A stretch of DNA of 64,000 bases from the NCBI GenBank assembly GCA_019188255.1, contig JAETXT010000003.1:4898001-4962000 (forward strand), given 5' to 3'. The stretch's first letter is position 1; each line of letters opens with the position of its first letter. The DNA comes from Verticillium longisporum. Taxonomy: Eukaryota; Ascomycota; Sordariomycetes; Glomerellales; Plectosphaerellaceae. Positions 1 to 64,000 of the stretch are shown piece after piece. Under the pieces are notes generated by a model. It saw only the letters and a program-made list of their open reading frames with translations. It ran no database searches and was not told the DNA's origin. The translations under genes and the position numbers were made by a program.

Positions 1-880
1 AGCTGATCTCTCCCGAGATGATCTCGGCCTTGACAATGATCGGAAAGAGTCCAAAGACGCTTTTCCGTCTCCAACCCAAGTATCCATGGCTGCTGGAGCC
101 CCAGTCTGTCTTGTCTTTCAGATAGCCCGGAGACCAGCCCAGCACAATGGCGCCCAGACATTCGACAGCAATGATGTGCATCCACTCCTTCAAATCAACT
201 TCGGCTCCGTCGAGACCCCGGATCTGGGTGACGACCTTCTCAAGCACGGCGTCAATGGCAGGCTCATGTCGCTTGAGAGATGCCGTTTGGTAAATGGGAC
301 CAATGAGACGCCTCTGCAGGCGATATCGTGGTATGTCTCGTTCAGACAGGAGGTCCAGCGAGTCAGGGAAGTGCAATCTGCCCATCCAGTCCATCATCGG
401 CTTTTGCAGCAGAGTAGCCACTGCGCGCAGTCAGCCTCAAGTGCCAGGGTGCGAAGGTCGGCGACACCTCAGTCAATGCCAATGAATGCCTCACAGTAGA
501 ACTCAGACTTCTCATAGCCACTGCCGGCCCCTTGTGAACAATGAGCTACAGGCGCTACAAGATCGTGACGATTCGGACGACTCACGGTAGATGCTCTTGA
601 ACGCATCTTTGCTATCGAACCACACCTCGTTCGGCCCCACGCGAACAACAGGGCCGTACTTCTTGTGCAACGTCTTGCCTAGGGCGAACATGCGCCCATC
701 ACGGACGTGGAGAGCATGCCACACATTGGAAATCGCGGCGAGCTTGGGCCCCGGCACTCGGGCGAGGGGGTGCAGGGCCAGTCTGTAAAAGATGATGGCG
801 CAGGCCGCCAAGACGACTGCCAACAGCACAGCTGGCACAGCCCTAAGTACCGTGAAGACAACCCATTGCCGGACGGACAT
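1..880 (-). pseudogene. Cytochrome P450, 5' part, frameshifted and cut by left edge
   Basis: This is the N-terminal part of a microsomal P450 monooxygenase (benzoate-hydroxylase/pisatin-demethylase-like group). The start at 880 opens with a hydrophobic anchor, then a PGPKLAAISN proline-rich hinge and the YGPVVRVGPNEV block typical of fungal P450s. I infer exon 1 880-586, intron 585-531, exon 2 530-495, intron 494-421, exon 3 from 420 leftwards. The spliced reading gives GSGYEKSEFY, then LLSERD, RRLIGP and WMHIIAVECLGA, all expected in this family. At about 98-106, beside a GGGG run, the reading frame shifts by one base: upstream codes through WSPGYLKDK, while the homologous continuation (GWRRKSVFGLFP) lies in another frame. 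This is either a real disabling indel or a sequence error. The heme-binding end is outside the window. A transposon composite sits about 200 bp upstream of the start. Confidence 0.8.
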
Positions 881-1290
881 GAGGCCTGGTCGGATCGACG
901 CCCCTGGCGTGGGACGTGTTACGATGGATGGCCGACGGTTGGTTGGGAATTTCAGTGATCTGAATCATGTTCTGGCGCAAAATCTGCTGTCGGTATCGCG
1001 TTCGTTTGTAGGCCCGATTGGCACCACATGTCGCCACCTGGGGAGAGACTCTACAGCACAGTAGCATCACCGAAACAATGATCTTGACTAGGCTTAGGAA
1101 TACCTAAAGATTTTAACCCATTAGGTACCCAGAAGCTTAGCGTAAAAACCCAAAGCCTAGAAATCCCAGTACTCCATTACTTATCTAGGTTTTTAGGCTA
1201 AAATAGGTTACTTAGAAAAAAACCTAAACCTAAATAGGTAATAGGGCCTAGGTTATTTTAGGTCTTATAATATAGTAATATTATTATATA

Positions 1291-1335
1291 ACGTAATCCA
1301 CAAGCGAGTGGTTCACCCATGCGAGTGGTTCACTT
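1291..1335. repeat. Left terminal inverted repeat of Fot1/pogo element
   Basis: It starts ACGTAATCCACAAGCGAG and pairs with 3105-3149. Within the repeat the unit GCGAGTGGTTCAC occurs twice in direct orientation, a possible double binding site for the transposase DNA-binding domain. Confidence 0.9.
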
Positions 1336-1397
1336 CACCCCGACCCGACAAACATTCCGAGGAAAACCTCAACCCAAACGCCGTAAATCAATTAAAA

Positions 1398-3051
1398 TCA
1401 CTCCTCCTCGTCTTTTGCAGACGATGAGATAGCTACCTGACAAGTTCTCGCGTTGTGGCCGGTCTTCCCGCATACGCTACAGCATCGTTTCTTCGGCTGG
1501 GACCACGACGCGGGACCCGGGTTCTGCAGCGTTTCCTCTTTTATCTGGATATCTACTTCCTTCTGAGCAATCTTGTCCTGTCCCTCGCCTACAGCCATGC
1601 TTCCTCCTTCCCGGAGACGTAGCTTTTGGCCCTCCGGCGTCGGCTTAGTGTAGCATTTTCCTCTCGAAGGATCATAACCTCTGACTTCAAAAGAGCGATC
1701 TGGTGCATAACACCCCGCGTCCCCTTCGCAAGATAGTCAACAGCATCTAAAATTGACGTTGGGGAGCTTCCCTGGTGGCGTGAGATTCGCCCTTTGATGA
1801 AGTCAGTCTGGGAACCTGCCTCGAGCAGGTTAGTGGGCGTCTTAGAGACCCAAGAATCACGCTCCCCGTGGGACGTCCCCGGAGGCGTCGTCGTCCTCAA
1901 CCTCACATCCAGCTTTGACAGGACTGTTTCCGGGTTATGGGGGACAAGCCCCGCTCCTCGAAAGCCTCCCTGGATGTTTTTTCTGTCATTGCTTGCTGAA
2001 ATGCAGCCGAAAACGCCGGGAAGAAGTCCTCTTTGCTGATGTGCGTTGTACCCGCCCTCATCCTATCCTCGATTTGCCGACCGTATGCTTTCTTTAGTGG
2101 GCCAAAACACCCAACATCGAGAGGCTGGAGTAGATGTGACGAATGAGGAGGCATACAGAGTGTGATGATGTTGTTCTCCTTGCAGTAGAGTTCGAAGTCG
2201 ACCGAGTGGTGACTTTCGTGGCCATCCAGGATCAGTAGGCGATAACCGCCCGAAGTACGGGACTTTGTATGCCTGTCAAAATGCCGAATCCATTCCAGAC
2301 CAATATCATTCGTCGTCCAGCCGTTTGGAGATGTTGCGATTCTCCAGTCGCGAGAAATCGCGTCGTCCTGGTACCAGCTCGAGAGGTGGTACTTGCCCGA
2401 AACCACGATGAACGGCGGGACGGAGAAACCCAACGCGCCAACGCCCTGGATCACCGTAACCCATTCCCGGTTGCCTGGCTGCCTCATCTTCACATTGGAC
2501 CGTCTTTCCGAACTGGTCACGACCATTCCGTTGGCGATAACGCCCATCTGGAAGCCGGTCTCGTCAAAGTTGTACATGTCAGCCTCTTGGATGCCGTACT
2601 TGGCGATCATGTTATGCACGAGGCGGAACCACGCGTTTATCGCGTCCGGATCTTCGCATTGGGCCCTCTTGTAGTCGTACTTGCGAAAGAAACGCGTCCG
2701 GAGCTCTGGTTGCCGTTTGACGAAGTTTGCGGCCCAGTTCTTCCCGACGCGTGGCGCGTCACGGTCGGCAAGCAGGCGATTCGCCATATCTCCGACCTCA
2801 CCCAACCGGGGAGGGTAAGATCGCGCATCTAGGTCAAGGATATATTCGACAATAGTTTTCTCTTCTAGTACTGTTAATTTGGCAGAATTGGGCGGGCTTT
2901 CGCGTCGGGAGGGTTTGCCCTTCTGGCGTCGGAGGAGCGTCGTTAAGGGGACGGTGTAGATCCTCGCAGCACTCCGGGCGCTTAGGTTCGGGTCATTGTC
3001 CATAGCTTGGATAGCAAGGAATAATTGACCTTCTTTTGAAAGAGTCTCCAT
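1398..3051 (-). pseudogene. Pogo/Fot1 transposase, two frameshifts
   Basis: A DDE transposase of the pogo/Tigger type. From 3051 it reads an N-terminal helix-turn-helix (SARSAARIYTVPLTTLLRR), a CENP-B-type second HTH (MANRLLADR, NWAANFVKR), then the catalytic domain with YNFDETGFQMG, LLILDGHESHHS and LLQPLDVGCFGPLK carrying the three acidic residues. The frame breaks at about 1957-1961 (reading continues as GAGLVPHNPETVLSKLDVRL in the next frame) and again at about 1606-1612. The last part, 1598-1398, ends in a CCHC zinc knuckle (CSVCGKTGHNARTC) common in fungal members of this family. All catalytic residues survive, but the two indels should prevent a full product, so the copy is probably non-autonomous. 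Confidence 0.9.
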
Positions 3052-3104
3052 CGCGGGCGGAGGTGGAATCTGTAGAATTCAGGTGTAGGTCGTGGGCCCG
3101 GGCG

Positions 3105-3149
3105 AAGTGAACCACTCGCTTGGGTGAACCACTCGCTTGTGGATTACGT
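3105..3149. repeat. Right terminal inverted repeat of Fot1/pogo element
   Basis: This is the inverted copy of 1291-1335 with one mismatch (CCCATGCG on the left, CCCAAGCG on the right). It also contains the doubled 13-bp sub-repeat and is followed by TATATA. Confidence 0.9.
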
Positions 3150-3429
3150 TATATATTAGAGTACTTTATACCCTATCTAATACCCTATGAATATAATATC
3201 CTAAAGGCTAAAATCGGATATAGGCTATATATAGACCCCTAGCTTCTACTTAGAGAGAATCTATAGGCTAAAATAGGCAACCTAGAAAAAACCTAGAAAT
3301 TTCTATAGGTTTTTTAGGCTACCTATTTCAACCTATAGGTTCTCTCTAGGCAACCTAGAGAACCTAAATATCTACTCCCCTATAATACCTAAACGCGATT
3401 ATTTAGGTATTCCTAAGCCTAATCTTAAC

Positions 3430-4119
3430 TACCTATCTAAATTCATATCATGGCTGGAAGGTCTTCCCAAATATGTTATGATCTGTCACTCCCGAAGTCT
3501 CTATACTCGCATATATGCTCTGATATTCTATCTTGCCTCATGAAGGGCTGCCTTCGAGGGCTGAAGACTGATGAAACGGCTATCCGCCACTTCACACCTT
3601 TTAATGTATCTTGCCTGATGGACGTTTTTCATGTCGTTGAACGATGAAGGACTCACAAGTAAATTATACATGGGACTTCACAGCTCACAAGTGGAGATGC
3701 AGCTACCTATGCTCGTTGTTCTAACAGCAGCTCACCTTGGCAAATATTGAGGAGGGCCACATGGGCAGCCTCGATGAACGCCGTGTCCCAAAAGCCGTGA
3801 TCGACATGCCTGCATGTATGGTATGCAGGGTCACAACACCCAAATCTTGCGCGCCATGCAAGGTCAGTGGCTGACGTGAATATTGTTCTCATATGTGCTC
3901 CAATGCAGACCAACCAGGTACCCTCCGACTGATTTCCCCAAAAGGGCCAAATTTGTCACATGGAACAGGGATCATGGTCAAAGCCGAATCGTGTGCGTGG
4001 TCGTTGCAGATTTGGTGCCTTGGAGGGATTGCCGGCAATAGCCACCAGAGACTGCATACAATTACTTCTTTATGTACTTTGTCAGTGTATCGCAGCAATC
4101 CCATAGCATCTGAACCCTC
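3430..4119. other. Intergenic, no gene seen
   Basis: Only short unsupported reading frames. It holds the upstream region of the PLP-enzyme gene that starts at 4120. Confidence 0.6.
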
Positions 4120-5663
4120 ATGACCCGCATCAGCCTCGCCAACAATAGGCCCTCATACTTTGTCAACTTGAAAGAGCTCAGAAACATGATCTCACGTCTC
4201 GAGGGTGACGCCAACTCAAGGGGATCTGACACAGATCAATCTTCTGCTTCTTCGGGCACAACATGGAATCTGCACTATGATACTGCGGTCATTCATGCGG
4301 GGCTCGATAAAACTCCCCGCCATGGAGAGTGTACAGTACCAGTGTTCAACTCAGCGTCCTTTAAGTTTCCCAGCTCGGCTGCTGCCGACGATGCCTTCAG
4401 TTCTGTCCCAGACGTACAGCGCTGGGTATATAGCCGCTTTGGTAACGTATGTTATGCACGTTTCACTTCACAGATTCACACCCCGCTTACAAAGAGCAGC
4501 CAACAAACGATGCATTCGAACGACGCATGGCCGCTCTTGATGATGGCGTCGACGCTGTGTCGCTTGCGTCGGGAGCAGCCGCGACCTTGACCGTCGCCAT
4601 GTCTCTGGCGAGGGTGGGAGACAATGTGATTGTATCCAATTTCACCCATGGAGGAACCTTTCATCAGTTCAAACTCATCATGGCACAAATGGGGGTTGAG
4701 AGTCGATTCTGCAACACCAACGACCTCGAGCGCGTCCGCTCGCTTCTAGATGAACGAACGAAGTTCATCTTCACAGAAACCATTGGAAATCCAAAATTTT
4801 CCGTAGCCGATCTGGAGCCTCTTGCCGAGATCGCCCACGGAGTTCAGATACCCCTTGTTGTGGATGCCACATTTACGGCAGCTGGATACTTCTGCCAACC
4901 TGCACGTTGGGGCGCTGACATTGTCATCCACTCGGCTACGAAATGGATCGGTGGTCATGGTACCACCCTCGGCGGTGTCGCCATTGAAACAGGTCGATCA
5001 GACTGGCAATCCAATGTCTCGCGCTTTCCCCAGCTCCATGGCCGCGAGTTCGGTTCCGACAAGATTGTCGGCACCAATCTCTACGAGGCTCTTGGCTCCC
5101 GAGCCTACATGCAGATGCTTAAGTGGGATTTCATGCGAGACACGGGCGCCTGTCTTGCCGCACCCTCGGCCCAGCAGCTCTGCATCGGTCTTGAAACCCT
5201 GCCGCTTAGATGCGAGAGACAGACACAGAACGCTGATCAACTTGCTCGGTGGCTGCGTGCCCACCCACGAGTGGCCTGGGTTCGATATCTTGGATTCGAG
5301 GATCATCCTGATCATGCGTTGGCGAAAAAGTATTTCACACCGGGTCACGGCTTCGGCTCGGTCCTTACGTTTGGCCTTCAAGGCGGAGCGGCAGAAGGTT
5401 TTGCTCTCATTGATGCATTCAAGCTTGTTACCAACACGCCGAATGTTGGGGACGCGAAAACCATCATCGGGCATCACTGGTCAACGACGCATAAGCAGTG
5501 CAGCCCAGAGGAGATGGAAAATATGGGGGTTTATGAGGATTTGTTGAGGCTTTCTCTGGGTATTGAGCACATCAGTGATATCATTCGGGACTTCGAGCAG
5601 GCTCTGCAGTGTGCGTCTCAAGTTGCTTCGAAGCACATCGGTGCTTCTCCGGGGAGTCTATGA
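4120..5663 (+). CDS. PLP-dependent Cys/Met-metabolism enzyme (O-acetylhomoserine sulfhydrylase/gamma-replacement type)
   Basis: A fold-type I PLP enzyme of the cystathionine gamma-synthase/O-acetylhomoserine sulfhydrylase family, about 496 aa. Exon 1 is 4120-4446, a 53-nt intron is 4447-4499 (GTATGT...CAG), and exon 2 is 4500-5663. Splicing joins YSRFGN to PTNDAFERRM, the conserved block. The PLP lysine lies in HSATKWIGGHG, with VDATFTAAGY carrying the cofactor-binding Asp upstream and a terminal LLRLSLGIEH as usual. The family acts on O-acetyl- or O-succinylhomoserine by gamma-replacement. In fungal secondary metabolism, relatives (LolC, Fub7, CndF) use carbon or nitrogen nucleophiles instead of sulfide. 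The N-terminus is about 60 residues longer than in primary-metabolism enzymes; the in-frame ATG at 4186 is an alternative start. Its position next to the bANK regulator and the metallophore-like genes suggests a biosynthetic role, which is inference; a housekeeping homocysteine synthase is the alternative. Confidence 0.88.
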
Positions 5664-5770
5664 GACAGCATGTATGTTTGATTTCTACGTAATATTTCTG
5701 ATTCTTGGCTCAGAGCCAGTGCAAAATTGTGTTATTGTCATGTAGGCAAGTAATCCTCTCAGCATCCTGA

Positions 5771-6989
5771 TCACAAGACTTGAGCCCCTCCTTCGACAAG
5801 GAGCTCCACGATTTCTTCTTCTTGCAGCCGCACCGCAAGTTCCAGAGGGGTCAGACCTGCTTCATTCCGTAGATCCAGTCTCGCTCCATGATGCAAAAGC
5901 ATGCGTGACATCGAGGCAGACCTACCCCTGACAGCGCAGTGGAGGGGACGATCACCGTTCGTCACATCTCGTGCGTCAACATCAGCTCCGCCACCAACTA
6001 CCAAGGTATGTGCAATGCCCTTGGACCCATTCTTGATGGCGATGTGAAGCAGACTCGCTCCCTGGCTACGAGTGACAGGATCGGACGGCACTTTGTGCTG
6101 TGGCGGATCAGCAAGCTCCAGCTTCTGACTTGTTAGTGAAAATGAGTCTCCAGTGAAACAGGACGGAAAATGAAGCATACATGACGTTTATTCCACTGTA
6201 TGGAACCTGCTTGGGTATCTTCTGGCATGCGACCATTAATGTGTGATGGCGCATGCTACGCGCGATCAACGTCAGTGTGTGACGTTGCTTCGGTATAGGT
6301 GACCCCGTTGAAGCCAGGAAACCCACCGTTTCATCTATCAACAAGCTCGGGGAATGGAATTCAGGCCAAAGTTCATCATAACATCGCCACGTCGAATGTT
6401 GATGATACATCGAAGGTGTATGAGGATACTCAGCTGCCTCCAGAGGCAATGCATAAGGCGAAGGTGTTTCTGACAGAGACGGGGTGGGATAATATGTCTG
6501 TGCGGAGAGATTGGCTAGCATAGCACCCCTTCTAGACGGTGGATGCCCTGCTGCAGCTGTCGTCATTGCAACTCGTCTTGGCGACGGGTGATTCAAATCA
6601 TAGTGACTATCGAGGCCCTCCTGACAGACTGAAGGAGAGTGTAGAATATCGCTTCCAAAGGGGAGTGGGTCATCTTGCCACGAGAGAGGACTCTGTGGTA
6701 TGGGTAAGCTCTGACTACGAAATGCGCTGCTCTGGTGACCTTCCAATGCGGAAATGGTTTGCTCATCGTCCCCGGCAGAACAGGCAGATGTGTCTCCATC
6801 TGGACCAAACTGCTGGGTCAACTTTTGACGAGCGCCTACGCTTGTCTGCGTTAGAAACGTTGCCTATGGCAGTAAAGATGGCTTCGCGTTGTCGTGCGCA
6901 CTGTGGTACTCACGAGACTTTCGTTTGGCGATGCGATTACGCTTGCGAACATGATCTAATTGACAAGAGAGTTCTAATTGCCAGGTCAT
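5771..6989 (-). CDS. bANK transcription factor (bZIP basic region plus ankyrin repeats)
   Basis: Spliced from exon 1 6989-6914, intron 6913-6836, exon 2 6835-6181, intron about 6180-6129 and exon 3 6128-5771 (about 362 aa). The first junction creates a bZIP basic region, RKRNRIAKRKSRARQKL, matching the N-x2-A-x3-S-R consensus. No leucine zipper follows. A Ser/Pro-rich middle leads to three C-terminal ankyrin repeats (LLHIAIKNGSKGIAHTLVVGG, PLHCAVRGRSASMSRMLLHHG and TPLELAVRLQEEEIVELLVEG). This zipper-less basic-plus-ankyrin layout is the bANK type known from TOXE (HC-toxin) and the apicidin regulator, pathway-specific activators of secondary-metabolite clusters. Nuclear action and control of the neighbouring genes are inferred. 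The second intron's acceptor is uncertain by a few bases, because the best-framed acceptor (AAG at 6131-6129) lies very close to the branch-like CTAAC. Confidence 0.82.
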
Positions 6990-7944
6990 GTCTGCCAGGT
7001 CTCGGCAAGATGAAGATGGTCTGCCACTCTGCCCGGGATGGAGATCGTACTGTCGTGTGTTGTGAAGACTGAACGTTGGTGATTTGTATGCTCCAGCGGC
7101 GGCATTAAGGAGTTGTACAAGGGAGAGAGATGTGACCGCGAGTAACTCATGTGCATATGGCCAGATTAAGGGAGTCAGGCTAAGTATTGTTCAATCTGGT
7201 GCCTCGGACGATGATCACATTTCCTGAAAGGTTAACCTTCTCATGGAATTCGGCGGCACGGACATCGTCAATTGCGCAAGATTGAGTGACTACTACAAAT
7301 TGTTCTCAACAAGTCATTGGAAATTTGCGGATCTGCAGCGTAACACCGCATTTCGCTTAGGGGGCGACTTTAAGGGTACTTCCGATTCTGTTTTCCGATA
7401 CCTTCTTATGCACGCATGGTACAAGTGCCTTGGCATTTCTAAATGATAGGAGAACACGACGTGCCGAAAGGTTTGAACAGGTAGTTTGCGGATGCGTCAG
7501 GAGTTGGGAAACCAGACTTCACGCAAAGTCCAAATGCAGAGCCGTCGGAATTGAGTGACAAACCACCAATAGGAGGGAATTGATGACATGAACGAAATTG
7601 ATCATATTTATGTTGAATGTGGCACCAGGACACTTTCGAGCGAGGGGAGAATTACGCAGGCTCAAATCCCTCCTTCTAATCAACTCATTTCAGGATCACG
7701 ACCGCGTGTGACAGAGGTCACAGCAGCCAATAACTGTACGTCCATCCACGCCTGGCTTACGCCCGATGACACAGTGGTGGCTTACTCTGCTGCATGATCA
7801 CCTCCCAGTGCCGTGCGGGAAAACCAGCGCAAACTAGCTCAACTACATGCCTCGAACGCGGGGGTGGAGTCATCCAAGGGGGCCAACCAAGACAGCCGAA
7901 GCAGCGGATGACGGGCCGGAATGCGGTATTGAAGAAGCTTATTG
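6990..7944. other. Intergenic, upstream of the bANK gene
   Basis: 955 bases between two minus-strand genes, holding the bANK promoter side and the ATP-grasp 3' flank. No coding frame with family features was seen. Confidence 0.6.
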
Positions 7945-10164
7945 CTACGTCTTCACAGTTCGTGCTTGCGGACTGCGCCCTTGAAGCCGCACAGGTTCTG
8001 TTGATCCCTTTGGCCCTTCACGCAGCAGCTCTTCGAAACTCTTGGTGAAGCTATCCACCATCGTCAAGGCGTGCTCCCTACTCAGCGACGATCTGACCAC
8101 CCCTGTCGTGAACCACCGCCAGCTACCCTTTCGCCCCGCGTACCAATCGCTGGGCCTCGCTATGGTGATATGATAGGGTACATGCTGCATGATGTCGGGG
8201 TGGCTGCGCCGTATTTCACCGGTTGGATATGCGTCTCCGTCAATCGCGATCCGGGTGATGGGCTGGGGCCCCTTGTCGCTGCCCGCAGCGGACACAAATC
8301 CAGGTATGTTCAGTGCACGCATTTGCGCCGAGGTGACGTCGACAGCTACGTTTGCGAGTGAGACGAAATTCGTTGGGGAGTGCTTGAACGGGATTGACAG
8401 TGCCTCGAATCTGCTCCAGTCGCGTACCGCACAGAGAACCTGGAGGGCCCAGTAGTCGATGCCTGAGGAAAACAGGCTGGCTGTTGAGCTGCCCATGCCG
8501 GGGGCCCTGGCGTTAATCTCGTGCAGAAAGACGGAGAGCTCGTTCTTCTTGTCCTTGGCACTTATGGTGATCGCCTCGAGAACCGGAAACGGCACATCTG
8601 GATGTACGACGTAGTCCATGCTGGAGTTTCTCACTCGGGCTTCGCAGTGGAACACCCCCGAACTGAAGCCTTGGAGCAAGACAGCCTGTTTCATCGCCTC
8701 GATCACAGAGGTTTGCTCGTGCTTCGGTAGACCGGAAGGCGTGTGGGTCTGCGTCTCATTGAATGTACCCCCTTGAGAGCTGGGCGACGTGTCAGCTGAG
8801 CAAGGGAAGTCGTCGACCACCTCGGCGAAGAGGAGACGACCATCACGGAGCACCAAATTTGCATCCACCTCGGGTCCAGCGACGTAGTCTTCTACCACTA
8901 CACCATTGGGACAATCTCGGATCGCCAGGATGCGCGCCACTGCGTCCCGCAGTTCAGCTGCATCATCGGCTCTGAAAACGCCTTCGGATCCTCGGCCGAT
9001 GGACGGCTTGCAGACCACGGGGTATTGTAGCTTCCCACCCATGTCGCCCGTTGTTCCAATCTGATTCTCGAGATCGCTCATTGACTTGACGGCGAACGTG
9101 CTTCCAGTGTCCTGGCCACTGAACATGCGAGTCAAGAATTTGTCCGTGGAAACAGTGAAGGCCTTCACACCTGGGGTGTAAAGGCCCAGCGCCTCAGAAG
9201 CTTGTGCCACACTGATCAGGTAATCATCAGAGGAGGTAAATATCCCGTCGATGGGTTCTGGGAAAGTTCTGACGGCTTGCGCAATACGATCGCCAAGTGT
9301 GGAACCGCTCTCGTCATTGTTCGTCCTCATATCGATCGAGATGAGAGCTTCCTTGAGATGTTGAAATGAAGGTCCCACCGGGTCATCTGCCCACCAATCG
9401 CCCGTCGTCAAAATCACGAGTCGAACCCCAAGTGCTGCAGCAGCCTGCCACCTTGATAGCCAACTTCGGACGATTTGCGGTCCAATAACGAGACAGACGC
9501 GATATTGTCGAATCGCGGTTGGCTGAATCCATGGGAAGGACAGCCGTTGCTCTACTTCCTGTTCGAAAGATGAGATGGACTCTGCAAAGCCGAGGCTACT
9601 CTGAGATCCAGGCGTATGCGGTGATGAGTCTGCCACAGCCTCCGCATTTAGCAAGACGACACCAGATGCAACTTGCAAGGCCCTGGAAATATCAACCCAA
9701 CCGTCAATGAACCCTGTGAACGGACTGATTTTGGTGAAGGGGGAGAGGAAGCTGAACGACGAGGCGACTTGTGGACAACCCAAGAGTCGATACACCAGAA
9801 AGTCGGAGCGCACTGCAAAGCCTTCGTCTTCGGCCAGAAGAAAAACGCAACAAGGTGATTTTGTAGGTTTATCATGCGGACTAGCGTCGTCTTTGGAAAA
9901 TGCGGCTGTCTGGAAGCGTGCTGCCGCGAAGAGATGGTCGAAGGCTCCTCCTAAGAAGCTCGACCTCTCCTCCGTCAAAACAATCTTGTCCTGGTGCGAG
10001 AAGCTGCTTCGATCCTCGATGGTGATACTAGAGCTGCTGGCCTCTGTAGTATCGTCGGAGACGACAATGTCCGGACATAAGTCTTGTGCAGAGACCGGTG
10101 TCACATACACCCTTTTCATATGGTGTTCATGAGAGTCATCACGTAGCAACCACTGACAATCCAC
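7945..10164 (-). CDS. ATP-grasp ligase (carnosine synthase/L-amino-acid ligase-like)
   Basis: A single-exon 739-aa protein. Residues 1-230 are poorly conserved. The middle holds a pre-ATP-grasp Rossmann-like part (VCLVIGPQIVRSWLSRWQ, LVILTTGDWW, IDGIFTSSDDYLISVAQASEALGL). The ATP-grasp fold follows with YPVVCKPSIGRGSEGVF (ATP-binding Lys and Gly-rich loop), VVVEDYVAGPEVDANLVL, FHCEARVRN and HEINARAPGMGSS, the last carrying the metal-binding Glu/Asn pair. This order matches ATP-dependent carboxylate-amine ligases such as carnosine synthase and bacterial dipeptide ligases, which activate a carboxylate as acyl phosphate and couple it to an amine. Substrates cannot be read from sequence. Within this cluster it would be the candidate amide-bond-forming enzyme in place of an NRPS, which is inference. 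The fold assignment is secure. Confidence 0.9.
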   Translation of the reverse strand: MDCQWLLRDDSHEHHMKRVYVTPVSAQDLCPDIVVSDDTTEASSSSITIEDRSSFSHQDKIVLTEERSSFLGGAFDHLFAAARFQTAAFSKDDASPHDKPTKSPCCVFLLAEDEGFAVRSDFLVYRLLGCPQVASSFSFLSPFTKISPFTGFIDGWVDISRALQVASGVVLLNAEAVADSSPHTPGSQSSLGFAESISSFEQEVEQRLSFPWIQPTAIRQYRVCLVIGPQIVRSWLSRWQAAAALGVRLVILTTGDWWADDPVGPSFQHLKEALISIDMRTNNDESGSTLGDRIAQAVRTFPEPIDGIFTSSDDYLISVAQASEALGLYTPGVKAFTVSTDKFLTRMFSGQDTGSTFAVKSMSDLENQIGTTGDMGGKLQYPVVCKPSIGRGSEGVFRADDAAELRDAVARILAIRDCPNGVVVEDYVAGPEVDANLVLRDGRLLFAEVVDDFPCSADTSPSSQGGTFNETQTHTPSGLPKHEQTSVIEAMKQAVLLQGFSSGVFHCEARVRNSSMDYVVHPDVPFPVLEAITISAKDKKNELSVFLHEINARAPGMGSSTASLFSSGIDYWALQVLCAVRDWSRFEALSIPFKHSPTNFVSLANVAVDVTSAQMRALNIPGFVSAAGSDKGPQPITRIAIDGDAYPTGEIRRSHPDIMQHVPYHITIARPSDWYAGRKGSWRWFTTGVVRSSLSREHALTMVDSFTKSFEELLREGPKGSTEPVRLQGRSPQARTVKT

Positions 10165-11043
10165 GGACTCTATAGAAGTTTTAGTTACAAATGCAGCTAG
10201 ATCTTACATCGAAGCATTCACAAGGAAGTCAAAACATACTGGATCCTCGAATGAGAGCAGCCCGAACGCTGTTTGTTTCTCGTGCTGCTGGCATGGTTTT
10301 GATGCCGCAAGAGGAGACTCAATTGTTGATTGTTTTTACTGGGCAGTAGCGACGATCCCCGTGAGTCGCACACGAAGAACTAACTCAAGAAGTCTTCGGC
10401 CAAAACATTTGCTGGCGAGCACATGTGAGCTTGATGGTGTTCATCTTCTTCATTTTCTTCATGGCGTGACCTCACAGATGAACAACCCCACCCCGCCATC
10501 CCGCGCATGTCAGTGGGGGTTTGAGTTGACATGTAGCAATACCAATGCAGCGTCATGCCCATTGGATGTTAGCGTTTGACTGTGCATGAAGCAGCGGCTA
10601 TTCGAGGGGGTTGGCGATTTTCAACGGCTTTGATTGACAGGCTGCTGATCCTGAACATGGGATGTCACATGGGCTGGTGGTGCAAGCCATGTCACCACGA
10701 GCCGGGAGGATACTCAGCCCATCCCTCTCCCCCTTTTCCCCCCTCCACTTCTCCTCACGTTTTCCATCAGTAAAGGAATAGGTTAATGATCATCATTTGC
10801 ACATGCGATGATGAGCTCGTTTGGCAACATGCACTAGCAAAGCCTTACGCGATGTCACTTCTGTGAACTCGAGCGGCCTATTTCACAGTGATGATGCGAA
10901 GTCATCCAAGATATATCTGTTCAGACTGTTGATTGACATACTCGTATATCTAAAGCCTCATCGGGAAAATGCGTAGACACATTCCAAGGGAAGACTAAAA
11001 TGACGATTGTTGCCACGTTGACAGTCTACGACTACACAGGATC
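10165..11043. other. Intergenic, upstream of the ATP-grasp gene
   Basis: 879 bases between two co-oriented minus-strand genes. It contains the ATP-grasp promoter and a pyrimidine-rich stretch near 10724-10760. No gene seen. Confidence 0.6.
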
Positions 11044-13089
11044 TTACCACTCCAGCCTGTTGTCTTCCCTGAGCTCAACATCCCACCGCTCGTTTCCATG
11101 CCACACCTGTTTCCCTGAGTTCAAAGACGCCACAGAAGTCCGGAGCTCACTAATCATAGCGCCCGGACCGCTCGCGAAAACCACGGTAGGACCACGCACT
11201 GTCTCCTCAACGAAGTTCTTCACGAGCATGCCAACATCGGGGTGCCGGCCTACGCAGTCACCTGAGCCCCCAGTCTTCTTGTAAGCAACAACTTCCCTGG
11301 CAGTCGATGCGTCGGTATCGGGTAGTGATGAAGCGGAGCTTGAACCTGTAATTTGATGCGTCTTTCGATCCTCGGAAAGCTTCTCATCTGCATCGGGCTT
11401 GGCGACGGCTTTGTCGTGCTCCTGCTGTTCGCGAGTGATGTAAACCGTGATTTGGATATTGTGCTCGTGAGCAGAAGCCTTGATGAGACCAAGCTCAGCA
11501 TCAATCCAGCGAGCGTCGTCCCGATGACGGACCATCCAGATGAGTTGAACGGCACGGTCAGTGCGGCCGCTCGTTAAGCTTGTGGCACCTTGGGATTGGA
11601 ATGTCTCAAGAATGACCGGAAGCACATATGTGATGCCCGTGCCTCCCGCGACGGCCAGGACGTTGACGCCTTCATCGATTCCGCGGGTAGAGTGTTCACC
11701 ATATGGTCCTTGGAGAATTACTGGCGTGGTTGGCATCGAGGATGACCCCGCGCCCTGCTTCTCGGCAATCCTGCGGGCTGCGAGCTCCGCAATCTTCTTC
11801 GTCTCTCCACCTTTTGCGCGGAAAACATAGGAGTGCTTGACGAAGCTCTCTTTGCTCGACACAGGCAACGAAAGTGGCGTGAAGGGGTGAGATTGCCACA
11901 CGCTGCTGTCTGGGAAGCACAGATAAAAGTGTTGGCCAACGTGCCATGGCGACTGGTTGAAGGTGAAGTCAAGGCGCGCCACGTCGCCGTGTTCTGCGTC
12001 CGGGAACAAGGTCAATTGAGCTTGAGCTGGATGGAAGCCCCAGTCGCCTCGGACGTATTGGTGATGGAGAAGGGCCATGCGCACGAGCCTTGGCAGTCGG
12101 TCGAAGAACCACAATAGCAGCCCGCACAGCATCCAGTCACTAAGAAACTCCCAGTGACCCCAGCAGGTGCCAATATATACCATAGCCAAGACGTAGTGAG
12201 TTTTTCGGAAGAACTCGAACCCCGTGTAGCGGATCATGAAGCCAAGGCTGAGGAACCACATAAGGAGGAGCAGAAACATGGCGCAAAGTCCATAGATCAT
12301 GTACTCCTTTGTGACCCAGTTGACTGCATATTCCGGCTGTGGACCATAGAGTCCGATACAAATGACACACCACACAATGGCATGAAGCACACTCTGAAGC
12401 AAGATGATGTAGCCGACCCAGCGATGGAGGAAGTTGAAAGCCTGGTAAGGGATGCCGGTGAGGAGTGATAGGATAGATTCCCTGCTGGAAAGAAGGACAG
12501 AGAAAGGCGTAATGGCATAAGCAAGAATTCCGATGCGGTTGGACCAAATTCCGGCAGTGTTCTGCTCCTTGTAGACGCCAGGGTGGTCCTTGACTGGTGA
12601 TATCCAAAGGGCATATGTCATCCCGACGAAGGAGAATATGGTCAGGTACACAACCAGAATGGCGAGAATCAGAACTTGCAGTCTGGTTGTGCGGCCGAAG
12701 ATAAAGCGAATCGAGTCGGGGAGAAGATATGAGCGGGCTGTGGCAGCCGCGGCCCGCAGAGGACGGGAGACGACTGCTGGCGACGGTGATTTCGAATGCT
12801 CGGTTGCTGTGAGAGGAGCAGATTCGTCTTCACTCTTATCCGACGTAGTCGTGAAGACGAAAGGCCTGGTACGTCGAGAAAGTAGTGACCGTCTTCCCAC
12901 AGCAACGAGTAGAAGGACTGCACCGGCAATGAGCCACAAAATACCGGAATACACCATCCCGAGGTCGTTGGCCTCCCAGAGAGCATCGAGGTAATCGCAG
13001 TTGGCCTGGTCCGCAGTGCAAGGCAGCGTGCGGGGATGATACCCATAATGCCAGATCTGAGTGGTCTCAACCTCTGCACCGTCAGCCAT
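11044..13089 (-). CDS. Ferric/cupric reductase, NOX/FRE family
   Basis: A 681-aa transmembrane metalloreductase in one exon. It has an N-terminal membrane segment (VYSGILWLIAGAVLLLVAVG), a linker, then the ferric-reductase domain with paired heme histidines in FLHRWVGYIILLQSVLHAIVW and FRKTHYVLAMVYIGTCWGHWE. The FAD site is marked by HPFTPLSL, the NADPH site by AVAGGTGITYVLP and the C-terminal motif by VVFASGPGAM. The cytoplasmic half passes electrons from NADPH through FAD to the hemes and reduces extracellular Fe(III) or Cu(II). It lies 0.9 kb from the CTR copper transporter, the usual partner of a cupric reductase, so a role in reductive metal uptake is a reasonable inference. Metal preference cannot be decided from sequence. 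Confidence 0.92.
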   Translation of the reverse strand: MADGAEVETTQIWHYGYHPRTLPCTADQANCDYLDALWEANDLGMVYSGILWLIAGAVLLLVAVGRRSLLSRRTRPFVFTTTSDKSEDESAPLTATEHSKSPSPAVVSRPLRAAAATARSYLLPDSIRFIFGRTTRLQVLILAILVVYLTIFSFVGMTYALWISPVKDHPGVYKEQNTAGIWSNRIGILAYAITPFSVLLSSRESILSLLTGIPYQAFNFLHRWVGYIILLQSVLHAIVWCVICIGLYGPQPEYAVNWVTKEYMIYGLCAMFLLLLMWFLSLGFMIRYTGFEFFRKTHYVLAMVYIGTCWGHWEFLSDWMLCGLLLWFFDRLPRLVRMALLHHQYVRGDWGFHPAQAQLTLFPDAEHGDVARLDFTFNQSPWHVGQHFYLCFPDSSVWQSHPFTPLSLPVSSKESFVKHSYVFRAKGGETKKIAELAARRIAEKQGAGSSSMPTTPVILQGPYGEHSTRGIDEGVNVLAVAGGTGITYVLPVILETFQSQGATSLTSGRTDRAVQLIWMVRHRDDARWIDAELGLIKASAHEHNIQITVYITREQQEHDKAVAKPDADEKLSEDRKTHQITGSSSASSLPDTDASTAREVVAYKKTGGSGDCVGRHPDVGMLVKNFVEETVRGPTVVFASGPGAMISELRTSVASLNSGKQVWHGNERWDVELREDNRLEW

Positions 13090-13980
13090 GATCGCAAAAT
13101 AGGCCAGGTAAAAATCGAGATTGATGATCGAATCGAAGACCTCAGGGCGTCATGGGAAGATGGCCGATTGCTTTTAACCGACAAATGTTCTTGTCTGGAA
13201 CCTCGTAAAGAATTGCAGAGATATCTGACAGTGTGGAGAATGAATAGTATCGGTGGAAAGCGGAATAGAATGTGCAAACTGCTTTGTATGAATAGTCGGA
13301 ATCATGTTGATGACCCGCGCTCCAGCACACATGTTCCATTGCGAACCAGGTGGTATTTCCTGACAATGACAGGCCTCAAGTCTCCACCTTTTCAACCCTG
13401 AAAACGAAAGAAATCGAGCAGGGTGTAAATGCAGGAGTTCTTGGCGGCGATATTAACAAGCCCTGGCGGTGCCAATGTGACGGATGACGGGGCCAGGCCT
13501 CGAACGCCATGTAGGCTGGACTGGCAATCTAGCTCGCCTGTGGGTGTGGGCGCATGGTTCCGAACATGAGGGACCAAGCCACCGAGCACAATTGAGAAGA
13601 TTATGGTTGGCTTGTTGGTGGTGTATTACAATACCCTACAGGACACCTCGTGGGGGATTCAATTCCTCGGCACGGAGAATGCCACAACAGGCAAGATCTT
13701 CGATGACATACACACTTTCTTTGTTCCCCTGCGGCCTGGCAAGTTCCTTGTGCATGATCAACAGGAACGTCGCACTGTTACGGTATTCTGCACGTTGACC
13801 ACCCCTACGTTGGCCGCGACCCTACAAGATCCCACCGCTCTGCCTGCTTTCATCCAAGGTCAACACCTCTCTTGTTAGATTCTAACATCAACATCGCGCA
13901 ACTTTGAGCTTCGCTTACACTGCCTACTCGCTTTTTATTTGTCCGTTGTTTCTTGCATATCAAGCGGGGCCATCTTCAAA
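13090..13980. promoter_or_regulatory. Shared upstream region of metalloreductase and CTR transporter
   Basis: The reductase (minus, starts at 13089) and the CTR gene (plus, starts at 13981) diverge from this 891-bp region, an arrangement compatible with co-regulation. I found no clear copper-response element (TTTGCTC-type) by eye and no convincing gene. Confidence 0.4.
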
Positions 13981-14696
13981 ATGAGTCATGGATCCCATTC
14001 AGATGACAGCGATCTCCAGTGCCAGATGGAGGTGAGATCACCCGACTGCCTCATCATGGTTCCGGCGGATTCGAATACCAAGTCATGATTGCACATAAAC
14101 TAACGTTGTCTCAGATGATCTGGAACTGGAACACTGTTGGATCATGTTAGTCCCCATGTCGTTTCCGTTGAGATTATACACTACCTCAGCAGTGGAATAC
14201 TGATGATAACTTCGTAATAGGTTTCCTCGCCAAATCATGGTACATTCGAACTGAGGGTATGATGGTCGCCTCGAGCATCGGCGTTGCCCTCCTGGCTGTC
14301 ATCTTGGAGCTGTCTCGTCGCGCATGCAAAGAATACGATTCCTCAATCGTAGCGCAAATGGAACGCAGTGTGACAGCTGCCGCCATTGCCAATCCATCGC
14401 TCTTGCCAGTATCCACCAGTGGCTCGCCTTCTGTCCGAATTCTGAACCTACGTGTCAGTCCGCTCCAGCAGGCCATTCGATCACTCATGTATGCCATAAG
14501 CTTCTCGGTGGCCTACATAGTCATGCTGCTGGCGATGTCGTTCAATGGCTACATTATTGTCGCCATCTTTGTTGGCGCTGGCATGGGCAAGTTTCTCACC
14601 GACTGGATGGTAGTCAAGGTGGCCGTCAGCCAAGATGGGGGCCAGGGAATGGAAAAGTCGACTGGTATCGAGTCGCTGACCATTTGCTGCACATGA
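13981..14696 (+). CDS. CTR-family high-affinity copper transporter
   Basis: A three-exon gene: 13981-14031, intron 14032-14114, 14115-14145, intron 14146-14220, 14221-14696, giving about 185 aa. Splicing builds the fungal CTR N-terminus CQMEMIWNWNT with its MxM copper-binding pair, then CFLAKSWYIRTEGMMVASSIG. Three membrane segments follow: VASSIGVALLAVILEL; AISFSVAYIVMLLAMSFN with the pore MxxxM motif; and IIVAIFVGAGMGKFL with the GxxxG packing motif. The family imports Cu(I) as a trimer at the plasma membrane after reduction of Cu(II), fitting the reductase next door. The gene ends 148 bp from the convergent NAS-like gene. The two small 5' exons are easy to miss in automated annotation. Family is confident; induction by copper starvation is inferred from family behaviour. 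Confidence 0.92.
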
Positions 14697-14844
14697 GAGG
14701 GCAATTTTAAATTGTGATTCTTCATCATGGCCAACCTCCTCAGCCTCGGAATCAGCAGGGCTGGCACTTGGAATACCGATACCAGCGGAACGAGTCGGAT
14801 TTTTGGTTGGCCTATCATCGGCCACAATCTACTGTTGATCCCTC

Positions 14845-15808
14845 TCAGATCACTCTAGATACAATTATTGATGTATTAATACTCCTTCCTTTTTCTCCGT
14901 TCATGTGGCATGTCAACACGGGCATGAGCCTCTTCATCAACTTGGGCGAGTTCATTACCGTTGGCTATGGAGGTTAGCACTTGCCGTAGCAGCTTGTTCT
15001 TCTTCAAGTTGATACTCACTGGGTAGAAAAGCGATTTCAGCGAAGTAGACCCCCGAGAAACCATGACGGCTCCGCTGGTCATCCGGCCTGCCACCTCGAG
15101 CAAGACTGCCTCCTTCTCTTCGGCTGTCGAGCCCACTGTGGCGTTGAAGTATACCGCATCGAAAGAACGTAGATCTCTTGGTGCAGTCCGTGCATCGCCT
15201 GCCTCATAGGTCGTGTCCTCGCAGTCTAGTGCGAGCGTGATCATTGCCCGTTGACTCAGTTCTAGCCTTGATGGCAGCAGCTCAACACTGTGGACATGAA
15301 TACGCTCGCCTCGTGCCCGAGCCCAGTCTTGAATCCATATGCACGTCTCCGGCAGGGCACCAGCACCAAGAATAGCAACAGATCGCGGTGTACGTCCCAG
15401 GACAGTCGATGCGGCTGTCCACTCCAACTCCGCGGCATGTTCGTAGAAGGCATGTATTGGGAACCGAGAAAGCGATTTACGTGCCGCTGAAGATTCTCGA
15501 GCATCGGCAATCTCGTTGGCGAACGCGATTTCAAACGCTGCCTCGCATTCAAGGACTGCCCGGCGTGTGCTGGGCATGAGACTGATCACATCTGGGTGCT
15601 TGAGGAGCCGTTGCTCTACATCGGTGTCGACAGTGGTGAAGCCGATGACGCCGTAAAGCTCATTCCAGTGGGGAATTGCGGCGTTGACTTTGTCAACGGA
15701 GTCGAGGGGGTACAAGCTCTCGAGGTGTTCGGTAGCACGCTTGATCTTGCCGATGTGGTGCTGAACCGCAGCAGCAGGGTCAGCAGGAAAGAGCTGCGTG
15801 ACTGTCAT
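14845..15808 (-). CDS. Nicotianamine synthase-like aminocarboxypropyl transferase
   Basis: Exon 1 is 15808-15020, a 55-nt intron is 15019-14965 (GTGAGT...CTAAC...TAG), and exon 2 is 14964-14845, giving 302 aa. The protein shows the SAM-binding loop VAILGAGALPETCIWIQ, FDAVYFNATVGSTAEEK (equivalent to the YDVVFLAALVG block of NAS) and AVMVSRGSTSLKSLFYP. Exon 2 supplies the conserved NAS C-terminus, ending INTSIIVSRVI. NAS enzymes transfer 3-amino-3-carboxypropyl groups from S-adenosylmethionine. Plant NAS makes nicotianamine from three SAM, while bacterial NAS-like CntL makes a staphylopine precursor from histidine. Location is probably cytosolic. Its setting beside a copper transporter, metalloreductase, ATP-grasp ligase and exporter argues for a metal-chelating product. 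The acceptor substrate cannot be told from sequence. Confidence 0.85.
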
Positions 15809-16592
15809 ATTGGGAAAGACCTGTGGGAACGCGAAATTCGGATGATTCTCAAAGCGGGAGGCTGGGGGTGAGGTCAGGATCTCTCTATGCCGGACTCAAA
15901 TAGCCGTGAAGCTATGACTATTGGAGAAATATCACATCGTTGTGATCAGGAATCTCTGCCGCGATTTCTGGCAACGTAACAGGCTATCGCGGCATGTCGC
16001 AGCGTGCTCTCACCAGGTACCTGGCAGAACCGATGACGGCAACAATTGGAAGCTGCCCAAGGGTCTTGTCATGGGGGTCCGATTGTAGTTGCGGAGCTGT
16101 GGTGAAATTACCCGTCCGGTGTATGCAGGGTCAACGTGCTAATACGACAGCTCGGCATGCAAGGTCATAACTTGCTAAATTGGCAGACTTGGCGAGCCCG
16201 AAACTGACCATACCAACCCCAGACGCCGACCAATCAGTAGGGTACCCCCTACGCGACTCTTGAGCACATCTATTGAGTTTGCCAGCCAGTGACTGTGGCC
16301 TGGCGGCCAGCCTGTGAACAGATCCTGAGGCATCCTCAAGTAGGCCCAGGTCGGAGAATACTGTCACGGGCGTAGGACGAAATTTCGCTCAAGGCCTGAC
16401 TGCTGGCAAACTGGTGGCCACTGGCAGGAGGTGGAGCCTTTCTGTTTATGGGTGTGTCATCGACCAACCTCGATCAGCTGGCTTCATGAAGGTTGATGTT
16501 TCTCGGCGTATGACAACCTAGATACCTAACTAGCAGCCAGCCCTTTGAGGAGCACTTCGAAGGCTTAGCAAGGACCATCGTACGGACGCACA
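15809..16592. promoter_or_regulatory. Bidirectional promoter region between NAS-like and ABC transporter genes
   Basis: 784 bp lie between two divergent start codons (15808 minus, 16593 plus), so both are probably driven from here. No specific factor site was identified by eye. Confidence 0.4.
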
Positions 16593-19500
16593 ATGCTGCA
16601 TATCAACCCTTTCAGACCTCGTCGGATACCGGAAGTACCGAGTAGCCGAAGCCCTTCTCCTGAAGAAAGTGCGAGCACACTCAGTCAGCTCATTTTCTCG
16701 TGGCTTAGCCCTCTGCTCACGGTGATTATTAGCCACTTACATTGAGATCACCTTTGTCTACAGCCCACTCAGGTTGACTCTAAGATGTTCATGTTCAACG
16801 CTGATGATCAAAGACCGGTTACAGCAGGCCACTAGAATATGCAGATATCTGGTTCATACCACAAGCACGTTCCGCCAATAACCTGGCGCGGAAGTTACAA
16901 CAATCCTTCGAGGGTCTCATGCTCAACCAACGCCACAATGGATCTCGACGACGCTGGGGCATGCCTTTGCTTGCATGGGGGATTTACGACTCCTTCAAAT
17001 TCGACTTCTGGCTCGGGGGGCTATGCCAACTTATCGAGTCCGTCCTGCAAGCCATGGCTCCGTTCACCTTGCGTTTCCTGATAATCTTCGCCAGAGACTC
17101 TCATGCATACACCGCAGGCTACCAGGACTCTCGGCCACCAGTTGGTCAGGGTGTCGGTATCGTGCTGGCCATTACGGCCATGCAAGTGATGCAAAGCTTC
17201 TCGTCCAGCCACTTTCACTACCGTAGCACATTACTTGGGGGGCAGAGTCGGAGCGCGTTGATTGCTATGGCTTTTTCCAAAGCTCTCCGCCTCTCCAGAC
17301 GGGCCAGAGCGGGTGGCGGGTCTGGTGCAACCGAGGCCACGATGATCCCCGCAACGAAACCGCCATGCCAACCACGAGCACAGTTCTCCAACGAGGGATG
17401 GTCTAATAGTCGCATTATGAGTTTGATTTCCACCGATTTATCGCGCATTGAACAATCGTGCACCACTTTCCATCTCGTCTGGACGTCGCCGATTGCTATA
17501 ATCCTCACCATAACGTTGTTAATTATCAACCTTGGATACAGCGCACTGGCAGGCGTTGCAGTGCTCGTCATCGGCCTCATAGCTTTGACCAAAGTCATCA
17601 AGGTCCTCATACGTCTGAGAGCCGCCGTCAATGTGGAAACAGACCAGAGAGCAGGGCTTACGCAGGAGATACTTCACGGCATCCGCTTCGTCAAATACTT
17701 CGGTTGGGAATCTGCATTTCTTAACCGTCTCCAGGCATTAAGGGCCTCAGAGACAAGTTCGCTACAGATCTTACACATCACGAAAAGTGGCATAGGAGCC
17801 GTGTCGATGGCGCTTCCCATATTCTCAAGTATGGCGGCCTTCTTGGTTTACTCATCTACGAATTCCGGGGCACTGGACCCGGCACTCATCTTCTCATCCC
17901 TAGCGCTTTTCAACAGCTTGAGGACACCTATGAACTGGCTTCCAACATCTATCGGTCACTTGGTTGATGCCTTTGCTGCATTGAAGCGCTGTGAAGCATT
18001 CCTCTTGTCAGAAGAGTCGCCTCCTCACCCTGGCGCAACGCAAGGCCTGGAACAGGCCATCGAGCTTCAAGACGCGACCTTTACCTGGGAGAATCCTCCG
18101 GCTGGAGACGAAGAACAATCGACAGATACTGCAGCCAGAATTCAAACATCCCATCGACTCAAATCGTTGGGCCGCAACTTGTCGCAAAAGCTGAATGGCA
18201 CGTCACCGGCCCGACGCGATGACGAAAAGGCGTCCGGGGAGAGCAGAAAGCCGCCATTTGGTCTCGAAAGGGTTTCCTTGTCAATACCTTCTAAAGAGCT
18301 TGTAGCAGTGGTTGGCTCGGTGGGCTGTGGCAAGTCGTCGTTGCTCAGTGCCTTGGCAAACGATATGCGCCTGGTTCAGGGGACCATGAAGTTCAACTCG
18401 AACGTCGCTTACTGTCCGCAATCCGCGTGGCTGCAGAATGCCACGATCCGGCAGAATATTCTGTTTGGGAAAGATTTCAACAGAGATTTTTACAACCGTG
18501 TCACTCACGCTTGTGCTCTCGAGGCCGACTTTGCATTGCTTCCGCATGGAGATCTGACCGAGATTGGCGAAAAGGGAATCACCCTCTCAGGTGGGCAGAA
18601 GCAGCGCGTGAACATTGCAAGGGCGATCTATTCGGACGCCGGCATTGTCCTTCTTGATGACCCTCTCTCGGCAGTTGATGCACACGTCGGGAATCACATC
18701 TTCAACCAAGCCATCAGCGGTCTTCTCCAAAAGAAGTGCTGTGTTCTTGTCACGCATCAACTACAGGTTCTTCATCGATGTGATCGGGTCATATGGATGA
18801 TGGATGGGCGCATCGAAGCAGTCGGTGAATACGAAAGACTTCTGGAAAGCTCTGCTTCTTTCCAGAAGTTTGTGCAAACGTCAGGCATCGTGAGCTCTCA
18901 CGAGCCACGAGTGAATGGGGACATGGAGGGAAGCACAAGTGTTTCCCACGAAGGCGCATCGGCGCTGAGCGACAATGCCGATGGGGACAAAAAGAAACTG
19001 ATGCAGGATGACGTCAAGGCCGTCAACAGCGTTCCTTGGACGGTCTATCGTGTCTGGATGCAGTCTTCTGGGAGTATATTTAACATAGCTGCAGTGCTGT
19101 TCCTGATGTGCGTTTTCCGAGCGGCGAACTTGCTGACGTCTCTTTCACTGGCCTGGTGGGTATCGGACGCCCATGGCCTCTCCCGCGCATCATACGTGAG
19201 TCGAAACATCTCTTCCAGTCTAACGCCTATCCTAACCTAGAACAGATTGGACTATACGCCGGGCTAGGTGTTGCGCAAGCTGTTCTTCTTTTCACCTTCT
19301 CCATGGTTACCTGCATTGTGGGCACCAGGGCGAGCCAGAAGATGTCCAATGATGCGATGTGGCAGATTCTTCGAGCCCCGATTGTGTTCTTTGACACCAC
19401 ACCTCTAGGCCGCATCATACATCGATTCACAAAGGACGTTGACACGATGGACAACAACTTAACAGACTCCTTCAGGCAGTACCTCATCGTACTGAGCTCC

Positions 19501-20998
19501 TTGCTTGGATCATTCGGCTTCATAATCGCATACTTCCACTACGTCAGTTGGGCTTTTGGCTCCATTCTACCCGTGCGCTACACAGGACGAAGCTGACCTC
19601 GGTGGTGATTAGTTTGCGATCGCCTTGGCTATCGTTTCAGTTGTCTTAGTTCTAGCTGTGTCCTATTATAGATGCAGTGCTCGAGAGTTGAAGCGTCACC
19701 ACGCCATTCTTGATGGGGCTCTGTTCGCGAGGTTCAGCGAGGCGCTCGTGGGCGCGTCCACGATACGGGCCTACAAACGCGAGGAATACTATGTCCGCGA
19801 TATTTATCGAGCCATCGATGACATGGACGGTGCCTACTTCTTGACCTTTGCGAACCAACGCTGGTTGTCCCTTCGACTCGACAACCTCGGCAATATCTTG
19901 TCCTTCACGACCGGGATGCTTGCTGTGACTACAGCACTGGTCGTGTCACCTAGCATCACCGGGCTTATTCTAAGTTATAGTCTGAGCCTGGTCGGTATCA
20001 TACAGATTACGGTCCGGTACTTTGCCGACGTTGACAACTCCATGTCCAGCACTGAACGACTGCACCAGTACACATCCTCACTCGCCCGTGAAGCCTCGCT
20101 CGAGGAGGACGCAGCTCTCCGACTCCGATCAAGCTGGCCAGAGAGCGGCGAGATTGTATTTGAGTCAGTGCAAATGAGATACAGGCCGGAGCTGCCCCTA
20201 GTCCTTGACAACTTCTCATTGACGATTCGCGGGGGTGAGCGCATCGGCATCGTTGGGCGCACAGGTGCCGGCAAGAGCACCATTCTCTCGACTCTGTTCC
20301 GCCTCACGGAGCTAAGCGGTGGCCGTATCATGATTGATGGGGTCGATATCGCTCAAGTTGGCCTGCACAGTCTACGCTCAAGGCTCGCCATCATACCGCA
20401 GGACCCTACGCTGTTCCGGGGAACGATCCGTTCGAATCTGGACCCATTTGGCAGACACAGCGATCTTGAAATGTGGAACGCCCTTCGTCAGGCGCATCTC
20501 CTTCCTCGAGAACCCTCGTCTGAGGCCAGTGGCCTCGCGATAGACGCAACATCCGATGCTACCGACCATAGTCTTCGCGACATACGAATAGCCGCTCACT
20601 CCCCAGAGAACAACAAGGAGACGCGGATCACCCTCGACGCCATTGTGGAAGAGGAAGGTCTGAACTACTCTCTCGGCCAGCGACAGCTGTTAGCCCTGGC
20701 GCGAGCGCACTTGAGGAACGCACGTATCACACTCATTGACGAAGGGACCAGTAGCGTAGACAGCGCGACTGATGTCTTAGTGCAAAAGACTATTGCTCAA
20801 GAACTTAGCAGCGGCAAGACTCTAATCGCTATCGCTCACCGTCTGCGCACCGTCCTGTTGTACGATCGGGTCTGCGTCATGGACCAGGGCCGTATTGTCG
20901 AGCTCGGTCCGCCGCTGGAGCTTTGGGAGCAGGCGGGGATATTTCGAGGGATGTGTGACAGGAGTGGTATCACTCAAGAGGACTTTTCCGATGGATGA
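16593..20998 (+). CDS. ABCC/MRP-type ABC transporter
   Basis: Four exons: 16593-16721, 16814-19195, 19246-19542 and 19613-20998, about 1397 aa. The short first exon reads SPEESASTLSQLIFSWLSPLL, the conserved start of membrane domain 1, and joins to TGYSRPLEYADIWFIP. NBD1 has Walker A GSVGCGKSSLLSAL, signature LSGGQKQRVNIARAI and Walker B VLLDDPLSAVDAH. The second membrane domain includes LGRIIHRFTKDVDTMD. NBD2 has GRTGAGKSTILSTL, YSLGQRQLLALARAHL and ITLIDEGTSSVDSATD. As in other ABCC proteins, NBD1 lacks the catalytic Glu after Walker B (Asp instead). There is no extra N-terminal TMD0. The family exports organic anions and conjugates or loads them into vacuoles. Here it is the candidate exporter or sequesterer of the cluster product. 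The donor of the first intron (GTGATT) is the least certain junction. Confidence 0.93.
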
Positions 20999-21203
20999 GA
21001 TGGGGTCGATACCTAGTAGTGTCGCGAGATGGCGTATGATGTCTAACTCGTGCTATGCAGTCACCCATGGCCCCCAGACACTTGAATGGCCAATCTCAAC
21101 ATGTGTTAAACCAGATCATCATGATCAAGAAGCAACATAATTTTTGAAGGCTCGAAAGTCCTTGACGTATCCAGCCCTTTGGGGATGGCTGGAATCCAGT
21201 CGT

Positions 21204-21983
21204 CTAATAGTATCCATCAAAAGTATCCTCACGCTTCGCAGACACGCTCCTGACAGCTTCCTTGATCGGCAAATCACCCTCACCGGGACCCAGGATATCG
21301 AACGCCAGGCCCGTGGTCCACTCATCCTCGATCGCAGCAAAGAGGACAGCGGCGACGTCGGCCCGGCTGATCATACCCTGGAGACCGACCTTGCCCGCCC
21401 TTATTCGACCCTCGGCCTCCTTCTCTGTCAGACCACCAGGCCGAATGATGGTATACTCGAATCCCCGGCTCCGGTTGTTGACACGCAGGTCCTTGTCGGC
21501 CTCGAATTTGGCCCTCAGCGCCGGCTCAATAACCCCCCACATGCGGTCGCTCAGCTTGATGTCTGCCTCACTGTACCATTCAGGCGTCGGCTTTTTCCGG
21601 TCGCGCACATCGGCAGAGCTGATGGCGACGTAGCGCTTCCGCGGAATCTCAGCCTGAGCGAGGGCATCGATGACCTTGATGGCGCCGTCACGGTCGACCT
21701 CGACAGGGGCGCGGGGGTTGCTGGCGGCCCACACGACGGTGTCGGGCTGGGTGCGCTCGAGGATCTTGACAAAATCTTCCACTGTGCCGGAGACTAGGTC
21801 TTGAACAATGGGATGAGCGCCAATGGCGATGAGCGAGGGAACCTGGTCTGGGTTGCGAATGATGCTGTAGACAGCGTGGGCGGGGTTTGCGGCGGTGAGG
21901 AGCGACGTGAGGTGACGTGCGGTTTTGCCGTTCCCGCCGACAATCAGAGTCGTCGGAGGGTGAAACAAACAGGCGTCTCCCAT
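21204..21983 (-). CDS. NAD(P)-binding Rossmann protein, atypical SDR (NmrA/NAD(P)H-binding type)
   Basis: A single exon of 259 aa. The N-terminal TTLIVGGNGKTARHL carries the glycine-rich dinucleotide loop; TVVWAASNP, KRYVAISSADV and YTIIRPGGLT are the usual landmarks of the NAD(P)H-binding extended/atypical SDR group. No clear catalytic Tyr-x3-Lys pair stands out, as is common in atypical members. It is convergent with the ABC transporter (205 bp between stops). It could be a reductase or epimerase for the cluster product; by analogy with opine-metallophore pathways that use an NAD(P)H enzyme after NAS it is worth testing, but it is not related by sequence to opine dehydrogenases as far as I can see. 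Confidence 0.82.
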   Translation of the reverse strand: MGDACLFHPPTTLIVGGNGKTARHLTSLLTAANPAHAVYSIIRNPDQVPSLIAIGAHPIVQDLVSGTVEDFVKILERTQPDTVVWAASNPRAPVEVDRDGAIKVIDALAQAEIPRKRYVAISSADVRDRKKPTPEWYSEADIKLSDRMWGVIEPALRAKFEADKDLRVNNRSRGFEYTIIRPGGLTEKEAEGRIRAGKVGLQGMISRADVAAVLFAAIEDEWTTGLAFDILGPGEGDLPIKEAVRSVSAKREDTFDGYY

Positions 21984-23355
21984 GGTGGCAGTTTGTTATA
22001 CTACACAGTTGTTGTCCCAGGTCTGTGATAGATGGCAATTAGACAAAGGGCGAAGGTTGAGAGACCACCTGGCCATGACGGAATACAAGCATGACCCAAC
22101 TACCACATCAGCCACCTACCAAAGGGATACCCCGCCACGAAGAGGAGGGATGTGGGGCATGTGGTTTAGTAATCCGTCTCACCGAGTGACAAGAATATCT
22201 TGTTCCATGAGGAGTGTTGAATTTGTGCTTCACATTATGCGATTCAATGCTTCTGATACCTAACCTTATAGATTTGTGACAGCACATGACGACAAAGTTC
22301 TGGTGCCGCGATTATGCTTGCTGCCTGGAATACTGACCGACGGTGCCCATGCCTTCGATTTAGCGCCATCGCGGCAACGGGGCAGTGAGAACGATGTCTG
22401 TCAAACATTCTGGGAATAGTTTCCCTCGCGCCACTCTCTCATAGATCCAACCGCCACGGGAATGACTTCCCTGCTTATAAGTGCTACCCCGAGATTATCT
22501 GTTCCCTTTGCGCCTGGCAAACTCGGCAATATCAGCTTAGTCGACACAGTCATCATGGAGCCCTCGTCGCGACCTCAGAGGGAGACAGAACAAGCCTATG
22601 AGCCTCGAGGCAACGTCTTGGGTACCTAAAATGGCAAAGGCCTCCTGCATCTGGTCGAGACGGCTGGTGACTGTGTGACTGTGACCGGGTAGTCTACGCC
22701 TTCCGGTGAAGTATCTAATATTGGGATTTATCATGGCCTCCTAGCGTGCTCGTCGGACTCACGGACCATGACGACTCCCTTACTGATACATAATTTTAGT
22801 TTACAAGCATTTCCAGACGCTGGTGACTGGGAAGCCGCACTTTTCGATGTCAAAAATCTTGCTCATGTTCGCGTTGACAGCCGACTTAGTCCCGATAAAG
22901 CCTTTGCAGGAATCGCTCGTCGATACGCGCAAACTTTACAACGTCTTGTACTTTCTGCATCGCTTCAATTAAATTCATGGCCAGAAACAGAAACAGTGAT
23001 CTGTAATATTGCCCACTCAACTCTCACGACAATCGTCGCGCCCTGTCACAGACTGTTAAAGCTAGCAGCTTAGATACGCTTTACAGGCGGGAGCAAGCTG
23101 GGGCTGAACGGACACAGCATACTCCGCGCACCAACGGCGCTACTGAAGGGCGCTGGTCACTCACTTGTCAAAAACTTAACAATCGCTGCTCTCCGACTCG
23201 TCAATTCCATTGACTCGAACCGAGGCGCATTCCCGCGAAGTGTATTAATAGTTGTTCCTTCGCCAGATAAGGTAGCCGTGAATCAAACGATGTTGAATTA
23301 TTTCAATGATCACATCCACAGAGCCACCATCAAACGCTAGGCATCAAAAAATACC
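21984..23355. other. Intergenic between divergent SDR and P450 genes
   Basis: 1.37 kb holding both upstream regions. A frame at 22768-23073 has no family features, and I do not call a gene here. Confidence 0.5.
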
Positions 23356-25053
23356 ATGCCGGAAGTAACTCTTCTATCTGTTGCCGCAGCGCTGGTTGCG
23401 GCCCTTTCTTACCTTGTCAACGTCCTGGTTGTAGAACCATTGATCACCAGCCCACTGAGCGATATCCCCGGACCAAAGTCTTTTGCCCTCACCCGCTGGC
23501 GACTGGCTTGGGAAGACTGGAATGCAACACGTACGCGGACCATCCTTCGATTGCACTCCGAATATGGCCCGGTAGTGCGCATCGGGCCAAATGAGGTGTC
23601 TTTCAACAGCCCGAGTGCATTGCGGACCATCTACGGGCCCGGCAGTCGATTTGGCAGGACGACATTTTACCGCATGTTTGATGTGTACGGCGAGCAGAAC
23701 CTATTCACATTCCATTCGACGAAGGAACATGGCAACAGGAAGAAACTACTTTCCCATGCCTATTCAAAGTCGGTTGTGCTGAAGGATCCAACGACACGCC
23801 TCGTGGAGGAGAAGGCCCGACAGTATCTTGACTTGATCAGCACTGAGCCACAGGGCATCAGCGATGTCTTCCTCTCGATGCACTACTACTCTCTCGACAA
23901 CATCACTGCTTTTGTCTACGGACAACACGGGTCGACGCGTGCCCTGCAGGGGTCGAACAATGATCGAGCCTTGATTGACGATATCTTGCACCCATCTCGC
24001 CGCCGGCTATCGTGGTTCTTGGTGCACTTTCCATCATACACAAAGTGGCTGTACTCGTGCAAACCATTCATGGGCCGGATAGTAAAGCCGATCCTGCCTA
24101 TGCAACAGCCGACTACTTATACCAGCATACGGAGATTCGCGTTGCAAGCTTTCCAGAATCTCAAATCGGCGCAGGAGGACTTGAAGGTTTCGGGGGAGTC
24201 GAGCAATGCTGAAGACTCATCCATAGTCGGCCAGCTATGGCGCCATCACGAGTCGCAACGGCCCGACGGCATGAATGACATGCAATTGGCTTCGGAATGC
24301 GCAGACCACTTCCTTGCGGGAATAGATACGACGAGCGATACCCTCATGTTTCTAGTTTGGGCGCTCTCTCTTCCCGAGAACGAGAAATTCCAGGCCAAGT
24401 TGAGAGACGAGGTTACGGGCCTGACAGGGGATGCTCTTAATGAGCATGGATATCCACGCGTGGACGCCTCAGATCGATGCACATATCTCAATGTGGTCAT
24501 CAAGGAAACCTTGAGACTTTACGCGCCCCTACCGAGTACCGAACCGAGATCCATGGATGCCCAGTCAATAGTCGACGGCTTCCAGATTCCACCCAACACT
24601 GTTGTCGGGATGTCGCCTTATATCATTCACCGTGATCCGACGGTGTTCAAAGACCCCAGGAGGTTCAACCCGGAGAGGTGGCTAGGGCCGGAAGCGGTTG
24701 AATTAAACCGTCATTTTTGGGCGTTCTCGAGTGGTGGAAGAATGTGTATCGGCATGCAGTAAGTGAAGATTCCAGCTGTCGTTCCAGCAGACAGTTTGTG
24801 GGCTAACTGCCGGTAGCTTGGCCATGGCGGAAATGACCACTGTCACTGCTGCTCTCTATGGCAAGTACAGGACATCCATAGCGCCAGGGTTCGAAGGTAT
24901 AGCTCCAGGCATCACTGCACGTGTTGAGGTCTTTTCAGATGACCGATTCGCAAAGACTCAGGTTAGTCCTGCTCTCGTTCACAACCAAGCTTCCAGTACT
25001 AACCATATCAGGAACACACTTGTCTCGTTCAATTTCATGAACTGAGTAAGTGA
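23356..25053 (+). CDS. Cytochrome P450 monooxygenase
   Basis: Exons 23356-24758, 24817-24961 and 25012-25053 give about 529 aa, a full-length microsomal P450. It has an N-terminal hydrophobic anchor (LLSVAAALVAALSYLVNVLVV), hinge DIPGPKSFALTRW, YGPVVRIGPNEVSF, I-helix AGIDTTSDTLMF, ExxR in KETLRLYAPLP, PERW, and the heme loop FSSGGRMCIGMHLAM whose Cys ligates iron. The third exon is only 42 nt and gives the family-typical end EHTCLVQF. It belongs to the same broad group as the broken P450 at 1-880. It is at the right border of the metallophore-like genes and may tailor the product, although neighbourhood alone does not prove membership. Confidence 0.92.
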
Positions 25054-25271
25054 GAGAAGTCCTGCACTCTGGAGTGATGTTTCCCACCTCGGCAGCACAT
25101 GCAGTGAATAGACACAGCCCTTTCTTGACCAACCCATCCACGCGGCCTGCGAACGCGTGAACAGGGCTGGGAACGGCATTGCTCTGTTCTAAAGTCAAGA
25201 TGATCTTACAATACAGCAATTATCAGTTGCAGTGATTGTGGTGTGTCGCTGTCCTGACTATGAAGCCGATA

Positions 25272-26379
25272 TCATACGAAGCCTTCAAAAGACGTCTTTA
25301 AACCCTGAAATGTTATGCCTTTCTCTCCATCCTTGAATTGGACCGCCGGCTTCCCTCCGAACCACGAATAATCAATTCCAAGGTCATCCACAGAGACCTC
25401 TGCGGCAAGTACTCTAGACAAAAATGACCAAGTCTGAGCAAGTAATCTAGCTGCATCCGCGTTTTTGGTTATGTGTCCCGAAGCAATCGTGACCTTGCCT
25501 GCTCAGAGTGAGCTTAGTAGGGGTCGACGGAGAGGCGGAATTAGGGCAAAAGGAAGCTGATGTACTTACTGCAGTTGATGTTTTCCTCTTGATTCCAACC
25601 ATGCACGAGCTGCTGTAACTTATCGATTGTATCTCGATACTCGGAGATACTGCCGCCTTCCGGGAAAAGGATAGGTGCGCGCTCATAAACCGTATCACCA
25701 ACAAACAAGACGCGCTCTTTCGCATCCCAAATAGCAATTTCATCGGGCATGTGACCTGGTGTCTGAAAAACCACCAAGCTCAGGTCCTCCCCAGAACTGC
25801 TGACCACTCGAGCGCCATCTTCTGCCCAGTGGGTAACATGATACCTTGGCAGCTTCATGCCGACGAAAGCACATAGCGAGGCGCTGTTCAGCTTATGAGG
25901 ATCTGTCAGAAAGCCTTTCCCCGCAGAGCTTGCCCAGACGGCAAGACCAGAGGTCCTCATAAACTCGGGAATCCCTCCTAGATCGCTCAAGTCAGATGGT
26001 CTTTATGGTAAGAAGAAGACCAAGCCTTACCGATGTGGTCATAATGACAATGAGTAGAGATAATCGTATACGGTCTCACGCCAGACCGGTTCAGTGGAAG
26101 ACCTTCATTGTCAGGTACTGGAACCGTCTCGAGATACACCTTGAGCGCGAGATCTATGGTGGGCGTCTGTGTCGATCCTCCACAGCCCGAATCAATGAGT
26201 ACGATATCGTGCGGGTAGATTTTAACATAAATCAATGGTTCCTCGCCCCATCTATCATTCTCTTCAACGACAAATGTGGTTGAGTTGAGGCGTTGGCATG
26301 AAAATGCTGGTGTGAGGGGGCCGGTCCTGTTCTCCTCAGCTGCTGCGGGGTCGTTCTCGATTCTTGACAATTGACACAT
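25272..26379 (-). CDS. Metallo-beta-lactamase-fold hydrolase (lactonase-like)
   Basis: Exons 26379-26031, 25977-25570 and 25498-25272 give about 327 aa; the frame stays open to another ATG at 26523, which would add 48 non-conserved residues. The zinc motif HxHxDH is present as STHCHYDHIGG, formed across the first intron (26030-25978). Later metal ligands are QTPGHMPDEIAI and VLFVGDTVYE, and the last exon supplies IASGHITKNADAA. The domain is typical of fungal MBL-superfamily lactonases and lactamases (for example the FDB1 lactamase of Fusarium and N-acyl homoserine lactonases), which hydrolyse cyclic esters or amides in the cytosol. Substrate is unknown. A link to the metallophore-like genes is possible but unsupported. 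Confidence 0.87.
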
Positions 26380-26931
26380 TTTGCAAGCTAATTGCCCAAA
26401 GAGGATGCCAGACCATGTAGTTTGTGTGCCGATAAAGATGATGAGGGTTCTGATCGCGATAGAACTGGATCTGAAGGTAGGTGGTTGGTGTATGGCCTGC
26501 TGAATGCAATGGGAGGAGGACAACGAGGCCCATCTCGTGGCTTTGTCGCGTGGGTGTGGTTGGAGCCCGCCCCTATCCTGTGGAGTCAGCTCAATTGGGT
26601 GTCAATGTGTGCTGCATTTGAACCTCATCAAGAGATCGATAGTTATCCTCAAAGCTCTGGGCAGCTTATTGCGAAGGAGACTCCTATCATCGATAATCAC
26701 AGGTCCTCAAAGGGCGAGGACCATGAGTTGCACGACTAGTGAGATATCAAGCAGCTCACTGTCAAGGACTATCCCCAAGACTGACTGAATATGCTTAATA
26801 TCAATGGAACTTGTAAGCCAAGAGCAGTGCAATTTGCAGCCATACTGACAGTCGCGAATATATACATGGAATCAAGGCTAGGGTGAAAGAATGATATCTC
26901 GTGTTTTTCCTGCCTACGCTAGTGGTATGCA
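26380..26931. other. Intergenic
   Basis: Between two minus-strand genes. No gene seen, except the possible 5' extension of the hydrolase to 26523. Confidence 0.5.
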
Positions 26932-27981
26932 TCAAATGTTCTTGAAGACGGACAAGCTCGACAGAGCATTTCCAGGCCACGAGAACAGCGTGTTCGATGG
27001 ACAAGAAGACCCCAGCGCCTGGTTGTTCATCCAAGCAGGTTCCCAGTAGTAGAGACCCTTGCCCTTGTTGACCTTGCTCACGACGTCAGCGACCCGCTGG
27101 ATGAAGGTCGTCTGGCCTTGGGCCGAGAAGGGAATGTCCCTCAGGTCACTCGGGAAAGGCTGCGCCGGCGACGGGCAAGACGTAGGCCAGTTCAACTCGG
27201 CCACGACGATTTCCTTGCCCCACTTGCTGGCCATGTTGTTCAGTGTGGTTCGCAGCGCCGAGAGTGTGGCACCGCTGCCGTAGAAGGGGTAGTACGAGAC
27301 GCCCATCTGGTCAAAGTCGCCGGCGGCAAGGGGTCCGGCGGCCAGGACCTGCGTGTAGAAGTACTCTTGGACGTTCCAGTCCCAGGCACGGTCGAGGTGG
27401 ATCATGATTTTAGGTTTGGGGCTGAGGGTCGAGTCTTTAATGCCCCAAGAGGCGGAGCTGAGGAGGCGTGCGACGTTGTAGAAGTTGGAGGTCTTTCCGG
27501 TAGGGAACAGCAGCCCAGAGGTGATCTCGTTGCCGATGGAGATGACGGCTGGGGGCACACCAGCTTTCTGGAAGGCGTTGGAGACCTCCTTGGTGTAGTT
27601 GTAGAGTCTCCATGAAAGATCGTCAATACCAGAAGGCCAACCACTAGGGATGGCCTGGTGAGCGGGGTCAGCCCATGTGTCGCTGAAGTGAAGGGTCAGA
27701 TAGACGCTGAGCCCCTGAGCTTTGGCCCGCTTGGCAAGATTGAGATTGTAGTCGAGGTTGTAGTCGCCATTGGAAGGGTTGACCCAGATACGCTGTCGGA
27801 CCGAGTTGACGCCGTTGGCTTTGAGGATCTGTTCAAGAGGCTGAGCCGAGCCGCCGTTGGTGTACTTGATACCAGCCCGTTCTTCAATCAAGGTCGACGA
27901 CCAGTCGACACCCCTATAAGTAAGGGCCGCCGTGGCCGACGACCACAGAAGCAGAGCGCTGGTAGCTACGCTGGCAAGCAT
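26932..27981 (-). CDS. Arabinogalactan endo-beta-1,4-galactanase, GH53
   Basis: A single exon of 349 aa with a secretion signal (LASVATSALLLWSSATAALT). The GH53 core is evident: YRGVDWSS at the barrel start, NSVRQRIWVNP, YLTLHFSDTWADP, the acid/base Glu152 in SIGNEITSG, and nucleophile Glu262 in VVAELNWPTSC. The enzyme cleaves beta-1,4-galactan side chains of pectin (type I arabinogalactan) outside the cell. Length matches fungal family members (about 330-350 aa). There is no carbohydrate-binding module. With the GH74 gene 3 kb away it forms a small group of plant-wall hydrolase genes. Confidence 0.95.
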   Translation of the reverse strand: MLASVATSALLLWSSATAALTYRGVDWSSTLIEERAGIKYTNGGSAQPLEQILKANGVNSVRQRIWVNPSNGDYNLDYNLNLAKRAKAQGLSVYLTLHFSDTWADPAHQAIPSGWPSGIDDLSWRLYNYTKEVSNAFQKAGVPPAVISIGNEITSGLLFPTGKTSNFYNVARLLSSASWGIKDSTLSPKPKIMIHLDRAWDWNVQEYFYTQVLAAGPLAAGDFDQMGVSYYPFYGSGATLSALRTTLNNMASKWGKEIVVAELNWPTSCPSPAQPFPSDLRDIPFSAQGQTTFIQRVADVVSKVNKGKGLYYWEPAWMNNQALGSSCPSNTLFSWPGNALSSLSVFKNI

Positions 27982-28647
27982 TTTGAGAACTGGATAGACT
28001 GAATGGCAACCAGAGCAAAGCCGAAGGGCGTGCGGGAATTCATCGCTGAGGCTACGTCTGAGAGGCCATGGTTCTTATCACTTTCTAGAATGGAGGTTAG
28101 CAGGAGGCTGCGCCCCAGAACCGTTGCTGCCGGTAGTCTACTAAGTCCGAGATGAGTTCAGGAGGGGTTGCGGGGGTCGCCAGTATCCCTGGCCATGCTT
28201 CTCCTCACGTTAATTAGTACCGAAGCCTGGTGTTGCAACGCTGGATCGGCACACATCGCGCGGGCAATCCCCTACTCCAATCGCCACCACCCAACACACT
28301 ATAATCAGCAGCAGAAAGATGCGCCATTCGGTCCTCGAAATCCCGTTACCAAGCTGGAAGATAGTAGCTGGTGCCTGAAAATCGCTGCTTTCATAGACTT
28401 TGCGGCCCATTTGCTAAACGGGGACGATAGGGGAGGATTGTGGTAGTGGCCTAGCGATTGCGTCCTCGCCCCTGGACAAGGTTTGCAGATTGCGGCGCCG
28501 TTTCACCTGCGGCCTCGCCTCGCCCGAACAGCTGAGCTCTCTTCCTAATTCTGCCCAGGTCGTCCACCTCTACCAGTTCTCGGCAGGTCGCTTGGTAGTA
28601 AGTCCGACCAGCTCAATCTCTCGGAGTTTTGCGCGACATTTTGGGGC
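27982..28647. other. Intergenic
   Basis: The GH53 promoter and the deaminase 3' flank. No gene seen. Confidence 0.6.
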
Positions 28648-29456
28648 CTACACAGGGGAACAAATTGAATCCGCCTGCCACGTAGATCGCGAACAGCCCG
28701 GTGGACATGGAGCCGAGTGGTCGAACTGCCAGCTAAACAAGGGGTTCGTCTCGTTTGTGAGTACCGCCCCAATCAGCGCCGTTTGTCGCGGGAGATCGAC
28801 GGACATTGCGAATACCTCACGCGACGCAATCCGGATCTGACCCCAGCCTCTGCGGACCAGCTCATCAATACTGGTGCCGTAGACGTATTCCCTGAAGCCC
28901 GCCCATCGAATCGCTGACGCGCACATGGGGCAGCTTTCGGCATTTGTGTAGATGGTCAAGTCTGAGAATGCTGCCAGAGCTTCTGCGACTGTCATGTTGT
29001 AGGGCCCCGTCGGATCCGTCAGGATTTGAGAGCAGTTGGCGATTGCTGCCATTTCACCTGATATTCGTCAGTTCTCCGATGGATGCCCTACACGAAGCCT
29101 CCGCAGTTTGCGTCACCAGAACTAGACCCATTTATCAACCTCTTACCATGCATGATGGGGTTGCCAGACTGGTGGCTCGTGTTTTCGCCGGTGCAGACAA
29201 TGTCCCCTCTGCCATTGACCGTGTGATTCACAATAACGGTGCCGAAAGGAGCGAAAGGGCATGGCGAAGACAGCGCTTCGTTCGCTTCTCGCATCCAGTA
29301 CTGTCGTGTTTCCTGATTGATTTGCTTCTGGCTTTGGGAAAGCTCAATAAGGAGAATCTGTTCCATAGACAGGCGGCGCAGATGCCCATCGTGTTGGTGA
29401 CCTGTACCCAGTCGAAGTAGGCCCGCAAGTACACCGAGAACTACTCTCTGCCTCAT
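28648..29456 (-). CDS. Cytidine/deoxycytidylate-deaminase-fold nucleoside deaminase, possibly secreted
   Basis: Exon 1 29456-29147, intron 29146-29058, exon 2 29057-28648, about 239 aa. Splicing reconstitutes the zinc site: IMHGEMAAIANC (H-x-E, with catalytic Glu) followed by ESCPMCASAIRWAG (PCxxC-type, with Ser-Cys-Pro). This is the guanine/tRNA-adenosine-deaminase-like branch of the CDA superfamily. The N-terminus from 29456 (RQRVVLGVLAGLLRLGTG) resembles a signal peptide, and the C-terminal tail has several cysteines, so a secreted enzyme is plausible. An ATG at 29561 would add 35 residues and hide that signal. The natural substrate (guanine, adenosine or cytidine derivative) cannot be assigned. 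Confidence 0.82.
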
Positions 29457-31208
29457 GGTTAAGCGCGGTTTCGCGCGTCGTCGCTGACGGAGAATTTCAG
29501 AGACCGCGTTGGAGGTATGGGACTTCTTGCACTGTCTGATGTCTGTAACCTGAGCCTTCAATCCCGCCAGAGGTTGGGATCAACGACAGAAGCCACCATA
29601 CTCCTGAAATCTCGTATTCTTGTGGCGCACGCCAGATCGGAATACCCCGCACTCGGGGGCGTCATCGTCCACCATTGCGTGCCAGTTCCACCAGTCTGGA
29701 ACACTGCTGAAAGTTTCCTGATGAGCAGCAATGGAAGCTGTGTTGTAGACTACGTAGGTATCCTATAAAAGACAGGCTTGTTCACTACACATGACTGGGC
29801 TTTCGCTGACTTCCTGTGCACTGCATTTCCTTTTCTTGTGTCGTCTTTTCGCACCCTTTGGGGAATCTACAACAGAAGCTCCATCCTGCAAGTTTGTGCG
29901 TTTTTAACTAAATTGGGGGTTTCGACCTATCCGGTGCAGAAAAGCATTTGGAATAGGAAACGCGTCTTGTTTGCGGACCGATGGATATTCACTCTGTTTT
30001 CCATGACGGCTGAGTGAACTGAATAGACAGCGATGTTTGAGGAACCCCTGAATTGACGACGTGCAGAACTCGAGCATCAGGAACAAACATGCCAGCAACA
30101 GCCCCCCTGCCTACTCAGAAAAACGAACTGCTATAGCAAGACGGGAGTAAATTGTCGAGCAGGCAAGGCTTGAGGCATGAGGCAATAAGACATACCACCG
30201 CTCGGAAAAGAGTACCGGAGCACTTCCAAAAGCCACAGGCACAGGGGCTGCTTTGCGAGTCAGGGCATTGACGGGAGCGCCATGACTTGAGGACGCCAAT
30301 TTTCCGCCACACACATGACGATAGGGGAGCATCGGTTTACTTATACTCTGTGGTGAGAGACGTCCCGATCGAGGCCTATGGAAAACATCGAGCCGTGGCC
30401 GATATCTGACTGTCTTGCGATTGGGCACTGACCACAATGGCCAAGGTTGCTTACGGGGACTACACAGCGAGGAGACAAGCCGCGTACTCCACAGACTCCG
30501 CGCCTCAATCTTGTACTTTCCATGGCTCTGGACCTGTAGGCTGCATCATGGCGTACCTGAGCAATAGATTTGGGGCGCGCCGGGCTCCGGAAAACGCGTC
30601 AATTCCGACACGAAGCCATCACGACAGTAGACCCTGCCCTCAAGTCAATTTGAGTCGCGCTCGTTGATTGGATTCCGCTCCAATGAGAACAAGCTCAGTT
30701 AATTAATGGAGACAACAGCCTGGCCTCACCAGTGTCACCTGGATGACGACTTTACGGAAAACGTTGCCTGATACTGCACGACCGGAGGTGGACGCTCCTT
30801 GGTCCGCGGCTCGGAACGGCGTAGCGCAACCGGGACCACGGGACGAGTCGCCAGTCGCCCCAAAGCGGCAATCGACCTGGGATCTGAATTGGAGTGTGCA
30901 GGTCCAGCCTAGGGCAATTGCACTATTCCGTCACGGAGCCATCGTGAGAATCTTGGCTGCCCCGCGGGATATGATCTAGATCAGCTTTTGGACCCCTCTG
31001 TATACTCCCATCTTGCGCATGTCACGATCGCAAACAGCCGCCCAACTCGGAACGTCGTGATCCTGGGGAGGGGCCATCATATCCGTGAATGAGCATCATA
31101 TAAGTAAGGCAACAATCGCTGATCTTTCCCGCTTGCCTTGCCTCGCTCTTCCAGGCGTTACAATCTACTTGTCAGCTCAGCCAACCGTTGGAACGACAGA
31201 CGATCACG
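29457..31208. other. Long intergenic region, no gene seen
   Basis: 1.75 kb between divergent genes (deaminase and GH74). Many short frames, none with family features. The last 150 bp before 31209 are the GH74 promoter and leader. Confidence 0.55.
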
Positions 31209-33849
31209 ATGAAGGTTCTCTCACTCCTTCTTGCCGCGGCAAGCCCCATCTATGCCGCCTTTGAGTGGCAGAATGCTCGCATGGGAGGCGGTGGTGGCTT
31301 CGTGCCTGGCATCTCTTTCCACCCCAAGGTGAAGGGTGTTGCCTATGCTCGTACAGATATTGGTGGTCTCTACCGTCTCAACGCCGACGATTCCTGGACG
31401 CCTGTCACGGACTACGTTGCTACCCATGCCAAGTGGTGAGTTTATAAGGACATAGTCTCACCCATGCCCAGCCAAACGTGCCATCATGCTGATCGACAAT
31501 GCCATGCAGGAACCGATGGGGAATCGACGCACTAGCGCTGGACCCTGCTGATGCCAACAAGGTCTACGCGGCCTTTGGCATGTACACCAACAGCTGGTAA
31601 GACAAACATCTGCCTTATACACAATACGGGTCGCTGACGTCAATAGGGATCCCAACAATGGCGCCATCGGTCGCAGTTCCGACAAGGGCGAGACGTGGAC
31701 GTTTACCGACCTGCCATTCAAGGTTGGCGGTAACATGCCCGGCCGCGGCACCGGAGAACGTCTCGCGGTCGACCCCAACAACCCAAGCATCATCTACTTC
31801 GGTGCTCGCAGTGGAAATGGTCTCTGGAAGTCCACCAACGGCGGTGTTTCCTTCAGCAAGGTCACCTCCTTCACCAACGTCGGCAGCTTTACTCCTGATC
31901 CCAATGATGCCAACGGATACCTCAACGACCCTCAGGGTCTGACATTTGTCACCTTTGATGAGACCTCAGCCGTCTCTGGTGGCGCCACCTCCCGAATCTT
32001 TGTCGGCACCGCCGATAACGTCACTGCATCCGTCTACGTGTCCACCAACGCCGGCCAGACCTGGGGCCCCGTTGCCGCACAACCTGGAAAGTACTTCCCC
32101 TACTAGGCCAGGATCTAGGCTGCCGAGGAGGCTCTCTACCTCTCCTCCTCTGACGTCACCGGCCCTTACGACGGCACGTCTGGTTCCGTCTGGCGCTACG
32201 ACCTCACCACCAGCGTGTGGAAGGATATTACGCCTGCCTCGGGTGGTGATCTCTACTTCGGTTTCGGTGGTCTTTCGGTTGATGCTCAGAAGCCTGGTAC
32301 CCTCATCGTCGCCACGCTGAACTCATGGTACCCTGACGCGCAGATCTATCGTTCCACCGACTCTGGAAACACCTGGTCTGTCTTGTGGAAGTGGACCAGC
32401 TACCCCAACCAGGAGTTCTACTACAGCATCAGCACACCCAAGGCACCCTGGATCTTCAAGAACTTCATCTCCGTCGACACCAAGAAGCTTGGCTGGATGA
32501 TCGAGGCCCTGGAAATCGACCCCCATGACTCTAACCACTGGCTTTACGGCACTGGTCTGACCGTCTACGGAGGCCACGACTTGACCAAGTGGGACACCAC
32601 TCACAACATCACCATTGAGTCGCTTGCCGACGGTATCGAGGAGTTCGCTGTCCTTGAGGTCAAGTCTGCTCCTGGTGGCACCGAGCTGTTCTCTGCCGTT
32701 GGCGATGACAGTGGCTTCACTTTCCCTAACAAGAACTCTCTGGGTACCGCACCCGCCACCGTTTGGGACACTCCCAGGTTCACCTCATCCACCAGCGTTG
32801 ATTACGCTGGCAACAAGGTCGCCAACGTCGTCCGCGTCGGTAACTCTGGCGGCACTGAGCAGGTCGCCCTTTCCGGCAATGGCGGTAACACCTGGTACAT
32901 CCACTACGGTGCTGGTCAGGTTGCCTATGGTGGCGCCGTCGCCCTCTCCGCCGATGGTGATGTTGTCCTCTGGTCCTCTTCCAACCAGGGCGTCCGCCGT
33001 TCCCAGACTCAGGGCACCTTTGCCGCCGTCTCTAGCCTTCCCAACAACGCCCTGATTGCCAGTGACAAGCGCGACAACACGGCCTTCTACGCTGCCTCTG
33101 GCTCGACCTTCTACCGCTCGACCAACTCGGCCACGAGCTTCAGCACCGCCGGCACCCTCAGCGGCGCCACCGTCATCCGCGACATCGCTGTCCACCCCCA
33201 GGTCGCCGGCGACGTCTGGGTCTCCACCGACGCCGGTATCTTCCACAGCACCAACGGCGGAACCTCTTTCACCCTCGTCTCCTCGACCGTGACCAACACT
33301 TTCCAGATCGCCCTCGGCCGCGGCGCTGGCACGACCTGGAACCTCTACGCCTTCGGCACCGGTCCCCAGGGCCCCAAGCTCTACGGCAGCGCCGACCTCG
33401 GTGCCTCATGGACTGACATACAGGGCTCCATCGCCTCGCGTTCCATCGGGGCCAACCGTCTCGAGGGCAGTGGCAACAACGCTGGCCTCGTCTACGTTGG
33501 CACCAACGGCCGCGGCGTCTTCTGGGCTCAGGGCTCCATCTCCGGCGGATCCGTGCCCCCTCCCGCGGGCACGACCACGACGGCTGCGCCCCCTGCCGCT
33601 ACCACCACTACTAGGGGCACGACAACTCTGACGTCGACGGTGAGGGCCTCCACCACTGTTGTGCCTACAACCGTCGCTACCACGACAAGGGCTGCCACCA
33701 CCACCGCTGCCGCGCCACCGGCCACGGGCACAGGTGTCGCGGCGCCCTGGGGACAGTGCGGTGGTCAGGGATGGACCGGTCCCACGCAGTGCGCTGCCGG
33801 ATACACGTGCAAGTCGCAGAACACCTGGTACTCGCAATGCCTTGCTTAA
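31209..33849 (+). pseudogene. Xyloglucanase, GH74 with C-terminal CBM1, interrupted by two TAG codons
   Basis: Exons 31209-31435, 31510-31596 and 31647-33849 span 839 codons, normal for fungal GH74-CBM1. A signal peptide (MKVLSLLLAAASPIYA) leads into FEWQNARMGGGGFV-like and YARTDIGGLYR blocks, then the two seven-bladed beta-propellers with repeated [16 protein letters not shown] motifs. A Thr/Pro linker precedes a CBM1 ([15 protein letters not shown]...WYSQCLA, four Cys). The enzyme cleaves xyloglucan extracellularly. In exon 3 two in-frame TAG codons occur at 32104-32106 and 32116-32118, in a conserved segment between GKYFPY and [10 protein letters not shown]. The frame is intact on both sides for hundreds of codons and no intron of suitable phase removes them. 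It is either a recent pseudogene, a readthrough gene, or a sequence error. Catalytic Asp residues appear retained. Confidence 0.85.
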
Positions 33850-34378
33850 AGGGTTCTAAGAGAGAAGATTGACGCGTCAAGAGCCATGGCCCGACTGGTG
33901 TTAAGCGGAGCATGTAGCAAAAATGACTATCCCACGTCGCAGCCAGTGTATTACTGTCTAAAACTTGCTGATTTAGCGCTTGAACTCAGCCTGCAGATTT
34001 TGAGAATGAAACTTCAATCCGTTGCAAATATGGCCATCAATCGACCTCTTTTCGCACTGCCTACTGCTTTTGGTCGGCAAATAACTTGTCATGATCTGCC
34101 ACCGTAAATCCTACCATGTAAATGATTATGGCTGTCACTTGGCTGACCCGGACTGCGCTAGAACGATGGGGGACCTGTGCAACGGTGGCGCGGATACAAA
34201 TCAGATTGCAATGGCCATATGCTGGGAATGCAGCTTATGCACAGCAGGTCAGCTGATTTTGGGTGACCCATTCGCCATTTGGGGGAAAAGCCTCATCAGC
34301 GCTCTTCGCTCTTCAAGGTGCATGTCCATCAAAGGCCGACACGATTAGATTGGCCAACAAGTGAAATAATCTTCCAAG
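33850..34378. other. Intergenic
   Basis: GH74 3' flank and HET promoter. No gene seen. Confidence 0.6.
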
Positions 34379-36187
34379 ATGTACCTTCTTCACATCAAAC
34401 CTCATCCTCGCGATCCTCACACGAACCCCTCGTTTAAGTTGGAATTCTTTCAAGACAATTTCCCCCCATACGCAATCCTCTCTCACAGGTGGGGTTCATC
34501 GTCTGACGAGGTCACTTTCCAAGAGATTCAGACCGAGGATGAGGCGGCAAAGTCGAAGAAGGGTTATGCAAAGATCCAGGCTTGCTGCACTCGGGCGTTG
34601 GACTACCGCCTTCAGTATGCCTGGATTGACACATGCTGCATTGACAAGTCCAGCAGCGCAGAGCTCTCCGAAGCCATCAACTCCATGTATGCCTGGTATG
34701 AAGCCTCAACCATATGCTTTGCATATCTCGACGATGTGCCCATGGCAAGCTCAGTTGAACTGCATGCTGCCAACTCACCCTTCCGACAGAGTGCCTGGTT
34801 CACACGAGGTTGGACACTACAAGAGCTAATTGCCCCTGCTGAAGTCTACTTCATCAGCAACACATGGAGCCGATCTTCCTTGGGATCCAAGACCCTGATG
34901 GCTTCCTTACTCGAAGAGATCACAGGGGTCCAAGCTGAGATCCTGCGCAACCGCGACAAGTTGCATGATGCCAGCGTAGGAGAGCGGATGTCGTGGGCGT
35001 CGAGACGCGTGACCACAAGGATTGAAGACGAAGCATACTCCCTGATGGGGATTTTTGGCGTTTGTATGCCGGCAATCTACGGCGAAGGCCGCAAGGCTTT
35101 TCATAGGCTACAGGACGAAATTATGAGGACGAATCCGGATCACACCATCTTCGCATGGTCAATGCCTCACGACCTGCCCTGCCCAGAAGACATCGGCATG
35201 CTAGCACCTTCGCCTCGCATGTTCCGCAATTTCAGCGGCCGCCGGGTAGTCGACCACAAAACATTCGTCAATACATTCCCACACAGCACCAATCACATGA
35301 AGCCTGATTATGGCATCACGAATTTTGGCCTGCACATACACCTACCATTAATGAAGTTGGACGAGTTCTTTGAAGGTTATTACCTCGCATTTCTGGCCTG
35401 CACACCTCTTCCGCAAGTAGAGACACGGCCACTCCAATTTGTTGCTATTATCCTGCGGCCGAGGACTGACCGACCGAACGGACATTTCTACCGGACTCGG
35501 CTCGGAACGATTTCCCTCCCGTACTTCACCATCTCGAAAAGGCAAGCAGACAACATGGACAGTATGATGCTATGGATCTCAGTGGGAAGCAGTGGCATGC
35601 CTCGCGCGAGGATCGGGGCTACGCTCAGCTCAAGGAAGACAACGCCTGGCATAATTACCTGTCTGTACTCGACAGATCCCGGGACTCTGCCCATATTCCA
35701 ACCCTATCATGCTGCAGAACAAAGACCGACGCTTGTCAAGCCGACTGATCCGGCCCACGATGAACATCTGCGCCTTCTTCGGACCACAGCTCACAGCTAC
35801 ACGTCACTGATTCACGGCATGTATGACGTTATGGAAGACCACATGCAATGCGTGCTGGATTTCTATCCTGATGGCTACATCGTCCTGACCATCCCGCCAA
35901 GTCTGTATCCTGGACAGCACCGCCATGTACTCGTCGCGGTAGGTGTACGTGATGGACGTCTATGGATGGCACAAGAGCCTGCGTCACCAGATTTTGACTT
36001 CGCGGCAACATACTCTCCTGGAGCCTACGCCAGGTTTGATTGCTATAACGGCAACTCAGTCTGGTATACCGCGCCTCACTTGGTGCAAATTACCGCGCCT
36101 CACGTCAGCGGGTTCGAAGACCCGCGAGCTCAGGTTACCGTGGGTAATGTTGCGATTGCCATCCATATTCGACTCTCCATATCATGA
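34379..36187 (+). CDS. HET-domain (heterokaryon incompatibility) protein
   Basis: A single exon of 602 aa. The HET domain occupies roughly residues 30-200: PPYAILSHRWGSSSDEVTFQE (box 1), YAWIDTCCIDKSSSAELSEAINSMYAWY (box 2) and WFTRGWTLQELIAP (box 3), then ASRRVTTRIEDEAYSLMGIFGVCMPAIYGEG. These are the three diagnostic boxes of fungal HET proteins, which trigger cell death on fusion of incompatible individuals or act in other allorecognition. The C-terminal 350 residues carry no recognised repeat (no WD40, ankyrin or NACHT), the common stand-alone form. Such genes are numerous in filamentous ascomycetes. The partner and the specificity are unknown. Confidence 0.95.
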   Translation: MYLLHIKPHPRDPHTNPSFKLEFFQDNFPPYAILSHRWGSSSDEVTFQEIQTEDEAAKSKKGYAKIQACCTRALDYRLQYAWIDTCCIDKSSSAELSEAINSMYAWYEASTICFAYLDDVPMASSVELHAANSPFRQSAWFTRGWTLQELIAPAEVYFISNTWSRSSLGSKTLMASLLEEITGVQAEILRNRDKLHDASVGERMSWASRRVTTRIEDEAYSLMGIFGVCMPAIYGEGRKAFHRLQDEIMRTNPDHTIFAWSMPHDLPCPEDIGMLAPSPRMFRNFSGRRVVDHKTFVNTFPHSTNHMKPDYGITNFGLHIHLPLMKLDEFFEGYYLAFLACTPLPQVETRPLQFVAIILRPRTDRPNGHFYRTRLGTISLPYFTISKRQADNMDSMMLWISVGSSGMPRARIGATLSSRKTTPGIITCLYSTDPGTLPIFQPYHAAEQRPTLVKPTDPAHDEHLRLLRTTAHSYTSLIHGMYDVMEDHMQCVLDFYPDGYIVLTIPPSLYPGQHRHVLVAVGVRDGRLWMAQEPASPDFDFAATYSPGAYARFDCYNGNSVWYTAPHLVQITAPHVSGFEDPRAQVTVGNVAIAIHIRLSIS

Positions 36188-36240
36188 GTGGCAGGTTTCT
36201 TCTGGATAGCAGTTTGAGAGATACCATGTTTTCGTAAGCT

Positions 36241-37261
36241 TCAAATACTTTTCAAAAATGACATGATTCTTTCCAGCATCCATTTTTGAGCCACCGTACC
36301 TGTGACGCCATGGTCGGATGTAGAATTCACAGCAGATAAAGGACTCACGACGCCTTGAGAGCATGCCTTTACCCAGCGCGCCAGGAGTTCCTCCTTGTCC
36401 ACCTTTGGCGGGACGAGTTCATCCTTTCCAGCAGGCATCAGCAGCACAGGTTTATCAAACCTGCCGAACGTCGTGTCAAGGGTGTCGTCTCTTATGTCTG
36501 AGGAAAAGAAGTCGTCATCGCCTCTGCAGCTAACGTTAGCCTTCCGTTACAGTTATTTCGAGCCTCATCCCGTTGGCCCGGTCTACACGTACCCTTTGGC
36601 GGCAAGTGAGTTCCACCGGTATGCTGTCACCGGGGATGAAAAGACGGGAGGGATTGAATCCCGAGGCATGGCGTCCTCATGTTTCCCCTCGGCGATCATT
36701 TCTTTCGCCGTAGCAATGGTGGCTTCGAGGTAGTCTACAGGCATGCTCATGCTTGCCGTCTCGCGATCAGACACCGGAGATTGCAGTATGTACCCGTCCA
36801 CGGGAGGAGTATCATATTTGGCATGGTTCGTGTACTCGATACAATCCTGGCAGCCTGTTCCTCAAATCGTCAGTTGACTTTCTCCGGACTGGTTCAGGAG
36901 TATTGGGTGGCTTACCAGTAGAGACTCCCATGAGCACTATCTTGTTTTTTCCGAGGCTGCGCAGATAAGTGACGAGAGCTTTGATATCCTCGGCATCGTT
37001 GGAAATACTGGAAAACCCGAAGCCGGAGTATGAGCTCCGCATGCGGAACTCCCAGACGGAGTAATCCAGCTCTGAGGCATCAGCGAGTCCATGAGCTAGA
37101 GTTCTTGGGGTCCGGCTGGTGTGTGGGCCGCCAGTGAGGCCACCGATAAAGATCAATGAATTCGAGGAGGCTTTCGATCCAATCTCATAGGCACAGGAGT
37201 CGGGAGTAGGTGACTGAAAGGGGTGGACGATGACTGGAAAGGTGGGGCTACCACTGGCCAT
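36241..37261 (-). CDS. Alpha/beta hydrolase of DUF1749 (UPF0613) family
   Basis: Exons 37261-36916, 36854-36593 and 36523-36241 give about 296 aa. Exon 1 contains NSLIFIGGLTGGPHTS and the nucleophile elbow region LMGVSTG, completed across the intron as GVSTGCQD. Exon 2 has DGYILQSPVSDRE, and exon 3 has KPVLLMPAGKDELVPP (acid region) and SDHGVTG with the catalytic-type His near the end. This is the set seen in fungal DUF1749 proteins, predicted serine hydrolases of unknown substrate; some siderophore esterases belong to related alpha/beta families, but no such claim is made here. The last intron uses a GTACGT donor and CTGCAG acceptor. Confidence 0.85.
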
Positions 37262-38443
37262 GTTGAAGATCTGGCAGACCTTGCCTGGATGTTGGAGTAA
37301 CTTTCGAGAGGGAATGTCGTCCTCATGACTTTATATATGTCAGGATTCTTCCTTATAAGGATGCTCGTGGCCCTGAAAGACAGGCGATCCTTCGAAACGC
37401 TTACATCAATACGAATACGAATCGCCAAGACAGATGAGGACGTTGTCCAAGCACTGGTCGCCGCAGCATAGGCTGAAAGGTCCCATCAGCAAAGGCGGAT
37501 CCATTCTGGCAAATCATCGAGTACATATATCAGTAACAAGCCTACGGTCAGATATTGCCACGCTATCCTATCTTTGGTGGGCGCACTACGCGGTCTCGTT
37601 ATGACCGTCTCTAGACGCTGGTGGAGAAAATCTTTCAACTACAATGTAAAAACTTAAGGCAAGGACTTGGAGTTTCAGACGATGAGCTTTGCTGTACCTC
37701 GAAGCTGGACCTCATTCGCTAGATTATCCATAATTTCTTGTTCATTGGTGAGCTTCACTGTACCTGAACCGAACTCATTCAGGAGTAGTACGATGTTAAT
37801 AACGGCCAACTTTGATGTATGATTTCATGTCGTCATATGTGTTGCAAATCAGTAGATTTCCACGCTTGGGCTCTCATCCAGTAGTAAGGTTGAGGTCCTG
37901 TAGCATTTTCCTAGGCATACCTTGATGGCCAGCATTTGGATCGAACTCAGGCATCTGAGCTTTTGGCATCTGCCACTCTGTAAAACCACTTGTGAGTCGT
38001 CATGATGTGCCGTGCCGTATTTGCCACAACACCAGAAACCTCCTGGGCAATTGATACAACACTTGCAACGCATGAAAGATCGCCGAGCATCACGGAGATG
38101 TGGAGTCGCAGACGGCGGAAAGGTGAGACGAGGCGATGGGCGATGGCGCTAGATGAGCAAGTTTACGCCGACTGACGCTAAGGGCCCTCCGCCCAGCGCA
38201 TTGATTGGCCTCTGGTGCTGACTGTACATGGGCGGCTCGCGCCTGCCTGAACCGGGCCAGCCTCAACCCTCTGTCGACGTGAGGAACAATTCCTCGACTT
38301 GACATCTACATTCTACGATATTCATCCTTCAGAGGCACGTTTCCGACCAGGCCCAGATCGTGATTCCATGCGCGCGACGCCGGGGCACTTGCGCCCTCCG
38401 TCACCTAACCGATACTGCCGGGTCACCTCAGACGACGCCACTC
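37262..38443. other. Intergenic between divergent genes
   Basis: 1.18 kb with only short unsupported frames. A stretch near 37930-37990 with a GATCGAACTC segment was checked as a possible tRNA arm and did not fold into one. Confidence 0.55.
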
Positions 38444-40771
38444 ATGGCCCCACAGGCAGCAGCCCGGAAAGGGGCGGTCTCTAGCGTGGCTTTCGCCTTC
38501 GCCATCTCATGCCAACTTGTCGGGCATGCTGTTGCCCATGGCCATGGAGAAGAGTCGGCACATGGTCTCATCGGTTATGGCATCCACATGTACGATCCTC
38601 CGTGTGCATTCGCCTGCCGGGACGCCATTGCCCCGCACCGCCTCAATTGCTCGACTGTTGAGCCCAAGCCCAGAGTGAGGCGACACGGCGGCCACGAGTC
38701 CAAGTTCAAGACAACGCCCGCGTGTTTTGCGACGGACGATTCCTATCTCGAGTCACTGGCTTGGTGCATTCAGGCTCGCTGCGATGAGCTGGAGACCTGG
38801 GCCATCGACAAGTTCTGGGAGACCGATGTCATCTGGAATCAGGCCGAGCACCGTGAGACGCCAGGACTCGGCTTCCATGACGCCCTTTCCCAGGCCAGAA
38901 AGGCACCAAACGAGGAGATGGAAGAGCATGAGGTTTTGACTGGTGCAAAACTCGTTCCCGACAAGGACTGGGACAGGACCTTTGCCATGCTGAGGACGTT
39001 TGCTCGTGTAGAGACGTCCAATTCCAAGTATGGGTATGACTATTGAGATGCCTTTCTGAGCATCACAACACGCTGACCAAAGCTCTAGGATAATCGTTGT
39101 CCTTATGGCCGTCCTGCCACCCATCTTCATTACTCTGTTCAGCAGCCTCGCAAGCTCTACCAAACTCGAGGCATTTGTCCTGACTAAACTCATCTATCCC
39201 CCGCTCTGGGGCCAGCGCCACCTGGTCCCTCTTCCCCTCGATGTTGGACTTCTCCCAACAAGGGGCCAGATGGCCTTCATCAGCTTCCAGTTCCTCCTCA
39301 ACTTCGCCCTCTCTCTATTTGGGTATAGCTCTGTCGGTTCAGCATGGTCGGTGGATACTGTCCGCAAACTGGAGTTCTTCGCGAACCGCGTCGGCATCCT
39401 CTCCTTTGCCAACCTCGCTGTCGCCATCCTCTACGCCACCCGCAACAACCCCCTCGTCAGGATCACAGGCTGGTCGTACACCTCTTTTCTCCTGTACCAC
39501 CGCTGGACGGCATACCTGTGCGTCCTCCAGGCCCTACTCCACTCGGGCATCTGGCTCGCCCTCCACATCCACGTCCTGCCCAAGAAATTCGCCCAGGCCT
39601 ATTGGACCATCGGCACTCTTTCCATGGTGGCATGGTGTCTCATGGTTCCACTGTCCATGCTCTTTGTACGCCGGCGGTACTACGAGTTCTTCCTCAACAT
39701 GCACGTCCTTCTGGCGTCGCTGTCTGTCGCTGGGTGCTACTACCACATCTACTTCAAGTTCAGCCACGCCTACGGCTACGAAAACTGGATCTACCTCGCC
39801 TCCCTCATCTGGGTGGTGGAGCGTCTCGTCCGCCTCGCAAAGCTGGCCAAGAATGGTATCCGCCGCGCCACCATCACCGTCATTGACGACGAGTACATAT
39901 CCGTCACGGTTCCCGGCGTCAAAGCGACGGGCTATGCCTACCTCTATTTCCCTCTCTCAGCTGGCGCGTCTGGGAGAACCACCCCTTCTCCATCTCGTCC
40001 TCGATACAAGACGGCACGGCCCTCGACTACGCACCCGACGCCGAGGGAGATCTCCCCTTCGAGCTCGTAGGCTCCTACTCGGAAGCAAGCGCCGATCTAG
40101 AGAAGGAACGCGCCAACGATTTCGACGACACCTCACACGAACAGCGTTCGCTCCACCCAGACAGCATTCTGCTGACGCCTCACTCTGGCACGGCGCTCCT
40201 CACTCACGAAGATCAAGACGATGACGAGATAGACGATGATAAGCGATCAAAGAATACATCGCCGATACCCTGCCTCACGTTCCTCATCCGTCGGGAAAAG
40301 GGCCTGACGGCGAGACTTGCTGCCACATCGTCTCTATCCGTGCTTGTCGAGACGGCACCTCCACCGTTATCCCTTAATCGATACGCTACAGACCCGCATG
40401 TCGTCTGCGTGATTGGCGGCGCAGGCATCACGGCCGTAAACCCGCTCCTCGCAGCACGCTCGAGATTGCCACATGCTCGGACGGCGCTGTACTGGGCGTG
40501 CCGATCGTCGGCTTTGGTGACGCATGTTGGTGTCGACAAGTTGACGGGGCCGGGGCTGGATGTAAATGTACGCGTCGGAGCAAGGTGGGACGTGAGAGAG
40601 GTGCTTGGGCAGGAGACGTCTAGAAGGGGAGGAGATATCGTGGTGGTCGTCAGTGGCCCAGCAGGTATGGCGGATGAGGTTCGGAGGGTGATTGTTGACA
40701 TTAATCGGGGGCGAAAGAGGAGGGGTGATTCGGGGGTGGTCAGGTTAGTGGAGGAGTGCTTCAGTTGGTGA
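38444..40771 (+). pseudogene. Second ferric reductase (FRE type), 1-nt frameshift
   Basis: Exon 1 38444-39033, a 55-nt intron 39034-39088, exon 2 39089-40771. The N-terminus has a signal peptide and a Cys-rich extracellular part (PPCAFACRDAI, CIQARC) as in fungal FRE proteins. Membrane segments follow with heme histidines in FLLYHRWTAYLCVLQALLHSGIW and FFLNMHVLLASLSVAGCYYH. At about 39951 the frame shifts by one base: reading goes YLYFPL in one frame, and the expected FAD block WRVWENHPFSIS continues in another, open to 40771 with VIGGAGITAVNP (NADPH) and VVVVSGPAGMADEV. Upstream and downstream are both well conserved, so the break is either a recent deletion in a CT-rich run or a sequencing error. 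The start at 38444 is preferred over 38360 because it puts the signal peptide first. Confidence 0.85.
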
Positions 40772-40982
40772 TTGTAATATTAATGAGAGACATGTATAAT
40801 GGTAGATGTATAACGGCGCAATCCTGGATTCTTTTCTCACTTGGACTCTGGCAGGCGACCTGGCTTGCCTTAATATCTACCTCATGACCGATGCCCTAGT
40901 GACAAGCACTGCCAAAGACGACCTATACTACTTATCTAATAAATTAATATACTCGAAGGTTAAACTTTAAACTTAATCCTAC

Positions 40983-41196
40983 TATTAAGGAGTCTTATAT
41001 AACGAGTAAAGGGATTAACTATTAATCTTTTAAAGGTCTCTAAGAAGATAGAATAATCGATGCCCTTCTCTAAATCTTAGTCTATTAACCTTTCTTATAA
41101 CTATTCCCTTACTATACTTAGTCCTCTCTTCTTAATTCCTATAATTAAATAATAAACGATCCTTTATCGGTCTTATACCTCCTTTAAATCTTAATA
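40983..41196. repeat. Left LTR of copy A (3' LTR)
   Basis: 214 bp, a match to 48169-48382 and to the LTRs of copy B. It is preceded by target duplication CCTAC. Confidence 0.9.
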
Positions 41197-41854
41197 TAAT
41201 ACTCTATCTCTCTCTTTATTTCGTTTTAAAATATAATATAATATTTAAATTAAAGGTCCTTATTAAGTTCTAAATAATTCTCTTTTAAGCTATTTAATAT
41301 TATTTAATTTAATAATATTTATATATTCTAGGTTTCTATTTAATTCTTAAATATCTATTTTAATAAATATTTCCTATTAATTAATTAAGGTTTCTAGGTT
41401 AATTCTTTATTATTTAATAGCTATAATTTAATATTTCTATATATCTTTCTTCTTATTTTAATTCTATTTCTTATTCTTCTATTATTCTTATTTAATAATT
41501 TAATAATTCTCTTTTATAATTAATTAATAAATAATAGCTTATTAATATAATTTTACTATTTTAATATTCTTTTATTCTCTTTCTTTATCTTAGTTCTATT
41601 TAATTATTCTTATATTATTTTATTCTTAAATAATAATTTAATAAGCTTCTTCTATAATTAATTAATAATTATTCGCTTTTTAATATAGATTTATTAATCT
41701 ATTATTCTTTATTCTTTCCTTTTTTATTATTTAGATTTAATAAATAATTATTATTTTAAAATAATTTATTATAAGTTTTTAATATATCTATAAAAGGATT
41801 TTCTAATTATTATTTCTATTTTTTCTTCTTTTTTAATAATAATAATAATAATAA

Positions 41855-42141
41855 TGTTGAGAGGGCTTCACTGCTTATGTGAACCCCGTTTCATTGCTTT
41901 GGCTGTGCCTGAGAGCTCTGAATAGGTAGGGTAGGTGATATAAGTCTTGTGATGTAGTTGATGATCTCTCTCTGAATTACCACTACCTACGTGAGTCAGA
42001 TATACCCATCTGATTCACCGATCACGTAAGCTGTGATTCACGTGCTCCTGAGAGCTGTGAATCCCAGCCACGGTGATCACCATATCGGTGATCCCCTACC
42101 GAGATCACCGCCCTAGGGAATCCCCTAATATTAGTTCAACA
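41855..42141. mobile_element. Solo LTR, not RIP-degraded, nested in copy A
   Basis: A 287-bp insertion of ordinary base composition inside the A/T-only element. It begins TGTTGAGAGGGC and ends GTTCAACA (TGTTGA/TCAACA inverted ends, TG...CA), flanked by AATAA on both sides (41850-41854, 42142-42146). It interrupts an AAT microsatellite that is continuous in copy B near 50885. Terminal structure and length fit a solo LTR left by recombination of an unrelated retrotransposon that arrived after copy A was mutated. Confidence 0.8.
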
Positions 42142-45100
42142 AATAATAATATTCCTCCCCTCCTTAATACTATTTTTATATCTTTTATAATAATCCTTTA
42201 ATAATTAGCTATTATATAATTATTAATTAAATATAGTTCTTAAATTAATTCTAGTTTTCTAATTCTTTAATAAGAATAATTTATAAATCTATTAATATCT
42301 ATTTATTAATTATTTATTAATTAAAAATAGTAATATTATTATTTAAATAATTTCCTATTTATAAATTACTTTTAATATTTCTTTTATAATTTAATAGCTA
42401 ATTAATTATAAAGTAATAGCTCCTCTTCCTTTTAACCCTTATTAGGAGCCTAGATAAATATACTCTATTAGAGATTTATTATACTTCTACTATTACGATT
42501 ATATATATAAGTAATTTAATCCTATTATAAATAGGGAATACCTTTATTATAAAGAGGATATTAATAAATTAGCTATTATTTAATAATTAATTATTAATTA
42601 ATCTTTTATATAATTAATTCTACTAAATACTCTTATTATAAAGTAGCCTAAAGAAATAAGCTATACTTTACTATAAATTACCCCCCTTTTATTCCCCTAT
42701 TATCTAATAGCTAATCCCCTATAAATACCTATTAAATACTAAGCTATTATATATACTTTTAAATAAATTATTAAAGCTATAATTAAGAATAACTATATTA
42801 ATATCTTTAAAGTAAATAATACCTATTTACTAGATATTTATTATTTAGATATTAATAGATTTCTTTTAATTAATTTTAATATAATTAAGACTATTAATTA
42901 GAAAGCCCTTTAAAAGGGTAAAAACGATAAAGCGCTAAGCGCTAAGAAGTATACTATTATCGATTAATAGGAGGCTAATAAGTATTCTACTCGCTACCTT
43001 GCTACTATTAATCGTCTCGCCTAAGCTACTAAGTACTCTATTACTACTATTAAGGTCTCCGCTACTACCTTATAGTAGATTATTAGTTCTCTCGCTAAGC
43101 TAGTTACTATCTAATCTAAGATCTAGGAGAATTATACTTTAATTATAAATCGCTTATTAATTATTTACTATTTATTTACTAATAATCTATTAGAATTATA
43201 ATACTCTTATTAATATTATTAATAATAAGGAGGATAATAAGAACTAGGAAAGTAATAGCGAAATAGTAGCTTAAGAACTATTAATAGTCCGCTAATACTC
43301 CCCTATTATTTAATTTTTTCTTTTACTTTTTTATTATTATTCTCTTTTAAGAATAAAGTTAAAGGCTAGATTACCCCCTAAATATTAATTAAATTATTAT
43401 TAATCTACTATTATTCTTTTTTATAATTATTTATATATCTTAATAAAGTTATTTATTATATTTCGCTATAATTCCTATGAATTCTCGCTTTCTAAGTATT
43501 CTTCCTATTTAATAAAGTACTACCGATTATATAATAGTCCCCTATAATTAACTATTCTCTTAACTATATATATATCTTCTATTCCTATAATTAATAATAC
43601 TTTATTAATTTATAGCTAAAATAGTAATTAGTTTTCTCTATTTTTCTAATTTTCTAAATATAATATATAGAATATATTATATACTTTATAGCTAAAAGGT
43701 AGCTATAGCTTATATACTAGACTATAGCTATCTATCTTCTTAATAATTCTAAATAATCTAAGGTATTTATCGGATAGCTTCTTATTAAATCTCTACTATT
43801 TAATCGTTCTCGTAGAGAGGAGAACTAGGTCTCCTATGTTATATTCTTTCCGAATTCTTCCTTAATTATAATAGTAGGCTTAATATCTATTATTAGTCTC
43901 TAAGAGTCTATAGATTATCTTTCTCTTAATTATCTATTAAGCTATTTATAGTTCTATTATCTCTAAGTTCCTTTATTATTATATAGCTTAGCCTAAGTCC
44001 CTTAATCTAGCTAGGTTATATCCTATTAATACTTCTATTAATAATTATTAAATTATTATATAGAATAATATATTATATATAAATTCTATTATAAGGAGTA
44101 GGGAAATCTAGTCTATTTATTCGTAATTATAGAATACTCTAAAATAATATTCTAGGTTCTAATTCTATCGTTCTATGTAATTATTAATCTATAAATAAAA
44201 GGCTATTAAGAATCGTCTCTTTATTTCTATTATTTTATATAAAATCGTTTAAAACTTATTAATAAATAGTAACCCTCTATTTAAGATTATACCTTTTAAG
44301 AAGCTATATCTCTTAAATATATAATCCTATAATATAATTATTAAATTAATTATTATAAATCTATTATTAATTAATATATATATAATATATTTTATAAAGT
44401 AGTCTATAATAATTAATATAGTATTTTATTTACTAATTTTAGGGAATCCTATAATAAAGTTTATAGATATTTCCTTAAAAGGACTATTAAATAATAATAG
44501 GCTATTTAATTAATTATATAGCTTATAATATCGGAGTTTTATTATCTAATATATTAAATATATAGGGATATATTCCTTAATATCTTTAATTAAATTATTC
44601 TAGAAATATATATTTTTAAGCTAAATAATAGTCTTCCTAATTCCTTAGTACCCTATTATTAGGCTATTATAGGCTTATTATAGGATTTCATTTCTAAGGG
44701 CCTTATTCTATAGAATAAAGATCTTATTCTTAAAAGTTAATAGGCTATTTATTTCTATTTATTAATTAAGTAGCCTTTATTCCTTTCTTACTTTATAGAA
44801 GGTATTATTTCCCTAGGCTTTTAGGATAGCTTCTTTAATAGGTCTATTATCTAGTTATTAATCTATTATAATAATAGCCCCGATAATATTAAGGAATCGT
44901 TTTATCTACGATAGTAAATAATATACCCTCGCCTACTCCTATTCTCCTTAACTTAGCTTATAATTAAGCCTCCTAGAGAGGCTATCCGCTAAGTTCCTAT
45001 TATTTATTTAATATTTAATAATAAAATCGAATTCTAATAGTATTTATAATTATCTTCCCTATTATTCTAAGATCTTTAGCTTTTCTATAAGATATTTATA

Positions 45101-45751
45101 ATTAAAGTAATCGATTAGGACTTTAATTATTAATCTATTATAAATAAAATATTATCTCTATATTTTAAAAGACTCTATAATTACTATTATTTCTATTTCT
45201 AATATATTATATTATAGCTCTATACTTTTAAGCTTTTTTAAAAAGTATATAACTAGTTTCTAATAGCTATTCTCTAATTAAGATAAGATTATTCTAATTA
45301 TAAAGTTTAATATATTAAGCTTAATTCTCGTTTTTAATCTATTATTGAAGTATTAGAAGATAAGAGCTTTTATAAATATAAACTTTAATTTTTAAAAAGC
45401 TATTAAGTTAATAGTATTTAGCTAGAAATCTATTATTAATTATTTAATATTTTTATTAATTAAAAGGGCTATAATTTTCGAGTAATTCTTTATAAAATAT
45501 TTATAAAAGCCTATAAATTTAAGGAATCTTTAGAGGTCTTTTAAGGATTAAGGGGTTAGCTAGTCCCTTATTATAGTAATTCGTTCTTCTATAATATATA
45601 TATTTATAAAGGAGATTATAAACCCTAGAAACTCTATTATTATTATATTAAAGTTATATTTTTCTAGATTTATATAGAGGTTCTATTTTTAAAGTCTTCT
45701 AAATATTATTCTAGTATTCCGTTAATATTCTTCTAATATTATTAAATATAT

Positions 45752-45769
45752 TAAAATATCGTTTATATA
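45752..45769 (-). other. Reverse transcriptase active-site remnant in copy A
   Basis: On the minus strand the codons read Y-I-N-D-I-L, preceded by FIDIIYIIY and followed by IYL; this is the gypsy-type YxDD box with a GAT-to-AAT (G-to-A) change. The same box is present in copy B near 54520. It fixes the coding strand. Confidence 0.7.
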
Positions 45770-48168
45770 AATAATATATATTATATCTATAAAGTTAGCT
45801 AATACTTTATTAATATATATTTAGAAAATAATTAATATATTTATAAAGCTAAATAATATAATAAAGTATTCGAAATAATTATATTTTATTCTAAATATTA
45901 TTTTCTATTTATCCTTTATTTTAATATATAATTAATAATAAATATTTTTTAAATCTAATTTTATAAATAATTTAATTATTATTAATTAATCGAGTAGTTT
46001 ATAGATAAATAGGAGGGTAATATAGTCTTTCTTCGTAATTTTATTAAATCCCTTATAATCGATATATATCCTAAGCTTATTACCCTTCTTTAAGATAAAT
46101 AGTATAGGGGTATTAATAGGGCTAATAAAGTATTTAATTTATCCCTTTTTTAATAAATCGTTTATATATTCCTTTAATATTTCTAATTCCTTTTCTATTA
46201 GAATATAGATAAATCCGAAGAATAGTTTCTTTCTATCCTCGAATTTTATCGAATAATCCTATTAATAATACTATAATAGGATTATTATTTATTTAATATT
46301 AAATACGTCTTTAAATTTATAGTATTTTATTAAAATTATAATAAATAGTTTATTTCTCTTATTATACTCTTATAAGAGTATTATAAAAGGAGCTTATATA
46401 TTCTATAATATAATTAAGGTTATTATTAAGGATTAATAGATTATATTCTTAATTTATTTTCTTATCGATATAATTCTAATATCTTATTTCCTAATAGAGT
46501 ATCTCTAATAGCCCTATAATTAATCGTTTATTAGCTATACTTAGGCTAGCTAGGGTCTTCTTAAAATAATATTATATCTATTTATAATATTATCTATTAT
46601 TATATATTCTATTATTATTATATACTTTATCCTAGGGTTATCTATTATTTAGCTAATAATCCTCTTTTCGCTATAAATATTTATCTCCCTATTTCGGAAT
46701 ACCTTATCTAGCTTACCCTACCTTTCCTTTAATTATTCTCTAGCTTCCCTTAAGAGGTCGCTATTAATAATATTAATATTAGCTCCTTTATCTAATATTA
46801 CTTCTCCTTTAATCTAATTATTATTAATATATAGTTTAATAATTATTTTATATTATTTTAGTTTTAAGAATAATAATTCTTCTTATTAAAGGTCTTTTAT
46901 TATTCTTCCTTTAAATAGTTTATAATTTACTATTAAATACTATTTATATAATTTATATATATAGCTTTATTTTCTATAATTTATATATAATACCTCTAAA
47001 TAGCTATTAATATAATATTTATATTTATTATAATTATAGTATTTAACGTTATTTAAAGTCTTAGGCCTTCTTCTATTTATCTATTATTATTCTATTATTA
47101 GTTTATAAAATATACTAAATTAATTTAATTAATTATTTAGTTTTTAATTATCTCTTTTTTATAATTATTTATTAACTATTCTTCTATAAATCTTATTTTA
47201 AATCTATTATAAATTATCTTAGCTTCTCTTTTTATTATCTTAGTATTATTTTAGGCTTCTCTTAATCTATAATAGAGTCTCTATTCTCTTAATTATTCTA
47301 TTTAGCTCTATTCTTATATAGGGAATTCCCTAAACTATAATCTATTATATAAGATCTAGATTAAGTTTTATAAATAAAAGTATTACTTTATAGATCTATA
47401 ATAAAGGTTTAAATAGCTCCGCTTCTAGGTTATTATAGACGTTTATAAAGTCTTAGTATTTCTAATTAAGGGCTTAAAACTATTAATCCTATTTATATAA
47501 TTTAATAATTATCTAAAATACTTAAATATTATTATCGTCTATATTACTTTTTAATTAAGCTTTTATTACTTTCTGAATAATTTTATAGATAAACCTATAT
47601 TCTATTTATATATATAATATCTATCTTTACTATAAAGTATTTATAAAGTAATTATTTATATATATAATTTTATTAATATCTCTATAGAAACTCTTCTTAT
47701 TAAATTAGAATTATATATCGAGGCTAAATAAGAAGGTATTAAATTCTAATTAAGATATCCCTTTATATTAAATAATTAATAATTATATCTTTATAAAGGA
47801 TATACTTTATAATTCTTTATAAAATATTATTTTAAATATTAATATTAATCTATTAATTATTCTTAATAATAAATTTATTAAATCTCCTTTTCGGAATATA
47901 ATTAATTCTTTATATTTCCTTTTCCTTATAAATTTATATTATTCTTCCTCTAATTATCGATTTAATTCCTCGTTTATAATTAATAATAAATTATTAAATA
48001 TATTATTCTTAATATTTTATCCTTATTCTATATTAAGCTTTAATTATATTAATTCTTTAATATTCTCTATCTATTATTTTATAATAGTTTATCTTTTAAT
48101 ATTCTATATATCTTTAATCGATATATTATCCTAATAATCGTTATTCCTTAAAAGTAGATCGATTATTA

Positions 48169-48382
48169 TATTAAAGAATCTTATATAATAAATAAAAGGA
48201 TTAATTATTAATCTCTTAAGGGTCTCTAGGAAGATAGAATAATCGATGCCCTTCTCTAAATCTTAGTCTATTAACCTTTCTTATAATTATTCCCTTATTA
48301 TACTCGGTCCTCTCTTCTTAATTCCTACGATTAAATAATAGGCGATCCCCTATCGGTCTTATACCTCCTTTAGGTCCTAATA
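48169..48382. repeat. Right LTR of copy A (5' LTR)
   Basis: 214 bp, ending CCTAATA and followed by CCTAC. It differs from the left LTR mainly by A/G and T/C transitions. Confidence 0.9.
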
Positions 48383-48501
48383 CCTACTCATCCCTTCTTA
48401 CTATAATAGTATTTATTTCATCTATCTACTATTAATTAACTACTATACCTAATATAGTATATTTATTCCGATATTCATTCTATTTCTACCCGGTATCCGT
48501 T

Positions 48502-49447
48502 ATGCCGTTTCGTATTCAGTTCATTCAGGTCTCTAACCCGGCGAGCCCCGCTTCATCTGAGACTCGAACATTGGCCCATTCTCATGCTATCCACCAAGCG
48601 CATGCCAATGAAAGACGCCTGCGAATGGAAGTTTACCGCGGCAAAACATCTCAGATTGATTCAGGGAATCACGAGACCACTGTTCTTCGGCCATTCTCCC
48701 CCAGCCCTCTGGGCCAGACACCCAGCACCAGCGGGGACCCATTCTCTATCCTTCCAAGATCAGTTTCCTCCCAAGAATACTCTCTGCTCGGCTATTGTAC
48801 GTGTCTTCTATTATCCGACTTCCTAAGTTCAGTGCTAGTTCTAGCCAGCGGGCCTTTTTCTCACGACGTTGAATATGTCCTATATGCAGCCCTCTTACTC
48901 AGCCACAGACATTCAAAGTGTCGTCCCGAACATGGCTATGCACTGTTCTGCGTTTAACTCCATAGGAAACCTTGAAGTATTGATCATTCGGAATTGGGTT
49001 GGTCTCGTCATCATGGATGCCGAATTTATGCGCGCGATTTTACTCGGCGCATGCCGGCACATCCTACGGGAGCAACCGGGCGACCTAAATATTAGGCGTT
49101 TGGCCCTCCAGTATAGACAAGCATGCATCCAGGCCCTACGGAATAGCATTGGTGGTATACCGCCAGTAATTAATTCCTTGACGTTCGCAAAGGCACTTGC
49201 CCTAGCCTTTGACGAGGTAAGTCCTAGACTCCCTTAGGTAGACGAGAATTGTATCAGCTAACATCATTGGCAGTTTTCTTGTGGTGAAATCGACCTAGCT
49301 GGGCCGCATCTTCGCGGCGCAATTACTATGGCCGAAGTCAGTGGCGGTTCGGAAGCCCTTGGTCTGACGGAACTACTGGAGCAGATGTATCAGAGGCTGT
49401 CGATTGATAAAGTCAGCCCGGAGTTAATATTAGTACGGTGCGATTAG
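48502..49447 (+). CDS. Fungal transcription-factor-domain-like protein in the island between retroelements
   Basis: I infer exons 48502-48796, 48849-49216 and 49274-49447 (introns of 52 and 57 nt), giving 278 aa. The N-terminus (FRIQFIQVSNPASP...THSHAIHQAHANERRLR-like) resembles the start of fungal-specific transcription-factor-domain proteins that lack a Zn2Cys6 finger. The middle (MRAILLGACRHILREQPGD, RRLALQYRQACIQALRNSI, FAKALALAFDE) and the third exon (FSCGEIDLAGPHLRGAITMAEVSGG) follow the helical pattern of that domain. It is much shorter than typical members (450-600 aa), so it may be a truncated or decaying gene. Only 115 bp separate it from copy A, and the flank is A/T-shifted. Intron placement is by sequence logic only. 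Confidence 0.55.
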
Positions 49448-49814
49448 AGAAAAAGAACTCAGGCTGCTGCCTTGAAACAATAGGTCGCGAATAAGCTCGT
49501 CCTAAACCCATACCAACAGGAAGCTTCCTTCGACCCCACTCTGCCAAGAGCTGTTCCTTCCTCTTTCAGCATTGGGTTTGAAAAGCCGATGAAGTCCTAT
49601 AGAGCTTTGAAATCAGCTTCATGAGTTTATCAATCATCTTGTCGTTAAAGGATAGAGCTGCATTAATCAGCTCAGACCGGAACGGCTGGACTGTCGAGGA
49701 CCTGGGATGATTCGTTGGCTAGTATATATATCTTGATGAAGGACGCTATCTGGACAGGATGAAAATCGCAACACTTGCTTCTTCAGATTTCTCACTACAT
49801 CGTCCATCATCATC
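49448..49814. other. Intergenic, upstream of the split SDR gene
   Basis: 367 bp with no gene. It probably contains the former promoter of the SDR gene (a TATATATA stretch near 49722). Confidence 0.5.
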
Positions 49815-50032
49815 ATGTCTTCCTCGCCTCTATTCATGCCTGCTGGCTCGTGGGTGCTCGTGACCGGCGCTACAGGTTTCGTCGCTTCCTACGTAACCAA
49901 GCTACTTCTAGAGCGTAGTTATAAAGTCCGAGGCACTATCTATAATTTAAGCTAAGCCTCCTAGCTTAACGATCGCTTTAAGTCCTATACCGAGAATAGC
50001 AGCCTTAATCTTATAGCTATAAGTTACCTAAT

Positions 50033-50246
50033 TATTAAGGAGTCTTATATAACGAGTAAAGGGATTAATTATTAATCTCTTAAAGGTCTTTAGGAAGATA
50101 GAATAATCGATACCCTTCTCTAAATCTTAATCTATTAACCTTTCTTATAATTATTCCTTTATTATACTTAATCTTCTCTTCTTAATTCCTATAATTAAAT
50201 AATAAACGATCCCCTATTAGCCTTATACCTCTTTTAGGTCTTAATA
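50033..50246. repeat. Left LTR of copy B (3' LTR)
   Basis: 214 bp, starts TATTAAGGAGTC and ends GGTCTTAATA. The adjacent purine-rich tract on the minus strand marks it as the 3' LTR. Confidence 0.9.
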
Positions 50247-53200
50247 TAATACTCTATCTCTCTCTTTATTTCATCCTAAAATATAATATAATATTTAAAT
50301 TAAAAGTCCCTATTAAATTCTAAATAATTCTCTCTTAAGCTATTTAATATTATTTAATCTAAAAATATCTATATATTCTAGATTTCTATTTAATTCTTAA
50401 ATATTTATTTTAATAAATATTTCCTATTAATTAATTAAGGTTTCTAGGTTAATTCTTTATTATTTAATAGCTATAATTTAATATTTCTATATATCTTTCT
50501 TTTTATTTTAATTCTATTTCTTATTCTTTTATTATTCTTATTTAATAATTTAATAATTCTCTTTTATAATTAATTAATAAATAATAGCTTATTAATATAA
50601 TTTTATTATTTTAATATTCTTTTATTCTCTTTCTTTATTTTAATTCTATTTAATTATTTTTATATTATTTTATTCTTAAATAATAATTTAATAAACTTCT
50701 TTTATAATTAATTAATAATTATTTACCTTTTAATATAGATTTATTAATCTATTATTCTTTATTCTTTCCTTTCTTATTATTTAAATTTAATAAATAGCTA
50801 TTATTCTAGAATAGCTTATTATAGGTTTCTAATATATTTATAAAAGGATTTTCTAATTATTATTTTTATCTTTTCTTTTTCTTTAATAATAATAATAATA
50901 ATAATAATATTCCTCCCTCTTTAATATTATTTTTATATCTTTTATAATAATCTTTTAATAATTAATTATTATATAATTATTAATTAAATATAATTCTTAA
51001 ATCGATTCTAGTTTTCTAATTCTTTAATAAAAATAATTTATAAATTTATTAATATCTATTTATTAATTATTTATTAATTAAAAGTAATAATATTATTATT
51101 TAAATAATTTCCTATTTATAAATTACTTTTAATATTTCCTTTATAATTTAATAGCTAATTAATTATAGAGTAATAGCTCCTTTTCTTCTTAACTTTTACT
51201 AAGAGCCTAGATAAACATATTCTATTAGAGACCTATTATACTTCTATTATTATAATTATATATAAATAGTTTAATTTTATTATAAATAAGGAATACTTTT
51301 ATTATAAAGAGGATATTAATAAATAAGCTATTATCTAGCTATTAATTATTAATTAATCGTTTATATAGCTAATTCTATTAAATACTCCTATTATAGAATA
51401 ACCTAGGGAAGTAAGCTATATTTTATTATAAATTACCCTCTTTTTATTTCCTTACTATCTAATAGCTAATCCCCTATAAGTTCCTATTAAGTATTAAGCT
51501 ATTATATATACTCTTAAATTAGCTATTAAGGCTATAATTAAGAATAGCTATATTAATATCTTTAAAGTAAATAATACCTATTTATTAGATACCTATTATT
51601 TAAGTATTAATAGATTTCTTTTAATTAATTTTAATATAATTAAGACTATTAGCTAGAAGGCCTTCTAAAAGAGTAAAAACGATAAAGTATTAAATATTAA
51701 GAAATATATTATTATTAATTAATAAGAGGCTAATAAGTATTCTATTCGTTACTTTACTATTACTAATCATCTCGCTTAAGCCGCTAAGCGCTCTACTACT
51801 ACTATTAAAGTCTCCGCTATTACTTTATAGTAGATTACTAATTCTCTTACTAAGCTAGTTACTATATAGTCCGAGATCTAGGAGAATTATACTTTAATTA
51901 TAAATTACTTATTAATTATTTACTATTTACTTATTAATAATCTATTAGAATTATAATATTCTTATTAATACTATTAATAATAAGGAGGATAACGAGAACT
52001 AGGAAGGTAATAGCGAGGTTATAGCTTAAGAACTATTAATAGTCTATTAATATTCCTTTATTATTTAGTTTTTTCTTTTACTTTTTTTTTTTATTATTCT
52101 CCTTTAAGAATAGGGCTAAGGGCTAGATTACCCCTTAAATATTAATTAAATTATTATTAATCTATTATTATTCTTCCTTATAATTATTTATATATCTTAA
52201 TAAGGTTATTTATTACGTTTTACTATAGTTTCTATAAATTCTCGCTTTCTAAGTATCCTTCTTATTTAATAAAGTACTATTAATTATATAATAGCCCTCT
52301 ATAATTAATTATTCTCTCGACTATATATATATCTTTACTTCCTATAGCTAATAATACCTTATTAATCTATAATTAAGGTAGTAATTAGTTTTCTCTATTT
52401 TTCTAATTTTCTAAATATAATATATAGAATATATTATATACTTTATAGCTAGGGGGTAGCTATAGCTTATATACTAGACTATAGCTACCTATCCTCTTAA
52501 TAATTATAAATAATCCGAGGTATTTATTTAATAGCTTCTTACTAGGTCTTTACTATTTAATCGTTCTTATAGAGAGGAGAATTAAGTCTCCTATTTCGTA
52601 TTCTTTCTAGATTCTTCCTTAATTATAATAGTAAGCTTAATATCTATTATTAATCTCTAAGAATCTATAAATTATCTCTCTCTTAATTATCTATTAGGCT
52701 ATTTATAGTTCTATTATCTCTAAGTTCCCTTATTATTATATAATATAGTCTAGGTCCCTTAGTCTAGCTAGATTATAATTTATTAATACTTCTATTAATA
52801 ATTACTAGATTATTATATAGAATAATATATTATATACGAATTCCGCTATAGGGAGTAGGGAAATCTAGTCTATTTATTTATAATTATAGAATACTTTAAA
52901 GTAATATTCTAGGTTCTAATTCTATTATTCTATTTAGCTATTAATCTATAAATAGAAGGCTATTAAGAATCGTCTCTTTATTCCTATTATTTTATATAAA
53001 GTCGTTTAAAACTTATTAATAAATAATAACCCTTTATCCGAGACTATACCTTTTAGAAAGCTATATCTCTTAAATATATAATCCTATAATATAATTATTA
53101 GATTAGCTATTATAAATCTATTATTAATTAATATATATATAGTATATTTTATAAAGTAGTCTATAATAATTAATATAATATTTTATTTATTAATTTTAAG

Positions 53201-56200
53201 GAATCCTATAATAAAGTTTATAGATATTTCCTTAAAGGGACTATTAAATAGTAATAAGCTCCTTAATTAGCTATATAGCTTATAATATTAGGGTTTTATT
53301 ATTTAATATATTAAATATATAGGGATATATTCCTTAATATCTTTAATTAAATTATTCTAGAAATATATATTTTTAAGCTAGGTAATAGTCTTCCTAATTC
53401 TTTAATACCCTATTATTAGGCTATTATAGGCTTATTATAGGATTTCGTTTCTAAGGGCCTTATCCTATAGAATAAAGATCTTATTCTTAAAGGTTAATAG
53501 GCTACTTTCTTCTATTTATTAGTCTAATAGCCTCTACTCCTTTTTTACTCTATAGAAGGTATCGTTTCCCTAAGCTTCTAAGATAACTTCTTTAATAGGT
53601 CTATTATCTAATTATTAATCTATTATAGTAATAGCTCTAATAATATTAAGGAATCGTTTTATCTATAATAGTAAGTAATATACTCTCGCTTACTCCTATT
53701 CTCCTTAATTTAGTTTATAATCGGGCCTTCTAGAGAGGCTATTTACTAGGTTCCTATTATTTATTTAATATTTAATAGTAAAATCGAATTCTAATAGCGC
53801 TTATAAATATCTTCTTTATTATCTTAAGATCTTCGGCTTTTCTAGGAGGTATTTATAATTAAAGTAATTAATTAGGACTTTAATTATTAATCTATTATAA
53901 ATAAAGTATTATCTCTATATTTTAAAAGACTCTATAATTATTATTATTTCTATTTCTAGTATATTATATTATAATTCTATACTTTTAAGCTTTTTTAAAA
54001 AGTATATAATCGGTTTCTAATAGCTATTCTCTAATTAAAATAGGATTACTTTAATTATAAAGTTTAATATATTAAATTTAATTCTTATTTTTAATCTATT
54101 ATCGAAGTATTAGAAGATAGGAGCTTTTATAAATATAAACTTTAATTTTTAGAAAGCTATTAAATTAATAATATTTAGCTAGATATCTATTATTAATTAT
54201 TTAGCGTTTTTATTAATTAAAGGGGCTACGATTTTCGAATAATTCTTAATAAAATATTTATAAAAGCCTATAAACTTAAGGAATCCTTAGAAGTCTTTTA
54301 AGGATTAAGGGGTTAGCTAGTCCTTTATTATTATAATTCGTTCTTCTATAATATATATATTTATAAAGGAGATTATAAACCCTAGAAATTCTATTATTAT
54401 TATATTAAAATTATATTTTTCTAGATTTATATAAAGATTCTATTCTTAAAGTCTTTTAAATATTATTCTAATATTCTATTAATATTCTTTTAATATTATT
54501 AAATATATTAAAATATCGTTTATATAAACGATATATATTATATTTATAAAGCTAATTAATATTTTATTAATATATATTTAGAAAATAATTAATATATTTA
54601 TAAAGCTAAATAATATAATAAAGTATTTAAAGTAGTTATATTTTATTCTAAATACTATTTTCTATTTATCCTTTATTTTAATATATAATTAATAATAAAT
54701 ATCTTTTAAATCTAATTTCGTAAATAACTTAGCTATTATTAATTAATTAAATAGCTTATAGATAAATAGGAGAATAGTATAGTCTTTCTTTATAATCTTA
54801 TTAAGTCCCTTATAGTCGATATATATCCTAAGCTTATTACCTTTCTTTAAGATAAATAATATAGAGGTATTAATAGGGTTAATAAAGTATTTAATTTATC
54901 CCTTTTTTAATAAATCGTTTATATATTCCTTTAATATTTCTAATTCCTTTTCTATTAAAATATAAATAAGTCCGAAAAGTAATTTCTTTCTATCCTTAAA
55001 TTCTATTAAATAATCTTATTAATAATACTATAATAGGGTTATTATTTATTTAATATTAAATATATCCCTAAATTTATAATATTCTATTAAGATTATAGTA
55101 ATTAGCTTATTTCTCTTATTATACTTTTATAAGAATATTATAAAAAGAGCTTATATATTATATAATATAATTAAGGCTATTATTAAGGATTAATAGATTA
55201 TATTCTTAATTTATTTTCTTATTAATATAATTCTAATATCTTATTTCCTAATAAAATATCTCTAATAGCCCTATAATTAATCGTTTATTAATTATATTTA
55301 AGCTAGCTAAGGTCTTCTTAAGATAATATTATATCTATTTATAATATTATCTATTATTATATATTCTATTATTATTATATACTTTATCTTAAAGTTATTT
55401 ATTATTTAGCTAATAATCCTTTTTTCATTATAAGTATTTATCTCCTTATTTCGGAATACTTTACCTAGTTTACCCTACTTTTCCCCTAGCTATTCTCTAG
55501 CTTCCTTTAAGAGGTTACTATTAATAATATTAATATTAGCTCCTTTATCTAATATTACCTTTCTTTTAACTTAATTATTATTAATATATAGTTTAATAAT
55601 TACTTTATATCGTTTTAATCTTAGGAGTAATAATTCTTCTTATTAGGGGTCTTTTAATATTCTTTCTTTAAGTAATTTATAATTTACTATTAAGTATTAT
55701 TTATATAATTTATATATATAATTTTATTTTCTATAATTTATATATAATACTTCTAAGTAATTATTAATATAGTATTTATATTTATTATAATTATAATATT
55801 TAATATCGTTTAAAGCTTTAAGCTTTCTTCTATCTATTTATTATTATTCTATTATTAGCTTATAAAGTATAATAGATTAATTTAATTAGCTATTTAATTT
55901 TTAATTATCTCTTCTTTATAATTATTTATTAGCTATTCTTCTATAGATTTTATTTTAAGTTTATTATAATTATCTTAGCTTCTCTTTTTATTATCCTAGT
56001 ATTATTTTAAGCTTCTTTTAATCTATAATAAAATCTCTACCCTTTTAATTATTCTATTTATCTCTATTCTTATATAAGGAATTCCCTAAATTATAATCTA
56101 TTATATAAGATCTAGATTAAGTTTTATAAATAAAAGTATTATTCTATAAATCTATAATAAAGGTTTAAATAATTCTATTTCTAGGCTATTATAAGTATTT

Positions 56201-56924
56201 ATAAAGTCTTAGTATTTCTAATTAAGAGCTTAAAATCATTAATCCTATTTATATAATTTAATAATTATTTAAAGTATTTAAATATTATTATTATCTATAT
56301 TACTCTTTAGCTAAGCCTCTATTATTCTCTAAGTAATTTTATAAATAGATTTATATTCTATTTATATATATAATATCTATCTTTATTATAAAGTATTAAT
56401 AAAGTAATTATTTATATATATAATTTTATTAATATCTTTATAGAAACTCTTCTTATTAAACTAGAATTATATATTAAAGTTAAATAAGAAGGTATTAAAT
56501 TCTAATTAGGACGTCCCTTAATATTAAATAATTAATAATTATATCTTTATAAAGAATATATTTTATAATTCTTTATAGAATATTATTTTAAATATTAATA
56601 TTAATCTATTAATTACTCTTAATAATAAACTTATTAAATCTCCTTTTTAGAATATAATTAATTCTTTATATTTCCTTTTCTTTATAAATTTATATTATTC
56701 TTCCTTTAATTATTAATCTAATTCTTTATTTATAATTAATAATAAATTATTAAATATATTATTCTTAATATTTTATCTTTATTCTATATTAAGCTTTAAT
56801 TATATTAATTCTTTAATATTCTCTATCTATTATTTTATAATAGCTTATCTTCTAATATTCTATATATCTCTAATTAATATATTATCTTAATAATTGTTAC
56901 TCTTTAGGGGTAGATCGATTATTA

Positions 56925-57138
56925 TATTAAAGAATCTTATATAATAAATAAAAGGATTAACTATTAATTTTTTAAAGGTCTTTAGGAAGATAGAATAATT
57001 AATACCTTTCTCTAAATCTTAGCCTATTAACCTTTCTTATAATTATTCCCTTACTATACTTAGTCCTCTCTTCTTAATTCCTATAATTAAATAATAGGCG
57101 ATCCCCTATCGGTCTTATACCTCCCTCAGGTCCTAATA
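56925..57138. repeat. Right LTR of copy B (5' LTR)
   Basis: 214 bp, starts TATTAAAGAATC and ends GGTCCTAATA. The duplicated target CTGAT follows. Confidence 0.9.
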
Positions 57139-58024
57139 CTGATCTTAGTGCTGAAGGTGCGTTCGACGAGGCTGTTAAAGGGGTCTCTGCTATTGCGCAT
57201 ATCGCGACCATTTCCACCTTGGATCCGGACCCGAACAACGTCGTTCCTCAGACTGTCGCTGGTACAGTATCTATCCTACAGGCCGCCCTCACTGAGCCCT
57301 CAGTTCAGCGGGTCATTTACACTAGCACGCTTCTCACCTCCACCTTCCCAGCGCCTGGCAACGATATTCAGGTCAAGCGCCATACTTGGAACGATGCCGC
57401 CGTTGAAGCCGCTTGGGCTCCGCCTCCGTATCTTTCGTCCCGCAGTATGCTCACCTACACCGCCAGCGAGGTCGCTGCGGAGAAGGAGTTTTGGAAGTTC
57501 GCCGAGGAAAGAGATCCTCACTTCACGATCAACGTGGTCTCCCCTGCCTCTATCACTGGCGAGCCCCTTCATCCGAAGCATGCGGATTCGCCAGTCTACT
57601 GGGTGAAGCCGTTATATAAAGGAGACAAGACTGCGCTGGAGATATTCCAATCTTGTAAGAACAAGCCTTTGAAGCTTGAAATACCGGGAAGGTGCACACT
57701 AACTAGATACTAGCTTTCTTTGTTGACGTCAAGGACATCGCACTACTCCACGTCGCAGCCATTCTGGATCCCGATATCAAGAACGCACGTCTACAGGCTT
57801 GGGGACATAGTCAGCATTGGAACGACCTCCTGGCTGTTCTGCGCAACCTACGCCCACAGGAGGAATTCATTCCCGACTACCCAGACCGATCCCTCTTGAC
57901 GATTTCCACCGACTTTTCAGACTAGTTTGCCCTTCTTAAAAAATGGGCCGGCTAGAACGGGTGGAGATCTCTGGAAAGCAGCATCGGGGAAGGCATAAAC
58001 TCACCTTACTTCATGAGTGAGTGA

Positions 58025-60430
58025 TACTCGACAGCTTGGCGGTGATTGGTCTGTCTGGGATAGCATTGAATCATTCACTGCTATTGAAACGGACCGCCAA
58101 TTGTTCCTACATATGAGGCACGCATTGCCAAACACTCGGTCAATTATACCAAGTTCTGACTGCCAAGATCTATATACCGTGCCCTGAAGCCTTGAACAGA
58201 GTGCACTGCGCTTGCATATCTGACCACTTTATTATAAAAGTTCCTCTAAGAGCTTTGAGTGATACTTCATTCCGATCCGGCCGCTTTGATTTGCTGAATG
58301 GCTAGGGACTAGGGGGTCTTCAATCCTCAAATTCCCCAAGATCTCGAAATAGCATTCGTCGTCGCATTAAAGAAGGAAATGATAGAATTATATAAGGCAT
58401 GTAACATGCAGCACGCAACGCGCGCTCTATAGAACAATAGCTGTGTCAAAGACGACGCTATAGCACTGTGCGACTAATAGATCTTTACAACGCCCCAACC
58501 GGGTCGTCATCGGGACACCAGGCAGGACACCCCGCTTGCGCCGCACAGGCTTTTAGGATCGCGAAGACAACGGTCAGCCATCTAACATGGCCTCATGACT
58601 ACTAAGGATAGGAGGGATAGGAATAAAAGGGCAGACATTCTTGTACTTTTAGATACGGCCTTTCTCACGACAGTGATTAATCTAACTCTTGCCTTATATC
58701 CATTGTAACGAGAACGCAACGCCTTGTGACACCCATCGCTTTCAACCTCAGCTTCTGCTATATAATAACCCTAACCCCTATGACAATTCTTTTCTCTCTC
58801 AGAAGTCTGTCAGTAACAGTTATAGTCAGGTCATCTATAGCCCCGCCCATGAGCTCGTTCGACATCGATACCTGGTCACCTCATTTCATCATCCCCAGTG
58901 CCAAACCCCAGCTCATAGATCTGACTCGAGACCACAGCGGCTGAAGATTTGGTTGAAATGTCTTGACGCATGACGCGAGTCGCATGCACGCACAAGGGCA
59001 GCCGCGGTAGTCGGCTATTGGCAGGTTTTCCTGAACGTATTGTCTCAGCGAGCGAATCAACGGTCTCCCACCATAGCAGCGACATGGATTGATTCCGTCG
59101 CACGAGATCGCGCAGTGAAGTGAGAATGGTCGGCGCACGGCTTGGGGAGATTCATTGTACCCATGCTTCGTTACGGGTGCCGAGCAGAGAGGAAACACAG
59201 ACCAGTCTCGGCTCCCAGGATCGGTGGTGGCGGCGCAAAGTGAGACAGGCACAGGCATTGTTACGCTCGAGGACAATCGCTGCTCTGCATAGGTGTGCTT
59301 TTCCAAAAGCCTAGAAGCATCACCTTTCATCCCTTTGATGCCGAAATTTGGCCTCAGTACTTCATATGATCGACAGCCAAGTGGCAGAAAATAGATGTCG
59401 CCAATTGAATTAAAGGATAGAACGAATAGTACATCTACATGCCTGTACGTTACTTGTTTTTTACAGACCTACCCGCTATAACCATGTACTGAGTGAGTAC
59501 CTGTCAAGATCCATATTAGAGCTATTCAGGCAGGCGGTGATCAGTATATGTACTGAGGCCAAATTTCGGCATCAAAGGGATGTGAATAATCTTCACTATC
59601 CTTCCCCCCCTACCTCATGCAAATGGCTGAGTCTTTGGACAGACTTCCACATGCTCATCAAGATCGACATACCGAGGTCGTGGCTAATCGGCCACACACC
59701 AACTGCAGCAAACGCGAGACATCAGGGCACGTCGAGAAAAGGTTCAAGCTGCCCGCATGCCAATCTGTCCCAGTACGGCCATGATTGGCCCACCCCAAGG
59801 CCAGATCACAGCTCCAAATGAGGGGTCAAGCACAGCATCGCCGTGAACCAAGACTCGAGTGCCCTGTGACCCCTGCCACTCCCCCTGGTAGTCCCCTGTA
59901 GTGTAACTTTATTCGAGCGTCAACACTGGCCCCTTGGCCCTGTGCCAAGCCTCTGAATGTGGCATGCCTCTGGGCCCTTTTGCTGGAGCTGGACCTCCCA
60001 TAGGACAGGCACAGGGCCGCCATAGCTCCAAGGGAACACGGGCGGATGGCGAACTTGTCTTGGGCTATGGGGGAGGTTGGCGCGCGATGTACCCTACCAC
60101 ATGTAGTGATGCCTGCCCAGCTCGAGCTTGGCATGCTCTACGGGTCACACAGGAGAGGGTCGCTATGAACATGTGCGCATGCCCTCCTCTTGAGCAAGGG
60201 CAACATAAAGAAACACCTTGGTCTCGCCTGTCCTCCCCAGTGTGCTCAATGGCGCTGACCTTCTCGTTGACTGGGTTGCTGGGTCGACTTGAACACCATT
60301 ATTGGATTCAGGCGTGACTTTTAAGGATTTCACTACATACCTACCTCAGGGCCGCCTGCAGGCTGGTCACATCTTTTGTTGCTCCATTTCCACACGGCAC
60401 ACGAACGACGTGCCCGCAGCCCTATTCGCG
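58025..60430. other. Long intergenic region
   Basis: 2.4 kb without a supported gene, containing the inverted-repeat element at 59328-59582 and, at its end, the promoter of the sugar transporter. Confidence 0.55.
59328..59582. mobile_element. MITE-like element with 33-bp perfect inverted repeats
   Basis: A 33-bp arm at 59328-59360 (starts CATCCCTTTGATGCCG) is matched perfectly, inverted, at 59550-59582. The 189-bp interior is non-coding. Total length about 255 bp. Perfect arms suggest recent activity, but I cannot define a target-site duplication, so the superfamily is unassigned. The alternative is a simple intergenic hairpin. Confidence 0.6.
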
Positions 60431-62178
60431 ATGGAGGACAAGAAAGTCGCTGCCGTTGAAGATTTCGACAAGGTTGCAAGTAATGGCAGTGTCTTGACGG
60501 CACCGCTCGAGACGAACGAGTTCACACACCTCAAGCTCCGACAGTCTCTCTGGAAATGGCGTCGCATCGTCTTCTATTGCATGGGTATGACCTCTGCCAT
60601 CCTCATGTACGGATATGACTATGTCATCGTCGGCACAGTCTCCGCCATGCCCAGCTTTCAGTCAGTTCCTCCTTCGTGCCCAGTACCAACTGACCACAGC
60701 ACCAAGCATGCTGACGAACAATGCAGAAAGGATTTTGGCTACCAGCTCGACGGTGAATGGATCCTTCCTTCTCTATGGCTCGGCCTCTGGAACTTTGCCT
60801 CACCAGGCTGCTCCATGATCGGTGCTCTGGCTGGCGGCCTCTTCCAAGACCGCTATGGTCGCCGCGGGTCCCTCGCCGTCGGCTCCTTCCTGTCGGCCAT
60901 CGGCGTCGCTGTCTGCTTCGTCTCGTACCTATCGGGCGATATAGATACCCGACGCGGCCTCTTCCTCGCCGGCAAGGGATTCCAGGGCGGCGCCATCGGC
61001 ATGGTCATGGCCACGACGCAGACGTACATGTCCGAGGTGCTGCCGCCGAACCTGCGCGGCCCGCTGCTCGCCTTCTTCCCCATCTTCACGCTCCTCGGCC
61101 AGCTTGTCGGCGCTGGCGTCATCTATGCGTGTCTCGACCTGAGCAACGGCTACACCATTTGCTTCGCGACCCAGTGGCCCTTTTCCGCCCTGCCCATGAT
61201 CATCGCCTTCTTCATCCCCGAGAGCCCGACTTACCTCATCCGCCAGGGTCAGCACGACAAGGCCCTCAAGGCGCAGACGCGACTCGACGAGCCCGGCGCC
61301 GACACGCCCGCCGCGCTGGCCGTCATTCGGAGGAATATTGAGCACGAGAGGGAACAGGCGCAGGCGACGTACACTGACTCGTTCCGGAAGCCGAATCTCC
61401 GACGCACTCTGATTGTCATGTTTGCAAACTTGTTGCCGCAGCTCTTTGGCCTGACGCTGCTGTCCAAGTCGAGCTACTTCCTCCAGATCGTCGGTATGGA
61501 TGACGACAAAAGTGTCATTCTGTTGATGCTCGGCATCGTCTGTGGTCTGATCACCAATATCGTCAGTATCTGGGTGCTTTCACGGGTGGGTAGGAGGAAG
61601 CTTCTGCTCATCTCGTTGAGTGTTGCCTCTGTGCTGTGGGCTGGCATGGGTATCTGCGGCATCTGGTCTGGTGAAGTCGTGGTTGCGTAAGTCGAACCCC
61701 TTTTGACATCCATCATTGCGAGTCGTGACCAGGCTGACCCAACAACAGATATACTGCGGCGTCCATGATTGCTGTTGTTATCACTACGAGCTTGGGTGCC
61801 TGGCCCTGCTCCCACGTCGTCAGCGCCGAGACGTCGGCTCTGCATCTACGAGCCAAGGCCCAGGGCATCGGCTGGTTCACGTCGGGAGCTGGCAACTCGA
61901 TTTTCGGCTTTGTGCTGCCGTACATCTTCAACCCTGATCAGGGCAACCTTCGGGCGAAGACGGGTTTCGTGTTTGCTGGCTTGTGTCTTCTCGCCGCTGC
62001 TGTTACATTCTTTGAGGTCCCAGAAATGAAAGGTCGCACTCCGGGTGAAATAGATCGCATGTTTGAGCTCGGGCTGTCCGCCAGGCAGTTCAGGGCATGG
62101 CATAACCCTAGCGCAAATTTGAACGATGGCGAGGGCGAGAAGCAAGATGGAGGTCGGGGTCCAGCAACACCTGTTTAA
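60431..62178 (+). CDS. MFS sugar transporter (alpha-glucoside/hexose permease type)
   Basis: Exons 60431-60660, 60727-61686 and 61749-62178 give 539 aa. The first intron is 66 nt and contains no stop in frame, so it could be mis-annotated as coding; removing it joins MPSFQ to KDFGYQLDGEW as in homologs. Sugar-porter landmarks are YGYDYVIVGTVSAMPSF in segment 1, GLFQDRYGRRGSL, PESPTYLIRQG, SRVGRRKLLLIS and ETSALHLRAKAQGIGW, then VPEMKGRTPGEIDRMFE at the C-terminus. About twelve membrane segments are visible. The family is proton-coupled uptake at the plasma membrane; pattern and C-terminus resemble fungal alpha-glucoside (maltose) permeases. An upstream in-frame ATG at 60302 adds 43 residues of no recognisable feature and is less likely. 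Confidence 0.93.
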
Positions 62179-62349
62179 TACTCAGCTATTCCAATGATAG
62201 GATGCATCCTGGCTCTGAATCATGCTAAAGTATATTTCGCTACGATGACGCATTCTTGATGCAACAGCCGTATTGATCTGAGTCTAGGTGGACCTAGATA
62301 CCAAAGAGTACAGTAAACCGCCACGTAACTGACATAGAAGCCATCGCCG

Positions 62350-64000
62350 TCAAACTTTCAGCAACTCCTGCCTCAAACCTGGCGATGTTACACTGACGAC
62401 CCTTCCATCCTCGAACTTGAAATAAATCTCATCGATTGGCAGTCCCGCAAATCTCAGTCCGTCCTGCGCGATCCACGTCTCACACTGCTTGGCAAAGATC
62501 CCAGTTTTGTTCTTCGATGAATGGCCCTCAAAATACACCAACCACCTGTCGTCTGTACCGACCGGGTACGCCCTCGCATCAATACTGAGGAGATCCTCCC
62601 GTCCAGGAAACCCCAGCCAAGCATCGAGAATGCTGCCATTGCCGAACATCCACTCCTCAATCTTGAGCCCTGGACCATCATCAACGGCTAGAGTCAGCAA
62701 GCCGGTCTCAGAGGCGTAGGTGCCACCATAGGTAGCTTCCGCCTGAGCTCGCGTGAGCGACTCCAAAGTTGGAATGAGGGTGCGGATCACAACATCGAGG
62801 AGGTCCCTGACGGCGGTAAAGGCCTCTTGGCCAGCGGTATTGATGGAGAGACCGACACCATAAGCAGGAAAGAAGGCAATGTGTGCGGCGTAAAACGGCA
62901 GGTTTCCGGTTTTGCTATAGATCTCTATCGGGAGGCCGTCGGGTGTCAGGTCGTTGGGACGGTAGATCTCCCAAGGCATACCAACGCCTTCGGAAGGGTT
63001 GGCAGTGAAGACAACTGGTTTAAGCCACATGGCAGTGTCGGCACGGGAGAGCTGCTCGTGTTTGAGGATGCTGCGGATGAAGGACTGCAAATCGTGTGGC
63101 GTTGAGAACATACCGCCGGTACTGTCGTAGTTGGCAAGTGGTCTAGTATACCACTCGAGGCCGCCAACGGGGATGATGCCTTTTTCGACAACGGGCACTA
63201 TGGTACCTGTATTTTTGAGTTTGAGTGGCACGGCGATGCGATCATTCAGGGCATCGGCGTAGGAGAAGGACGTAATATTCTCGACAGCAAAGCCGAGGAT
63301 TATGTAGGCAAGATTGCTGTATGCAGCGTTGGTGCCGGGCTGCCAGGTAAGATTCGAGAATTTGAGTCCATCAAAGGATTCTGCGCCAATCAGTATAGGT
63401 TACGTCAAATCGGCGTAGTCTGCGAAAATAACTTGCGTCTACGAGTGCAGGGCGCCTCGCCAATCTGAATCGCATCACAAGTCGGCAGGTCCTCGGGGAT
63501 GGGTATTTTCGGGAACCCAAGCTGCTCCAGCATGACAGGCGGGATCGTAGCGGAGATGTCATATAAAAAGCCTAAGGGTATTAGTTTCATGGCTGTTTCT
63601 TGTGCTCTAGGATGTTCTTACTGTCTTGGTTGACACCAGCGAGCTGGCTTGCTAACATCCTCAATGTCGTGCCCTTATATTTGACGACGTTCTCCAGCTC
63701 CGGCACAAACTGCCATACGGGTGAATCAAGATTGAGACCTTCCTCCAAAAGAAGAGACAAGACAGTAAAAACTTTCGTCACAGATCCTAAACGGTAAATG
63801 GTGTCTCCATTGACTGTGTCGACGCCTGTGTCGTTACGAACCAGTGCTGTGTGGTGAAACTCGAAGAAAGTATCATCGGATGTAGTGATTGCGACTGAAA
63901 AAGACGTGGTCGTGACGTTGAAGTCGTTTTGGCAGGACTTGACGACATTGTCCAAGCTTTTCTTGAGAGCTGTTGCTACTCTGTCGCTCGAACTGATCTT
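62350..64000 (-). CDS. Class C beta-lactamase-like serine hydrolase, 5' end outside window
   Basis: Visible exons are 64000-63622 (open to the window edge), 63571-63443 and 63380-62350; the introns are 50 and 62 nt. The active-site SxxK is in YRLGSVTKVFTVLSLLLEEG, the YxN motif is NAAYSNLAYIILGFA, and the KTG-type motif is IYSKTGNLPFYAAH. These three define the serine beta-lactamase/transpeptidase-like family; in fungi the members are esterases, acyltransferases (LovD) or of unknown function, often secreted. The second intron uses an atypical GTAGAC donor, chosen because it restores the frame into SFDGLKF and the YxN block. The N-terminus, possibly with a signal peptide, lies beyond 64000. 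Confidence 0.88.

What the first reader, a model, noticed from the sequence alone, without database searches (positions are those of the whole stretch)
4120..25053. Candidate undescribed fungal metallophore cluster built on a nicotianamine synthase-like enzyme and an ATP-grasp ligase
Within 21 kb lie a NAS-like aminocarboxypropyl transferase, an ATP-grasp amide ligase, a PLP gamma-replacement enzyme, an NAD(P)-binding protein, a P450, an ABCC exporter, a CTR copper importer, a ferric/cupric reductase and a bANK regulator. The sequence shows each family directly. NAS-like enzymes make metal chelators in plants (nicotianamine) and bacteria (staphylopine-type). The inference is a non-NRPS chelator of a metal, most simply copper given the CTR gene. 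I know of no described fungal pathway with this enzyme set.
Basis: partly seen in the sequence, partly recalled or inferred. Interest (0 to 1): 0.88.

Follow-up and report, generated by a model that had tools for sequence, protein, structure and literature searches.

The report
Probable fungal metallophore gene cluster
A plant-infecting fungus carries seven neighbouring genes that probably build, export and re-import a small metal-binding molecule by an enzyme combination we did not meet in described metal-scavenging pathways; which metal it serves is still open.

Summary
The window is Verticillium longisporum, a hybrid with two subgenomes; all nine named families are present. Seven genes form one evolutionary unit (about 3.5-19.9 kb): PLP gamma-replacement enzyme, bANK regulator, carnosine-synthase-like ATP-grasp ligase, FRE, CTR, NAS, ABCC. 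They recur in the same order in the other subgenome with silent divergence 0.72-1.38, against 0.04-0.30 in neighbouring segments; the change falls inside ABCC. The NAD(P)-binding and P450 genes lie outside. NAS and ATP-grasp relatives share contigs in Pyricularia, Microdochium and Achaetomium; PLP-clade relatives share contigs with one or the other elsewhere. The PLP enzyme belongs to a clade with changed active-site residues. A paired element, ATGCAGGGTCA-N22/23-ATGCAAGGTCA, occurs four times in 72 Mb, all in the PLP and NAS/ABCC promoters of this cluster. I read it as a nicotianamine-type metallophore pathway with an added amide ligation. CTR and FRE suggest copper, but Mac1 cores are missing from four of five promoters and the element has the CARGGT core of ZafA zinc sites, so the metal is open. 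"No described fungal pathway" is too strong: Pseudogymnoascus has a copper-responsive opine-type cluster with another enzyme set.

The parts
4186..5663 (+). PLP gamma-replacement enzyme (O-acetylhomoserine-lyase type), exons 4186-4446 and 4500-5663, 474 aa; an upstream ATG at 4120 would add 22 aa
   Evidence: Pfam; intron; V. dahliae and V. longisporum homologues start at MISRLEGD; specialised clade of 32, support 1.0
5771..6989 (-). bANK-type regulator (basic region followed by ankyrin repeats); introns not fully modelled
   Evidence: Pfam; basic region RNRIAKRKS; ATG; basic region also in the homoeolog
7945..10119 (-). ATP-grasp ligase, 724 aa, single exon; carnosine-synthase/L-amino-acid-ligase type
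11044..13089 (-). Ferric/cupric reductase (FRE)
   Evidence: Pfam; open frame; start
13981..14696 (+). CTR copper transporter, probably three exons (not fully modelled), divergent from FRE
   Evidence: Pfam; start MSHGSHSDDSDLQCQM at 13981; sequence read
14845..15808 (-). Nicotianamine synthase-like protein, exons 15808-15020 and 14964-14845, 302 aa, identical to P0001
16808..20998 (+). ABCC-type transporter (two ABC membrane and two nucleotide-binding regions); 5' end and introns not fully resolved
   Evidence: Pfam; divergence break inside this gene
3823..3866 (+). Paired element ATGCAGGGTCA-N22-ATGCAAGGTCA in the PLP promoter
16123..16167 (+). Paired element ATGCAGGGTCA-N23-ATGCAAGGTCA in the shared NAS/ABCC promoter
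3485..19900 (.). Divergent haplotype block: homoeologs about 78% identical here against 93% outside
21204..21983 (-). NAD(P)-binding protein (NAD_binding_10), ordinary divergence, outside the block
   Evidence: Pfam; dS 0.18
23356..25053 (+).
   Evidence: Pfam; dS 0.12

Best explanation
A seven-gene metallophore cluster of the nicotianamine kind with an added amide-ligation step. Shown from sequence: the families, their order in two subgenomes, their joint divergence, pairwise linkage of NAS, ATP-grasp and PLP relatives in other fungi, and a shared cis-element in the PLP and NAS/ABCC promoters. Inferred: NAS transfers 3-amino-3-carboxypropyl units from SAM to an amino-acid amine; the PLP enzyme makes or adds a similar four-carbon unit from O-acetylhomoserine; the ATP-grasp enzyme joins the product to another amino acid by an amide bond; ABCC exports it (or stores it in the vacuole); FRE reduces the bound metal and CTR takes up the released ion; bANK switches the genes. 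Copper is the most direct cargo because CTR and FRE belong to the same unit, but zinc-linked control is not excluded.
Against: No expression or metabolite data. No Mac1 core in four of five core promoters. PLP was not found linked in Pyricularia or Microdochium, and no NAS hit came from Fonsecaea, Beauveria or Glarea, so the enzymes are partly modular. The AtNAS1 VGMD motif reads VGST here. The equivalent of the catalytic Tyr is not settled by the alignment. FRE/CTR, bANK and ATP-grasp promoters have no exact copy of the shared element; one-mismatch copies at 10545 and 13852 have no counterpart in the D copy.
Confidence: 0.52

Rival explanations
1. Same architecture, but the system serves zinc: a ZafA-like factor induces a zincophore pathway under zinc starvation, and CTR/FRE keep copper balance during it.
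For: The paired element carries the CARGGT core (both A and G forms) that ZafA needs for binding (PMC6070888, passages); CARGGT is conserved between subgenomes in 5 of 8 cases in the core promoters against 56 of 409 and 34 of 254 for permuted words (post hoc, since the element was found by its conservation); bacterial NAS-type products are zincophores (recalled).
Against: The four paired sites miss 5-6 of 9 ZafA flank positions, whereas 8 of 10 ZIP upstream stretches examined (of 26 ZIP matches) hold a site with 0-2 misses; of the other two, one has only sites with 3-4 misses and one has no CARGGT. The one cluster-type site near a ZIP gene pair may lie in its 5' coding part. No ZIP among the pieces scanned in the cluster.
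Confidence: 0.25
2. A secondary-metabolite cluster whose product is an antimicrobial or antimetabolite (for example an azetidine- or aminobutyrate-containing dipeptide), with FRE and CTR for self-protection against copper stripping.
Against: NAS relatives with known products make NA-type chelators (PMC10248798 passages); FRE and CTR are part of the unit.
Confidence: 0.13
3. NAS makes plain nicotianamine for internal metal handling; the PLP enzyme only feeds homocysteine/SAM; ATP-grasp does an unrelated job.
For: Plant and fungal NAS make NA from three SAM (PMC10248798, passages).
Against: The PLP clade is well apart from the homocysteine-synthase-type sequences and has changed active-site residues; NAS and ATP-grasp hits share contigs in three further genera.
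Confidence: 0.07
4. Chance neighbourhood of unrelated metal and metabolism genes.
For: Members are not all found together in other fungi.
Against: Seven genes share one exceptional divergence history and two promoters 12 kb apart share a paired element found nowhere else in the genome.
Confidence: 0.03

Closest known systems
Copper-responsive gene cluster (CRC, VC83_01834-01838) of Pseudogymnoascus destructans
   Same: Fungal cluster with a FRE metalloreductase and a SAM-utilising enzyme homologous to one in opine-metallophore operons, NAS-type in my reading; proposed metallophore (PMC12113139, sections 13, 18 part 1 and 31)
   Different: It has an MFS transporter, opine dehydrogenase and P450, and no ATP-grasp, PLP enzyme, CTR or ABCC among its five genes; its copper response is measured, ours is not
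Staphylopine/pseudopaline/yersinopine opine metallophores of bacteria
   Same: NAS-like aminobutyrate transferase of the same fold (CntL), with an exporter nearby (recalled)
   Different: No opine dehydrogenase among the 17 scanned pieces; ATP-grasp and PLP enzymes instead
Plant, moss and Neurospora nicotianamine synthases
   Same: PF03059; catalytic Glu and the second Glu conserved
   Different: Clustered with ligase, PLP and transport genes; VGMD motif reads VGST
Carnosine synthase / bacterial L-amino-acid ligases (BL00235, BacD)
   Same: ATPgrasp_N plus ATP-grasp_4, same fold; some fungal relatives are named carnosine synthase by their source
   Different: Extra N-terminal part of about 200 aa; substrate unknown; only 26% identity over 38% to a bird carnosine synthase
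LolC / FUB7 fungal PLP gamma-replacement enzymes
   Same: O-acetylhomoserine-type PLP enzyme; FUB7 is the nearest solved structure (run with the V. dahliae homologue P0107); the D-subgenome copy is named lolC2-like by its source
   Different: Separate clade with Y137H and N210A (the FUB7 cluster P0205 is among the 87 others); LolC itself was not compared
crm isocyanide cluster of Aspergillus and Fusarium
   Same: Fungal copper-linked small-molecule cluster (PMC11563359, passages)
   Different: Built on an isocyanide synthase under Mac1 control in Fusarium; no biosynthetic enzyme named there matches ours

Membership tests
Nicotianamine synthase family (PF03059) | Pfam profile above curated cut-off | tested here: met
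   69.8 bits against 27.1
Nicotianamine synthase family (PF03059) | NAS fold with N-terminal helical part and SAM domain | tested here: met
Nicotianamine synthase family (PF03059) | Catalytic Glu (E81 MtNAS, E77 AtNAS1) | tested here: met
   E93 aligned with E81 by profile comparison; the single-sequence alignment is off by one column there
Nicotianamine synthase family (PF03059) | Catalytic Tyr (Y107 MtNAS, Y106 AtNAS1) | tested here: inconclusive
   Y122 lies near but the alignment puts E127 opposite Y107
Nicotianamine synthase family (PF03059) | Makes nicotianamine from three SAM | not testable with these tools
   needs enzyme assay
Opine metallophore clusters | Opine dehydrogenase beside the NAS-like enzyme | tested here: not met
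   None among the 17 translated pieces scanned with Pfam; the genome-wide PF10100 search had no positive control and decides nothing
Carnosine-synthase-like / L-amino-acid ligases | ATP-grasp catalytic residues | tested here: met
   K371, E410, E534, N536, R538 invariant in 33 sequences; that these are the ATP and metal ligands is recalled
Carnosine-synthase-like / L-amino-acid ligases | Forms a dipeptide amide bond | not testable with these tools
   needs enzyme assay
O-acetylhomoserine/O-acetylserine sulfhydrylase model TIGR01326 | Score above curated cut-off | tested here: not met
   442.6 bits against 495.1 (on the V. dahliae homologue P0107, 93.5% identical to the window protein)
Mac1 copper-starvation regulon | TGCTCA core in the promoters | tested here: not met
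   0 sites in FRE/CTR, PLP, bANK and ATP-grasp promoters, 2 in NAS/ABCC; 14 of 14 other CTR loci examined (16 of 23 matches fetched, some overlapping) have at least one somewhere in about 3.4 kb
ZafA zinc regulon | 15-bp ZR consensus DYYVYCARGGTVYYY | tested here: inconclusive
   Core present and conserved; flanks miss 5-6 of 9 positions in the four paired sites

The most novel reading that the evidence does not exclude
A third fungal way of making metallophores, beside siderophores and isocyanides (and distinct from the opine-type cluster of Pseudogymnoascus): aminocarboxypropyl units laid down by a NAS enzyme and by a LolC-like PLP enzyme, capped by a carnosine-synthase-like ligase, with its own reductase, importer, exporter and regulator, kept in this genus as two anciently separated haplotypes that cross species borders.
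Probability: 0.33. Interest if true: 0.85.

Novelty: new variant of a known kind. Interest (0 to 1): 0.68.

Why it matters
If right, vascular wilt fungi and several other ascomycetes hold a metal-scavenging system that cluster predictors looking for PKS, NRPS or terpene core genes can pass over; the published V. dahliae survey of 25 clusters has no mention of nicotianamine in its main text (PMC6502550). It gives a concrete, testable gene set for how such fungi obtain copper or zinc in metal-poor plant sap, and a possible new amide-ligated nicotianamine-like scaffold. The locus-specific jump in divergence is a separate evolutionary question: why two old versions of one metal cluster persist.

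Tried and rejected
Copper control by Mac1 was tested and not supported; the result is weak by itself, because TGCTCA has a background of 0.75 per kb and its absence from about 3.4 kb is only mildly unusual. Tox-box, SRE, HapX and Zap1 patterns gave no coherent set in the promoters. A search for words shared by the promoters without footprinting gave only two 9-mers found in three promoters each; footprinting between homoeologs then revealed the paired element. NCBIfam gave no name for NAS or the NAD(P)-binding protein. An opine dehydrogenase search of the genome had no positive control. The idea that the D-subgenome copies are decayed was rejected for the parts matched: PLP, ATP-grasp, CTR, NAS and ABCC pieces have no stop, and the one stop in the FRE match lies before its start codon; of bANK only the ankyrin part and the basic region were checked; the D copy of ATP-grasp has Leu at the window copy's Met1 and its start was not determined. 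Papers: no hit for NAS with fungal and ATP-grasp or lolC with ATP-grasp; Verticillium with nicotianamine synthase gave five listings judged unrelated from titles and abstract starts; a loline/LolC search gave one paper, not opened.
Full report
Where it is. The window is G000:C10:4898001-4962000 of a 72.01-Mb genome in 16 contigs. Its spliced NAS protein equals V. longisporum HYQ45_012893 (P0001). V. longisporum is an allodiploid hybrid; strain PD589 has a 72.0-Mb assembly in 16 pseudochromosomes (PMC8406199, passages), which fits, though the strain is my inference. A second NAS lies on C1 in a collinear region. The C1 copy is V. dahliae-like (its PLP is 99.6% identical to V. dahliae P0107; P0002, which carries its NAS sequence, is 99.6% identical to V. 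dahliae P0004), so I take C1 as the D subgenome here and the window as the A1 side.

Genes. Gene models: NAS has two exons, 15808-15020 and 14964-14845, giving 302 aa; PLP exons 4186-4446 and 4500-5663; ATP-grasp is one exon of 724 aa; FRE starts at 13089, CTR at 13981, bANK at 6989. FRE and CTR are divergent, as are NAS and ABCC. NAS and ATPgrasp_N each match once per subgenome; CTR gives 23 exon-level matches genome-wide.

The unit and its borders. The seven genes from PLP to ABCC are found in the D subgenome in the same order; the matched parts are free of stops except for one before the FRE start (of bANK only the ankyrin part and the basic region were checked). Silent divergence between the subgenomes (17 segments) is 0.72-1.38 for PLP, bANK (two segments), ATP-grasp, FRE, CTR, NAS and the N-terminal ABCC half (two segments), but 0.30 for the ABCC C-terminal part, 0.18 for the NAD(P)-binding gene, 0.12 for the P450, 0.04-0.23 for four further segments to the right and 0.28 for the P450 fragment on the left. 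In 1-kb bins the identity is 0.779 on average in 16 bins of the block and 0.929 in 70 flank bins (50 kb to the left of the window, and the window outside the block to 40 kb); 2 flank bins fall under 0.85 (Mann-Whitney p 4e-10, though neighbouring bins are not independent). The right edge is at 19.8-20.0 kb, inside ABCC; the left edge is masked by a transposon. A further low patch, 0.73-0.75 in two 200-base bins, lies at 22.2-22.8 kb between the NAD(P)-binding gene and the P450, so low identity is not wholly confined to the block. The dN/dS values of 0.05-0.30 suggest that both versions are kept by selection. NAS proteins of A1 and D are 90.1% identical, and each is 86.4% identical to that of V. 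albo-atrum, so the two versions may have parted not long after the V. albo-atrum line. This can be old balanced haplotypes or introgression; two sequences cannot decide.

Conservation elsewhere. The searches give no gene neighbourhood, so I used the contig length printed for each hit and the locus tags. NAS and ATP-grasp hits share a contig length in Microdochium nivale, Pyricularia sp. (PspLS_01703 and 01707), Pyricularia grisea (PgNI_09244 and 09240) and Achaetomium macrosporum: 4 of 16 NAS hits. NAS and PLP share one in Chaetomium sp. and on one metagenome contig: 2 of 16. ATP-grasp and PLP share one on 5 contigs, among them Fonsecaea erecta (AYL99_01777, 01779 and 01788) and Beauveria bassiana (67 of the 120 listed PLP rows were compared). 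Ten of 16 NAS hits had no partner by this test. Two of them are V. longisporum itself, whose partners are seen in this genome; different assemblies, gene-model gaps and short contigs may explain others, and true absence may explain some. PLP was not found linked in Pyricularia or Microdochium. In no genome outside Verticillium did I see all three together. The pathway is thus modular around NAS, ATP-grasp and PLP.

PLP enzyme. The nearest solved structure is FUB7 (with P0107 as query) and a source names the D copy lolC2-like. In a tree of 119 of the 120 sequences listed (P0217, 291 aa, fell below the 330-aa limit) the clade of 32 is monophyletic with support 1.0, apart from 87 others, mostly named homocysteine synthase or O-acetylhomoserine lyase and including the FUB7 cluster (midpoint root). 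Differences include Y137H (29 of 32) in the Y/H-G-G-T stretch and N210A (32 of 32) in VDNT/VDAT, with the PLP lysine motif kept in P0107. From recall, LolC joins O-acetylhomoserine to proline nitrogen, the same aminocarboxypropyl transfer that NAS does from SAM; this is the basis of my step for the PLP enzyme and is an inference.

Regulation and metal. Footprinting between the two subgenome promoters showed ATGCAGGGTCA and ATGCAAGGTCA 33 bp apart in the PLP promoter and 34 bp apart in the NAS/ABCC promoter, conserved in both subgenomes. The single motif has 91 copies in 72 Mb against 17 for the reversed control. The pair occurs 4 times in the genome, all four in this cluster, reversed control 0. 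So PLP and NAS/ABCC, 12 kb apart, are probably under one factor. The core CARGGT is the core that ZafA needs (consensus DYYVYCARGGTVYYY, PMC6070888, passages), but the flanks differ at 5-6 of 9 positions, whereas 8 of 10 ZIP upstream stretches examined (26 ZIP matches in all) hold a site with 0-2 misses. Mac1 cores (TGCTCA; PMC11563359, passages) are absent from FRE/CTR, PLP, bANK and ATP-grasp promoters, and two are in NAS/ABCC. The cluster's CTR loci have none in their +-1.5 kb; the 14 other CTR loci examined (some overlapping) have at least one each, and one probable homoeolog pair has two 10 bp apart in both copies. Copper as cargo still follows from CTR and FRE being in the unit; the sensing metal is open.

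What is known. In Pseudogymnoascus destructans a cluster of metalloreductase, MFS transporter, opine dehydrogenase, SAM-utilising enzyme and P450 is copper-responsive: four of the five genes go up under copper withholding and down under overload, and the P450 also changes (PMC12113139, sections 13, 18 part 1 and 31 read). Our cluster shares FRE and, in my reading, the NAS-type enzyme, but has ATP-grasp and PLP enzymes in place of the opine route and adds CTR. I did not meet this set in the listings (an open-access library; seven papers looked into). Hence a new variant of a known kind.

Noticed in passing
window 1287-3153: DDE_1/Tc5-HTH transposon with inverted ends, absent from the C1 homoeolog, at the left edge of the divergent block; about 40 other near-full-length copies at 99-100% in the genome (lower bound), so recently active.
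   Followed up: partly
window 3485-19900: Homoeologous haplotypes of the cluster are anciently diverged, with a sharp break inside the ABCC gene; balanced haplotypes or introgression.
   Followed up: partly
window 22201-22800: Second, small low-identity patch (0.73-0.75 in two of three 200-base bins) between the NAD(P)-binding and P450 genes in otherwise about 93% identical flanks.
   Followed up: no
window 42001-56000: AT-rich stretch: GC 16-23% in 6 of 7 bins of 2 kb; looks like RIP-mutated repeats or a centromere-like region.
   Followed up: no
G000 loci L010 and L011: Two other CTR genes, probably one per subgenome, have a pair of TGCTCA sites 10 bp apart upstream, candidates for true Mac1 targets.
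   Followed up: no
G000:C6:1307672 and C16:3051426: The cluster's 11-mer ATGCAGGGTCA also lies about 0.3 kb before the ZIP match of a zinc transporter on both contigs, possibly in its 5' coding part.
   Followed up: partly
protein family of P0107-P0137 and P0204: A fungal clade of O-acetylhomoserine-lyase-like enzymes in which the usual Y of YGGT is replaced by H in 29 of 32; its chemistry is unknown.
   Followed up: partly
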